Assembly (NCBI GenBank): GCA_037974665.1
Contig: CM075767.1
Location: 20,290,840-20,354,839, forward strand
DNA length: 64,000 nucleotides
DNA from: Ehretia macrophylla
Lineage: Eukaryota > Streptophyta > Magnoliopsida > Boraginales > Ehretiaceae
Direction of reading: 5' to 3'
This document shows positions 1-64,000 of this stretch, in pieces; position 1 is the first letter of the stretch, and every line of letters begins with the position of its first letter. The notes under the pieces are model-generated. The model made no database searches. It was given only the letters and a program-made list of their open reading frames with translations, and was not told where the DNA came from. The translations under genes were made by a program, and so were the position numbers.

Positions 1-1494
1 AATAAGGCTAGAGAAATCGGGTCTCCCTGTCTTAAGCCTCTAGAAGATTTGAAGAAGCCGGCTGTTTCTCCATTGATGAGAACAGAAAACCAACAATAAG
101 ATATGCACCTCGTGATTTTAGAGGTCCGCTCTTCATTTGACCCAAAACATTTGAGAATTTTGAACATGAAATTCCATTGAATTCTGTCATAAGCCTTTAT
201 CATGTCAAGTTTGAAGATGACATTGCCTCATCTAGTGTGTTTATCGATATAGTGAACAAGTTCTTGAGAAAGAAGAATATTATCTCCAATTTGTCTCCCT
301 GGCGTGAATCCACTTTGATTGCCAAAGATAAGTTTAGGGAGAAAGCCAGCAAGCCTTTCAGCAAGAATTTTATTAATGATCTTGTTAAGGACATTACACA
401 GACTAATAGGTCTGAATTCACTCCACTTTCTGGCGCCCTCTGATTTAGGGACAAGAACAATAGAGGTAGCAGTGACCCCTCTAGGCATATGTGCTCCATG
501 AAAGAAGTCAATGATAGCTTCATTCAGATCATTAGCAATGATATTCCAGCAAGATTGGTAAAAAAGAGAAGAAAATCCATCTAGACCAGCTAAACTGTTG
601 GGATCAATAGAAAAGACCACTTTCTTAATTTCCTCCAAACACCTGTTTATTCTATCTCCTTATAGTTGCTTTCAATCTTGTCAACTTAATCCAAAACTTC
701 ATTAAACCATTATACTCAACAGGGAGTTTCCAATTATCATTGACAAGATCCTGGAAAGTGTGATGCTTTGTCCACACATTGAGGAATCTGAAATTAGATG
801 GGCTAGATAGAAGAGTATTCTGGCAACTGATCAATAGGGGGCAGTGGTCAGAACCTGATCTGGGGAGGTGTTGGACTCTAGTACCTGAGAAAAAATTGGT
901 CCATTCTTCATTTGTGCAAATTCGGTCCAGCCTTTGCAACATAGTATTATTTGTCCAAGTGAAAGGGTTGCTTTCAAAACCTGCATCATTTAAGCCACAA
1001 TTGGACAAACAAGTGGCAAAATCATCCATAGCATTCACATTAGGGGGACCACCGCGTTTTCTCTCACTTGCAGCAAGAATGATGTTAAAATCTCCACCCA
1101 CTAACCATGGTCCTGCAAAAGAATTAGAAACAGCCAGAAGTTCTTCCCAAAGATCCATTCTTTCATACCTGTTACTTTTAGCGTAAACAAAGGAAGCCAC
1201 AATTTTATTCTTCAACCAAGGACAATCCATAGAAACAGTAAGGCTTTGTGTATGGTCTCTCACCATCAAACAACTTATAGAATCCTCCCAAAAAAACCAA
1301 ATTTTATTAGAGCAATTGAAACTAGCAAACTGGAAACCAATTTGCCTGGCATAAAAGTTGATATTATCCTGCTTCACCATAGGTTCAAGAATAGTAACAA
1401 ATTTGGGTTTGTAAATTTTGATTAATTTCTTGAGTCTACGAAGACTTTTCGCGCCCGCAATACCCCTAATATTTCAAATAATTCCTTTAATCAT
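1..1494 (-). pseudogene. LINE ORF2 (endonuclease-reverse transcriptase), broken and cut by window edge
   Basis: This is the polyprotein that nicks the target and primes reverse transcription. The ATG at 1494-1492 overlaps the ORF1 stop (ATGA), an arrangement suited to termination-reinitiation. Codon 7 is TGA where the family has Trp (MIKGII*NIRGIAG). The endonuclease domain (1380-652) keeps VGGDFNI and GSDHCPLLI, the latter carrying the catalytic SDH. A frameshift near 650 moves into the RT frame (638 down to 1). That frame shows VLVPKSEGARKWSEFRPISLCN, an in-frame TGA at 230-228, then KLDMIKAYDR (motif A) and RGLRQGDPIS (motif B). The protein runs off the window before motif C. At least three lesions make it inactive. 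Confidence 0.92.
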
Positions 1495-3407
1495 TGGGCA
1501 GGTTTTTGAGAGAGATCTTCTTTTATTTTTAAACTTAAGCTTCTGCTTCGGGTAAGAGGCGGGGATTTATTTTGGGGGTATTTTGGAATCTCAAACTGAG
1601 GAAGAACATTCGATTTGGATGTTATATCTTCCATGGATTTGCTCCTGTGGATCTCTCTTGGGTGAATATTAAAAAAGGGGTCAGAGCTGTCATTGCTCTC
1701 TGATATTTCTTTGCTCTGGTCAGATACAAAATTTAGATCTCTAGGATTTTCAATGGGTAATTGTGATTGATTAGAGTGGGCAGCAGAATTAAAGGCACCA
1801 TCAATTTCAGGATGAAGACATGCTTCTAAGGACAGGTTCTCTTTATTTTCGTTGGTTTTATCATTTAAGGCATGAGTTAACTCTTTGTTTCCAAATAAAA
1901 CAACTTCCACATTAATGCCCTGTATTGACTGAATGAAGATGGGGCTGGGGATTTTGTCTTGTGAACGGGCAGACTTAAGGATTAATGCATTGCTATCAGC
2001 TACTTTTTCTTGTGAATTAAATTCTATTTCATGATTTTGGTGCAAACTTTTCGAGGAAGTAGGTGTAGAGCAATGAAAAAGAACCTGTTGCCCATTAATA
2101 AGGGGATCTTCCTTTAGGTTGCAGACTGCTTCCGATCCAGATCTTTTAGTAGTCACTTGTTGTGCAACATTTTCACTACTCTTGTTGTCTGAAGCAGGAC
2201 CAACCTCATTGTTTCCGGCACTGGGATCATCAATGTTAACCACTTTCATCAAATCCCCAGCATTCAATTCATTTCTTGACTCAAGATTTTTTCTCTTGGC
2301 AGATTCCTCATTTTCTTTTTCTTCCGATTCTTTGCTACTTTCCCCCTCATACACGATATTATTTTCTTCCCCATTATCATTCAATTTGTTCAAGACTTCA
2401 TAGGAATTGCTCGCAATTATTTTTCCTTTTTCTTGAATATTCTTACGTTGTTTTTCCTCAACATCAGGTTTGGGGTTCTTACCTTTCTTCCCCGCCTCCT
2501 TTTTCATAATATCCTTCTGTTTGTTTTGATTATCAGCTTGTTCTTTAGGCTCCATAGCTTGTTTCTTCTTCTCGTAGGCTTCTTTTCGTTGGATAGGCTT
2601 TGGATTGTTAGGATCCAAATAACAATGTTGAGGTGAATGACCCAGGTGATAACATTTAGTGCAATACTCTGGCATATTCTCAACGATAACTTCCTACCAA
2701 TGGCTTTTGATAACTTAACTTGTAGTTCTGTCTTTACTTTGGATCCAAATTCCTTTAGGAGGAGTTTTTAGGTGGTCAAACTCAACACACACCCGAGCTG
2801 TAGCAGGACGATCTCCTTTTGCTGTTCTCTCATCCATTTGCAGAGGGGGACCAATGGCCTTAGCAATATTCATCAACGAAGATTTCTCCAAAAGATGAGC
2901 TTTCAGTGAGGGAAAAGTTACCCAAACAGGTACAATCGATGATTCCTTATCTGGATCGAAGTCCGGAAACCATTTTTGGGTACGCATTTTGTTACCTGCT
3001 ACATACCAGCTTTTTCTTTCCCAGATTCGCTTGTAATCGACTTCATTTGTGAGTTTAATCAGAATGTGCTTCGGATCAAGCCAGAGGATATCAAACGCAC
3101 TTGTGAGTTTTGCTGAAGCGAAAGCTCTTTTGATGATTTCAAGTTTTGGCATTCGCGAGAACTTACCCACAATGGCAAAACGGAAAGGTTCCGCAAGGGA
3201 TCTAAGCTTATCATCGAAGAACACAACTACAGCGTAATTTTGGAAAGTCTCCGTGGGTCTGTTAGAAGGGATGAGAGGTGGAACCGAGACATTGAGAGCA
3301 GATCTGAAGGTTTTATTCTACCCTCTTTGACCAAGGAGGTTTGGATCAGGTGGTTTTGGAATGATTGGCGCTAGAGGAGGGAAGTCATGTGGCGGAGAAT
3401 CCGCCAT
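1491..3407 (-). pseudogene. LINE ORF1 (DUF4283 + CCHC zinc knuckle), broken
   Basis: This is the RNA-binding, gag-like ORF1 of the LINE. The start is the ATG at 3407-3405, which opens MADSPPHDFPPLAP. The frame continues to the TGA at 1493-1491 with these breaks: a TAG at codon 30 (3320-3318), and two stops near 2717-2690. Around the latter, the +1 frame reads KLSKAIGRK-like sequence, which suggests a pair of compensating indels. A DUF4283-like domain (WLDPKHILIKL, WYVAGNKM, WFPDFDP) covers about 3220-2760. It is followed by CTKCYHLGHSPQHC, a CX2CX4HX4C knuckle, at about 2670-2630, and then a charged Lys/Glu/Ser-rich tail of some 350 residues. The stop overlaps the ORF2 start as ATGA. Confidence 0.9.
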
Positions 3408-3939
3408 TTTTCAGAGAGAAAATGTTTTTCAGAGAGACATTGGGGTGGTTTGGATTCACTTGGGAATGAATAGGAGTATATACACTGTGACTTTGGGGTC
3501 GTGACTCTTTCTTTGCATAACCAAAATTATGGAGGTAGAATTACTCCACCCCCTTGCATATCTCAAATCAAGTTTTTGGTTTTGAATCAGACGTGTTCAA
3601 TAAATTCAAAAATTCGAAGGCAAAATTCGACGAAGGCGTATCAAGCAATGTTCGAGGAATTTTAAGCTTGTATGAGGCAGCTCATGTTAGAGTGCATGAG
3701 GAAGATATTCTAGACGAAGCACTAACGTTCACCACCACTCACCTTGAGTCCATGGTGTCCAACTTGAGCAATTTTCTTGCAGCACAAGTCATTAAAGCTC
3801 TTAAGGCTCCAATTAGATTGACGATGCCAAGACTTGAAGCGACATAATACATATCAATATACCAAGAAGATGAACTACGTAACGACGTATTCCTTAAGTT
3901 TGCCAAATTGGATACCTTGTATTTTGTTAAAAGTACATA

Positions 3940-4182
3940 ATATTTTCTATATTTTAAAACGTAGCTGATTGCCCCTATGTGTTTTATAAAAGTGGCTGAA
4001 TACACCATGTGCCCTTTTGTTTTTAAAAATGTAGTTGAATACCCCTGTTAAAATGAATGATTTTTCTAATGGAAGCGAGTATTTAACTACATTTTTAAAA
4101 ATACAGGGGATATTCAACTACGATTTTAAAACATAAAGGGTAATCAACTATATTTTAAAACACAGGAAGGTATTAAATCATT
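3940..4182. repeat. Palindromic MITE-like element in the TPS pseudogene
   Basis: The two arms are imperfect inverted copies centred near 4060. The left arm has TTTTTAAAAATGTAGTTGAA and CCCCTGT, and the right arm has TTAACTACATTTTTAAAAA and ACAGGGG. It lies where exon 4 and the end of exon 3 should be. Neither a transposase nor a clear target-site duplication is visible, so its family is not assigned. Confidence 0.7.
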
Positions 4183-5107
4183 TACTCTTCATATTATAAT
4201 ACATACAACTATTGGAAATCAATGCTTGATTTGCAGGTGGGATATTTCTGCCTCACAGCAACTGCCACCATACATGAGACACTGTTATATTGCACTACTT
4301 GATGTTTATACTGAAATAGATGAAGAGTTGTCTAAGTTTGGCAAATCACACGCCATAAATTATGCGAAAGAAGTGGTCAGGATTATATCAAGCATCTTTC
4401 TAATTATTAACTTCCTGCATATATAAAGTAGCAATGAACTGTATTGTACTATTTGATCCCATTAATTTGTTGTAATTTTCAGATGAAGAAATTTATTGGG
4501 GCATATCTTCAAGAGGCTAAATGGTATCATGAGAGTTATATTCCGAAGTTTAACAAGTATATGAAGGTTGCAATTGTATCTGGGGCTTGCTTGATGTATG
4601 CAACAATTTCATTTGCTGGCATGGGAGACACATTAACAGAAGAGGTCTTAAAATGGGTATCTAATGAACCTCTAATTATTAAAGTTTCAGCAGAAATTTG
4701 TAGATTAATGGACGACATGGCAGGGCACGAGGTAAAACAAAAGAATATTTATGCTAATATAATTATCGATATCAATTTACTAAATGGAATATTTCACCTA
4801 CAATCCAAAAAGCTTTTAGTGAAGACTTAATTCTAATATTCTCCATAATAATTTTCTACTTATTAGTCATTTAATTTGAAATTATTCCTCCTTATTCTTT
4901 CTCATTATTTGTATCCAATTTTTGTTGAACCCTACATTTAATAATCCTTGGCACCACTGGTTATATTTCAATAATGTGTGGCACATAAAATACACATAAA
5001 CTTAAGAACAATAAATGATAATAATTATAAGCTTGGACATATAAATGCAAAAGTCGAACATGAAGAATTTGAATAAGACTTTTATAACCTCCTAGGTATG
5101 AGATAAA

Positions 5108-5222
5108 GACTTTTTTTTTAATTCAAGGGAGGCCTATAGTCATACAATGTAATCAACGAGACTCGAACTCACAACCTCTCAAATAACAACAAGTAACATT
5201 ACCACAAGACCAAATCCCTTTT
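5108..5222 (-). mobile_element. tRNA-derived SINE-like element
   Basis: Read on the minus strand, this has a box A-like TGGTCTTGTGGTAATG and a box B-like GAGTTCGAGTCTC about 40 bp apart, followed by a tail that appears as a T run at 5110-5118 on the plus strand. It lies in the last intron of the terpene-synthase relict. The target-site duplication is not clear. The cloverleaf is not intact, so it is not a tRNA gene. Confidence 0.55.
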
Positions 5223-5804
5223 CACTTATGTGATTTAAAACCTACAGTTAAAAATAACAAAGTCATGGCCCCCATTCCTTAGCCAAGAAGAAAGAAGTCA
5301 ATTTTAAATCCCAATAATGCCTCTGGCTCTATTTTGATAAACTTTCTACACTCTCCAACAAAAACTAAGTGAATGATAGTTAAGATGGTTTCAAGAAACA
5401 CAAGGGCTTAGTTCTTGATTTTCAAACAATAAGGGATTACCACTAAGTTTCATGAATTAATTTTACCCTTTTACCACTGGCTATCACACACTGATCGGAT
5501 TTAGTATGCAGTTTGAGCAAGCAAGAGGGCATGTGGCATCTGCAGTTGAATGTTATATGAATGAGTATGGTACCTCAGAGAAAGATGCACTCATAGAGCT
5601 CCGTAAACAAGTTACAAATGCATGGAAAGATATGAACAAAGAATGCCTCGACTATGTTGCTGTACCAATGTCATTCTTTATGCGAATTGTGAATATGACT
5701 CAAGTAATAAATCTGTTATATAATGATGGTGATGTGTATACTCATTCCAAGGAAAACTTGAGAAAATCATCTATCTAGGGCTTGTCGATCCTGTGAATGT
5801 ATGA

Positions 5805-6323
5805 TCTATACTCCTTGGTTCACATCATATTTGTATGCCAATAAACTATACTTTTATGCAAATCATGGAGAATAATCAAATCCTTATTATATTTTGACTT
5901 GAAACTAGCAAAAATAAAGAGAAGGATGTGGAAGTTGTGGCATATGTATTGAATACTTTCTTTATTATATTGGACCTCTATGTTGTTACAAAATGGAGGC
6001 AGTTGAATACAATTAAAACATATTACTTCACTCAGTTTTCTCTCCGGCTCAATTTAGTATTTTTCTTTTTCTTTTTGTGGACGCTCAATTTAGTATGAAC
6101 TTGGCATGAGAGTAATATGAAATCATCTATCAAAAGCCTAAATTTTATTGTATTACAAGTGCTATGTTAAGGTCTTGAGTTCAAATCACCTCGGAGTAGG
6201 TGAGAACTGTTCTAATCTCACTTTGAGAAAAATAAATAAATAGATAAAGCGCTATGTTATGGATGAAGGTGTAAGCTCATATTATTAGTATATATATTTT
6301 GGTATACATGATTTTGCAGAACG
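5805..6323. other. Intergenic, no gene seen
   Basis: AT-rich sequence with no coding signal. A weak box B-like motif (GAGTTCAAATC, about 6178-6188) in a tRNA-like context may be another decayed SINE, but nothing else supports it. Confidence 0.5.
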
Positions 6324-7100
6324 TGATACAAATATGAGGTGTAACGGAATTATATACCTATTTGAGCCATGATAAAACAAGCAAGTTATATCGTTACCCG
6401 GTTATTGACAAATGTCTTCCTTTGTCTACTCTATTCATGATTAACTACTGTTAGTAGGAATAGTCAATTAAGACTAGAGTAAGAGAGACGACCTAGTAAT
6501 GTATTTATAGTTTATTTTAACAAGTCTTCTCATAAAATGCTTTGTCAAAATATACAGACACACACAATTAACCGTATGGACTTATGAGGTGGCTTAAAAC
6601 AATATGATCCAAACCATTCAGCCTGTTTTATAAATCAAAAATAACTAACGACAGCCCACATAATGGAGATAATATTCTAACAAATTTCCACTTGGGCAAT
6701 GTTAATTATTCTATTTAAAAAAAAAAAAAAATTGAAAACAGTTATTTAGGTTGAATAAGAAAACATAATGTGGTCACAATTTTCAAAATATTCTGATTCA
6801 CAGAACAACACTTCAAACACAATCATACCCAACAAGATTGTCAAACATCGAATCATGGCAATCGTAGTGTTCTATATCAACACATGACTTTCCATAGTTA
6901 CAAATGTCAACAACCTTATTGACATGGATAAATAGACAACAATGTAGTAAGAAAGCAGCACCAATATTTGATCAAATGTGCTTTTTTTTGTTAGTCCACA
7001 ACATGATTTGTCCAAATTGGCGTTCAAAATGCCAACGAAATCCACCATCCATATCCTCCCAAAATAGTAGTCAACAAGCTAGAGGAAAGAATGCATATCT
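6324..7100 (-). mobile_element. Ty1-copia 3' end: internal tail, polypurine tract and LTR
   Basis: On the minus strand the text CCCAAGTGGAAATT (6697-6684) is the usual copia polypurine tract. It is followed at once by an LTR starting TGTTAGAATATTATC at 6682. The LTR probably ends near 6324 (TTTGTATCA), about 359 bp, and holds a TATA-like CTATAAATA near 6505. Upstream on the minus strand (about 6700-7100) is non-coding internal sequence with a 15-A run on the plus strand (6717-6731). The matching 5' LTR is not in the window, so this is a truncated copy. Confidence 0.55.
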
Positions 7101-7421
7101 CTAACCAAATGGTGTCCTTATGGAGATATTCAAACTCAGTAGATGGTCTTATCAAAGTGGACAACAAACCTAAGACCCTCAATATGCATACGAGTGTTCA
7201 CAAAATAATCAATTATGATGTAAAATATAGAACAATATGCTATTGTATAAGTATTGTCCAAAAGTGCGAAACAAAAACACATAACAATGAGAATATTCAA
7301 CAATGCATGAAAATGCTCCCACTAGTCAATAGTATCGAAAGATAGTAGAACAGCCATAAAAAAAAAAGCAATGTCAGGCCTAGTGCATAGTTAAGCATTA
7401 TCAATCTCCCAACAACACTAG
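7100..7421. other. Intergenic, no gene seen
   Basis: AT-rich sequence between the copia remnant and the CACTA-like terminus. The short frames here match nothing recognised and show no codon structure. Confidence 0.5.
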
Positions 7422-8049
7422 CACTACAAGAAAACAACGTTCGGACGACGGAATTAGGTAACGGAATTTTTCCGTAGTAAATTGGCCATTGTCAGGCTAC
7501 AGATTTGCTACGAGCAACAAATTCCTTAGCCTATCCGTAGCCTACTAAGGCCTCGTTGAAATGGCGACAAAACTTGGCTATGAATTGACTACAGACCATA
7601 ATTTTAATTAATAAAAAAATAATAAATAATATTCCGTAGCCTAGCCATGACAAATTTGCTACGAACTACCTACGGATTATTTAATTAATTCGACAAAAAA
7701 ATTCATAAAAAAGTCTGTAGTCATGTAGTGGCCAAATAGCCGCAGATTGACTACGGATAATAATTTTAATTAATAAAAAAAAATTAAAAAATATATTTCA
7801 TAGTCTAGTCGTGGCAAATTTGTTACAGACTAGCTACAAATTATTTAATTAATTCGACAAAAAAATTCATAAAAAAGTCTGTAGTCATGTAGTGGCCAAT
7901 AGTCACTGATTGGTTACGGACTATATATATTATTCAAAAAATGTTTTAAAAAAATAAATACGGATATTTTAATTAAATAAGAAAAAATAAAATAACAAAA
8001 TCCGTAGTCTATTCGTAGTCCTTAGCAACAGATGGGCTACAGAATTCAA

Positions 8050-9566
8050 CTCTTCCGTAGCCCAACAGTAGCCAATTTGCTACTACTAGACTACGGACTT
8101 CAACAAAAAATTGAGGTTTATTATTTTTAATTTGAATTATGAAATTTTGATTGCACCTAGAATGTAGTAAACTTCACTTGAGTTGCAAATTTTTTAAATA
8201 AAAATAGACTTGGTCCATATTTCATTAACATGCGTATATTTATAGAGAAATCAATTGTCGTTTAAATCGAACTTATCATATTTTCACTTAACATTGCGTT
8301 AATGATAATAAACGTTCAATCTGGGACTCGAAAAACTCTCACATTGTGTCTAAACTTCATAAACAAGAAAAATATGAATATATTAACACATTTTAATATG
8401 TTGTTCCTATCTATTAACAAGTTAGAATACATGCATATTATTAGTTGTCCATAGCCCAGCAGTAGCCAATTGACTATTGCTAGGCTACGGACTTCAATAA
8501 AAAATTGACTTTTATTATTTTTAATTTGAATTATAGAATTTTGATTTCACCTACAACGTAGTAAACTTCACTTGAGTTGTAAATTTTTCAAATAAAAATA
8601 AACTTGGTCCGTATTTCATTAACGTGCGTACTTTTATAGAGAAATCTCATGGGAAATCAATAATCGTTAAAATTGAACTTATCATATTCTCACTTAACAT
8701 TGTGTTAATATTAATAAATGTTCAATCTAGGACTCGAAAAACTCTCACATTATATCTAAACTTCATAAACAAGAAAAATATGAAGATATTAACACATTTT
8801 AATACATTGTTCCTACCTATTAACAAGTAAAAATATATACATATTATTAGTTATTCATAGCCTAGCAGTAGCTACCTACTGCTAGGCTACGAAATTCAAC
8901 TCTTCCGTAGTCCAGCAGTAGCCAATTCTACTACTAGGCTACAGACTTCAACAAAAAATCGAGGTTTATCGATTTTAATTTAAATTGTGGAATTTTAATT
9001 GCACCTACAATGTAGTAAACTTCACTTGAGTTGTAAATTTTTCAAATAAAAATAAACTTGGTCCATATTTCATTAACGTGTGTACTTTTATAGAGAACTC
9101 AATTGTCGTTTAAATCGAACTTATCATGTTTTTACTTAATATTGCATTAATGTTAATAAACGTTCAATTTATGACTCGAAAAACTCTCACATTGCGTCTA
9201 AACTTCATAAACAAAAAAAATATGAAGATATTAACATGTTTTAATACGTTGTTCTTACCTATTAACAAGTTAGAATACATGCATATTATTAGTTGTCCGT
9301 AGCTTAGCAGTAGCTAATTGGCTACTACTAAGCTACGGACTTTAACAAAAAATCGAGGTTTATTGTTTTTAATTTGAATTATGGAATTCTGATTGCATCT
9401 ACAACACAGTAAACTTCACTTGAGTTGTAAATTTTTTAAATAAAAATAAACTTGATCCGTATTTCATTAACGTGAGTACTTTTATGGAGAAATCAATTGC
9501 CGTTTAAATCGACCTTATCATGTTTTCACTTAAAATTGCGTTAATATTAATAAATGTTCAATCTAG
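8050..9566. repeat. Tandem array of ~400-bp units
   Basis: Four successive units each begin with a GTAGCYAAT...CTACGGACTT module (about 8069, 8463, 8909 and 9310). Each continues through the same order of landmarks: AAACTTCACTTGAGTTG, TTCATTAACRTGCGTA, GTTCAATCT, ACTCGAAAAACTCTCACATT and CATGCATATTATTAG. Spacing is roughly 395 to 445 bp, and the last unit is incomplete. Units differ by point changes and small indels. The array is part of the CACTA-like subterminal region. No open frame crosses it. Confidence 0.85.
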
Positions 9567-9715
9567 TACGCACGCTAATGAAATACAGACAAAGTTTATT
9601 TTTATTTGGAAAACTTAAAACTCAAGTGAAGTTTACTATGTTATATGTGCAATCAAAATTCCATAATTTAAATTAAAATCGATAAACCTCATTGTTTTGG
9701 TAAATTTTGTGGCCG
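9567..9715. repeat. Inverted partial copy of the ~400-bp unit
   Basis: Read in reverse complement, this stretch repeats the first part of the array unit: the AGGTTTATCGATTTTAATTT, AAACTTCACTTGAGTTTTAAG and TTCATTAGCGTGCGTA landmarks in the same order. It directly abuts the truncated fourth unit, so the array ends in a head-to-head inverted junction. Confidence 0.8.
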
Positions 9716-9834
9716 TTGGCTATGGATGGGTTACGGAAAAAAGAATTATGTAGCCTAACAGTAGTCAATTGGCTACGGATAGGCTACGAAAAAAAGAATC
9801 CCGTAACCTAGCAGTAGTTAATTAGCCAGGCTAC

Positions 9835-12800
9835 GACCATTCCGTAGCTAAAGAACGCGGGCGACGGAATTGCCGTAGTCATTTCATCGCCCCCGTTGAA
9901 AAGGGGTTGTAACGCCCCGATCCCTCATGAGATCGGAGGCTCAAATAACCATGCTATTCTCAACCCAATACCAAACTCGGTCACAAAATTTTAAGAAAAA
10001 ACGGACAGAGTTTCCACTGTACCGCGGACATTTTTCAAACCTTTAAATGCTCAAAATAGCCACAATATACTAAAACAAGCTTTTATAATTAAAATTCAAA
10101 GGTTCAAGGCCATCCAAGCCAGGAGACAAACAACAGCTCCAAATCACACATGCATGCACCCAACTTAACTTTTCCTTAAACCTTTTTAACATGCCATTCT
10201 ATGATAACATTTGAGCAATTTTAGAAGTTGAAATCAATACCTCTAAACATACACCCCCAAACATGCAAGAACTAAAAGGAGAATTAAAAGTTATTACAAC
10301 CCATAATATCTCAAAGCTAACATTACAACCAACAACCTTCAACTTGCAACTACAAGAATATACATAGCCTTAAGGCCACAAAATAGATCATGCTATAGCA
10401 ATAAAAGTACACCATGTAACAACAAGAAGACAAATCCACCTTAGACAACAAACACACAACAACTAGGGCAAAGGCTCAGCCTGAACTTCTTCATCTTCCA
10501 CTAGCACCTCAACTAGTTGGGGTTCACCCTCAGCACTTCCTGAAACATGTTTAGCCAGGTATGAGCAATCACAATTGCTTAGTGAGGGATAAGGTCTACC
10601 GGGGATGTACAATGCAGCAACGTAACACAATTAATACAATAAATAAGCAATAAATAACAATTCTAATACCACATTTTAAAAGGATACAATCGATAACCCT
10701 TATCACTCCAAATCTTCGATCCCCGATCCACGAACCACGATCTTAATCTCGATATGCCGGCATCCCTTACACCAATAGGTACTCCAGATGTACCTGATCC
10801 TACGACCTAATACCCTCTGGCAATCTCCGGACCAAGCGAGTGAGGGAATAGCAGACGGAGCTAAGGCAACCAACACTGGCAAGCCCGATGCCGCCCAGCG
10901 AGGCCAACGCATCCGCTGCGACAATGAGGTTGCGCAATCACGATGCAATGCAAGAATGATAACAATGACAATATAATCAAGAAATACATTTAAGGACAAA
11001 AAGTAGATTGTCCTAACACCAAGTTACAATTTAGCAACAATATGCATATATCAATTACGCAATTATACTAAACAATATACTCTTTTATCAAGAAAATAAC
11101 TATAATGCACGTAAGGATGCAGGTCCCTCACCTTTATCAAGCTTCAAGATGTAAAAATGGCTTAGTTACTCCAAATTTCCTTTAGCTCGAATATGCAAAT
11201 CCCTAGTATATTCATTTAAGTATAACACTTTAGCAATTGATTATATTAACTCCACATTAGCACGTAATCCCAAATAACCACATATTATTCATGTATGTCA
11301 TATTGACACATAGCCTAAGTAATCAAACGAATAACTCTAAAACATTTCTTTAATCTTACCAAGGACATTAACTATATCAACTCTAACAAGTTAACTTCAT
11401 AACTAATTCAACTTCATTTATATTGCAAAGGAATATCAAACTAAGTATTAAATCAAGACAACTATGCTTAACACTTAAACATAATTCAACTATAACAAAA
11501 TCTATGAATCATTATCATGTTTATTCACCCAAGTACAACATATATAACTCAATTAAAAATCAAATATAGCAATTAAGTAGTCCAATTAACTAACTAAGTA
11601 ACAAGTTCAACCAATTCATAAAAATTCTAACAAACTCTTTTCCAATTGCTTATGAATTAGGTTCTAAACTTCACGTACGATATGAAACTTCAAATCTAAT
11701 TTTACTAATCAATTATTGTCACCTTATGACCCACGTAAATGCCAAGAAATCCCATTTTTAAGCATGTTAACTCAAAAACTTTGAAAAGCCTCTTAGGTGA
11801 TTTGAACTATACCTACTTAATCCGATTAGCAATTAAGCGTCATAATTACATTTTAGAGGCTTCCTAATACATCTAAGACTAATTACATAATCAAACAAGT
11901 CGAATTAAAACCTTTGTTCCAAAGTCCTCTAATGACACCTTTAATCATGCCAAAAATGCATTAGAGACATTATCTAACATATATAACACCATTCAAGGCA
12001 TTCAAACCCATCCGGACAACAAATATACGCATAGCCCCTTTTTGTGTGCAATTCAATTAATCAAGTTCTAACTAATTTAAACACTAATCTAGGTTTAATG
12101 TCACCTATAGCACCCTTAGATAACACAAAATCAAGCTTCAATCACACTACCTCAAAACTCAAAACAAGTCAAGTTAGAGCTCCATGAAAGCATGCATTTT
12201 TCCAAATCTTCTAATAGAACCCTAATTTTACCAAATTATTTACCTATTCTATTCATCTCCAAATTCTCTTATTTTTATGTATAAATATATCTCTTCGAGT
12301 GTAAATAACTTTATAACTAAACGGAACTCAATTCTGATCTAAATTCCACAAGTTATGACATTTTCCGTGCAACTGCGCGAAGTGCCCCCTGCACCAGCGA
12401 TTTTCAGACACATTTCTGGAATGCTTAAATCGGAGGGTCAAAACATTAGAATTAGCTTTAGCTCTAGAAATCAACATTTGTTCAGAACTTCATAATCTAG
12501 CTACTGTGTAAATTTTTTTAATTTTAGAGTACGTTTTCTATGTCAAAAATGGTTCCAAACGTGATGGACAGTAAGCTGCCCAGATTACTACCTTTGCACT
12601 AATGTTCAATTAGTTTAACCTCTTGCTCAATCCACTAGCTTAGCATGTTACTAACTCCACAATTAACTTAAAGTTTCACCTAGGCACTTTCTCAAACATC
12701 TTAAAGGCATTTCAAGTTCTCAACACCATTTCATGCAATTAGCTAATCAACCAACAATACATAGGCATACAAGCAAATACATGTCAAAAGTTTACTCTAC

Positions 12801-13750
12801 AAGCTCTCTAGCTATTATTTCATGTATTAGAAGCAATAAAATGATTAGAAATGCAAAAACCCTAAAATTCGCAGGTTACTATTCACAGACACTATTCATC
12901 TTCTTCCCCAAGTCTCCAAACTTCATTTTCAACCACAAAATTCTTCAAATACCTATAAAAGAATGTCGTATGATCATAATAGATGCCAATTTAAGCATAA
13001 ATAACCATAGATAAGCGAGATATAACAAATCTCAAAATTTAAAGTTTGTAGCTAAACATTCAAATGCACAAATATAGGGGAATCCCTCACCAAATTAGAG
13101 ATGTAGGAGCAAATGAGAAGCGTTTTGATGGTTTGAAATCCTTTAGAAGAGGTTAGAAGATCAAATTGAGCAAAATTTGCATGAAAAATTACTATTCTCG
13201 TATAGGGTTTTTTTGGCTATTTTTGGGCATTTTTGGCTTATTATTTTGAATATTTGTATGCATATATGTTATATGATGTATATATGTATGTGTTGTATAT
13301 TTAGCTTAAGTCAATTACCACAAAATCTTGGTCAAACTATGCTAAATCTCAATTTAAATGCTAACTAGTTTAAAAACAATGTTTACATTACGTAACACTA
13401 TTCAACGAAACACTAATCATTTTTCAAACGCAAGTTCCCGACCTTCAAAATCCAAAATTACAAGTTCCCGATTCCTTTTATAAGTTATACTATCTAGGAA
13501 AAATATTAATTCGAGCAAATTAGACAGTTGATTTTCTTATAAATAGTAACCACTAATAAAACATATAATGAAGAATAAGAAATGCACATTGAAATGCTCA
13601 AAGAGACATGCAACAGTTACGAATAAACGTGATGAGAAATCTTGGGCGTCACAGGGGTACCGGCCGGTCGGTACCCCTTTTCGGCAGGGACAACGGAATG
13701 GCTACGGCAATTCCGTCGCCCACGTTCTTTGGCTACGGAATGGTCGTAGC
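9835..13750. repeat. Near-perfect palindrome interrupted by the solo LTR
   Basis: The left arm (about 9835-9907) carries CCGTAGCTAAAGAACG, GGGCGACGGAATTGCCGTAG and GAAAAGGGGT. The right arm (about 13654-13750) carries GGGGTACC, CGGTACCCCTTTTC, CTACGGCAATTCCGTCGCCC and CGTTCTTTGGCTACGG. Removing the LTR and one target copy gives a hairpin of about 70 bp per arm, centred on ACCGGCCGGTCGGT. The LTR landed almost at the hairpin tip. Confidence 0.88.
9908..13653. mobile_element. 3746-bp solo LTR (Ty3/gypsy type, perhaps Tekay/Del-like)
   Basis: The element begins TGTAACGCCC and ends GGGCGTCACA, a short imperfect inverted terminal repeat bounded by TG and CA. It is flanked by an exact 5-bp target duplication, GGGGT (9903-9907 and 13654-13658). 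No primer-binding site, polypurine tract, protease, RT or integrase reading frame is seen inside. The only long frames (10703-10999) lie in a locally GC-rich patch without a recognisable domain. The length and TGTAACGCCCC start resemble long LTRs of chromoviral Tekay/Del elements, but the lineage is inferred from memory of such ends. Strand is not decided. Confidence 0.85.
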
Positions 13751-13799
13751 TTGGAAGTCGTCCGCATTTATTTTTTCAACTACAACTATGAAAATTTAT

Positions 13800-14075
13800 T
13801 CAAGTTTTTTCATTTCCTTCAACTTTTTTCCCTCTCTTCTCCCTCTCTACGAAATTTTCTTTCTTTTCTCTCTCTCTAAGGCACTACCACCAACCACCAC
13901 TACCATCATGGCCACCATCACTACTACCAAAGGCACTATTACCACCAAGGACACAACCACAACTTCCAAAGGTACCACCACCACCACCAACCACCACCAA
14001 GGGCACCATTAACACCACCAACATCACTAAGGGTACCACCACCACCACTAAGGGCACCATCACCATGACCACCAT
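13800..14075. repeat. CT-rich tract and imperfect (ACC)n microsatellite
   Basis: A pyrimidine-rich run (13800-13880) is followed by about 190 bp of imperfect ACC/CAC triplets interspersed with AAGGGCACCAT-type variants (13884-14075). Open frames on both strands, Thr/His-rich on plus and Val/Met-rich on minus, are by-products of the triplet repeat. It may be the 5' leader of the CACTA-like element's lost gene. Confidence 0.75.
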
Positions 14076-14143
14076 CTCCTTCTCTCTTTTCTATAGGTAA
14101 ATATTTAAGGTTTATATTTCCCCTCTATTTTGTCTACTATACA

Positions 14144-14190
14144 CATATGTATGTATATGTGTGTGTATATATATATGTATATGTGTGTGA
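14144..14190. repeat. TA/TG dinucleotide microsatellite
   Basis: Interleaved TATG, TG and TA runs over about 45 bp. A simple repeat with no further context. Confidence 0.7.
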
Positions 14191-14498
14191 ATTTTAGATT
14201 TTTATTTGTTCAATATATACTTTTTGTACTTAATTTTATGTTTATTTTGAATTTTATTTAGTGATATTTGACATAAATATTTGGTATTATATTTGGCATA
14301 AATATTGTGTGAATTAACAATGTTGTATTGTAGTCATATTTGGTTGTGCAATATGAAATGTTTTTTGGTAGTGCAATATACTAAAATATTTTGGGCCTTT
14401 AGTGTTAAATTGGGCTATGAATTCACATGCTAAGTTATTTATTATGAAGTAAATGTGATATACATGTGTAGAATGTTGTTGAAAGTTAAAGGCATTAC

Positions 14499-14679
14499 CA
14501 CTTGCAGCTCCATAAGGAGATCCGTACCATGTCGCTATAGCAACTGTAAAACCATTTCTAACTGCTGTATAATTAAATGCCTCCTCATTGATGCAGGAGC
14601 AAAAGTTAAGTTGAAGAGAGTAAAATGTTATTAGGAGAAAAAAATAAACAGATTGAACAAGGTGTTGCGTGATAGACAT
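14499..14679 (-). pseudogene. Beta-expansin exon 1, isolated copy
   Basis: This is exon 1 of an expansin gene whose other exons are absent here. The ATG at 14679-14677 opens MSITQHLVQSVYFFLL, a plausible signal peptide, followed by [18 protein letters not shown] and [13 protein letters not shown], the conserved start of the double-psi barrel domain. It ends at a usable donor (G|GTAATG, 14499/14498), but the sequence beyond is unrelated to the intron of the full copy at 35.7-37.9 kb, and exons 2-4 are not downstream. A TATA-like sequence lies 72 bp upstream. Unlike copy B, this exon retains an ATG and an open frame. If transcribed it could only encode a secretion signal with about 35 mature residues. 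Confidence 0.88.
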
Positions 14680-14750
14680 TGTCCTTTAACTTGATGATGA
14701 CTAATTAAAGAAACTTTCTTTTATTTGCTATATTTTTGTTTGACTAGCTA

Positions 14751-14759
14751 GTATTTATA
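14751..14759 (-). promoter_or_regulatory. TATA-like box of the isolated expansin exon
   Basis: TATAAATAC on the minus strand, about 70-80 bp upstream of the ATG, is conserved in copy B as CTATAAATAC near 37947-37956. Position and conservation support a core promoter element. Confidence 0.5.
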
Positions 14760-15550
14760 CTGGAAAATGTGTAACAATTACATCTAATAACATGAATCTA
14801 AATTTGTATTGATCGATTATGGTAAAGAATCACAAAATGATTTCTAAAATGTCAAAATTGGAAACACTGTTCGCAAAGGTTTTTGTATGTTATACAGGAT
14901 TTTACAAAATCTTTCTATTGCTAAGATTTCAAAATTACCTCAAATTTACATAATTATAGAACTTTTGGTATTCAATCTAAATCTCTTCGAAAGTAATAAA
15001 ACTAGAATAATATAGATGTACATATTTATTTAATAATAGTTTATTTATATTATATTGTTGACTGCTCTGGATTACCTTCATATTGTGTAGAAGGTTGACA
15101 AAATATCTGTAGACGGGAGTATTTATTGTGTGTTTACAATCTAGTATATGTTCTTGCAACAAGATGCGAGATTAAATGAATGATTGGATAGTAGCAATGA
15201 ATAAAGTAAGTCAACAAAAGAAATATGATAAACATATATAGCATTTGGATTTCCTATATTCCTACGTTAATTATTGGCTTGAAATTAACACTTAATACTA
15301 CATACTATGAATTAGGTATACTTTTTAATTGCTACATTGAAAATTTCTTAGATAACATTATGAAACAATTGGGCTGTCCAATGAGTTTCGTATTAGGGGT
15401 GAAAAGAAGTCAGTTATTTGTGCGAGTCACCTTCTCCTAGTCTCTGTTGCAAGACATGGATTTATGAAATACAGTCACTGAAAGAATTGAACAATATTAA
15501 TTAACATATGCGTACATTTCTTAGTATTTTTTTATGATGCCAAACTAATT
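14760..15550. other. Duplicated non-coding sequence upstream of the expansin exon
   Basis: Aligns with 37957-39125 of copy B apart from the retro-insertion there. No gene is seen. Confidence 0.6.
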
Positions 15551-15560
15551 AAACATTATG

Positions 15561-16595
15561 TCAAACTATAATGTGTGAACGATCATTAAACTCTTGAAGT
15601 TGCATATCCATAATAATAGTGCAGATTTGTAATCTCTTGAACACTACGTCGTGGTTTCCCTTTGGATGAAAATATCTCATCCATTTAAGGAATGTCAATA
15701 TCATGAGTTGTACAAAACAAAGACATTTCATCAAACAAAGATTTGCATCCAATATCTTTCAAAATTTGCAAGTGATGCATTGAGATATCAACTAATTTTA
15801 TGGCATTAACAATATCTTTACATTTCCCTGCAATGCATGTGATAATTCATTAGTGATTCCCAACATGTTTTTCATAAAATGCAAACTAAATACAAAGTCA
15901 AATGTTTGTATCTTGGCTAAAAGACCATTAGTTTCAAATCTTTGATCTGGACTCAGCCCATCTTCCTTGATAATCTCAAGTATATCAATCACTGAATAAT
16001 ACATGAAAATCAACTTTATTAAAGTCCTATAATGTGAACCCCAACTACTATCACAGCTTTGTTTGAGACTAATTTCTTAATTCATGTTATGACCACTAAG
16101 AATTTCACAAATTTTCAGTGTTTCTTTAACCCTAACAACTTGTTTTTCACGAAGAATGTCATGTCGCTTGCATGAGCCTCCAACAACATTTGATACATTG
16201 GCAACTAAGTTAAAAAGGGCAGTAACTTGCATTTGGTTCTTGACTATAGAAACAATTGAGAGTTTTCAATTAATGTGCAAAACATTGAATATAGAAAACA
16301 AATTAATTTCTTTCAAAATCAAAATTTTCAAACCATTAAATTCATCTTGCAAGTTACTAGCGCCATCATAGCTCTGCCCACGAATTTTTCATACACTCAA
16401 TCCATATTCTCTAAATAATGATTCAATACCCCTTTTAGAGATAATATAGTAGTATTACTCGCATATACTATATCAATAAAATGCTCAATAACACTCCCTT
16501 TCTTATTCACATACCACAACACAACGGCTATTTCTTCTTTGTTTGATAAATCACGGGATTCATCATCAATAATAGCAAACTACTTTCATCAACGA
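15561..16595 (-). pseudogene. ZMYM1-like / DUF4371 hAT-family transposase-derived pseudogene, copy A
   Basis: Minus-strand fragments across frames reconstruct part of a plant zinc-finger MYM-type protein 1-like (hAT transposase-related) protein. In order they read FAIIDDESRDLSN, RGQSYDGASN, EFNGLK, NVVGGSCKR, WGSHYRTL, SVIDILEII, FDFVFSLHFMKNMLGITNELS and MQLQEFNDR. Several stops and frameshifts interrupt it, for example TAA or TAG codons between the blocks. Both the N-terminal TTF-type zinc finger and the C-terminal hAT dimerisation domain are missing. Copy B carries the same broken state, so decay predates the duplication. Small plus-strand frames here are shadows. Confidence 0.85.
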
Positions 16596-16961
16596 CAAAT
16601 GGCTACTTCCATCAGTGGGAGACCAAGATTCGATCTCATAGGGTAGGAGTAAAACAAAACCATAAATGGTGATTGAGGTTTATAATTAAACCTGTGAACA
16701 TTTAGTATAAGTAGGTTTAGGATTATACTGCCTCTACTACTTGTAAGTCTGAAGTTCTTATCAAAAATGATTGTTGAAATAAAAGGATTAATTGCCTAAC
16801 AAAAACAACAACAAAAGAAGTCTGAAGTTCTTATCTAGGCACATTCACAGTCTTATATCTAGGCTAGGAACAATTAAGCAATATAAAAATCTATTGGTGG
16901 CTCATTCTAGTTGAAGAAGTACTTATTCGTATATATAGTGCTACAATTTATTTTCAACTAC
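16596..16961. other. Duplicated non-coding sequence
   Basis: No gene or repeat is recognised apart from alignment with copy B. Confidence 0.5.
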
Positions 16962-17614
16962 AGTATAACCTCTTTAAATTAATAGTCTTGGAATCAATAA
17001 ATTTTATTAATTTAGTGACATATTAATTTATCAACAAATTAATATAAGATATTTTTAATATTCTTTCTGAAAAGTGACTCATATTTTTTCAGTCCAATTT
17101 GAAAAGACAAGTAGAAAACTCTTATGTGAATAGAAAATAAAAATCTAATTTAGTAGGATTAGAACAAGTTTCACTAATCTCGTATACTAATCCTACAAGG
17201 ATTAGGATTAAAATTAGTTTCTCAAATCTCGCTCAATTTTTTCTCTTTAAGTGTATTAGTTTCTCCAACATTTCTTGTTACAATACAAGAAAGCAATCCC
17301 GGAACTTCTAGGTGCATTGCACATAATTAAAAATGAGATTCAACTAGATTTGAAATTCAATAAAAGACAAGCTACTTTTGATTCATAATTTGAGAAAATC
17401 TAATAGCTAATTTGTTATGTACTTTTCAGCTAATTATTAATTTATAAAATAATTGGATTGATAAAATACAAAAAAATATATATTTTAAATGTATTAGCTT
17501 ATAATTTTATTGAAGTTATTAACTTTTTACACTGATCCGAGTTCAGGACCAGATAATTTTATTATTTAAAATAGATTATTAGTTTGTGGAGTATTAATTT
17601 AAAGAGGTTATACT
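16962..17614. mobile_element. Inverted-repeat (MITE-like) element, copy A
   Basis: Starts AGTATAACCTCTTTAAATT and ends with its reverse complement, AATTTAAAGAGGTTATACT, giving an almost perfect terminal repeat of about 22 bp over 653 bp. It has no coding capacity. Copy B has the same element at about 40594-41222. The superfamily is not assigned because no clear target-site duplication is seen. The middle contains a local palindrome around CTAATCCTACAAGGATTAG. Confidence 0.75.
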
Positions 17615-19389
17615 ATATACTAATTTCTCATATTGTTTTAGACAATAAACAAACCATAATTTCATACTTTTTAACAATTAAATTCTAAATCACTTTGTAA
17701 GAACTTAAAACTAATTATGTCGTTTTCTTTGGGAGAAGAGCGATAGAGCTAGTAACTATTTCCAGTGGCTAATAGCTCGAACACTTTTGTACATTTGTTA
17801 TATGGCGATTAATGAAATCTATCCATACTTAACAGAAAAGATAAACCGAAAGAAAAAAGAAGAAAATGGAAATTGGGCATCTATTTTTCTTTAAAGTTGA
17901 CAAAGTTGGTGCACCACGTATATTTATTATTTTTTACAAAGCCCCCATTGGTGTTACTTTTTTTCATGGGGTCTCTAAAAATATCAATTATTACTTTTTA
18001 GAGACCCAAATGACTTTTTACAAACTCTATTGATGATACTCTTAGGATTGCGACTCCAACTAGCTTATTTCTGAACCACATATATTTCATGATGTTTCAA
18101 TGAACTCCTCATGTAATATGAAAATCATGTACTCCATTGACCTAGCAACAAGAATTAGTTGCACTACTTTCACAAATTTGACCAACAAATTAAAGTTTTG
18201 TTATTTAGTAAAATAAACTTATTAATTTTAAATTAAAATTATTAATTAATTTTGTTAATTAATTAAAGTTCCTTATTAAATAACTTAATTTTTAATTAAC
18301 TAAATTAATGTATTATTTATTAAAATAGATTAATTAATTAACTTATTAAAAGAATTTGAAGTTCAACCACAAAAAATGTTCATATAATATTAAAGGCATT
18401 TTCATTTTATACAGTTCTACTCAAACAAATTTTTTACTCTTTTGTTTTATTTTTTAAAGCTATTCTAGAAATCTGTTTCACAAAACAAAAAAATGGGAAT
18501 AAGTTTTTGGTGTAATCAGTTTTTGATTGCCATCGTGGTCTTCACCAAACTCAACTATACCAAAATCATGTGTGTATGTGTGCGCATGTGTGTGTGTGTG
18601 TGTGAAGGAGGTGGCAGAAGAAGAAGAGAAGGGAAAAAGATGAAAAAGAATTTTGTTAAATGATTAGGGGTTAATAAGTAATTTAGATTAAAGAGGGCAC
18701 ATTTGGAATTGTGCTTACTCAATTAAGGGTAAAATAGTCATTTTATAAAAATAGTATGATTTTTTGTTAGCTATTAACGATACTTTGTCAGTTGTGACTA
18801 ATTGTTAACTTTTGGTAGATATTGGTTGACTAAGCACGTAACTTTTGAAATAATAATGACCAATTTGAGAAAAAAAATATACATGTTGGGATCATTTGTG
18901 AAATTTACCCTTATTTATTTTTGTCTCTTTTGTATGTTAAGATGTCATTAGTATTTAAAATTATATATTTTTACATTTACTTTTTTATAATTAATATACG
19001 AAAAAATTTATGCATAAATGATTGGCTGCTAACATATCTCAATTAGCAATAGAGCAGGTTGGTATGAAAGCATAGGCAATATGAAGTTTAAATTCCTAGT
19101 TGGTCATTCTATATGTAGCTCAGATACTCTTTACTAAATTAATTATAATTTCTTCTAGAAAATTTCAATTTGTGCACCGTTTGAAGTATTATTAGAAACT
19201 ATACTAATAGAAAACTTCAACCATATATAGCTCATCAACTAATTGTGTCCCAGACGATACAATTGCAATGTGAAGTTGGATTTAAGAAAAAAAAAAAGAA
19301 GCTAATTATGTAGCATTATAGTCTTTCCTACATTAATATTTAAATTGAAACTTATTTGTTTGAGTTGGTATATTGATGATGGATACAAC
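17615..19389. other. Duplicated AT-rich non-coding region with a GT microsatellite
   Basis: No gene is seen. It contains TTAATTAA-rich stretches (18190-18350) and a GT-rich microsatellite (18570-18604). All aligns with copy B, about 41223-42986. Confidence 0.6.
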
Positions 19390-20745
19390 TAGAATTGGCA
19401 TTTGGGTTGGGTTGACACAAGCCCAACACAAACCATGACACTAAATTCGGACCCAACCTAACCTGGTTGAGAGTGAGTTCGACTTGTTCCAACACACCAC
19501 ATATAAATGAGTCAAGTTGAGTTTTATAATTTTTGACCCAACCCATTTAAATTTGGGCCCATTTTGATATAGTACCAGCCCATCCCAATCCAATCCATGA
19601 GTATAACCTAGCTTGAAGTCTAATCCAACTCCAGCCCACCACATTTGAGTCCACTTATAAATTTTTTTAAAAAGAGTATTGAAATAGTATGCATTAAGCA
19701 ATGTAGGAATGCATCATTACAAGTTTGTAACAAACTACAACCAACAATTGCTTTTAAAAAAATAGTTAAAATCTACATTTTAAGAAGTAAAGAAATAAAT
19801 AAATTTCAAATAATAGCTGAGGAGCCGTTGGTTGGTAATACCAGCAACTACTTTTAAAAATTTTAATTAAAAATAGCAAGTCATAGTAAAATTTATTGAG
19901 GAATGTCATGTCCCTTTGTCTTTTACAGAGGGATGTCAAGTCCATTTTTCTTTAGATTTTAGGATAACTTTTTTCTCGAAAAATGGAGAGTTCATTTTTC
20001 TCATTTTTTTTATATAATTTTTGCACATACTCTTATTATTATTATTATTATTGTAAATACATAATTTTTTTAACTTAAATTATACTATAACACTACATAT
20101 TATTATAGTTATTCTTTTGTAATTTAATCATTATTTCTATCAATTCTTTAGATTTTATAAGACTCTAATTTTGGGAGAAGAAATTTTTTTACGACGGTAC
20201 ATCTATAAGAGGTTTGAAATCATTTTGCATACTTTGAAGAATAGGGGTATGTAGTTTGTAACTAAAGTCAACGTAAATATATATCTTGTCTTAAATTTAG
20301 AACTAAAACGTTTGTGGAACACCTTGTATTTCAACACTAAAATGTGTCAAACTATTTCAATGTTGAAGTGGTTATTCAACCACCATTATTGTCACCACTT
20401 GAATAAGTATTTAGAGAGTCTCTTCCACCGAGCCCAACACCACCGCCAGCAAGCCCATCACCTATACAATGAGTATAACAAAATGGAGATTTTTTCCATT
20501 AGCTTTCCTCAAATGGTTATATAATATTTTAGTTTTATTTTTATTTTTATGTTACTACTATACTCATGTCTTGTGAATTTGTACGTAGTTTGTTATGTAA
20601 TGTTATCATTCTACTTGTTTCTTGTCAATAGTTAAATTAATTTTTCATGAAAAGTTAAGTTTAAGTTTCTCTTTTTTAATTATTAATCCAACTATACAAA
20701 TACTCCCAATTAGTTTTTTTTAGCTATGGTTATATGTGTATAAAC

Positions 20746-20776
<31 letters not shown>

Positions 20777-21070
20777 TGTATATTGGCGTTTGTTTATGTA
20801 TATGTGTTTGCATATTAGTATATATAATATATTCAAAATACACTAATAACAAAAACAAATAAATGGGTTCACCCAACCCAGTCCAACTTAGCTCATGACC
20901 TATAATACCGGGCTCGTGGATTGAGCTGGATTATGTATTGTAAAAAATGAGCCAAACCTAACTAAGCCTAGCCCACTAAAACCTATGTCAAGATAGACTC
21001 AATTTTTTTTTTTTTTACTCGTGACTTGTACAAATTGAATTGGTCTGAGCTAGCCCATATAGCAACTCCA
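19390..21070. mobile_element. Non-autonomous hAT element, copy A
   Basis: The left end TAGAATTGGCATTTGG pairs with the right end ATAGCAACTCCA. The flanks are GATACAAC (19382-19389) and TATACAAC (21071-21078), the 8-bp target duplication with one change. Copy B shows both ends and an exact duplication. Subterminal regions are full of GGGTTGGGTT/AACCCAACC motifs. No transposase frame is present. The element holds an (ATGT)n microsatellite. Confidence 0.85.
20741..20780. repeat. (ATGT)n tetranucleotide microsatellite
   Basis: About nine ATGT units, against about three at the matching site in copy B (44336-44348). This is a clear length difference between duplicate copies. Confidence 0.85.
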
Positions 21071-21376
21071 TATACAACCCAGGAACCACTTTGGGTGGCA
21101 GGATGCATACAATGGATGGAAGAATGGCCCTAGAACATGCACGAGAAACATAATGGAATAACAACTTTTGTCTTCCTGAATTCATATGTATAGATTTTGT
21201 CTATGCAAAGTGCAGTGGTAACTGAAAGATTTTCTCTATCGGATGCATAAAAGAGAATATAAACATCGGTGATATGGACATTAAATCATCTCCAGATGTG
21301 AAACGCTAAAATAATCTCTCCTCGAAGATCAAAGCAGGGGCCAATTGAAGGAGATAACGAGGGTCCACCAGACTTA

Positions 21377-21774
21377 AGGTTCTGTTTCGTTTAGTTTTGT
21401 TACAGTCAAAAGTGCTTTCTATAAATTTATTAACTGATGTCACCTATTTGACTCATTTCTAAAAGTGTTTTTAAGAAAAAGTAGAAGATGAAAAAAATTG
21501 AAAAATAAGAAGTTCAAAATTAAAGCTTTTCAAAATAGATTTTTGCGAAACTATTTTTATATAATGCGACAAGCTATTTTTTTTTCTTTCTCAAATATAC
21601 CCCTTCATATTTTTTAAAGTACAATATGGCCTTCAAATTTTTTAAAAGTTTAATATTATCCAATATAAGCCAAACAATCAACGGCTTTTGTTCAGCAACA
21701 CTTCTAACCAAAGCTCTACTATAAAAGTTCTACAGCTCAAAAACTAAAATTATACAGTTAGGCCAAATAGAGAT
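21377..21774. mobile_element. MITE present in copy A only
   Basis: Copy B reads CCAGACTTATACGAACTC, uninterrupted, at 44933-44950. In copy A about 395 bp lie between GACTTA and TTATTCGAAC, consistent with a TTA target duplication. The ends AGGTTCTGTTTCG and GGCCAAATAGAGAT form a weak inverted repeat. Ends and TTA duplication suggest a Tourist-like (PIF/Harbinger) MITE. A 7-bp hAT-like duplication (AGACTTA/AGATTTA, one mismatch) is an alternative. No coding sequence. Confidence 0.75.
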
Positions 21775-22892
21775 TTATTCGAACTCAAATAGTTTTTTGA
21801 GCATAGAGTGATCTGATTGAATATTTTCTCCATTCCTCCATATTATACAGGGGATCGTTCTTTGGAGACAGAGTTTGAATATTTCTTAAATACCATGTTA
21901 GTAGGAACTCGGGATCGGACCTCCCCTCTCATAAAAATCGAAGACTATTTCTAGGGCACTCACTTTCTACATAAATAATTAACGCATTCTACTTTTACTC
22001 GATGCACTCTCTTATATTTTTTCACCTTTCAACTAGATACTAACTTGAGCTTTTGAATTTATCTCTCGAAATTGAGTACGCATTTTGCTTTTGTCTATTT
22101 TCAGGAGTTTGCAGCTCAGACTCTTGCTCGGCAATCATCAAACATGTGCGAAGGCAAACCTGATTCCCCACAAGCCTCCAATTTTTATTTTTATTTCTTA
22201 AAAAATTATAGATTTAAAGAAAATAAGAAACACTTTTTTTTAACGACTCTCTAATTAAATTTTACTCCTCAAATATTTAATTATTGTTTCCACTCCTCTC
22301 ATGCAACAACTTATTACCTTATCAATATGAAAATGGCCAGTTGGTGATTTCAACACTGCTCTACAGCACTTCGAAGAAAATGAGGGAGAGTAACAAATGT
22401 TTACTTAGGTCTATGTAAGGTGTATTCTTGAAATGGCTGCTATTTGTGTTATTTTTTTTTCACTCTTTTTCTTCTTTTTGCTTGACTAGAATAGGTTCCG
22501 TTGATTTACCTAAGCCTTTGTCGATGGTCAATCACAAAAAATCCCACAAATGGTGGTTCCTCCAGCTTTAAATTCCAGCGTACCTTGGTTCATCATCACG
22601 ACTTGCTGAGAGATTTAGAAGAAAATTTGAAGGTGTCAGCAACTTGTGGCATTTTAGCTTCTTTTTTTTAAAATTATTTTTTTTCTGGAAATGCTAAATA
22701 TCGATTCAGAATTCTTGTTTAGCAGGACTAAAATATTTAAATTAACTCTCGTATCTAAAAACTTATGTTTTCGTAAGAGTTCAATTAATTTTTTATGTTA
22801 AAAATAGTTTTAAAATACACATATTTTCAAAGAATTTTTGGTGAATAAGGGCCACTTGCGCTCCGCGATTGATCTAGATACTCGTTCAAAGG
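21775..22892. other. Duplicated non-coding region
   Basis: Aligns with copy B about 44941-46250, except that copy A lacks the segment matching 45652-45835. No gene is seen. Confidence 0.6.
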
Positions 22893-23285
22893 AAAAATTG
22901 CAAAAATGGTCCCTATTATTTCTCTAAAATTTTAAATTCGTCTTTATCGTTCAAAATTAGTCAATTAGTCCCTATTATTTCTTAAAAAATTTAAATTCGT
23001 CCCTATTGTTCAAAATTAGTAAATTCCTATTATTTTTTTAAAAAATTCAATGTTGTCACAATATTTTTCTGAATATTGAGGACTAATTTGAATTATATAT
23101 AAAACTAATAGAGACTAAACAATTTTTTTTTGAAATTAATATGAATTAAATTGACTAATTTTAACAATAGGGACAAATTTTATTTTTTTTAGAAAATAAG
23201 GACTAAATTAACTAATGTAAAAAAAATAAAGACGAATTTGAAATTTTAGATAAATAATAGAGACTATTGTTCCATTTTACCTTCT
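22893..23285. repeat. Palindromic GTCCCTATTATT-type repeat, copy A
   Basis: The left side has AAAATGGTCCCTATTATTTC and AAATTCGTCC modules. The right side has GACGAATTTGAAATTTTAGA and AATAGAGACTATTGTTCC, their inverted counterparts. The same family occurs at 46250-46650 (copy B), about 27990-28480, 35270-35390 and 49510-49640. It is a dispersed foldback repeat without coding capacity. Confidence 0.8.
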
Positions 23286-23303
23286 TTGAAACATTGTAAT
23301 GTT

Positions 23304-24155
23304 TAGGGATGACAGCGGATCGTATATCCGTAAAAAATGGAACATCCGAATCCGAATCCGCTAAACATTACCTGTAACCAAAACCAAGTCGGATACCCGC
23401 CAGATATCAAAACTCTTACCAAAACCGAATCCAATCAATATTTAAAAAACCGCGAATATCCAAATCTGAACCGTTTAATTTCAAAAAATAAAACAATCAT
23501 TTAAAAATGTTTTAAAACTTAAAATTATAATTAATGCATATTAAGCTAGAAATTTCAACCTAAATGTTAAAGAATTACAGTAATAAAATCAATTAAATTG
23601 AAAAGCCTATTTAAAATATAAACAGATCTAGAAAAAGAAAAGAATAATGCAAAAAGTGAAATATAGGGTTATTAGTGTGGAAATATAAGAGGTAAATTTT
23701 GAAAATTTCAAATTTAACGTTGTCGTCCTTAATTTTGAGATAAGGGAAGACATATATTGAAAAAGTGAAATATGGAAGAAGATGAGGAAAATTAGAAAGA
23801 GAAAGAAGCGGAAATCTGGGGATGAAGATCTAAGCCGTGGGGGAAGAGAGAATGTGAAGAGAAGAGGATGAGAATAAGAAAGAGAGAGAAATTGAAAAGT
23901 AAAAATAGCTAAAATGATGAAAGTGTGATAAACGTAAAGATGGTACAAATGGTATAATGGAATTCAAAGTTTGACCAAAGATGAAAATAAGTGTTTAAAG
24001 TAAAGTATTATAAAAAGATTCATTAAACCTTAAATATTAAGTTTATTACATATTATCAAATTTCATGTTGGTAAAACGTGTATATATATAAAATTAATAA
24101 ACAGTTTTAGATTATCCGTTGGGAATTTCTTATAAAACCAAAACCTTTTGAAAAT
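23304..24155. mobile_element. Non-autonomous hAT element, copy A, right end missing
   Basis: Starts TAGGGATGACAGCGGAT after GTAATGTT (23296-23303). It aligns with the complete copy B element (46670-47639) until about 24155, where the match stops and a 27-bp minisatellite region begins. The right terminal repeat and second target copy are lost. Minus-strand frames inside are Phe/Ser-rich noise. Confidence 0.85.
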
Positions 24156-24229
24156 CAGGCGTCACCTTTCGATCCGTCTACTTTTTTAAATTTCATCTCC
24201 GTTTCATCTCAAATGGAGACAAAAAGATA

Positions 24230-24432
24230 TTTCGTCACATTTCTATCTCGCTCACATTTCGTCTCCAATTCGGCTCCCTCACATTTCGTCACTTTTTCGT
24301 CTCCCTCACATTTCGTCTCATTTCCGTCTCCCTTACATTTCGTCTCATTTTCGTCTCCCTTACATTTCGTCTCATTTCCGTCTCCGTTCATATTTCGTCT
24401 CCGTTCCGTCTCCCTCACATTTTGTCTCATTT
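24230..24432. repeat. 27-bp minisatellite (ACATTTCGTCTCATTTTCGTCTCCCT type)
   Basis: About six imperfect units built from ACATTTCGTCTC and CGTCTCCCT sub-motifs. The 27-bp period keeps both strands open; the minus frame reads repeated GDGNETKCK. It lies immediately beyond the point where copy A diverges from copy B. Confidence 0.85.
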
Positions 24433-24477
24433 CCATTACATTTTTTAAATTTCTTCATTTTTTTTTAATAATAAAAC

Positions 24478-25245
24478 TATTTAGTTGAATACTTAATCTT
24501 GATTAATCTTTGACGAGGGAGATTCTGAGCTGAAAATCATATTTAGTTGGGTTGCATATTGACCCGAAACACCTGACCCGACCCAACCAGATCCGAATGA
24601 ACCCTAACGACTATGCCAGCCACTCTGATGAGACATAAAACAAAGCACACAGCTAGGACTAGCAGATAACCACTTTATCTGCTGGGTAATGGCTTTGTCC
24701 GGCGGATGTCTGGCGCGGGCAGTTGATGGCGTGTCGGGCAACATTACGCATTAAATGCTGCCCAAGTCAAGATTAGTATAAATAGAGATTCATCCCGTAT
24801 TTATGAAGGTAACTCGTACATTAAATACTTTCAACTACCTTATTCAGCTCGAGCAAACTAATCATTCTTACACCCGAGAAAAAAACTTGGGTCATCACCC
24901 CACATTTTCCTTCCGTTTACTTGTGCAGGACCAAAGCCCGACCTGAAAGTTCATCTCACCCAGTCACGAAACACTTGACTTTAACTGTTGAGATCCCATC
25001 CTTAACAATCTTAAAAACTGTTTCACTTTGATAATAAGATTAAATTTTTTTACATTATTTTCTTTTTCAAACGTGCTTATTTAAGAGAACTTTATACATT
25101 AAGTATGATCTATGATAATGAACAAGTACAAGAACAAACTACCGTACAAGAAGAAAAATGAATGTTCTATATGTGAAATCTTAATTATTACACGTAATCA
25201 CAAATTTAAATGAAGTTTGCCTACTGTATAAATGAATCTTCTGAA
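24478..25245. repeat. Copy of the NLR upstream region (partner 53116-53383), holding a solo LTR
   Basis: Outside the LTR this matches the region upstream of the NLR almost base for base, for example ACATTAAGTATGATCTATGA, CCGTACAAGAAGAAAAATGA and AATCTTCTGAATATGG. The match ends at about 25245, where copia gag sequence begins. Confidence 0.9.
24511..25007. mobile_element. 497-bp solo LTR with verified empty site
   Basis: Begins TGACGAGGGAG and ends CATCCTTAACA, flanked by ATCTT (24506-24510 and 25008-25012). The paralogous sequence at 53133-53160 reads GATTAATCTTGAAAATTGTT with no insert, the pre-insertion state. A TATA-like TATAAATAG (24778-24786) and a C-rich 3' half are typical of LTR promoters. 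Family is probably Ty3/gypsy but unproven. Orientation is likely plus. Confidence 0.9.
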
Positions 25246-25804
25246 TATGGTTTGTGAGTTCATTCAAACTCCAATTGTCCTTATTAGTATTGTGGTGAAT
25301 CTTAAAAGGACCAAACTGAGAAGGAAGAGAAACTAGTATGAACTGAACCAAGAAAGGATCACTTACATGCATTCCCAAAGCATTTAAAGTTGTGGCATTA
25401 TCTGCCATATTAAGAATGTTCTGCTGACCTCCTTGACTACCATTATATTTCATGGTAGTTAGTACTGCCATGAGTGTGCCTGCCAATGACTTATCAGCAG
25501 TTTTGAAACGATCTTTAATAGAATTAAGAAATTCCCTTGCATTTTCCGTCTATGGTAGACAAGTCTTAATGTTATTTGGTATAGTCATCCTCATTAACAT
25601 TAGACTGAGTCTGTTAGATCTCTCCCATATTGTCATAATACTAATTTCATCTTCAGTGCTGTCATCAGTTAGCTCTTTAGGCTTATTAGACAGAAGTGCC
25701 AAGTCATGCTCCATTACACCCAACGTAAATTGGATATGCTCTTGCCACTCCGAGAAATTTGTACCATTCAGGACCAGAATTGTTGATGCATGAGAGTGCA
25801 ACAT
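25181..25804 (-). pseudogene. Ty1-copia gag fragment (UBN2 type)
   Basis: N-terminal half of a copia Gag. From 25804 it reads LNGTNFSEWQEHIQFTLGVM, then LTDDSTEDEISIMTIWERSN, a single TAG at 25552-25550, and in the same frame NAREFLNSIKDRF, DKSLAGTLMAVLTTMKYNGS, FLVQFILVSLPSQFGPFKIH and WSLNELTNH. From about 25245 the frame runs by chance into unrelated NLR-upstream sequence. Zinc knuckle, protease, integrase and RT are absent, so the element is truncated in gag. The 5' leader and primer-binding site are at 25805-27076. Confidence 0.88.
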
Positions 25805-27076
25805 ATTAGGAATTGATACTGCAACAAAAATATGCTCACAATGAGGGCATGGACTACTTATGTCACTAAAGTCACCTTTGGGTAAGCCTTAGCACATTTA
25901 TTGTTCATTCTTAGGATGTAAAACTTTAATCACCTATTAGGGCTAATATAATTTTACTACTAAAATTATTGTGTCACCTTTGGGCAGACACTAAAATTTT
26001 AGATTATAACATGATATTACCCTATCCAGTGCATAATTAGTTAAAAGTGACTTTCTTTTGGGCTAGTCTCAATCTCCTAATTATGACTGCCATTCAAGAA
26101 TATTGTTGTCTTTTATATTATAAAATATGACTTTGTCGTTTATATTATTTTATACTTGCAAGATTCTAAAATCCAAGTCACTTTGGTAACAACTAGATTA
26201 ATAAATCCTAAAGTACAAAATAATTAACAATGTTCTCTAATTAATCTTTCATTTGGTCATACTTTAATGTAGTTACCTTTAATAACCTAAATAAATTTAT
26301 ACTTAATTGAGTTTAAAACTAAAATATTCTGAATACACAAATAATTTCAGAAATTATTCTTGAAATTAAAACTCAATAAAATTAAAGTCCAAAACAGAAT
26401 ATAAGATGCTAAATTATAAACGAAAGACGTAAATAAGATTACTCTAATTTTCATCGATTAGTTAGACTTAATCACGAATAGTGTTTCAATTGAATACTTT
26501 AGTTTTCTTATGATATTGTAATATAATAAACATCCATTGTCCGTGAATAACTTGCATAAAGAATAATTATACAGTTACTTTAACTTCTCATCGACAAGAT
26601 ACATACATCTTTAATTTCCTTAACATAGGAAAAATAATACTGATGCATCACTATTGTACATGTGACGGCGAGATTTTTCAAGAAGCAAAGGGATGCTGAG
26701 AGCAAAGCTTTAATCACGAAAATACTCAAGTAATTTGACAAGGCATGTTATATATAATCCAATGTCTTTGATACTTTGCTTTGAATGACTACTGTGACTC
26801 AATCTTTTAATTCTTCATCATTAATTCATGATAACCAAGTTGTTTTAATATGATAATTAATTTATATTTCATGAACAATGCATTTACATAAGTGATCTGT
26901 TGCAACTTTATACTTTATCATTTATTACTATGTTTATTTTATTTTAACATAAGAATAAGCAAAGACATATGCAACAAATCAACATGTAAACTTTATATGT
27001 GCGAAGCAGAATCATATCACAAACACTTAACAAAGCAGTTTAATGGCTAAACATGTAACAAGGCTCTGATGCCAAT
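25805..27076 (-). mobile_element. Copia 5' leader with primer-binding site
   Basis: Non-coding leader between the gag start and the LTR. It contains a duplicated GTCACCTTTGGG motif (about 25873 and 25975). At 27063-27074 the minus strand reads TGGCATCAGAGC, one base off the initiator-Met tRNA primer site, placed 2 bp from the LTR end. Confidence 0.75.
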
Positions 27077-27600
27077 TGTTAGAATAAACACTATAATATT
27101 CAGAATAATGCGGAAATAATAACTTAAAGGATTGAAATAACATGTACCGTTGTTTGCCATAATAAGATTGTAAAATTACTGTAAAAAGGATTCAGAATTA
27201 CTGCAAAAGGTTCTTGACTTTCTTCTTTTGTCTGTCTCTAAACGGCACCAGTTTAAGTGATGGAAAAGAGTATGTAGTAATATGATATAAGTCTTACAAA
27301 GAAGCATACCTATATTACAAGAATTTTATGCCCTTTTATAGAGGAGAAAAGAAGGTCAAGAGTCACACCATTTATGCCATAATCAATACCAAAGTAGGCA
27401 TAAGGTCATCCACTACTTCACTAAATAAATTCTATAATTATGAGATTTAAATACTACCCATCATGGTCCATAATTCCCAAGTAATAATGTAGTGGCTTAT
27501 CATCTTCAATTGGTAATGTAATATCAGCATACTTTAGTGATAAGTCCAAGTCTAAAATAAGGTTATTGGTCCACAAATAATAGAGATTATGCTCACAATA
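27077..27600 (-). mobile_element. Copia 5' LTR, outer boundary uncertain
   Basis: On the minus strand this LTR ends TTATTCTAACA at 27077, followed by AT and the primer-binding site. It holds the putative TATA and transcription start region. The outer TG end could not be fixed; a candidate TGTTACAAAATGG lies at about 27772, and the given limit is approximate. No second LTR is present. Confidence 0.55.
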
Positions 27601-27989
27601 AATACATTGTTAAAAAAACCAATTGTCTCGTATATATAAATCATCAATTTCAAGATTAGTGTATACGTTCTCGAACTATTTCACTCAACGTCAATGAATT
27701 TTAAGATAGAAATAAATTTTCATATCATGTTGAACCCATGCACCACAATTTTTCCATTTTGTAACACCACACCTTGGCCTTTCAAGTTTAGACAAAAGTC
27801 AACTTCACCGCTTTATTGCCTGTAAGTCCGCATGTTGGTAGTTATACAAGACATTATTGATTATTCTGCTGTATTTTATGAAGGAAACTGAAACTGAAAC
27901 TGTCTCCGCATTAGGGCATAATGCACTTCCGTTATGATTAATCAATCAATCGATCAGAATGGACTAAGAAGAAGTTTTAATTTGGCTCA

Positions 27990-28480
27990 TATTGTTTAAA
28001 ATTTCTTAATTTCCTCTTCATTGTTTTTCCAAAAATTTTAATTTGATCTTTATTGTTTAAAATTTCTTAATTTCATCCCTATTATTTTTCTAAAAGTTTA
28101 ATTTTAGTCTTTATTATTTTTCAAAAATTTCAATTTCGTCCTTATTATTTTTTTAGAAGTTTTAATTCAGTCCTTATTATTTTTTTAAAGTTCCAAATTC
28201 GTCCCTATTATTCAAGGACTAAATTATATTTTTTTGAGAAATAATAGGGACGAATTTAAATTTTTTTTAAATAAAAAAAGTCTAAATTGACTAATTTTGA
28301 ACAATAAAGATGAATTTGAAACTTTAGAAAATAATAGGAACGAAATCAATTTTTTTAGAAATAATAGGAATGAAATTAAAGCTTTTAGAGAAATAATAGG
28401 GATAAAATTAAAAAAATAATAATAATAAAGACCAAATTGAAATATTTTTGAAATAATAGATACTAAATGTGATATTTTCC
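27990..28480. repeat. Palindromic GTCCCTATTATT-type repeat
   Basis: Alternating TTCAATTTCGTCC and CTTATTATTTTT modules on the left and GGGACGAATTTAAA and AATAATAGGGA modules on the right form an inverted repeat of the same family as 22893-23285. It lies directly upstream of the kinase relict. Confidence 0.75.
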
Positions 28481-30298
28481 CTTAAATTAAAACTTAAAAA
28501 CATGAACAGCATGCAGAGCAAAACAACTTTCTCCTCCTCTGCCAACCTCTTAATATATCTTTTAATAAGTCTTTGCTCTCAATATACGCGCGACTCTACC
28601 ACTTTCGCCTAAAAATAGCTCAATGGACGCGCGTTTCGCGTGGAGTCCTGCTGAAATAATCAGCGCGAAATTGGTGTTCTTGGGGAATAATTTAGACAAG
28701 TATGGATTGGAAGAGTTGCTGCGTTCCAAGGCTCAGATTCTGGGGAGAGGAACATTTGGAACCAGTTTTATGACAGAGTTGAAGGGCAAAAATGCCGTCG
28801 TTGTTAAGAGGTTGAAGGGTGGGTGCTTACCTGAAAAGGAATTCAAGTCATGAGAATTTGCTTCCTTTGAAAGCTTATTGTTGTCATTGCAATGAGAGGC
28901 TTCTTGTATACGAGTATATGCGCATGGGGAGCTTGGCTTCTCTTTTGGATGGTAAGCTTTCTGATTTTCCAATTACATATATACATTGTGATTGTTGCTT
29001 TCTTGCCTTCACTTCTTAAGATTGAAAAAGCTCCAATATTTAGAGATTTTTCTCATTCAACTAGGGACAGATTTATTGTTTTATTTCAGTTAAGGGTGTA
29101 ATAAACACTGTCATTTTATTTAACAGGATAAATATAATTTTCTCACGTAGAATAATCATATTTTAAAACAAATTGGGATGCATAGGTCATAGGTGTATTT
29201 TAAAAATGTACATAGTAAATCTATCATTACTTCCGACGATAATCTCAATTGATTGAATTAGGAACTAGCCTAAAACCTGCATTCTTGATAAAGAAGTTCA
29301 AAAAGTTGAAGATTAAACGAACAACTCATGTTTAGGGAACTACCTTACATCATTTAAATCCATCTTTCTTTCACCAAAAAAAAAAAATCCATCTTTCACA
29401 TTTTCTTTTTTGTTTTTGTTGGTCATGATCCATCCTTCACATTTAATAACAGGAAAAATATCAAGAAAGTGCGTATTCTTTCACGATGCTTGCACGTTTT
29501 TGGCACTAGTTAATACGTCTCGCAAACATGTCTAATTGAAAATCATTACACGAATGCATATAGAAATGACCATTTTCATTTGAACAACTATGAGACAATT
29601 ACGAAGATAAATGGGCAAAACTCATTCTACATTCCTGCACAGGACTAAAGCATGCAAGACGCCACTTTATGTTGAAAAAGACAAGAACTACTATAATTTT
29701 TTTTTATGGTTAGCTGCAATTTCTAAAACAGGCAAGTAAAATTAAAGAAGTTTTCCGCGGAATTAAACGGTAAATATATTAAATTAGAGGAAAATACTTC
29801 AATTTGGTAGTCAGGACGAATGAAAATGTGCCACGTCACCGGAAGTGGTCGACATACTGCAGAAATGAATAGGTGAGAATGAATACAAAAGGGGGATAAA
29901 TGACCGCAACTGACAACTCTAGAAAGGGTAAATTACCATAATGGACAGCTAAGTAAATGCAATCATATTAAGGCTGATAGTGAAGTTGTCGAGCAGTTAT
30001 TGGCTGCCAGCCGGATAGAAGTTTCTCCCTAAACTAGAACTTGAAAGAATATTAGCAGAGCAATCAAGATGCAGGGTATCATATATGGGTTGGATAAATA
30101 ACAAAATGTTGCAGGAAAACTCGTTTGGCATCAGTTAATTAGACTAACATAAATAACAAAATGTTGCAGAATATTTCTACCATGATTTCACCAAAAGGTT
30201 AGCAGTTTTTTTTTTCTTTTTGGTCAAAAGTTAAGTAGTAACAATGAACAAGAAAGTGAAGCTTTAAGATGTCTAAGTAGGATTAGTTATCCATACTC

Positions 30299-30353
30299 AA
30301 GCTGGAAAACATCTTAAAAAAAAAAAAAAAAAAGAAGCTGGAAAACATCTTAA
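30299..30353 (+). repeat. Body-less retro-insertion: 19-bp direct repeat around a poly(A) run
   Basis: AAGCTGGAAAACATCTTAA occurs at 30299-30317 and 30335-30353, separated only by a run of A plus one G. This looks like a target duplication around a poly(A) tail without element sequence. It lies in the kinase relict's intron. Confidence 0.7.
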
Positions 30354-30378
30354 GAAGCTAATTTGTTAGACTTGCAAG

Positions 30379-30574
30379 ATTTTTTTTGGATGACGTGTAC
30401 ACTCAACTAGGAGAGCCCGACTATCAAATAGTAAATTTCCAGTGCAGTGGTGCGGCCTCACACATGTGTCAAGTCAATGAAGTGTAAAATTTCATAACTG
30501 TAGAGAGTATCGAATCCGCGATCTCGTAAAAACGATTTCACTCTCATTATTGCTCGACCATGCCCTTTGGGGCA
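30379..30574 (-). mobile_element. tRNA-derived SINE-like element
   Basis: The minus strand has a box A-like TGGTCGAGCAATAATGAGAG and a box B-like GGATTCGATAC, a roughly 100-bp body and an A-rich tail (T run at 30381-30388 on plus). Flanks TTGTTAGACTTGCAAG (30363-30378) and TTGTTAAACTAACAAG (30575-30590) look like a 16-bp target duplication with three changes. It sits in the kinase relict's intron. Confidence 0.6.
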
Positions 30575-31633
30575 TTGTTAAACTAACAAGGTTGTAGAAG
30601 TCTTCCTAAAGGGTCAAAATATTTTCCAAAATCCAAAGTACTAGCAAAATAAAATTCAGTTGACCTAAATTCTCTTTTAAATAACGTACACTGCATACCC
30701 ATATTCACAATGAAACATGTCAGCTAAAAATTGAAATAATATATATTATGTTGTTTAGGTGCAGATCTAAATTGTTTTATTTTTTTTGTTTTTTGGTAAA
30801 TCTAGAATATTTTATGACTAAATAGTTTTAGAGATCGAAATTTGGTTAGTGGGAGACTGGGAGTCATAGTCCCAAAATCAAACACTTGGATCCGCACCTC
30901 ACGATGTCATGAAAACGTCTGTATTGGAGTTTAAATTGATCAAGAGAATCAAATATGCTCTCTAATCAATTCTTTTTTTCTTTTTTTTTTCTTCTTACCA
31001 TGTGCAGGAGAAGGGAATGCAAATAAAACTCCATTTACTTGGGGGATAAGGTGTAAAATTGCTTACGGAATAGCTCGTGCTGTTGAATACACGCATAGCC
31101 GTGGACCAAATTTATGTCACGGCAACATAAGGTCATCCACTGTTTTTCTTACCAATTTCCTAGATGCACGTTTATCAGAGTTTGGCATGCCGCAACTTCT
31201 CTCACCGGACTCTGAGATCTCACTACTGGTTACTGTGCACCAGAAATGACAAACATATTCGAAGTCTCACAAAAGTCAGATGTCTACAGTTTTGGTGTAG
31301 TGCTATTAGAGTTGCTAACTGGGAAAGCCCCCATAGGTGCACTTGGGAAAGCAACAGGTGTTGATTTGCCTAAGTGGGTAAGGCAAATGTTTCAGGAAAA
31401 ACCAATTATTGACGTGTTTGATAATGCACTACTTAATTATCAGAACATAGGGGAGCAAATGGTTCAATTGTTGCAACTTGCTGTTTGCTGTACATTTCAG
31501 TATCCATATAAAAGACCTTCCATGGCTGCCGTGACGAACCAGATAAAGGTGACTTGTAATAGCTAAAATTATATGACGAAAATTTTGACTACTTAATATG
31601 ACTCAAATTGAAGCCTCCCGTCTCGTAGTCCAA

Positions 31634-32147
31634 TGTGAACAAATAAAATTTTGGTGCAAGTTAAAAGAAGACAAAACGCAATGGGAAATGAAGAAAAATC
31701 TTTGGTTGCAAAGTTAGGCACACACAATTTTGGATTGATTTCACACTACATGTGGGAAGATTTTTGGTGCAAGATGAGCCTATAAATAGAGGCTTAAACT
31801 TTACCATTTTGCATCACCAAACATAGCAAATCAGAGAGAAAAAAAATAATAAGTTTTCTCCTGAGTATTTTCTCTTCCTCTGTTGTTGTTCTATATTTGT
31901 GAGTGAGAGTTAGTTTCTCCTATTATTTGAGAGAGTGATATTATTTTCTTCTTATATTAGAGAGAAGGTTATTGTAAAATACTCTACATCATAGTGAAAT
32001 CCTCCATTACTTGCCCGTGGTTTTTTCCTTGATTTGTTTGAGGGTTTTCCACGTAAATATTGTGCTTCTACTTTCTCTGTTCTCATTTATATTTTAGCTG
32101 CGAGATACTATTTGTCTCCGACCATTCCGCTGCGCCGATTCCCAACA
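31634..32147 (+). mobile_element. 514-bp solo LTR, copia type
   Basis: Starts TGTGAACAAATAAAATTTTG and ends GATTCCCAACA. It is flanked by exact TCCAA copies (31629-31633 and 32148-32152). A TATA box (CCTATAAATAGAGG, about 31778-31791) and the 3' text TTCCTTGATTTGTTTG followed by CCACGTAAAT match copia LTR layout on the plus strand. It lies 68 bp beyond the last kinase-coding codon. Confidence 0.88.
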
Positions 32148-32152
32148 TCCAA

Positions 32153-33968
32153 TTGCATCTTATATCGGGGAGTGCAAGAGGGTATTACACAGTGAAGCAG
32201 GATACAAGATGAGAAATGTTTTTTGAAAAGTAAAGAAGTATGCAGATTAATTTGTAAATTTTTGCATGTTGCAGTCATTGGGAATGCATTCAATTGAAGA
32301 GTTGCCAGCTGACCCAGGTTGCTGATAGAGAAAGACAGATAGAGTGAAATATTCTTTAAGCATCCCGATCTAATTAGGCTTTGCTTCCAAAAAAAAAAAA
32401 TCTATCTACGAAGTCGTATATTATGGAACAATATCCGATCAAGATTTATGGTCTCTACAAATTTTGTCTTTTATATCCTTATAATGTCTCACTAAAGAGT
32501 CTTTCATTTGATTCTATAATTTGATTTATGCCTAATTTTCTCACCCCCTAAACCTCCGACGACAAGGCATGTCCCGTGACGCAATATGGCCACAAGACTG
32601 CGCCTATAAGAAAAACAGTAATCCATAAACAAGAAGAACGTAATTACAACAAACAATCAGAGCATCTAACAAGCTTTTAGCATATTTAAACTCCAAGTAA
32701 ACAAATATAACTAAACTTTAGGCGAACAAATCTCCCAAAAAGAGTCCTTTAGCATAAACAATAAATAACCACTAAATACTTGCTACAAACAAATTGAGTC
32801 TAATCAAATGATTCAAAATATTTAAATCTATTTTCATAATAATAGTAAACACAAATTATTATAAATAAATTAAAACAGAGAACCAATATGGAATGGTGGG
32901 TCGCAATCTCTCCAGCTTAACTACGGGACATCCTTGTTGTGTCAGATAGAACATAACCACAGTCCAGGACCATCAAACAATATGGAGCCTACAATACTTT
33001 TGCTAGTAGTGTGCTTTAATACCACTTATAATGATTCAGGTTCAACTATTAGTCTACTAATATATTGAGTCTATTCAATAAGCCTAAAATATTAAAGTTC
33101 GTGTCAACAGTAATAGTGAACCCATTGCAATATAAATTGAACATAAATTTTTACAGAACTATTGTCAAACTAACAATATCTAAGCCCCAAGTTTTGAGTT
33201 TCTTTTCAATGAAGCCCTCAAATTGTGACACCCAAGCCTTGTTTCCATCAATTCTTGTGGATGACAAGCATTTAAATAAATTCAAATTTCAAGCAAATGA
33301 CATGAGGATTGCTTGGGGACTCGAGGATGGATTTGGCGCATAACAAAAACCAAAGACTGATATGTTAGAGTGACGGGAAGGCAACCTATCTATTATTGGA
33401 CTGTATTAATTAAGTGACTATTTCTTTTAAAAGATTTGAGTTTTTTTATTGTATTTAACACATCTCTTCACGTGTAGGCTAAATGTTTTATTGAGTCTTA
33501 CAAGTTAACGTAATTTTATAAATAGTACATAAATTTTGATATCATATTAAGTAATCAGTGAGTTTGTTATATTTATTTATTAATTGTCTATTCTCTAAGG
33601 CAGACACCTCTAAAACAAGGGAAACTTTTCAAAAATCTAACGGATCAAAACAGACTCACCTCATGTATTAGAGAGACTGACGGTTCGTCAGATTTTTTGA
33701 AGAGTTTTCCTGAGACAAACAACGCTTTTAAAACGACTGGAAAGTGTTCTGTTGGATGTTGAAGTTACATATAGCCCTAAAAAATTTATGCCATGTCTTT
33801 TTTTTTTTTTTTTGGTCATGAAAAATTTATGCTATGTCTGTTCAGTCGATTGCTATCTATTAGTTCATGATTACTCTAATTGGTAGAAAGTAGGAACATG
33901 GGTTGTTGACACGCTTTCAAGTTAATTTACCGTGGTGAATCTTGAAAGTATCGCTACTGTGCATTTAA
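32153..33968. other. Intergenic, mostly featureless
   Basis: Immediately after the LTR is a possible last kinase exon: an acceptor TGTTGCAG at 32267-32274 followed by a 16-codon open end (SLGMHSIEELPADPGC). This is tentative. The remainder is AT-rich with no gene recognised. The open frame at 33065-33343 has no known similarity and weak codon structure. Confidence 0.4.
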
Positions 33969-34980
33969 AAAGACTAGTAACATGTTTGGAAGTATTCTCG
34001 TTTGTTTATTTGTCTTTTTTGTTTTTTTAGAATAATGTTTTAAAACAGTTTTTAAAAATAATTTTTAAGAACAAAATAACAGAAAATTTGTTTGCAGAAT
34101 TGCTCTCCGGACAAATTTTTTAAGTGAAGACGCCCTTAATGTTACACGAACATTTTTTCCCTTTTACGAACTGTAAAATTTTTTATTAGATTAGCTAATT
34201 TAATTAATTAAGTTATTGATTTTATTAATTAATTAAAGTTATAAATTTATTGAGTAATTATATTAAAGTTAATAATAATAAATTAAATTAACTACGTACT
34301 AATTAAATGTTAGTAAAATTTAATTAATAGATTAAATTATTTATTAATTGAGATTAAATTCATTAAGTAATAATTTTAAGATAATTAACTAATAAAAATA
34401 ATTAATTAATAATTCATAACATTTTAATTAATAAATAGTTAATAAAAATAAAAATTAATAAAATTATTTGATTTTTTAGTTATTAAATTTGTTAAAATTA
34501 TTAGTTTTAAAATTAGTTAATGATTAGTTATCAATTAATTAATCTTCGTTAATTATTAATTAAACTAAAAACTAACTAATAATTAAAATTGAAATTAATT
34601 AATAAGTAGCTTAAAATTATTAGTTCTAAAATTATTCAATTAAATGGTTAGTTATTAATTAATTGTTAATTAAAATAGTTATATTTTATTATTAAATTAA
34701 TTATTAAAAATAATTTAAAATGTGTTGAAGGGTGAAGGAAAAAGGGGGTGGTTGGCAGGTTTGAGAGGGCTAGAGGAGTGGAAGTTAGGGAACAAGAACA
34801 CATGAAAACATAAAAATTATGTTCCTGTTTTTTGTTTTTGAAAACACATTTCTCAAAACAAAATTTGAAAACAACTATCAAAATCAGGTTATGCCAAACA
34901 AGTTTTTTTGTTTTAGTTTTTAGTTTTCTTGTTTTCAGAAACACAAAAACTGTTTTCAAAAATAGTTTCAAACAACACCT
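33969..34980. repeat. Possible foldback element with AT-rich core
   Basis: The left side has ACATGTTTGGAAGTATTCTC and AAAACAGTTTTTAAAAATA. The right side has AACTGTTTTCAAAAATAGTTTCAAACAACACC, roughly the inverse. The core (34170-34700) is TTAATTAA-rich. Target duplication and family are undetermined. Confidence 0.4.
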
Positions 34981-35708
34981 AGGTTTTCCTACACTTGCAA
35001 GGCTCTAAACCACAAAACAAAAGCTAAGCCTTAATACTAACTGAATATACACACACAAACACACCCACTCATACACGCATACACACATAAACACACACAA
35101 ATATACACAAACACGCAAAGGGAGGCTGGGTTCGAAGGGGGTGGGGGGATACTGGCTGGTAGTTTGGGGTAGAGTTGGGTTTGATTGGAAGAGGAAGAAG
35201 AAGGGTTGGTGCGTAATTTTCTTTATTTTAGTAGGGGTAATCTGACATTTTATTAATTTTTTGTTAAGTTTTTAATGGTAGGGACTAATTTGAACCCTTT
35301 TGTTAATATTGAGGACCTTTTTGAGTATTTTGAAATAATAGAGATTAAATTAATTTTTGGTGAAACAATAGGAATTAGTGCTCCATTTTCCCCCATATTC
35401 TTTTTCCTTCTAATATGTGCTAATGGGTGGGGTTGTGAGAAGTTAATTTACCCCTTGAGTCGAGTTAGCCCATTTTGGGCCATCCAAAACCCAAAATCCA
35501 ACACCACATGCATGTACCTTCGACTTGTGCTCTTGAAATCTATAACATTAATGCAATATTACTTGAGAGGTTCGGATTCATCATTTGGTAAAACATAACA
35601 GACAAAGTTTTATCTCAATATGAGTTTTACAATTAATCAAGTATACTTATAACTTGAAAATTACATAATATTTCGCCCATATACTATTTGACTTTTGTCA
35701 CCCGCTAA
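34981..35708. other. Intergenic with AC microsatellite and a repeat fragment
   Basis: ACAC-rich simple repeat at 35046-35116. At 35270-35390 lies a partial member of the GTCCCTATTATT-type repeat family (GGGACTAATTTGAAC, AATAATAGAGATTAA). No gene is seen. This is the 3' flank of the expansin gene. Confidence 0.6.
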
Positions 35709-37875
35709 CTAATTAGAATTAATTCGTGAGCTATAGTATTGGCCCGGCACCCAATTAACAGGAATCACATTGTGCGCTATGATAATCCTTCTTGACTCAG
35801 CTGTTGTAAGCCTTACAGAGAAGGGAGGATTTGTCTTCCCAGGGGTTATGCCAATGTTCCAAGTAGCACCCCATGAATGATGCATTGGAAGCCATTGTTT
35901 CCAGCCTGCAGGTTGTAGTTCAACTGCTGCAAGGCTTCCATCTCCACTCACATATTCGATTGTGCATGCGAAATAATTTGGATTTGAGCCTCTGTCAACC
36001 TTGAATGTTATAGATGTACCAGGATAGCTACACGGTACCCTGTGACATATTATAGTATCAAATTAAGTTTATAATTAGTGTTCATATAAATACTTGATCG
36101 ATATTGCAAATTAACAATATTATGAAGGATCAAAAGGCATCGTGAATTTCATTTGTTTTTAAGACATCATTTTAACTAGTTGCAACACTCTAATTGAAAA
36201 ATGATAAAACCATAAAAATAGGTGTCTTATTGCAATGGTCTTTTAACTATCATATAAACTAGGACTTTTTGTAACAAATTCATTAATTTTAGTCGCCACA
36301 GTTAAAACTTTTATTTTACACATGCTAATATTTTCTCATGAGATTCTATTCTTTGGCAACATTTTTAAAATTTCAGTTTAACTGAACCATTATAAAAACT
36401 ATTGCAATATAGAATTTGCAATGAGATTATATGCAACGGTTGAAAAGGTGTTGTATAAAGTTATTTGTAATGGTTTGTAATCTTTTTACAATAATTTTAA
36501 GTATTACAACGGATTAAAAATGTGATAGTTTACTTTGTGTTGTTAAACACATAGCTGTGCACTAAACCAATATATGTATGTATCCTATAGCCCTCCCTCA
36601 GCTAAATCTTTTAATACTAAAAAGGGAACATTAGTGACCTAGTAATCATGTTTCTCGTTGATCTCTAACAAAATATGTCCACGGTTTTCACATATATTAT
36701 ATAAATTTGAATCTCTTAGTAACTTTATTATATTATAAAAAAATATGTAAGAATAATGAGTTTCCCTTGAGTAATATGTGGGAACACATAAGAATAATAA
36801 ATTTCCCTCCTCTCACTTAATAATTAGGAGTCTTATTAAACATTACCTTTGATATTCAATTTGAATCCTTCCGAGACTACGCAATGCATCGGATTGGCCA
36901 CGCTTTGCCATGGCTCCAAAAGCGAGCCTATTCAAATCAAAATGAATTGCTTCGTTATTGCAAGACCCTGGACACTCATCCGTGATTGTTACAGTTATTG
37001 GGTACCCTGAACAAGCTGAATTCTTAGTGCATCTAACCTGAAATAATATACGAACAAATTAATAGGTCAATTATTAATGTAGCATTTAACAAAAAATGTA
37101 GACAACTAAACTGAAAACAACTATTAGATCGATGTTGTGTAACCTGATAGCAACTTCCACAACCAAAACCCGATTTAAATAGATTGGTGTTTCCTGCAGA
37201 TATCATTCCCTTGTATGAATTACCCACTACATCATTTTCGTAACCGCACGCTCCTCCTACATAATTATGAGTATTTCTTATATTATGCTCGATTAAGAAC
37301 AAATGAAAAAAATAAAATAAATAAACTGATTGTTAACTGTCAATGTGTCTGATAAATGGGGCAAATTTGCAAACACTAATGCTGATGGAACAGGAAAATT
37401 TATTTCTGTTAGATGATACTCTTATAAAGATTTGTTAGATAAGAATGTAATTACTTGTATTAAATTAATATATATATATATATGGAGAGAGAGAGAGACA
37501 GAGAGTACTTATTATGTGATAATATATACGAATATTTTCAAGGTCGGGTGCAAGATTGTTATCCAGTGAGGGCTAAAATTAAACAATGTAGCACTTATAT
37601 ATAGAAATTTTTTGAGGTGTGCAACCCCCACTAAAATAGATGTAGCTCCACCCATGTATACATTATACAGAAGTCTAGAGGCGTTACCACTTGCAGCTCC
37701 ATAAGGAGATCCGTACCATGTCGCTATAGCAGGTGTAAAACCATTTCTAACTGCTGTATAATTAAATGCCTCCTCATTGATGCAGGAGCAAAAGTTAAGT
37801 TGAAGTGAGTAAAATGTTATTAGGAGGAAAAAAAAAAGAAACAGATTGAACAAGGTAATGTTGAGTAATAGACGT
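35709..37875 (-). CDS. Beta-expansin, four exons, start codon lost
   Basis: Secreted wall-loosening protein of the expansin family. Exons on the minus strand are: 1, up to about 37875-37688; 2, 37256-37144; 3, 37037-36847; 4, 36039-35709. All junctions obey GT-AG and keep phase. Exon 1 gives a hydrophobic signal segment and [13 protein letters not shown]. Exon 2 gives GACGYEN and FGCGSCYQ. Exon 3 gives TITDECPG and IHFDL, the HFD motif of the GH45-like barrel. Exon 4 gives the C-terminal beta-sandwich domain, with [19 protein letters not shown] and SWGATW. Predicted length is about 270 residues, normal for beta-expansins. The odd point is the start: the codon that is ATG in copy A is ACG at 37875-37873, and an A10 run (37828-37837) shifts the frame. 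Either the gene is freshly dead or it starts elsewhere. Confidence 0.88.
37466..37505. repeat. (TA)n(GA)n microsatellite in expansin intron 1
   Basis: TA dinucleotides followed by GA dinucleotides, about 40 bp, in intron 1. Confidence 0.8.
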
Positions 37876-38523
37876 TGTCCTTTAACTTGATGATGACTAA
37901 TTAAAGAAACTTTCTTTTATTTGCTATATTTTTGTTTGACTAGCTAGTATTTATAGTGGAAAATGTGTGACAATTACATCTAATAACATGAATCTAATTT
38001 TGTATTGATCTATTATGGTAAAAAATCACAAAATGATTTCTAAAATGTCAAATTGGAAAGACTGTTCGCAACGGTTTTTGTATGTTATACAGGATTTTAC
38101 AAATCTTTATATTGCTAAGATTTCAAAATTACCTCAAATTTACATAATTATAGAACTTTTGGTGTTCAATCTAAATCTCTTCGAAAGTAATAAAACTAGA
38201 ATAATATAGATGTACTTATTTATTTAATAACAGTTTATTTATATTATATTGTTGACTGCTCTGGATTACCTTCATATTGTGCAGAAGGTTGACAAAATAT
38301 CTGTAGACGGGAGTATTTATTGTGTGTTTACAATCTAGCAATGAATAAAATTAAATGAATAGTTGGATAGTAGCAATGAATAAAGTAAGTCAACAAAAGA
38401 AATATGATAAACATATATCGCATTTGGATTTCCTATATTCCTACGTTAATTATTGGCTTGAAATTAACACTTCATACTACATACTATGGATTAGATATAC
38501 TTTTAATTGCTACATTGAAAATT

Positions 38524-38913
38524 ATTATTTTTTTGCTCGGCAAAAGTAATCTTTTCATTTCCACATCAAAAACAAAACATCGAGGTTACAAACAAAAAAA
38601 GTTACAAGGGGCTGCGATTGAAGATCAGATTGTTGAAAGGATCCGAGATGATGTCAGAATGAAAATGCTCGCGGGAAATCATTTCACACCTAGCCACGGC
38701 AACAACAACCTTTGTGCCGCTTGGAACCTTAATGTTATTATACAATAGTTTTGAGTTTTTTGCTAGTTGAGTTTCATGTAAATATTCGAGTTTACTAAGT
38801 AAACTTTTCATATATTTTATTGATGTTGAATGAAATTTCTTACTGGATTAGTCAAAAAATAAAAATCAATCTCTACAAAAGAGTGAGTTTTCTAAAGTGT
38901 TAGGATATTTACG
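38524..38913 (-). mobile_element. 390-bp non-LTR retro-insertion present in copy B only
   Basis: Flanked by exact 16-bp copies of TGCTACATTGAAAATT (38508-38523 and 38914-38929). Copy A has a single such sequence near 15330 and no insert. The left edge ATTATTTTTTTGC is an A-rich tail on the minus strand. Sequence next to it (GGTTACAAACAAAAAAAGTT) resembles plant LINE 3' UTRs. Probably a 5'-truncated LINE, or a SINE. No conserved domain was seen. Confidence 0.85.
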
Positions 38914-39149
38914 TGCTACATTGAAAATTTCTTAGACAACATTATGAAACAATTGGGCTGTCCAAGGAGTTTCGTATTAGGGGTGAAAAGAAGTCAGTTA
39001 TTTGTACGAGTCACCTTCTCCTAGGCTCTATTGCAGGACATGGATTTATGAAAGACAGTCACAGAAAGAGCTGAACAAGATTAATTACCATATGCGTACA
39101 TTTCTTAGTATTTTTTTATGATGCCAAACTAAAACATTATGTCAATTCT

Positions 39150-40195
39150 ATAATGTGTGAATGGTCATTAAACTCTTGAAGTTGCATATCCACAATAGTA
39201 TAAAGTTAATCAATACAATAATAGTGCAGATTTGTAATCTCTTGAACACTACGTCGTGGTTTCCCTTTGGATGAAAATATCTCATCCATTTAAGGAATGT
39301 CAATATCATGAGTTGTACAAAACAAAGGCATTTCATCAAACAAAGATTCACATCCAATATCTTTCAAAATTTGCAAGTGCTGCATTGAGATATCAACTAA
39401 TTTCATGGCATTAACAATATCTTTACCTTTCCCTGCATTGATAATTCATTAGTGATTCCCAACATGTTTTTCATAAAACGCAAACTAAATACAAAGTCAA
39501 ATGTTTGTATCTTGTCTGAAAGACCATTAGTTTCAAATCTTTGATCTGGACTTAGCCCATCTTTCCTGATAATTTCAAGTATATCAATCACTGAATAATA
39601 CATGAAAATCAACTTTATTAAAGTCCTATAATGTGAACCCCAACTACTATCACAGCTTCGTTTGAGACTAATTTCTTAATTCATGTTACGACCACTAAGA
39701 ATTTCACAAATTTTCAATGTTTCTTTAACCCTAACAACTTGCTTTTCACGAAGAATGTCATCTCGCTTGCATGAGCCTCCAACAACATTTGATACATTGG
39801 CAACTAAGTTAAAAAGGGAAGCAACTTGCATATGGTTCTTGACTATAGAAACAATTGAGAGTTTTCAATTAATGTGCAAAACATTAAATATAGAAAGCAA
39901 ATTAATTTCTTTCAAAATCAAAATTTTCAAACCATTAAATTCATCTTACATGTTACTAGCACCATCATAGATTTGCCCACGAATTTTTCATACACTCAAT
40001 CTATATTTTCTAAATAATGATTCAATACCCTTTTCAGAGATAATATAGTAGTATTATCCGCATATACTATATCAATAACATGCTCAATAACACTCCCTTT
40101 CTTATTCACATACCACAACACAACGGCCATTTCTTATTTGTTTGATAAATCACGTGATTCATCATCAATAATAGCAAACTACTTTTGTCAACGAC
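39150..40195 (-). pseudogene. ZMYM1-like / DUF4371 hAT-family pseudogene, copy B
   Basis: Same fragments as copy A: DDESRDLSN, YDGASN, SVIDILEII, FDFVFSLRFMKNMLGITNEL. Relative to copy A it gains a ~23-bp insertion near 39190-39215 and loses a few bases in the ITNELS region near 39440. Both copies are equally non-coding, so they decay without constraint. Confidence 0.85.
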
Positions 40196-40593
40196 AAATG
40201 GCTACTAGAGATTCAAGAGTAGTTAGATAGCTACTTCCAGTCACAATGGGAGACCAAGATTCGATCTCATAGGGTAGGAGTAAAATAAAACCATAAATGG
40301 TGATATTTGAGATTTATAATTAAACCTGTGAACATTTAGTATAAGTAGGTTTAGGATTATACTATCTCTACTACTAAGTCTGAAGTTCTTATCTAAAATG
40401 ATTGTTGAAATAAAATGATTAATTGCCTAACAAAAACAACAACAAAAAAAGTCGGAAGTTCTTATCTAGGCACATTCGCAGTCTTATATCTAGGCTAGGA
40501 ACAAGTAAGCAATATAAAAATCCATTGGTGGCTCATTCTAGTTGAAGAAGTACTTATTTGTATATATACTGCTACAATTTATCTTCAACTACA

Positions 40594-41222
40594 TTATAAC
40601 CTCTTTAAATTAATAGTCTTGGAATCACTAAATTTTATTAACTTAGTGATATAAATTAATATAAGATATTTTTAGTATTCTTTCTGAAAAGTGACTCATA
40701 TTTTTTTAGTCCAATTTGAAAAAAAAAGTAGAAAAGTCTAATGTAAATAGAAGATAAGATTCTAATTTAGTAAGATTAGAATAAGTTTCACTAATCTCGT
40801 ATACTAATCCTACAAGGATTAGGATTAAAATTAGTTTCTCTAATCTCGCTCAATTTTTTCTCTTTAGTTTCTCCAAAATTTCTTGTTACAATACAAGACA
40901 GCAATCTCAGAACTTTTAGGTGCATTGCACATAATTAACAATGAGATTCAACTAGATTTGAAATTCAATAAAAGATAAGCTACTTTTGATTCATAATTTG
41001 AGAAAATCTAATAGTTAATTTGTTATGTACTTTTCAACTAATTATTAATTTATAAAATAATTGGATCGATAAAATACAAAAAAAAAAATATTTTATATGT
41101 ATTATCTTATAATTTTATTAAAGTTATTAACTTTTTACACTAATCCGAATTCAAGACCAAATAATTTTATTATTTAAAAGAGATTATTAGTTTATAGAGT
41201 ATTAATTTAAAGATGTTATATT
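40594..41222. mobile_element. Inverted-repeat (MITE-like) element, copy B
   Basis: Counterpart of 16962-17614. The ends ATTATAACCTCTTTAAATT and AATTTAAAGATGTTATATT are slightly more diverged. No coding capacity. Confidence 0.72.
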
Positions 41223-42986
41223 GTATACTAATTTCTCATATTGCTTTAGACAGTAAGCAATACCATAATTTCATACTTTTTAACAATTAAATTCTAAATC
41301 ACTTTGTAAGAATTTAAAACTAATGATGTCGTTTTCTTTGGGAGAAGAACGATAGAGCTAGTAACTTTTTCCAGTGGCTAATAGCTCGAACACTTTTGTA
41401 CATTTGTTATATGGCGATTAATGAAATCTTTCCATAATACTTAAGAGAAAAGATAAACCGAAAGAAAAAAGAAGAAAATGGAAATTGGGCATCTATTTTG
41501 CTTAAAAGTTGACAAAGTTGGTGTACCCCACGTATATTTATTTTTTACAAACCTCCATTGGTGTTACTTTTTTTTCATAGGGTCTCTAAAAATATCAATT
41601 ATTACTTTATAGAGATCCAAATTTAAGAGTTAGAGACTCAAATTACTTTTTACAAACTCCATTGATGATACTCTTAGGATAGCGAGTCCAACTAGCTTAT
41701 TTCAATGAACTCGTCATGTAATATGAAAATCATGAACTCGATTGACCTGGCAACAAGAATTAGTTGCACCACTTTCACAAATTTGACCAACAAATTAAAG
41801 TTTTGTTATTTAGTAAACTAAACTTATTAATTTTAAATTTAAATTATTAATTAATTTTTTTAATTAATTAAAGTTCCTTATTAAATAACTTAATTTTTAA
41901 ACTAACTTAATGTATTATTTATTAAAATAGATTAATTAATTAACTTATTAAAAGAATTTGAAGTTCAAACACAAAAAATGTTCATATAATATTAAAGGCG
42001 TTTTCATTTTATACAGTTCTACTCAAAACAAATTTTCTACTCTTTTGTTTTATTTTTTAAAGCTATTCTAGAAATCTGTTTCACAAAACAAAAAAAATGG
42101 GAACAAGTTTTTTGGTGTAATCAGTTTCTGATTGCCATCGTGGTCTTCACCAAACTCAACTATACCAAAATCATGTGTGTATGTGTGCGCATGTGTGTGT
42201 GTGTGTGTGTGAAGGAGGTGGCAGAAGAAGAAGAGAAGGGGAAAAGATGCAAAAGAATTTTGTTAACTGATTAGGGGTTAATAAGTAATTTAGATTAAAG
42301 AGGGCACATTTGGAATTTTGCTTACTCAATTAAGGGTAAAATAGTCATTTTATAAAAATAGTACGATTTTTCGTTAGCTATTAACGATACTTTGTCAGTT
42401 GTGACTAATTATTGACTTTTGGTAGATATTAGTTGACTAAGCACATAACTTTTGAAATAATAATGACCAATTTGAGAAAAAAAATATACATATTGGGATC
42501 ATTTGTGAAATTTACCCTTATTTATTTTTGTCTCTTTTGTATGTTAAGATGTCATTACTATATAAAATTATATATTTTTACATTTACTTTTTTATAATTA
42601 ATATACGAAAAAATTTATTGGCTGCCTAACATATCTCAATTAGCAATAGAGCAGGTTGGTATGAAAGCATAGGCAATATGAAGTTTAAATTCCTAGTTGG
42701 TCATTCTATATGTAGCTCAGATACTCTTTACTAAATTGATTATAATTTCTTCTAGAAAATTTTAATTTGTGCACCGTTTGAAGTATTATTAGAAACTATA
42801 CTAATAGAGATCTTCAACCATATATAGCTCATCAACTAATTGTGTCCCAGATGATACAATTGTAATGTGAAGTTGGATTTAAGAAAAAAAAAACAAAGCT
42901 AATTATGCAGCATTATAGTCTTTCCTACATTAATCTTTAAATTGAAACTTATTTGTTTGAGTTGGTATATGGATGATGGATACAAC
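41223..42986. other. Duplicated AT-rich non-coding region
   Basis: Counterpart of 17615-19389, including the GT microsatellite (42177-42211). No gene is seen. Confidence 0.6.
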
Positions 42987-44636
42987 TAGAATTGGCATTT
43001 TGGTTGGGTTGACATAAGCTCAACACAAACCATCACACTAAATTCGGACCCAACCTAACCTGGTTGAGAGTGAGTTCGAATCGGCCCAACAAACCACATA
43101 TAGATGGGCCAAGTTGATTTTATAATTTTTGATCCAACCCATTTAAATTTGGGCCCATTTTGATATAGTAACAGCCCATCCCAACCCAATCCATTAGCCC
43201 AGCCTAGCTTGAAGTCTAATCCAACTCCAACCCAGCACATTCGAGTCCACTTATAAATCTTAAAAAAGAATATTGAAATAGTGTGCATTAAGCAATGTAA
43301 GAATGCATCATTACAAGTTTGCAACAAATTACAACCAACAACTGCTTTTAAAAAAAATAGTTAAAATCTACATTTTAAGAAGTAAAGCAATAAATAAATT
43401 TCAAATAATAGCTGAGGAGCCGTTGGTTGGTAATACCAGCAACTACTTTTAAAAATAATAATTTTAATTAAAAATAGCAAGTCATAGTAAAATTTATTGG
43501 GGAATGTCATGTCCCTTTGTCTTTTACAGAGGGATGTCAAGTCCATTTTTCTTCAGATTTTAGGATAACTTTTTTCTCGAAAAATGGAGAGTTCATTTTT
43601 CTCACATTTTTTTTTATAATTTTTGTATATACTCTTTTTTTTTTTTTTTGTAAATACGTAATGTTTTTAACTTAAATTATACTATAACACTACATATTAT
43701 TATAATTATTCTTTTGTAATTAATCATTATTTCTATCAATTCTTTAGATTTTATAAGACTATAATTTTGGGAGAAGAAATTTTTTTACGACGGTACGTCT
43801 ATAAGAGGTGTGAAATAATTTTGCATACTTTGAAGAATGGAGATATGTAGTTTGTAACTATTGTCAACGTAAATATATATCTTGTCTTAAATTTGGAATT
43901 AAAATGTTTGTGAGACACCTTGTATTTCAACACCAAAATGTGTCAAACTATTTTAATCTTGAAGTGGTTATTCAACCACCATTATTGCTACCACTTGAAT
44001 AAGTATTTAGAGAGTCTCTTCCACGAAGCCCAACACCACCGCCAGCAAGCCCATCACCTATACAATGAGTATAACAAAATGGAGATTTTTTTCCATTAGA
44101 TTTCCTCAAACGCTTATATAATATTTTATTTTTATTTTTATGTTACTAATATACTTATGTCTTGTGAACTTGTATGTAGTTTGTTATGTAATGTTATCAT
44201 TCTACTTGTTTCTTGTCAATTGTCAAATTAAATTTTCATGAAAAGTTAAGTTTAAGTTTCTCTTTTTTAATTATTAATCCAACTATGCAAATACTCCCAA
44301 TTAGTTTTTTTAGTTATGGTTATATGTGTATAAATATATGTATGTATATTGGTGTTTGTTTATGTATATGTGTTTCCATATTAGTGTATATAATATATTC
44401 AAAATACACTAATAACAAAAACAAATAAATGGGTTCACCCAACTCAGCCCAACTTAGCTCATGACCTATAATAGCGGGCTTGTGGGTTGAGCTAGATTAT
44501 GTATTTTGAAAAATAAATCAAACCTAACTAAGTCTAGCCCACTAAAATCTATGTCGAGATAGACTTGATTTTTTATTTTTTAACTCGTGACTTGTACAAA
44601 TTGAATTGGTCTGGGCTAGCCCATATAGCAACTCTA
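42987..44636. mobile_element. Non-autonomous hAT element, copy B
   Basis: Begins TAGAATTGGCATTTTGG and ends CATATAGCAACTCTA, an imperfect terminal inverted repeat. Exact 8-bp target copies GATACAAC lie at 42979-42986 and 44637-44644. The 8-bp duplication and TAG..CTA ends identify hAT. 1650 bp, no transposase. Subtermini are rich in GGGTTGGG-type motifs. Confidence 0.9.
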
Positions 44637-45651
44637 GATACAACCCAGGAACCAATTTGGGTAGCAGGATGCATACAATGGATGGAAGAATGGTCCTAGA
44701 TCATGCACGAGAAACATAATGGAATAACAACTTTTGTCTTCCTGAATTCATATGTATAGATTTTGTCTAAGCAAAGTGCAGTAGTAACTGAAAGATTTTC
44801 TCTATCGGATGCCTAAAGAAAATATAAACATTGGTGATATGGACACTAAATCATCCCCAGATGTGAAAAGTTAAAATAACCTCTCCACGAAAATCAAAGC
44901 AGGGACCAGTTAGAAAAGATAACGAGGGCCACCAGACTTATACGAACTCAAACAGTTTTTTGAGCACAAAGTGATCTCATTGAATATTTTCTCCATTCCT
45001 CCATATTATACAGCAGATCGTTCCTAGGGGACAGGGTTTGAATATTCCCTAAAGGCCGTGTTAGTAGGAAATCGGGATCGGAACTCTCCTCCCATAAAAA
45101 TCGGAGACTATTTCTAGAGCACCCACTTTCTACATAAGTAATTAATTCATTCTATTTTTATTCGATACACTCTCTTATATTTTTTGACCTTTCAACTAGA
45201 TACTAACTTGAGCTTTTGAGTTTATCTCTCAAAATTGAGCCCCCATTTTGCTTTTGTCTATTTTCTAGAATTTGTAGCTCAGACTCTTGCTCGGCAATCA
45301 TCAAACATGTGCGGTGGCAAACTTGATTCCCCACAAGCCTCCAATTTCTATTTTTATTTTTATTTCTTAAAAAAGTGTGGATTTAAAAAAGATACGAAAC
45401 GTTTTTTTTTTTTTAACGAATCTCTAATTAAATTTTGCTCCTCTAATATTTAATTATTGATTCCACTCCTCTCGTGCAACAACTTATTACCTTATCAACA
45501 TGAATATGGCCTGTTGGTGATTTGAACACTGCTCTACAGCACTTCGAAGAAAATGAGGGAGAGTAACAAATGTTTACTTAGGTCTATGTAAGGTGTATTC
45601 TTGAAATGGCTGCTATTTGTGTTTTTTTTTTTTCTCTCTTTTTCTTTAATC

Positions 45652-45930
45652 ACATAAACTATTTTTTCGATATCAATATAAACGCGACAGCGTTTGAAAT
45701 ATTTTCTATCTTTATGGTGACCATACGTTGTGGTCTAACCGTGTAAGCGATGTTGGATTTGACAGTGGAAGCATCATCTAGACAACATTCTTCTTCTTTT
45801 TATTCTCTCGACAGCAAATGATCAAACTTCTTTTTGCTTGACTATAATAGGTTCCGTTGATTTACCTAACCCTTTGTCGATGGTCAATCACAAAAAATTC
45901 CACAAATGGTGGTCCCTCCAGCTTTAAATT
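45652..45930. repeat. Segment shared with 52780-52990 but partly deleted from copy A
   Basis: Copy A runs straight from TCTTTTTCTTC to TTTTTGCTTGACTA, while copy B has about 185 extra bases here. The extra stretch has diverged landmarks in common with 52780-52990 (AGAAGCATCA...TAGACAAC, GACAGCAAAT, CAAAAAATTCCA). The third copy shows that the segment is ancestral and was deleted from copy A. Confidence 0.8.
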
Positions 45931-46249
45931 CCAGCGTACCTTGGTTCATCATCACAACTTGCTAAGAGATTTAGAAGAAAATTTGAAGGTGTCAGCAACT
46001 TGTGGCATTTTAGCCTTTTTTTTAATTATTTTTTTTGCTGAAAAAACTAAATATCGGCGGATTCAGAATTTTTGTTTAGCAGGACTAAAATATTTAAATT
46101 AATTCTCATATAAAAAAACTTATGTTTTCGTGAGAGTTCAATTAATTTTTTATTCTAAAAATAGTTTTAAAATACACATATTTTCAAAGAATCTTGGGTG
46201 AATAAGGGCCACTTGCACTCCGCGATTGATCTAGATACTTTATTTCAAA

Positions 46250-46650
46250 GGGAAAATTGCAAAAATGGTCCCTATTATTTTTCTAAAATTTTAAATTTGT
46301 CTTTATCGTTCAAAATTAGTCAATTTAGTCCCTATTATTTCTTAAAAAATTTAAATTCATCTCTATTGTTCAAAATTAGTAAATTCCTATCATTTTTCAA
46401 AAAAATTCAATGTTGTCACAATTTTTTTCTAAATATTGAGGACTAATTTGAATTATATATAAAACTAATAGAGACTAAACAATTTTTTTTTTTGAAATTA
46501 ATATGAATTAAATTGACTAATTTTAACAATAAGGACAAATTTGAATTTTTTTAGAAAATAAGAACTAAATTAACTAATGTAAAAAACAAAATAAAGACGA
46601 ATTTGAAATTTTAGATAAATAATAGAGACTATTTGTTCCATTTTCCCTTC
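46250..46650. repeat. Palindromic GTCCCTATTATT-type repeat, copy B
   Basis: Counterpart of 22893-23285 with the same inverted modules. No coding capacity. Confidence 0.8.
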
Positions 46651-46669
46651 TTTGAAACATTGTAATGTT

Positions 46670-47639
46670 TAGGGATGGCAGCGGATCAGATATCCGCCAA
46701 AAATGGGACATCCGAATCCGAATGCGCTAAACATTACCTATAACCAAAACCGAGTCTAATACCCGTCAGATATCAAAACTTCTTACCAAAACCGAATCCA
46801 ATAAATATTCAAAAAATCGCGGATATCCGAATCCAAACCGTTTAATTTCAAAAAATAAAATAATCATTTAAATATGTTTTAAAACTTAAAATTAGAATTA
46901 ATGCATATTAAGCTAGAATTTTCAACCTAAATGTTAAAGAATTACAGTAATAAAATCAATTAAATTGAAAAGCCTATTTAAAATATAAACAGATCTAGAA
47001 TAAGAGAAGAATAATGCAAAAAGTGAAATATAGGGTTATTAGTGTGGAAATATAAGAGGTAATTTTTGAAATTTTCGAATTTAACGTTGTCGTCCTTAAT
47101 TTTGAGATAAGGGAAGAGATATATTGAAAAAGTGAAATATGGAAGAAGATGAGGAAATTAGAAAGAGGAAGGAGGGGAAATCTGGGGATGAAGATCTAAG
47201 CCGTGGGGGAAGAGAGAATGTGAAGAGAAGAGGAAGAGAATAAGAAAGAGAGAGAAATTGAAAAGTAAAGAGAGAGAAATTGATGAAAGTGTGATAAACG
47301 TAAACATGGTAGAAATGGTACAATGGAATTCAAAGTTTGACCAAAGATGAAAATAAGTGTTTAAAGTAAAGTTTTATAAAAAGACTCATTTAACCTTAAA
47401 TATTAAGTTTATTACATATTATCATATTTCATGTTGGTAAAACGTGTATATATATTAAATTAATAAACGATTTCAGACCGTTGGATATTTCTTGTAAAAC
47501 TAAAACCTTTCAGATTATTCATCAGTTACCACCTATAAAAATCAAACTTTTATAGATAGACCCTCGGTTCTATTATCAAATTTGTTATCGGATCAGATAT
47601 CCATCAGTTTCGAATTTAACCTATACGTTGCCATCCCTA
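46670..47639. mobile_element. Non-autonomous hAT element, complete, copy B
   Basis: Starts TAGGGATGGCAGCG and ends CGTTGCCATCCCTA. Exact 8-bp target copies GTAATGTT lie at 46662-46669 and 47640-47647. Near both ends are GGATATCCGAATCCG-type motifs. 970 bp, no transposase. Copy A keeps only the left 850 bp. Confidence 0.93.
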
Positions 47640-47869
47640 GTAATGTTCGGGTGTTGGCAATACATTTCACAATTTACAAAAAGTTGAAGTGTAGGTTCAC
47701 TTGTACCTTCTAATTTGATGCTCAAATTATTTCGTTGTTAAAAATTGCTTAAATTAGTCATTTATGTGGGTTAACCAAGTTTGGGTAATATAGAGTTTTA
47801 CTACGCAACAACTATTTATATATAATATTCTATAATTATAAGAAATATAACTACTTTATACAAGTACTT

Positions 47870-48419
47870 TTTTTGCTAAAAAAGTAAAGTGTTTCATTGA
47901 GGCTCAACTCAAAAAGTAAAGTATAATATCCTACCCAAAAATGCTACCTGGCGAGGCATCTCTCAGCCAGTTTCCATCTGTTACTAAGTTCAACATTCAT
48001 AATGCTTCTTCAAAACTTTTTACAACTAATCAACTTTGATATAATAACCTGTCTAATATTTTCCTGAATAGATTCCTAAGAGGTAAAGGTTTGTCTATGA
48101 ATTATGTTGTTTCACTCCCTCCAAACAGCATAAACCGTGCCACAAAAAAAATAATTTTAAGATGGAAGCTTGAAGATCCTCGCCCATACAATAGCAACTC
48201 ACCCATTCTCCAACATTATCCCATTCTGAAAGTCTCCCTGGAATCAAAGCTAAATCAAGGCCCCATTTCCAAATTCTTTTCGTCAATGTACAATCACGGA
48301 AGAGATGAGTAAGGTCCTCCGGTAACAAATAACATAAAGAGCAAATACTGTTATCAATAATCCCCCAAGCGAGAAGTCAATCCTTTATTGGCAATCGGTT
48401 CTTTATAGCAAATAACTAA
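47870..48419 (-). mobile_element. 5'-truncated LINE, 550 bp
   Basis: Flanked by exact 15-bp copies TTTATACAAGTACTT (47855-47869 and 48420-48434), with the tail at the left. On the minus strand the C-terminal zinc-binding RT region (zf-RVT) is readable: NRLPIKD*LLAWGI, then CSLCYLLPEDLTHLFRDC. An in-frame TGA follows LPIKD. This LINE differs from the one at the window start, though from a related family. Confidence 0.9.
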
Positions 48420-48434
48420 TTTATACAAGTACTT

Positions 48435-49355
48435 AATGAACAACCACAAGAGTCAAATTCATGAAACTCATACCTAACTTTATTATTTAGGAGAATTTTA
48501 TACATTAAGTATGATATATGATATTGAATAACTCAGAAGAACAAATAATATTGTAAATGAAGAAAAAACCAATGCTCTATATAAGGATCAAACTTGAACT
48601 TATGACATTCAATCTATGAATTAGTCAATCAATGTGAAAACTTAATTATTTCCCATAATCACAAATTTGAACAATTTATTTCGTTTAGTAAGCATAACAG
48701 TCTTGTATATTTTTCAATATGGTTATAAACAATAATAAAGTTCTTTCTTTTTTTTGCTAGCCAACAATAGTGAAGTTTGTCTACGGTATAAATAGGTGTT
48801 TTTCGTAAAATAGTGTTCCTCTAAATTATTGCTTTTCCTCGTTATGTTATACTTTTAGGCTAATGTTCTGTCCATCTGCACATACTCTTTGACTTATCTG
48901 TAATCTAAATATCTTCATATCATCTGCTCCTTCACATGGCAAAGTCAAGTCGTTGGGCCACGTCAACAAGTTTGATCCCGAATAACGTGATAACATGATA
49001 ATAAGAGAGATAAATTTAAAAAGTAATATTAAATGTTATTCTATTTTTATCACAAAATATCATCTCTTACATGTTTAAGAAACTATTTTAATTCTCTATT
49101 TTTTTACCATATCAACTAGACAAATATATATAAATAATATTTAAATAATAAAAATAATGTGATATCTACGTCAACATCCAAATAATTAACAAATGATTAT
49201 ATATCAGTACCTTATTTGACGTACGTGGACTCTTCTGTAAGCTGCTATGGAGACACATATGCGTGGTTCACACGGCGAAAGTCAAGTCTTCAGGGCCACA
49301 GGTCATCGTACAAATAATCGAGTATGAATTCGAAATATCTCAGTCCTCTAACTCT
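48435..49355 (+). repeat. Relict NLR upstream region without its gene
   Basis: Successive blocks match the NLR 5' flank: 48480-48680 with 53200-53350, 48815-48960 with 54050-54210 (AAATTATTGCTTTTCCTCG, TAATCTAAATATCTTC, CATCTGCTCCTTCACATG), and 49235-49355 with 54406-54480 and 54890-55005 (GTAAGCTGCTATGGAGAC, ATGCGTGGTTCACA, GTCATCGTACAAATAAT). Homology ends before any NLR coding sequence. This is the promoter of a lost or relocated NLR copy. Confidence 0.82.
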
Positions 49356-51326
49356 TCGGTCAATCAGATTAATCGAAACATATTAGTGTAAAGATTGATC
49401 CTATTTGTGTGAGACCCACCTTTCATGTAAGAGGTGTTTCGATCAGACAAATTGACTGAAGAGTTTCCCTATATTGTGTTGCTAACATTCAAATGGAAAT
49501 AGCACAACAGGTCTTTATTGTTTCACTTTTTTTTTTTAAAAAAATAGTCTTTATTATTCTAAATATTTAAATCAGTTGTCAATATTTTCAAAAAGTATTA
49601 AATTAGTCTCTCTTGTTAAATATTTAATTGAAAATCTATAAAATAACTAAAAAAAATTTATAAATGAATCCCGCAAAAAATTGTATTTACAAATGAATTC
49701 CCTTGTTTGGAATTGTAAAATAGTATTAAATCAATTCTATTATTTGGAAATACAAATTGTGGTTGAAACATATATGTAATTGGAATTAATACTTTTATTT
49801 TACTCAAATGCCCTTCTTTTATACTATTAAAATTAGGCTTGTCATATAGAGGTTATCATCTAATTACATTATTGATTATTGCTATTATCATAAGATTATA
49901 AAAAGAAAAGGCAAAAAATCAACACAAAAAAATTGTCAATAAAATTAAACATTACAAAATAATCATAACTTCAACCATCAGTTCAAGATTACAAAATAAA
50001 CCTACGTTCCACATGACAAAATAATCTTAAGTTCAAACATATGTTTAATATGAAAAAAATAATCTCAAAAGAAAGGGTGAGAAAAACATTATTATTATTA
50101 TTATTTTTTTTTGCTAAAAGAGAAATAGTGAGGAGACAATGATTTTGTTTTTATCTTTTTATGTTAGTCAAAGTCCATCTCTTAAACTTAGGGGTTCAAA
50201 AGATGAGCAACATATTTGAAAAATATGAATTTGCAAATTCTACCTCTTAAGTAAGGATTTGGATAAAACATAAGAAAATCTAGGATTCCCAATTTTTTGA
50301 AAGGTTGCTTTCAAACACCAAAAATTAAATTTACAAATGAATTCTACAAATTTTTATAGAATTCATTTATTCGAAACAGCTTGTAAAAATTAATTAAAAT
50401 TACTAAAGCCCCACCCCCACCCCACCCCCGATGAACCCATCCCATCTGACCAAAAATGAAAAATAAAAAACGCCAATCCCCCTTCCTCGAAACTACCCTC
50501 TCCCCTAACACCACCCCTCAGTACCCCGCCCGTACCCCCTATCCCTACCCCTACCATCCACCCTCGATGAACCCATCCCATATGACTTAAAAACAAAAAA
50601 ACAAAAACCTCACCCCCTCCCCCAACACCACCCCTTAGTCCCCTTCGCTCACCCAATGCTGATTGCAATGATATTCCTTCAACAAAAAATAAAATAGGAG
50701 ACCATTAGTTTGTAATTTTGACATAGACCACTACTTTAATAAAATAAAATAAAAATATATAGACTCTATATTATAATTAGTATGACAGAGGTATCCTTTG
50801 TTTAGAATTATTCCCTTTTTTTGACAAAATAAGGGAGCACCTGAATTGCCAAAGTTAATGGAAACTTGTTTATAATATATTCTCACCTTTTAGTGTCTGT
50901 TTTTTCTTTTCTCTTTTTATTTTTTGTATCATTTTCTTCTTCTCACATCATATCTCATGGCTAAACTATCAATATTGCTATATTTACCTTACATGTTTAT
51001 GATAAATTTATTGGCTTCTCATGTCCATTGTAATTAAAATTAAAATTTTAAAATTTCATTCAAATATTTGTAGTTCCCTAGAGCTCTTTATCGCCAACAT
51101 CATTATTGAATAGTTAACAACATAAAATACCTAAAATAATGCGAAAATTAGGAAAAGTTCTGAGAAATTAGGGAAAAAAAGTTATATAGGCTTTTTATCC
51201 TCAAAATAATTAAGACGGGTCACTAACTCTAAAACACTTTGTTACCTAAAAATTATTAAGATGTTTTTAGTATTTATGTATCATTTTGCATACTTTATAT
51301 AATTAAATCATTAATGATGATGTTGG
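49356..51326. other. Intergenic, with C-rich and foldback segments
   Basis: No gene is seen. A partial GTCCCTATTATT-type repeat lies at about 49510-49640. At 50397-50650 is a C-rich stretch with a duplicated GATGAACCCATCCCAT (50430 and 50567). The frames open there are low-complexity. Confidence 0.55.
50397..50650. repeat. C-rich duplicated segment, G-quadruplex-prone on minus strand
   Basis: Runs of CCCC separated by single A bases at 50408-50429 give GGGGGTGGGGTGGGGGTGGGG on the opposite strand. The block recurs in part about 137 bp later. It stands out from an AT-rich surround. Confidence 0.7.
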
Positions 51327-52205
51327 TGTTAGAATATAACACTTGTCCCATATCGGAAAATCAGAAACTCTAAGGCCACTTTATAAAATCCTAGGCTACT
51401 CTACTTGGCACTAATTGGTTTTAAGATGAAAATCCATGATTCTTAACATGGTATCAGAGTTGGGCATTTGGTCTAGTCTTATTCATCCACGTGTGACCCA
51501 TCTGTCTTGTTTTATTTCGCTCTTGCTGACTCATTTCTCCTCAATGTCAACTCTCGTTTCTCGATTCTTTCTGGGTCACACATGAGGGGGTGTTGGAATA
51601 TACATTCCTCCCATATCAGAAAATCATCAATACATGGCATTAGAGTTGAGCTTTGATCCTATGTTATTCATCCACGTGTGACCCATTCGTATTTTAGGGT
51701 TTGCGCGTCGACTTTGGTACGCAGTTTTCAAATTTGTTGCTCTTGTACCACGTCATTTTTCCTCAATGTCAACTCTCGTTTCTCAATTCTTTCTGGGTTA
51801 CACATGAGGGGGGGTGTTGGAATATATATTCCTCCCACATCAGAAAATCACCAATACATGGCATTAGAGTTGAGCTTTGATCCTATGTTATTCATCCACG
51901 TGTGACCCATTCGTATTTTAGGGTTTGCGCGTCGACTTTGGTATGCAGTTTTCAAATTTGTTACTCTTGTACCACGCCATTTATTAATTGCGCTTTCAGT
52001 CATTGACTTTGTGTAGCTCTTCCAAATTCGCTGCTTCTTCGATCACGTCAATTAGTTAATCATGGGTCACACGTGAGGGATGATGTTAGAATATAACACT
52101 TGTCTCATATCAGAAAATCAGAAACTCTCAAGTTACCTTATAAGATACTAGGCTACTCCACTTGATACCAATTGATTTTAAGATGGAAACTCATAATTAT
52201 TAACA
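51327..52205 (+). mobile_element. TRIM retrotransposon with extra internal LTR pieces
   Basis: 5' LTR 51327-51448 and 3' LTR 52084-52205, each 122 bp, starting TGTTAGAATATAACACTTGT and ending TTAACA. Exact 5-bp target copies GTTGG lie at 51322-51326 and 52206-52210. The primer-binding site TGGTATCAGAG (51449-51459, initiator-Met tRNA type) abuts the 5' LTR, and a GTGAGGGATGA purine tract precedes the 3' LTR. The interior has no coding capacity. It contains two truncated LTR-like starts (TGTTGGAATATA at about 51592 and 51815), each followed by a CATGGCATTAGAGTTGAGC primer-site relict, with ~220-bp tandem units between them. Confidence 0.93.
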
Positions 52206-52210
52206 GTTGG

Positions 52211-52779
52211 TGATAATAGGTCTAGATATGAGCTTTTCAATTTTTGTAATGATGATGAAAAGTCAGTAAATGTGAAAAAAAAAATTATGACAAATGTCTT
52301 GGTGTTGGTCACATGTTTTATTTGGCCACGAGATATAAGCAAAAAAGAAAAAAAAATACATTAAAAAAAGAAAAGTAAAAAAATAAGAAGATTAAGTGGG
52401 ATGGAGTTACATATATGGTTGAGTCACATTTATTTTTAACACTAATAATTTACATTTTTTTCTCTTATTTCTAATAGAAAAGGTGGCACATCATTAATAA
52501 AAAAGGTTTATTCCTCATATTTCAAAAAGTTTGTGGTTTATATATATTTTTATTAAAAACAAAAGGAGACTTAATCAAAGTTACCAGTAGCAATGCCCGT
52601 TTTGCTTTTTTTTTTTTTCATTACTCATTATTATTTATCATTGATTATTCGCCCTCAGTTTTAATCATAAAAGTTAATAAAGTGGGTCTAACTCTCACAT
52701 TTCCAAAAGTACAGAGTTTGAATGTTATTTACTTAAAATTCAAGAGGTGTAAGATAAAATTAACTAAAATTTTGTAGAC
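52211..52779. other. Intergenic, no gene seen
   Basis: AT-rich, with A-rich simple stretches. Nothing is recognised. Confidence 0.5.
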
Positions 52780-54480
52780 GTCACCATGGAATGTCACCTA
52801 AGCGTGTAATTGTCTTTAGATTTGATAGTAGAAGCATCACATAGACAACTTTTTTTTGTTTTTGTAAAGTGACCAAAAAAGAGAGAAGAAAAGTCACCCT
52901 AGACAACTAGACAGCAAATTATCATACTTCTTTTACTTGACTATGAACAGTTACCATTCATTGTTCATTGTCCATTTACAAAAAATTCCATAAGCAGTGG
53001 TGGTCTTTAATTAACAACCACAAGTGTCTAATTCATGAAAACCATAAGAATTTTTTGAATTTTGTGGGGAATCTTGATTGGTGTTGAGCTAATTTAACGT
53101 GATGATTAATTGCTAATTAGTTGAATACATAATCTCGATTAATCTTGAAAATTGTTTCACTTTGATAATAGGATTAAATTTTTTTAAATTATTTTCTTTT
53201 TCAAACGTGGTTATTTATGAGAACTTTATACATTAAGTATGATCTATGATAATGAACAAGTACAAGAAGAAACTACCGTACAAGAAGAAAAATGAATGTT
53301 CTATATGTGAAAGCTTAATTATTACACGTAATCACAAATTTAAATGAAGTTTGCCTACTGTATAAATGAATCTTCTGAATATGGTTGTAAGCAATAATGA
53401 AGTTTGCCTACTGTATAAATGCGTGTACTCCGTGAAACATTGTTCTCTAAATTATTAGTTTTCCTCGTCATGTAATATTTTTAGGCTCCGTTCGTTCCCT
53501 GTAAAAATATTTTTATAAAAAATATTTTTTGAATTTTTTTGAATTTAATAATACAAAAAAATTGATCAATTAAAAAATATATTCTGATAAAAAAAAATAT
53601 TTAGTTAAAATGAGTAAAAATATTTTTATATTTTTTGAAAGAAAAAAATATTTTTCACTCATTCTACACTACATTCGCCCACTCCAACACAACCCTTGAC
53701 CCCAATGCACCCCACCTTTCCCGTCATATTTTTAATTAATATTATTAAATAAAATTAATTAATTTAGTAATAAAAATTAATTAATTAAATAAAAATATAT
53801 TTTATTTAGTAAATTTTAATTTAATAATTAATAGATTAATTAATTAATTGGTTAATTTAAGATTTTTATTTATTTAATAACTACAAATTATTTATTTATC
53901 TAATTTATAAATTAAAAATAATTAATTAAAAACTATAATAATCCATTAATTGATTAAATAATAAAATTTATTTATTTATAATAAAAATAATTATTTTTAA
54001 TTATTGTTGATGTTAGAAGACTGATGTTAATCATGAGTAATTAAATAGTTTCCGTTCTAAATTATTGCTTTTCCTCGGTCTTGTACGTAATACTTTAGGC
54101 TAATGTTCTTTTCATGTGCACGTAACTCTTTGATCCACATGTAATCTAAATATCTTCCTATCATCTGCTCCTTCACATGCTAAAGTCAAGTCGCTGGGTC
54201 ACACGCAACGGATTTGGATGTACCAATAAAGTAATAACTTTATCATAAAATCAATAGTTAACAAATAATAATATAATTCTAATAAAATAATAGAGCTATT
54301 AAATGTAAAGATAAATAACTTAATCTCATAAATAATATCATTATATTACCACGTCAACAGCCAAATAATTCAGAATGATCAAAATTAATTAGAATCCCTT
54401 ATCGTAAGCTGCTATGGAGACTACGTATGCGTGGTTCACATGGGGAAGTCAAGTCTCCGGGGCCACACTGTGAAGGCTCC
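52780..54480 (+). repeat. NLR distal upstream region, member of a three-copy module
   Basis: 52780-52990 matches 45720-45930. 53116-53383 matches 24478-25245. 54050-54210 matches 48815-48960. 54406-54480 is repeated at 54890-54960. An AT-only stretch of TTAATTAA type fills 53740-54000, and a local ATATTTTT inverted repeat lies at 53500-53660. No gene is seen. Confidence 0.8.
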
Positions 54481-54923
54481 ATCTGTAATGTTTAAGATTT
54501 ATAGTTATATCTAAGTCTATCTTTAATGCGAGTTCTAAAAATAGAATTTTTTAAATTTTAATGTTTTTAGAGTTTTAAATTTTAAAATTAATATTATTTA
54601 TAATAAAAGTACATAAAATTTATTATTTTTAACTTAAAAGATATTAAAATAGAGTCCCAAACACTAAAAATATCAATAAATTTATTAAAAAAATAGAACC
54701 CAGAATTTTATTTTGACATTTTTAAAATTAAAAGTGCTAGACTTTATATACTTTTATCATAAATAGTAATACTTTTAAAATCTAAAATTTTAAAAATACC
54801 TAAATTTAATTTTTTTTTCTTTTAGAGCTCCATTAATTCATTAAAGATGCTGTTTGAAGAAGTCAAGTCTCCGGGGTGGTTCACATAGAGACATCGTATG
54901 CGTGGTTCACATGGGGAAGTCAA
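54184..54923 (+). promoter_or_regulatory. Four W-box-like sites in the NLR promoter
   Basis: AGTCAA (reverse of the W-box TTGACT) at 54184-54189, 54447-54452, 54861-54866 and 54918-54923. The last three lie in duplicated GAAGTCAAGTCTCCGGGG blocks. W-boxes bind WRKY factors in defence genes. Function here is inferred from position and repetition only. Confidence 0.45.
54519..54848. mobile_element. MITE-like element in the NLR promoter
   Basis: Perfect 10-bp terminal inverted repeat ATCTTTAATG / CATTAAAGAT, with further inverted similarity inside (GAGTTCTAAAA versus TTTTAGAGCTC). 330 bp, AT-rich, non-coding. It separates two copies of the W-box block. Its target duplication is unclear. Confidence 0.65.
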
Positions 54924-54986
54924 GTCTCCGGGGCCACACGTCATCGTACAAATAATTGAATATGAATTCAAAATATCTCATTCCTC

Positions 54987-54995
54987 TATATATTT
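54987..54995 (+). promoter_or_regulatory. TATA box of the NLR
   Basis: TATATATTT about 100 bp upstream of the NLR ATG at 55093, with the promoter duplications ending just before it. The in-frame ATG at 54898 lies upstream of this box and is unlikely to be used. Confidence 0.55.
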
Positions 54996-55092
54996 AGTAA
55001 CTAACATTCATCTTTCTCACAAAGCTAAGAAAAATCTCAGTTCTTTCGTGTATTTTCCTAAACAATTACTTCAGTGTTTTCGAAAAGTTAAG

Positions 55093-58000
55093 ATGGCTGA
55101 AACTGTCATTGGTGTTGTTGCAGAAAGTCTATTCAATGAAGCACTTTCTCTTGCTACTGAAGAGCTTAGTCTTGTTTTCCATTTTAAGGATGACCTTCAA
55201 AGCTTGGCTGAAGAACTTAAAGACATTCAAGCTTTGGTTGCCGATGCAGATTGCAAGGATATTTCCTCATAGATCATGCAAAATTGGTTGAAAAGTCTTA
55301 AGGATGTTGCGTTTGATGCTGAGGACGTGTTGGAAGAGTACAAATACGAACTTCTTGACCGAAAGGTAAAGATGTCAAATTTGATACCACAAAAGAAACG
55401 GGACAAGGTACGCAACTTGTTTTCTCCCATTACAAAGCTTTCATTTCGTTCCGCGATGGCTCATAAGATTAAGGATGTTAATTCACGATTGAAAAGTGTC
55501 AAAGAACGAGGATTGAGTTATGGGTTGAATCCTTCTGAGTTTCTAAATAGAAGTTCAGAAGTTTATAAAATAGACCGAATGACTAGTCCTTTTGTTCAAG
55601 AATCAACAATCGTGGGAAGAGATGAGGATGTCATAAAAGTAGTAGACATGCTAGTGAATTCAAAACTTGAAGAAAATTTTGCTGTCATTGGCATAGTAGG
55701 CATGGGCGGGCAAGGCAAGACGACTCTTGCCCAACTTGTCTACAAACATGATCAAGTGGTGAATCGCTTTGAACACAAAATATGGATTTGTGTTTCTGAG
55801 GATTTCACAGTTGATAGAATCTTAAATGAGATGGTGCAATCTATAACTGGTGAAAATTCTAATTTGACAAATAGGCAAGCATTAATTGAGAAACTTCAAA
55901 AAACTTTGAAGGGCAAAAGATATCTTCTTACTTTTGATGATATATGGAATGAGGATCAAGAAAGATGGGATCGTGTAGAAAGTGATCTACGCGAGATAGG
56001 TGGTTCTAGAGGAACCAAAATCATGGTGACAACACGGAGTGAGAAAGTTGTTTCAACCATGCTTGCTTCACAAATTCATCGTTTAGGTCAATTGTCAGAA
56101 ATTGACAGTTTTACTTTATTACAGCAAAGAGCATTTGCTGAGGGTGGAGTGGTGGAGACTTCAGAATTCCTGGAGATAGGTCAAAGGATGGTGAAAAGGT
56201 GTGGGGGTGTGCCGTTAGCAATTAAGGCATTGGGAGGTTTGCTTTACTCAAAAAAAGATGTACATGAATGGTTGAGTATAGAGAAGAGCGATATATGGAG
56301 CTCAACCAACAGTCAAGAAGGAGTTCTACCATCCATAAAATTAAGTTACAATCATTTGCCTTCGTTGTCTTTGAGACAATGCTTTGCATATTGTTCAATA
56401 TTTCCAAAGGATACTGTCATGTATAGGGAAAAACTTATACAATTATGGATGGCACAAGGATTTCTTAATCCTCATCACGGCAGCCATTTACAAATGGAGG
56501 ACTTGGGTAGTGACTACTTTAATGTTCTATTATGGAATTCTTTGTTGCAAGAGCCCACATACGATGACTACAATAAGATTTGGTATTGCAAAATGCATGA
56601 CATTGTGCATGATTTTGCATTACTAATGTCAAAAGATTATTGCTTCACAAGAAATGTTGGGCAAGATGACAAAGATACTAAAGGTGTACATTTATCATTG
56701 ATTTCTAGTAAAGAGGAAATGGTAGATGTGCCTCAAGAAATTTCTCCAAAACTTAGAACATTATACCTACCAAGTGGGGTCATTGGAAATGAGTTGATAA
56801 AATTTAGACACCTTCGAACCTTAATTTTGGAGGGCTATAAAATTAAACAATTGCCTACTTCAATAGGTAGGTTGAAACAATTAAGATGCATTAATATTAT
56901 GGAGACTAAGATCAGAAAGTTGCCGGCTTCTTATATAAAGCTCTACAATTTGCAAACCCTAAGAGTCAATTTGGAAGAAGGTTCAGAGATTTTTTTGGGT
57001 TCTCTGATTAATTTGAGACATATTGATCTTGGTTTTACTCGTAGGTGCATGCTTGTGGGAATAAGTCACTTGTCTCAACTCCAAACCTTGCCTTACTTCA
57101 ATGTGAGTGATAAAATGGGTTGTAAAATTGAAGAGCTAGGTCCTCTAAATAACTTAAGAGGTAGGCTCATTATTGATGGGCTTGAGAAGGTGAAAAATGG
57201 GGAGGAAGCCCAGAAGGCAAATATATCACAAAAGTCCAAGGTTGATGATTTAAAACTTGAGTGGACTTACATGAGAGAGACATTGAATTTGAAAGAGGAG
57301 GAGGATGTTATTGAAAGTCTCAAACCCCACCCATATCTGAAAAGGTTAACAATTCGAAGTTTTAGGGGTTCGAGATTTCCATCTTGGATGACGAACGAGC
57401 TGCTTAAGAATTTGGTGGAATTCGAGCTAGAAGATTGTGATTCATGTGAGCAATTCCCACCTCTGGGACACCTTCCATCCTTGCGCTCATTGAGGATTTT
57501 CAGATGTAAGAAGTTGGCTGCATTACCACCTAGATGGCTCGAATTGTGCACGTCACTTGAGGTAATTGAGATTCACGTTTGTCCTGCTCTTCAAGGAGTA
57601 GATGGTTATGATTCATGTGAGCAATTCCTACCTTTGGGACACCTTCCATCCTTGCGCTCATTAAGTATTAGTTGGTGTGAGAAGTTGGCTGCATTACCAA
57701 TTAGATGGCTTGAATTGTGCACATCACTTGAGGTAATTGAGATTTCCGATTGTCCTGCTCTTCAAGGAGTAGATGGTTATGATTCATGTGAGCAATTCCC
57801 ACCTTTGGGACACCTTCCATCCTTGCGCTCATTGAGTATTAGTAGGTGTGAGAAGTTGGCTGCATTACCACCTAGATGGCTCGAATTGTGCACATCACTT
57901 GAGGAAATTCAGATTTACAGTTGTCCTGCTCTTCAAGGAGTAGATGGTTATGGTCTTGAGCGCCTGCCCAATCTTAAAACTTTGATAATTGGTGAAATCT

Positions 58001-58425
58001 CGAAGGAGCTTGATTATTTTCCTTGGCCCCACAACACAGAAGAAAATGGTGAGCTATATTTTGCCTCTCAAGAGAATCTTATTCTAGTTGGGTGGTCAAA
58101 ACTTACGTCTCTGCCTGAGCAAATTCAGCATCTCCATTCCTTGAGAACCTTAATGATATATAAGTTTGAAGAATTAAAGGCGCTACCAGAGTGGCTGGGT
58201 AACATCCCATCGCTTCAATTTCTCTCTCTCTCTGCATGTGAGAATGTGGAGTATATGCCATCTGCGGAAGCGATGCAGCGCCTGACCAATCTTCAACAAT
58301 TGAAAATCGTACATTGTCCCAAATTAAAAGAGAGATGCACAAGAGGAAGCGGTCCAGAGTGGCACAAGATTGCCCATATTCCAAATATTTGGGTCAATGG
58401 GAAGAACATTCAATCTGAAAACTGA
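55093..58425 (+). CDS. CC-NB-ARC-LRR resistance protein (RGA type) with stop at codon 60
   Basis: Intracellular immune receptor of the RGA3/RGA4-like class, encoded by one exon of 1111 codons including two stops. The Rx-N coiled coil begins MAETVIGVVAESLFNEAL. Codon 60 is TAG (55270-55272), where kin have an ordinary residue before MQNWLKSLKDVAFDAEDVLEEY. Reading then stays open for 1049 codons from the ATG at 55276. NB-ARC motifs in order: GMGGQGKTT (P-loop, 55699), LLTFDDIWNE (kinase 2, 55924), GTKIMVTTR, CGGVPLAIKALGG (GLPL), CFAYCSIFPKD (RNBS-D) and KMHDIVHDF (MHD, about 56590). LRRs span about 56690-58400 with three identical-type 57-residue repeats. Initiation at codon 62 would lose half the CC domain. 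It is intact otherwise, so either recently disabled or expressed N-truncated. Confidence 0.93.
57439..57951 (+). repeat. Three tandem 171-bp LRR units inside the NLR
   Basis: Units start at 57439, 57610 and 57781, each exactly 171 bp (57 codons), running from DSCEQFPPLGHLPSLRSL through KLAALPPRWLELCTSLE to CPALQGVDGY. They differ at few positions, indicating recent in-frame expansion by unequal exchange. A fourth partial unit is suggested after 57952. Confidence 0.95.
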
Positions 58426-59807
58426 TTTACTATCTGTAAGTATAATTTAACCACTGTCTATATATGTTCATGACTATTTTCTTTTCTTATTTCAAATTTT
58501 TATTCATTTGTGTTCTCTCACTATTCCATTTACAACTTCTTTTCCTTTTTCGAGTTTGCGTCTTCTCCATTAACTAGAATATGAAAGGTAGATAATGTTA
58601 AATTCATTTTTCTGCTCTCTTCTTGTGCTACCTCTGCTATCTATGCTCAGTGACATTGGAAAATTTCATTACGAAATTTAAGATTCATATTAATTTTTAA
58701 GATTTTTCAAATCAGCTATTTCTTTTTGAAGGAAGAATTTTTTAAAACCCATTTTTCATTTCGAACTTGCAGCTTTACTCCTTTTAGTCTCAAAACCACT
58801 GCACAAATCTGTAAGTATAACCATTGTTTATGCTTATGACTTTTTGTTTTCTTTATTTCCATTATCAGTTTATTTCATATCATTTTATACTGAAGGAATT
58901 ACTGAATTCGTCATAACTTCATTGTACTACTTTTTTGGCATTTAAGTGCTTGAATTCTGAAAATTAATAATCAATTTCTCAATTCCGCATTTTGTTGATA
59001 TGAAGGCATTATTTTAGACCGCTACTAATCAATTTCTCAGTCTTGAGTCTAGTGAAGTCGAGTACATTATTTAGAGAGGACAAGTTATGCACACAGATCA
59101 AAGGAAACAAAATCAGAGTATGTTTTCCCACTCTAATTACACTTTGAACTTGCAGGTTTAGCCGATAAATGGGTTTTGAACCACCTAATTAAGTTTCAGT
59201 TGCTGAGTTTGAATGTTGTGGCAAGCAATAAGAAAAGATCCCTTGGCTGGTGAAGATAATAAATGAAGGTTTCTGTTTTACTCGTTAATATTTCATACAT
59301 GTTTAACATACTTCTTTCCTCATGATGATAAATTAGTAATGTGAATAACCTGTTTCTTATCTCCAGATGAGGACAATTGGAGTATGTTGATCCTATTTGA
59401 AGTCCAAATCTCAAGTCTCTACGAATGTGATGTTAGCTTATCATTCTACACTGATTTTTCTTGGAACTTTAGGAGCTTGATGGATTGGAGTCTCTCTTGG
59501 AGTGGCCGAACAATTATGCTCTTGCGCGTTACGAGCTTTGTATCATTCTACACTGATTTTTCTTGGAACTTTAGAAACATTTCTCTTCTCACTGTTTCAG
59601 TCAATTCCTCTTAATGGTTTTCTCTTCTTCGGTCACTGGTGTTTCTTCGCTTTGTAGTGTATGATTTGTCATTATGTTGACTGGAGTTGCTGTTTGTATC
59701 AATTTTAATTTGGTTTCTTTTGCTGATTAAAAGGCATGTTCTGCGTTTCTTGAGCTTCTACCATCTAGTTTTTCAATTTAAGCATTTGTATTATGGATTT
59801 AACATTA
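58426..59807 (+). repeat. NLR 3' flank, repeated at 60290-60470 and 62815-63836
   Basis: 58430-58610 recurs at 60290-60465 and in part at 62815-62900 (CCATTTACAACTTCTTTTCC, CTCCATTAACTAGAATATGA). 58900-59807 recurs at about 62985-63836 (GGCAAGCAATAAGAAAA, TGATTTTTCTTGGAACTTT, GGATTTAACATTAAAT). Within it, a 32-bp block (ATCATTCTACACTGATTTTT...) occurs twice (about 59440 and 59548). Spliced 3' UTR exons are possible but not proven. Confidence 0.8.
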
Positions 59808-60290
59808 AATATTGTCCTGCTCTTCAAGGAGTAGATGGTTATGGTCTTGAGCGCCTGCCCAATCTTAAAACTTTGATAATTGGTGAAATCTCGAAGGAGC
59901 TTGATTATTTTCCTTGGCCCCACAACACAGAAGAAAATGGTGAGCTATATTTTGCCTCTCTAGAGAATCTTATTCTAGTTGGGTGGTTTCGTCTCTGCTT
60001 GAGCAAATTCAACATCTCCCTTCCTTGAGACACTTGATAATAAGGTTTGAAGAATTAAAGGCTGTACCAGAGTGGCTGGATACCAATCCATCGCTTCAAT
60101 CTCTACATCTTCATACATGTGAGAATCTGGAGTATATGCCATCTGCGGAAGCAATGCAGCGCCTGACCAATTACTTACTTATTGTCCCCATTTGAAAGAG
60201 AAATGCACAAGAGTAAGCGGTCCAGAGTGGCACAAGATTGCCCATATTCCAAACATTTATGTCAATTAGGAGAACATTCAATCTTGAAAC
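59808..60290 (+). pseudogene. NLR 3'-end fragment, frameshifted
   Basis: Copy of the NLR's last ~155 codons (57922-58425). CPALQGVDGYGLERLPNLK opens it and the frame holds to LENLILVGW. A small deletion near 59985 shifts the frame to LLEQIQHLPSLRHL, CENLEYMPSAEAMQRLTN. A second deletion then leads to the GPEWHKIAHIPNI end in a third frame. It joins abruptly to unrelated repeat sequence at 59807/59808. Non-functional. Confidence 0.92.
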
Positions 60291-62517
60291 TGATCTACTA
60301 TCTGTAAGTATAGCCACTGTCTATATTCATGACTATTTTGTTTTTTCTTATTTCAAATTTTTATTCATTTGTGTTATCTCACTATTCCATTTACAACTTC
60401 TTTTCCTTTCTGGAGTTTGCCTCTTCCCTATTAACTAGAAAACGGAAGGTAGATGCTGTTAAATTCATTTTTCTACTTTTGTTTCACGAGGCAGAGTACA
60501 TCCGTAGCAAGGAACCACCACCTAAATCTGTAAGTTTAACTGTGTTTCCTCCATACTTTGATGATCTTTTGTGCACTTCTGCTTCTGTCCCTCTATTTAC
60601 TCACGTTCTTTATGTGTTCTCTCTCTCTCAATCTCTTTAATTATCTGAAGTTACGCCAAATTATAGAGAAGCTGTGCAGGGTTGCTCAAGATTGCAAACC
60701 TCAACACAAAATATGTAAGTAATTCAACATTTTACCTAGTCATAAATAATTCACTGCACTGATAGAGACAGCTTACTCAAAATGTGAAATCTATGCAGGA
60801 CTCTGCACTAGTTATCATAAAAATTTGAAATTTATCTGTGCAAAAATAATTGTCTTATGATAACAAGCAAGTTTAGAATAGAAAGTTATATATGTAGTTC
60901 AACTGGATCGTCGATGTCTTATACTGTTGCTTCATATCTACTTAAAAATCATCAACAATTTTCAAGCTGCCTCTGATTTTCTATTATCTAGCAAGAGTTT
61001 GCACAAAATGCCAATATATCTTTAGTAGATTTTTTATAATCATCATATAATTGTCTCTATAGGTCTGATGGGCTAATTGGTCATGCTAGTGGTTATCACC
61101 ATTTCATTCGATGTGTTTTCTTCTAGGTATCATGCTACCACAGCTAATGCCAAACTTAAATCATCTTGCTTGCAGCTGCAGCAGGACATAGAATGGTTGG
61201 CACTAATCCGCTTTTCTTCTGATGTGTCAATTTGTTGGTTTTCTGTGGATAGCTGGACTTGGAACGTCACATGATTTGCTTGCTTTGAAGGAAAGAAGAG
61301 ACCACTCTCTACAGAGACAACCCATGCGGCAAAATTGCACGCCTCTGTAGAAGTCAAAAGTACATGGAGGAAGCATCCAGAGGAACTATATATATGCTGG
61401 TTGAGTGTAAAGGGAAAAAAGGCTTCAGAACAAACTAATATCTGAATTGCAACTGAAGCCCAAAAAGGAACATGGAATCCAATGTTCCACCTTACTGCAG
61501 ATTGCTCAAGATTTGCCTTTAAGATTCAGTATTCAGCTGAGAGATCTTCACACTTATGCGGCTGTGGAAGCTCTGCGAATATAGTAATTTGATGACCTTG
61601 TTACACAGATTAATATTGTCGATGATCCACAAAAATGTGGCACCTTTTGGACTTTTAATGATCTACAATTTGTTCTTTGCCTGTTTCTTCCCCCTTCCCC
61701 CCAACAAACACTTACAAATTGCTATGCTAATGCAATCAATTGTTCTCCACGCATCTTATCCCCGTATTTGTTCGGTTATTAGTCTGTTTTCAAATTCATT
61801 ACTCCATATAAAGTATGAGAATTAGAATAGAGCTGAGAATGTCATTTTATTGCAACATACTAATTGTCACCTAAGCAACTAAATAGAAAAATTATATAAT
61901 TGAGAGAAAATTAAAGAGAATTCTATTAATATTATTTGAAGTTTTGAATTGGAATGAAGCTGTATTTAAAGAGAATTCTCTGCTCTTTGGTTTTGTTAAA
62001 TTTTACTCTATATATTGAATTGATATTCGCAAAAAGAAACAACCAATATTTTAGATTAAGCACAAAAGATAATCAACGATAGGTAGAAATTTAGAAAATG
62101 TTATCATCTTGTTTGCTTGTTTTTTTCCCCCCTTTTTAATAAAGAAATATTTACCTTAGGTAAGAAGTCACTCTGAGATTATAAAAGTATAAAAACACAT
62201 CGTAATATATATCCTAGTTTTAGTCAAAAGAGATGAGGATATTGATTTTGAGCCGAAAACTTAGATACAACGAAGTATTGTCTTACCATTCCATTCAACT
62301 TTCATAAAATATGCTTGCTTACTTTTTTTGAATCACAATGCGAAAGAATGAAGATTTTCATTTTCAATTTGTAGCTAGCTTAGAGTTTACTGTGTATAAG
62401 TTCTGATAAGCAAGTAGCTCACTCAACACAACATAGCAACACCAATTCAGGAAATGAAGATCACTCAATCTGAAATAGACCAAGAACCAATTTCGGAACC
62501 TTAGATACAACAAAGTA
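60291..62517. other. Downstream NLR-associated sequence, no intact gene
   Basis: 60291-60470 copies the NLR 3' flank. The block CACGAGGCAGAG at about 60485 recurs at the window end (63976). Candidate exon-like islands (60650-60717, 61125-61270, 61430-61560) have GT/AG-like borders but no recognised protein. The remainder is AT-rich. Confidence 0.5.
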
Positions 62518-62811
62518 TTGTGTTACCTTCGCTGCAAGACCTCTCTGTCTCTTGAGAGTTTGGAAATTTGGAATGTTGACGTTGTTTCCGTTCCAGATAT
62601 GCCGTCATCCTTGCCCTCATTGAAGATTGAAAAATGTGAGAAGTTGGCTGCATTACATAGAGGGCTCGAATTGTGCACGTCACTTGTAAAAATTGAGATT
62701 GTCCATTGTCCTACTCTTCAAGGAGTAGATGGTTATGGGCTTGAGCGCCTGCCCAATCTTAAAACTTTGGGAATTGGTTATTTCTCAGAGGAGCTTGATC
62801 ATTTTTAGTTC
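62518..62811 (+). pseudogene. NLR LRR fragment
   Basis: Open for about 96 codons: LSLESLEIWNVDVVSVPDMP, SLPSLKIEKCEKLAALHRGL, ELCTSLVKIEIVHCPTLQGV, then GYGLERLPNLKTLGIG and a stop at 62806-62808. The second half matches the intact NLR's repeat region, and the first half is a more distant LRR. No NB-ARC is nearby, so this is a remnant of another NLR copy. Confidence 0.9.
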
Positions 62812-64000
62812 TTTGCCGTGCTCTCACTATTTCGTTTACAATTTTTTTTTTTCCTTTTCGAGATGTGTCTTCTCCATTAATTAGAATATGAATGGCAGAT
62901 GAGTAAGCTCTTTGTCATCTTTGTAGTGAAATCAGAAAATTTCATATCATTTTGTTCCAAAGGAATTATAAAAATTTATTATACAAACCTTGTACTACTT
63001 TCTTGGCATTTAAGTCCTTGCATTCTGAAAACGAAAAGAAAGATTAATATACACACACATTTTAGTTGTTCATTTTGCTGATATGAATGCATTATTTTAC
63101 ACCAAGTGTAGTTAGTTTACTAATCAATTTCTCAGTTTGAGTGCAGTGAAGTTGAGTACATTATTTAGAGGGCTCACGGTATTCACACCCATGAAAGGAA
63201 ATAGAAGTATATATGTTTTCCCACTCTAATTACATATCAAACTTGCAGGTTTCGTCGATAAATGGGTTTTTTTAATTGCTCAGTTTGAATCTTGTGGCAA
63301 GCAATAAGAAAAGGTCCCTTGGTTGTTGAAGAAAATAAATGAAGGTTTCTGCTTTACTCATTAACATTTCATACCTTTTTGAGATATTTTTTTTTTCCAA
63401 ATGATGATAAATTAGAAATATGAATAACCTGTTTCATATCTCCAGATGATGGCAATTAGAATATGTTGATCCTGCTTTCATTGCCAACCCTGTTTGGAGT
63501 CCAAATCTCATTCTTTGCAAATGTGATGCATCGTATTATTCTGTGCTGATTTTTCTTGGAACTTTCGGAGCTTGATGGACTGGAGCCGTTCTTGGAGCGG
63601 CCGAACAATTGTACTCTTCTCACTGTTTCAGTCAATAAGGTTTTCTTCTTCAGTCACGGGTGTTTTTATTTGAGCATCTGACTTTTAAGATTGAAACATG
63701 ATGGTGACTTTCTTAAATCTGTAAAATCTCTGCAATTTCATGTGTGCATGATGAAAAAGAATGGTCTATGTTTCTAGAGTTTCTACCATTTAGTTTTTCA
63801 TTTTTAAGCATTTGTATTGTGGATTTAACATTAAATGTATTCAGGGCGAAGCAATAAGAAGAGATCTAGTATATTGTAATGGGTGGAACATAGCTGAGAT
63901 GTACATACTTGAATATTACTATATAGTTAGATCAATGTTTAACCCTGAACCTCCACTGGATCAAAGCTTTTGTTTCACGAGGCAGAGGCAGCCAGGGTGA
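62812..64000 (+). repeat. Second copy of the NLR 3' flank, running to the window end
   Basis: Matches 58510-59807 in order. Beyond 63836 the sequence differs from the first copy, where an NLR fragment was joined instead. At 63970 it rejoins the sequence found at 60478 (TTTGTTTCACGAGGCAGAG). No gene is recognised, and the final open frame (63812-64000) is unassigned. Confidence 0.75.

Follow-up and report, generated by a model that had tools for sequence, protein, structure and literature searches.

The window, that is, the whole stretch of 64,000 bases analysed here (C4:20290840-20354839), is free of N, has a GC content of 31.9% and looks like plant nuclear DNA. Besides the features of its left part it holds a beta-expansin gene, a CC-NB-LRR gene and transposable elements (Table 1); genome searches were made in the window's own assembly (1.58 Gb, 20 contigs). 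No RNA families at gathering score and no tRNAs were found. A CACTA-like 5' end, CACTACAAGAAAAC, is present at 7422 and is followed up to 9907 by repeat arrays with CTACGGA/TCCGTAG motifs; the right end of this element was not found. A CACTA element ending beside copy A was rejected, the best inverted match (27; shuffles: 95% 24, maximum 30) being internal, not at an end.

Table 1. Features of the window and their coordinates (position 1 is the first base of the window)
Feature	Position	Strand	Remarks
LINE-type endonuclease frame and terpene synthase exons			left part of the window
Copy A	14483-24148	+	expansin exon 1, ~9.7 kb of upstream DNA and part of the hAT element; probably an eroded array unit
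Copy B	37671-47510	+	counterpart of A, inside a full unit
A/B block 1	14483-15345 / 37671-38523
A/B block 2	15324-21376 / 38908-44940
A/B block 3	21771-22473 / 44934-45646
A/B block 4	22471-24148 / 45827-47510
Chimeric frame of A	14314-14679	-	ATG and expansin exon 1 running into left-flank repeat DNA; 121 aa
MITE-like insertion in A	21369-21770		TTA target copies (read by eye from the alignment); absent in B and C
Dispersed repeat, ~306 bp	24150-24455	+	follows the truncated hAT and precedes the NLR-upstream piece
NLR-upstream piece right of A	24477-25252	+	counterpart of 53113-53386, split by the solo LTR
Solo LTR	24511-25007		497 bp; target copies ATCTT; splits the NLR-upstream piece
Left part of the B unit	25250-37690	+	truncated copia gag (minus), kinase-domain remnant, expansin exons 2-4
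Beta-expansin gene of B	35709-37875	-	exons 37875-37688, 37256-37144, 37037-36847, 36039-35709
405-bp stretch	38503-38907		~21-bp direct repeat at the borders
Older NLR-upstream module relic	45735-49350	+	45735-45862 and 48433-49350; split by TE insertions
hAT element of B	46670-47639		970 bp; inverted ends TAGGGATGGCA; target copies GTAATGTT at 46662-46669 and 47640-47647
NLR-upstream module and CC-NB-LRR gene	52798-58425	+	frame broken by one TAG

The expansin gene of B encodes the DPBB_1 and Expansin_C domains (Pfam) of a beta-expansin, and its best PDB matches are the pollen allergen Phl p 1 and beta-expansins. It had been taken, from the sequence alone, for a whole gene; all four exons are indeed there, and a functional start is not, the start position reading ACG and exon 1 being out of frame, so that no intact start with a signal peptide is found. 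Exon 1 of A begins with ATG and is in frame, and exons 2-4 are absent; at the left edge of A only 7-8 bp of intron 1 follow exon 1 on the minus strand, in agreement with the earlier placement of this edge within 8 bp of an exon/intron border. In the chimeric frame of A the expansin start and a signal-peptide-like segment are fused to repeat DNA; the 121-aa product gave no match in Pfam. The NLR gene encodes Rx_N, NB-ARC and LRR domains. One in-frame TAG (55270-55272), within Rx_N, interrupts its reading frame (54889-58425).

At the other end of the copies lies an element with an 8-bp target-site duplication and short TIRs, as is typical of hAT elements. It is non-autonomous, given its length of 970 bp and the lack of any transposase match in Pfam (E<=0.01, six frames, up to ~47550). 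Its insertion is real, since a diverged unit at C4:20194250-20194400 represents a paralogous empty site with one GTAATGTT and no hAT, and it is older than the A/B split because both A and B carry it. As the sequence-only reading had it, A ends inside the element (at 24148) and B has it whole, with GTAATGTT on each side. The arrangement seen in B, with the right end of the hAT running into downstream DNA, occurs at no fewer than eight C4 loci (at least 8; 40 of 269 candidates scored).

The repeat that follows the truncated hAT in A is dispersed in the genome: 18 of the 41 matches listed for a query covering the hAT, the repeat, the NLR module and the LTR of A (40 of 2,571 candidates scored) fall on other contigs at the repeat, with 86-92% identity, and 13 of the 41, with 77-82% identity, belong to the solo LTR, which is likewise dispersed in the genome. 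To the right of the repeat, 24477-24510 and 25013-25252 align together with 53113-53386 without gaps (11 mismatches in 274 positions, 96.0%), so similarity to the NLR-upstream module does resume past 24478, as was proposed. The divergence of this piece does not differ from that of the A/B pair (11/274 versus 507/9111, Fisher p 0.35), which supports a larger original unit. The accompanying proposal of a rearrangement around a minisatellite holds as far as the larger unit is concerned; the 27-bp minisatellite (24229-24434) is itself a part of the dispersed repeat. The two parts of the older module relic are 77-89% identical to parts of 52798-54988.

The direct duplication of ~10 kb is itself real: self-BLAST gives four colinear blocks on the same strand, each with E = 0, and a global alignment over 14493-24148 contains 9,111 paired sites with 507 substitutions (306 transitions and 201 transversions; 5.56%, K2P 0.058) and 54 indels. 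Segmental duplications are defined as segments of at least 1 kb with at least 90% identity that are not a transposon copy as such; A and B, with 9,111 sites at 94.4% and mixed content, are of this kind. At plant substitution rates of 6.5e-9 to 1.3e-8 per site and year, 5.56% divergence corresponds to an age of about 2-4.5 million years. The divergence is uneven along the length (per 500 sites, variance/mean 2.8) and is highest in 21100-22250, beside the MITE-like insertion of A, where 75 of 748 sites differ, roughly twice the average. No hidden gene emerged from the duplicated 9.7 kb: in the six reading frames of B a degraded DUF4371 stretch was the sole result at E<=0.01.

Instead of forming a two-copy pair, as had been assumed, A and B belong to a set of at least 14 copies. 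A genome search with the first 863 bases of A lists 16 matches, and 14 of them, A and B included, are long and lie in one orientation within C4 19.25-20.47 Mb; the remaining two are a 45-bp split piece of a further copy, A', and a 54-bp match on contig C5. A', at C4:19829577, lies 476 kb from A. A complete unit, C (C4:20219401-20258661), sits 96 kb away and is colinear with window positions 25250-63610, its main blocks being 88-97.6% identical; the left part of the B unit is homologous to C4:20219401-20232133. Unit borders elsewhere in the array are drawn from search matches among the candidates scored. With the NLR of the window as a query, the NB-ARC search gave 136 matches (136 of 2,056 candidates scored), at least 30 of which fall on C4 19.36-20.93 Mb, all on the plus strand and with 76-100% identity, some of them being split pieces of one gene. 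Closely related NB-LRR genes are thus clustered there, as in plant NLR tandem clusters, and open frames of up to 1,121 aa occur in other copies. A second NLR cluster, on the minus strand of C5:18.30-18.71 Mb (12 matches listed, 77-90%), is possibly a long-distance copy of the C4 array.

Expansin accompanies the NLR genes in this region. Sequence of exons 2-4 was found at 12 or more loci of the C4 array region (at least 12; 65 matches listed, 40 of 940 candidates scored), in three of the 12 with an incomplete exon and at neither A nor A'; an NB-ARC match lies 14-30 kb to the right of the expansin at nine of the 12 loci and 48, 58 and 102 kb away at the other three. All 14 expansin copies examined, counting A and A', which have no exons 2-4, carry one or more lesions. 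In half of them (7/14) the lesions found lie in exon 1 only; the frame is lost at a variable T-run in all seven, and three of the seven (C4:19327, B and C4:20470) have ACG at the start position. Homopolymer errors might conceivably account for this loss of frame, and an upstream start might have escaped notice. In A' the expansin exon of the chimeric frame is broken up by ~600 bp. A second, more distant expansin group, 68-78% identical to the gene in the window, is located at C20:26.4-27.3 Mb.

The order of relatedness separates A from B. In a three-way comparison over the duplicated stretch B and C are 96.6% identical, A and B 94.5%, and A and C 94.3%; sites common to two copies against the third number 366 for B and C, 148 for A and B, and 127 for A and C. 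B and C are the closest pair in 17 of 22 windows, the five exceptions including the first two. The nearest relative of A is A' (98%), and in the 863-bp tree of the 14 copies, in which three of 11 inner branches are well supported, A groups with A' (100/97) and B with C4:20473293 (100/100). Neither the tree nor the three-way comparison makes A and B mutual closest relatives, and B is unlikely to be the source of A, as B groups with C and with C4:20473293, and A with A'. The spacing of A' and its right-hand neighbour B' (C4:19851), ~23 kb, is like that of A and B. B' is not the nearest relative of B, and in five of the 22 windows the closest pair is one other than B and C; the units must therefore have undergone exchange or conversion.

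The larger indels fit into the same frame of comparison. The 402-bp stretch found only in A was probably gained by A, since it has TTA target copies and is missing from B and C. A stretch of 183 bp in B was probably lost by A, for it is also present in C and resembles the 52.8-kb module. The 405-bp stretch is shared by B, C and two further units and is missing from A, A', C4:19851 and C4:19524; a deletion specific to A was therefore rejected as its explanation.

Both outer edges of A are joints to the interiors of other sequences and do not look like the ends of transposable elements, so that capture of A by a Helitron or another transposon is unlikely. The left joint connects expansin intron 1 with an interrupted dispersed repeat, for which 48 matches are listed (40 of 704 candidates scored); the parents of this joint read GTTAGAGACTTT and GTCTAGAGGCGTTACC and have TAGAG in common, a 5-bp microhomology that now reads TAAAG in A itself. 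On the right, at 25250, ATATGGTTGTAAG of the NLR module meets ACATGTTTGTGAC of the copia gag (as seen in C), with GTT, a microhomology of ~3 bp, common to both parents. Microhomologies so short could be due to chance at both joints. Paralogs of the two flanks lie 61 kb apart in the neighbourhood of C (left, C4:20157709-20158510; right, C4:20219401), the interval between them holding diverged units of its own. A' contains the left joint (the alignment runs through 13612-14527 at 95.5%), the hAT/repeat/NLR-module/LTR stretch (1-1301 of the query, 96%) and the 25250 joint (22550-26858 at 96.4%). In A' these three joints lie near C4:19828950, 19839185 and 19840290. As A' carries all three joints, all three breaks are older than the A/A' split; among the matches scored, A and A' are the only truncated forms.

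Alongside the array membership, order of relatedness, common junctions and parent-like paralogs at both outer junctions observed here, the reading we consider probable is that A and B are units of a local tandem NLR/expansin array at C4 ~19.25-20.5 Mb, and that A was later cut down and re-duplicated. The full unit, of ~40 kb, would consist of the copia/kinase spacer, the beta-expansin pseudogene (minus strand), ~9.7 kb with the hAT, the NLR-upstream module and the CC-NB-LRR gene (plus strand). Its copies would have arisen as the array grew, presumably by unequal recombination between units. Three breaks would then have reduced A: one joining the dispersed repeat of the left flank to expansin intron 1 at the 5-bp microhomology, one deleting ~5.6 kb from between hAT and NLR module, where it left the ~306-bp dispersed repeat, and one that fused the NLR module, at ~3 bp of microhomology, with the copia gag in the spacer of the following unit, whereby A would have lost its own NLR. 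Finally, the stretch that begins in the left flank, includes A and extends into the copia spacer would have been re-duplicated to give A' and A. The breaks are presumably deletions by end joining, and unequal crossing-over the likely route of array growth.

The most serious competitor of this reading, though an unlikely one, is that A represents a templated patch. Repair of a double-strand break, or of a loss of ~61 kb between the counterparts of C4:20158510 and C4:20219401, would have copied ~10 kb from a neighbouring unit along with a short piece of the NLR module, through synthesis-dependent strand annealing or template switching, with microhomology joining both ends. Such patching is described in plants by Wicker et al. 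2010, as cited in PMC3445842 and PMC12573847. It would turn the three deletions into one event, and it agrees with the microhomology at each outer joint, with the colinear jump from 47510 to 53113, and with the absence of any copy of A's expansin end from the 61 kb that separate the flank paralogs. However, that interval is not a clean empty site but is occupied by its own diverged units, and a special event would be needed where array growth and deletions suffice, 14 copies existing anyway. The cut-down unit is preferred, as it requires no extra mechanism.

Far less probable still is a single dispersed segmental duplication in which A was copied straight from B. Colinearity, direct orientation and the more complete structure of B speak for it, and A and B are the closest pair in 2 of 22 windows; yet C is nearer to B than A is overall, the closest copy to A is A' and that to B is C4:20473, 14 copies exist, and this reading could be saved only if gene conversion had acted between B and C along most of the 9.7 kb. 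Derivation of A from B in a two-copy event thus falls (B-C 96.6% against A-B 94.5%, and A nearest to A'). What survives of the earlier view of B as the more ancestral copy is the structural part, borne out by the B-like hAT and expansin loci counted above; B as the source of A does not survive. The sequence-only reading was right on structure and very probably wrong on history. An assembly artefact, with two haplotypes laid side by side, is just as improbable: the window has no N, the divergence of 5.6% consists mostly of substitutions, 14 long copies exist overall, and the three junctions of A recur at an independent place, A'. Since all three breaks predate the A/A' split, an assembly error at A is strongly disfavoured.

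With A as a cut-down unit, the case is that of an ordinary NLR array in a plant: it carries passenger sequences, grows by duplication and is worn down by end-joined deletions. The thought that the dead beta-expansin and its ~10 kb of non-coding DNA, a passenger and not a gene, were retained as a homology handle promoting NLR duplication is a long shot. The locus is a well-resolved example of a putative resistance-gene array growing and wearing down, in which the outer breaks of one eroded unit can be described along with sequences resembling their parents and another copy that shares the breaks; it also illustrates how comparing just two repeats of a single window can lead to a wrong history if the rest of the array is ignored.

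A literature search for beta-expansin and NBS-LRR genes co-duplicated in a tandem array found none, which is no proof of absence in print. The array resembles the rose Rdr1 (PMC3503547) and soybean Rps1-k (PMC2330051) clusters in that NLR copies are clustered in a TE-rich region, and differs from them in that the NLR is accompanied by a beta-expansin pseudogene with ~10 kb of non-coding DNA upstream, and in that the junctions studied fall outside the NLR. For Rdr1, the same source names illegitimate recombination, unequal crossing-over, gene conversion and TEs as mechanisms. Kilobase-scale tandem NLR units, with long-distance copies and local expansion, likewise recall the long duplication-prone regions with arms-race genes described for barley (PMC12573847), although here a single locus is concerned and no genome-wide association. 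Double-strand-break repair at copy-number variants of barley (PMC3706897) leaves short repeated motifs at the break edges and, in some cases, unrelated filler DNA; those variants are between cultivars, whereas the differences described here are between paralogous units. The short motifs at the joints of A resemble the signatures of illegitimate recombination reported for the rose NLR cluster (PMC3503547) and the barley variants (PMC3706897).
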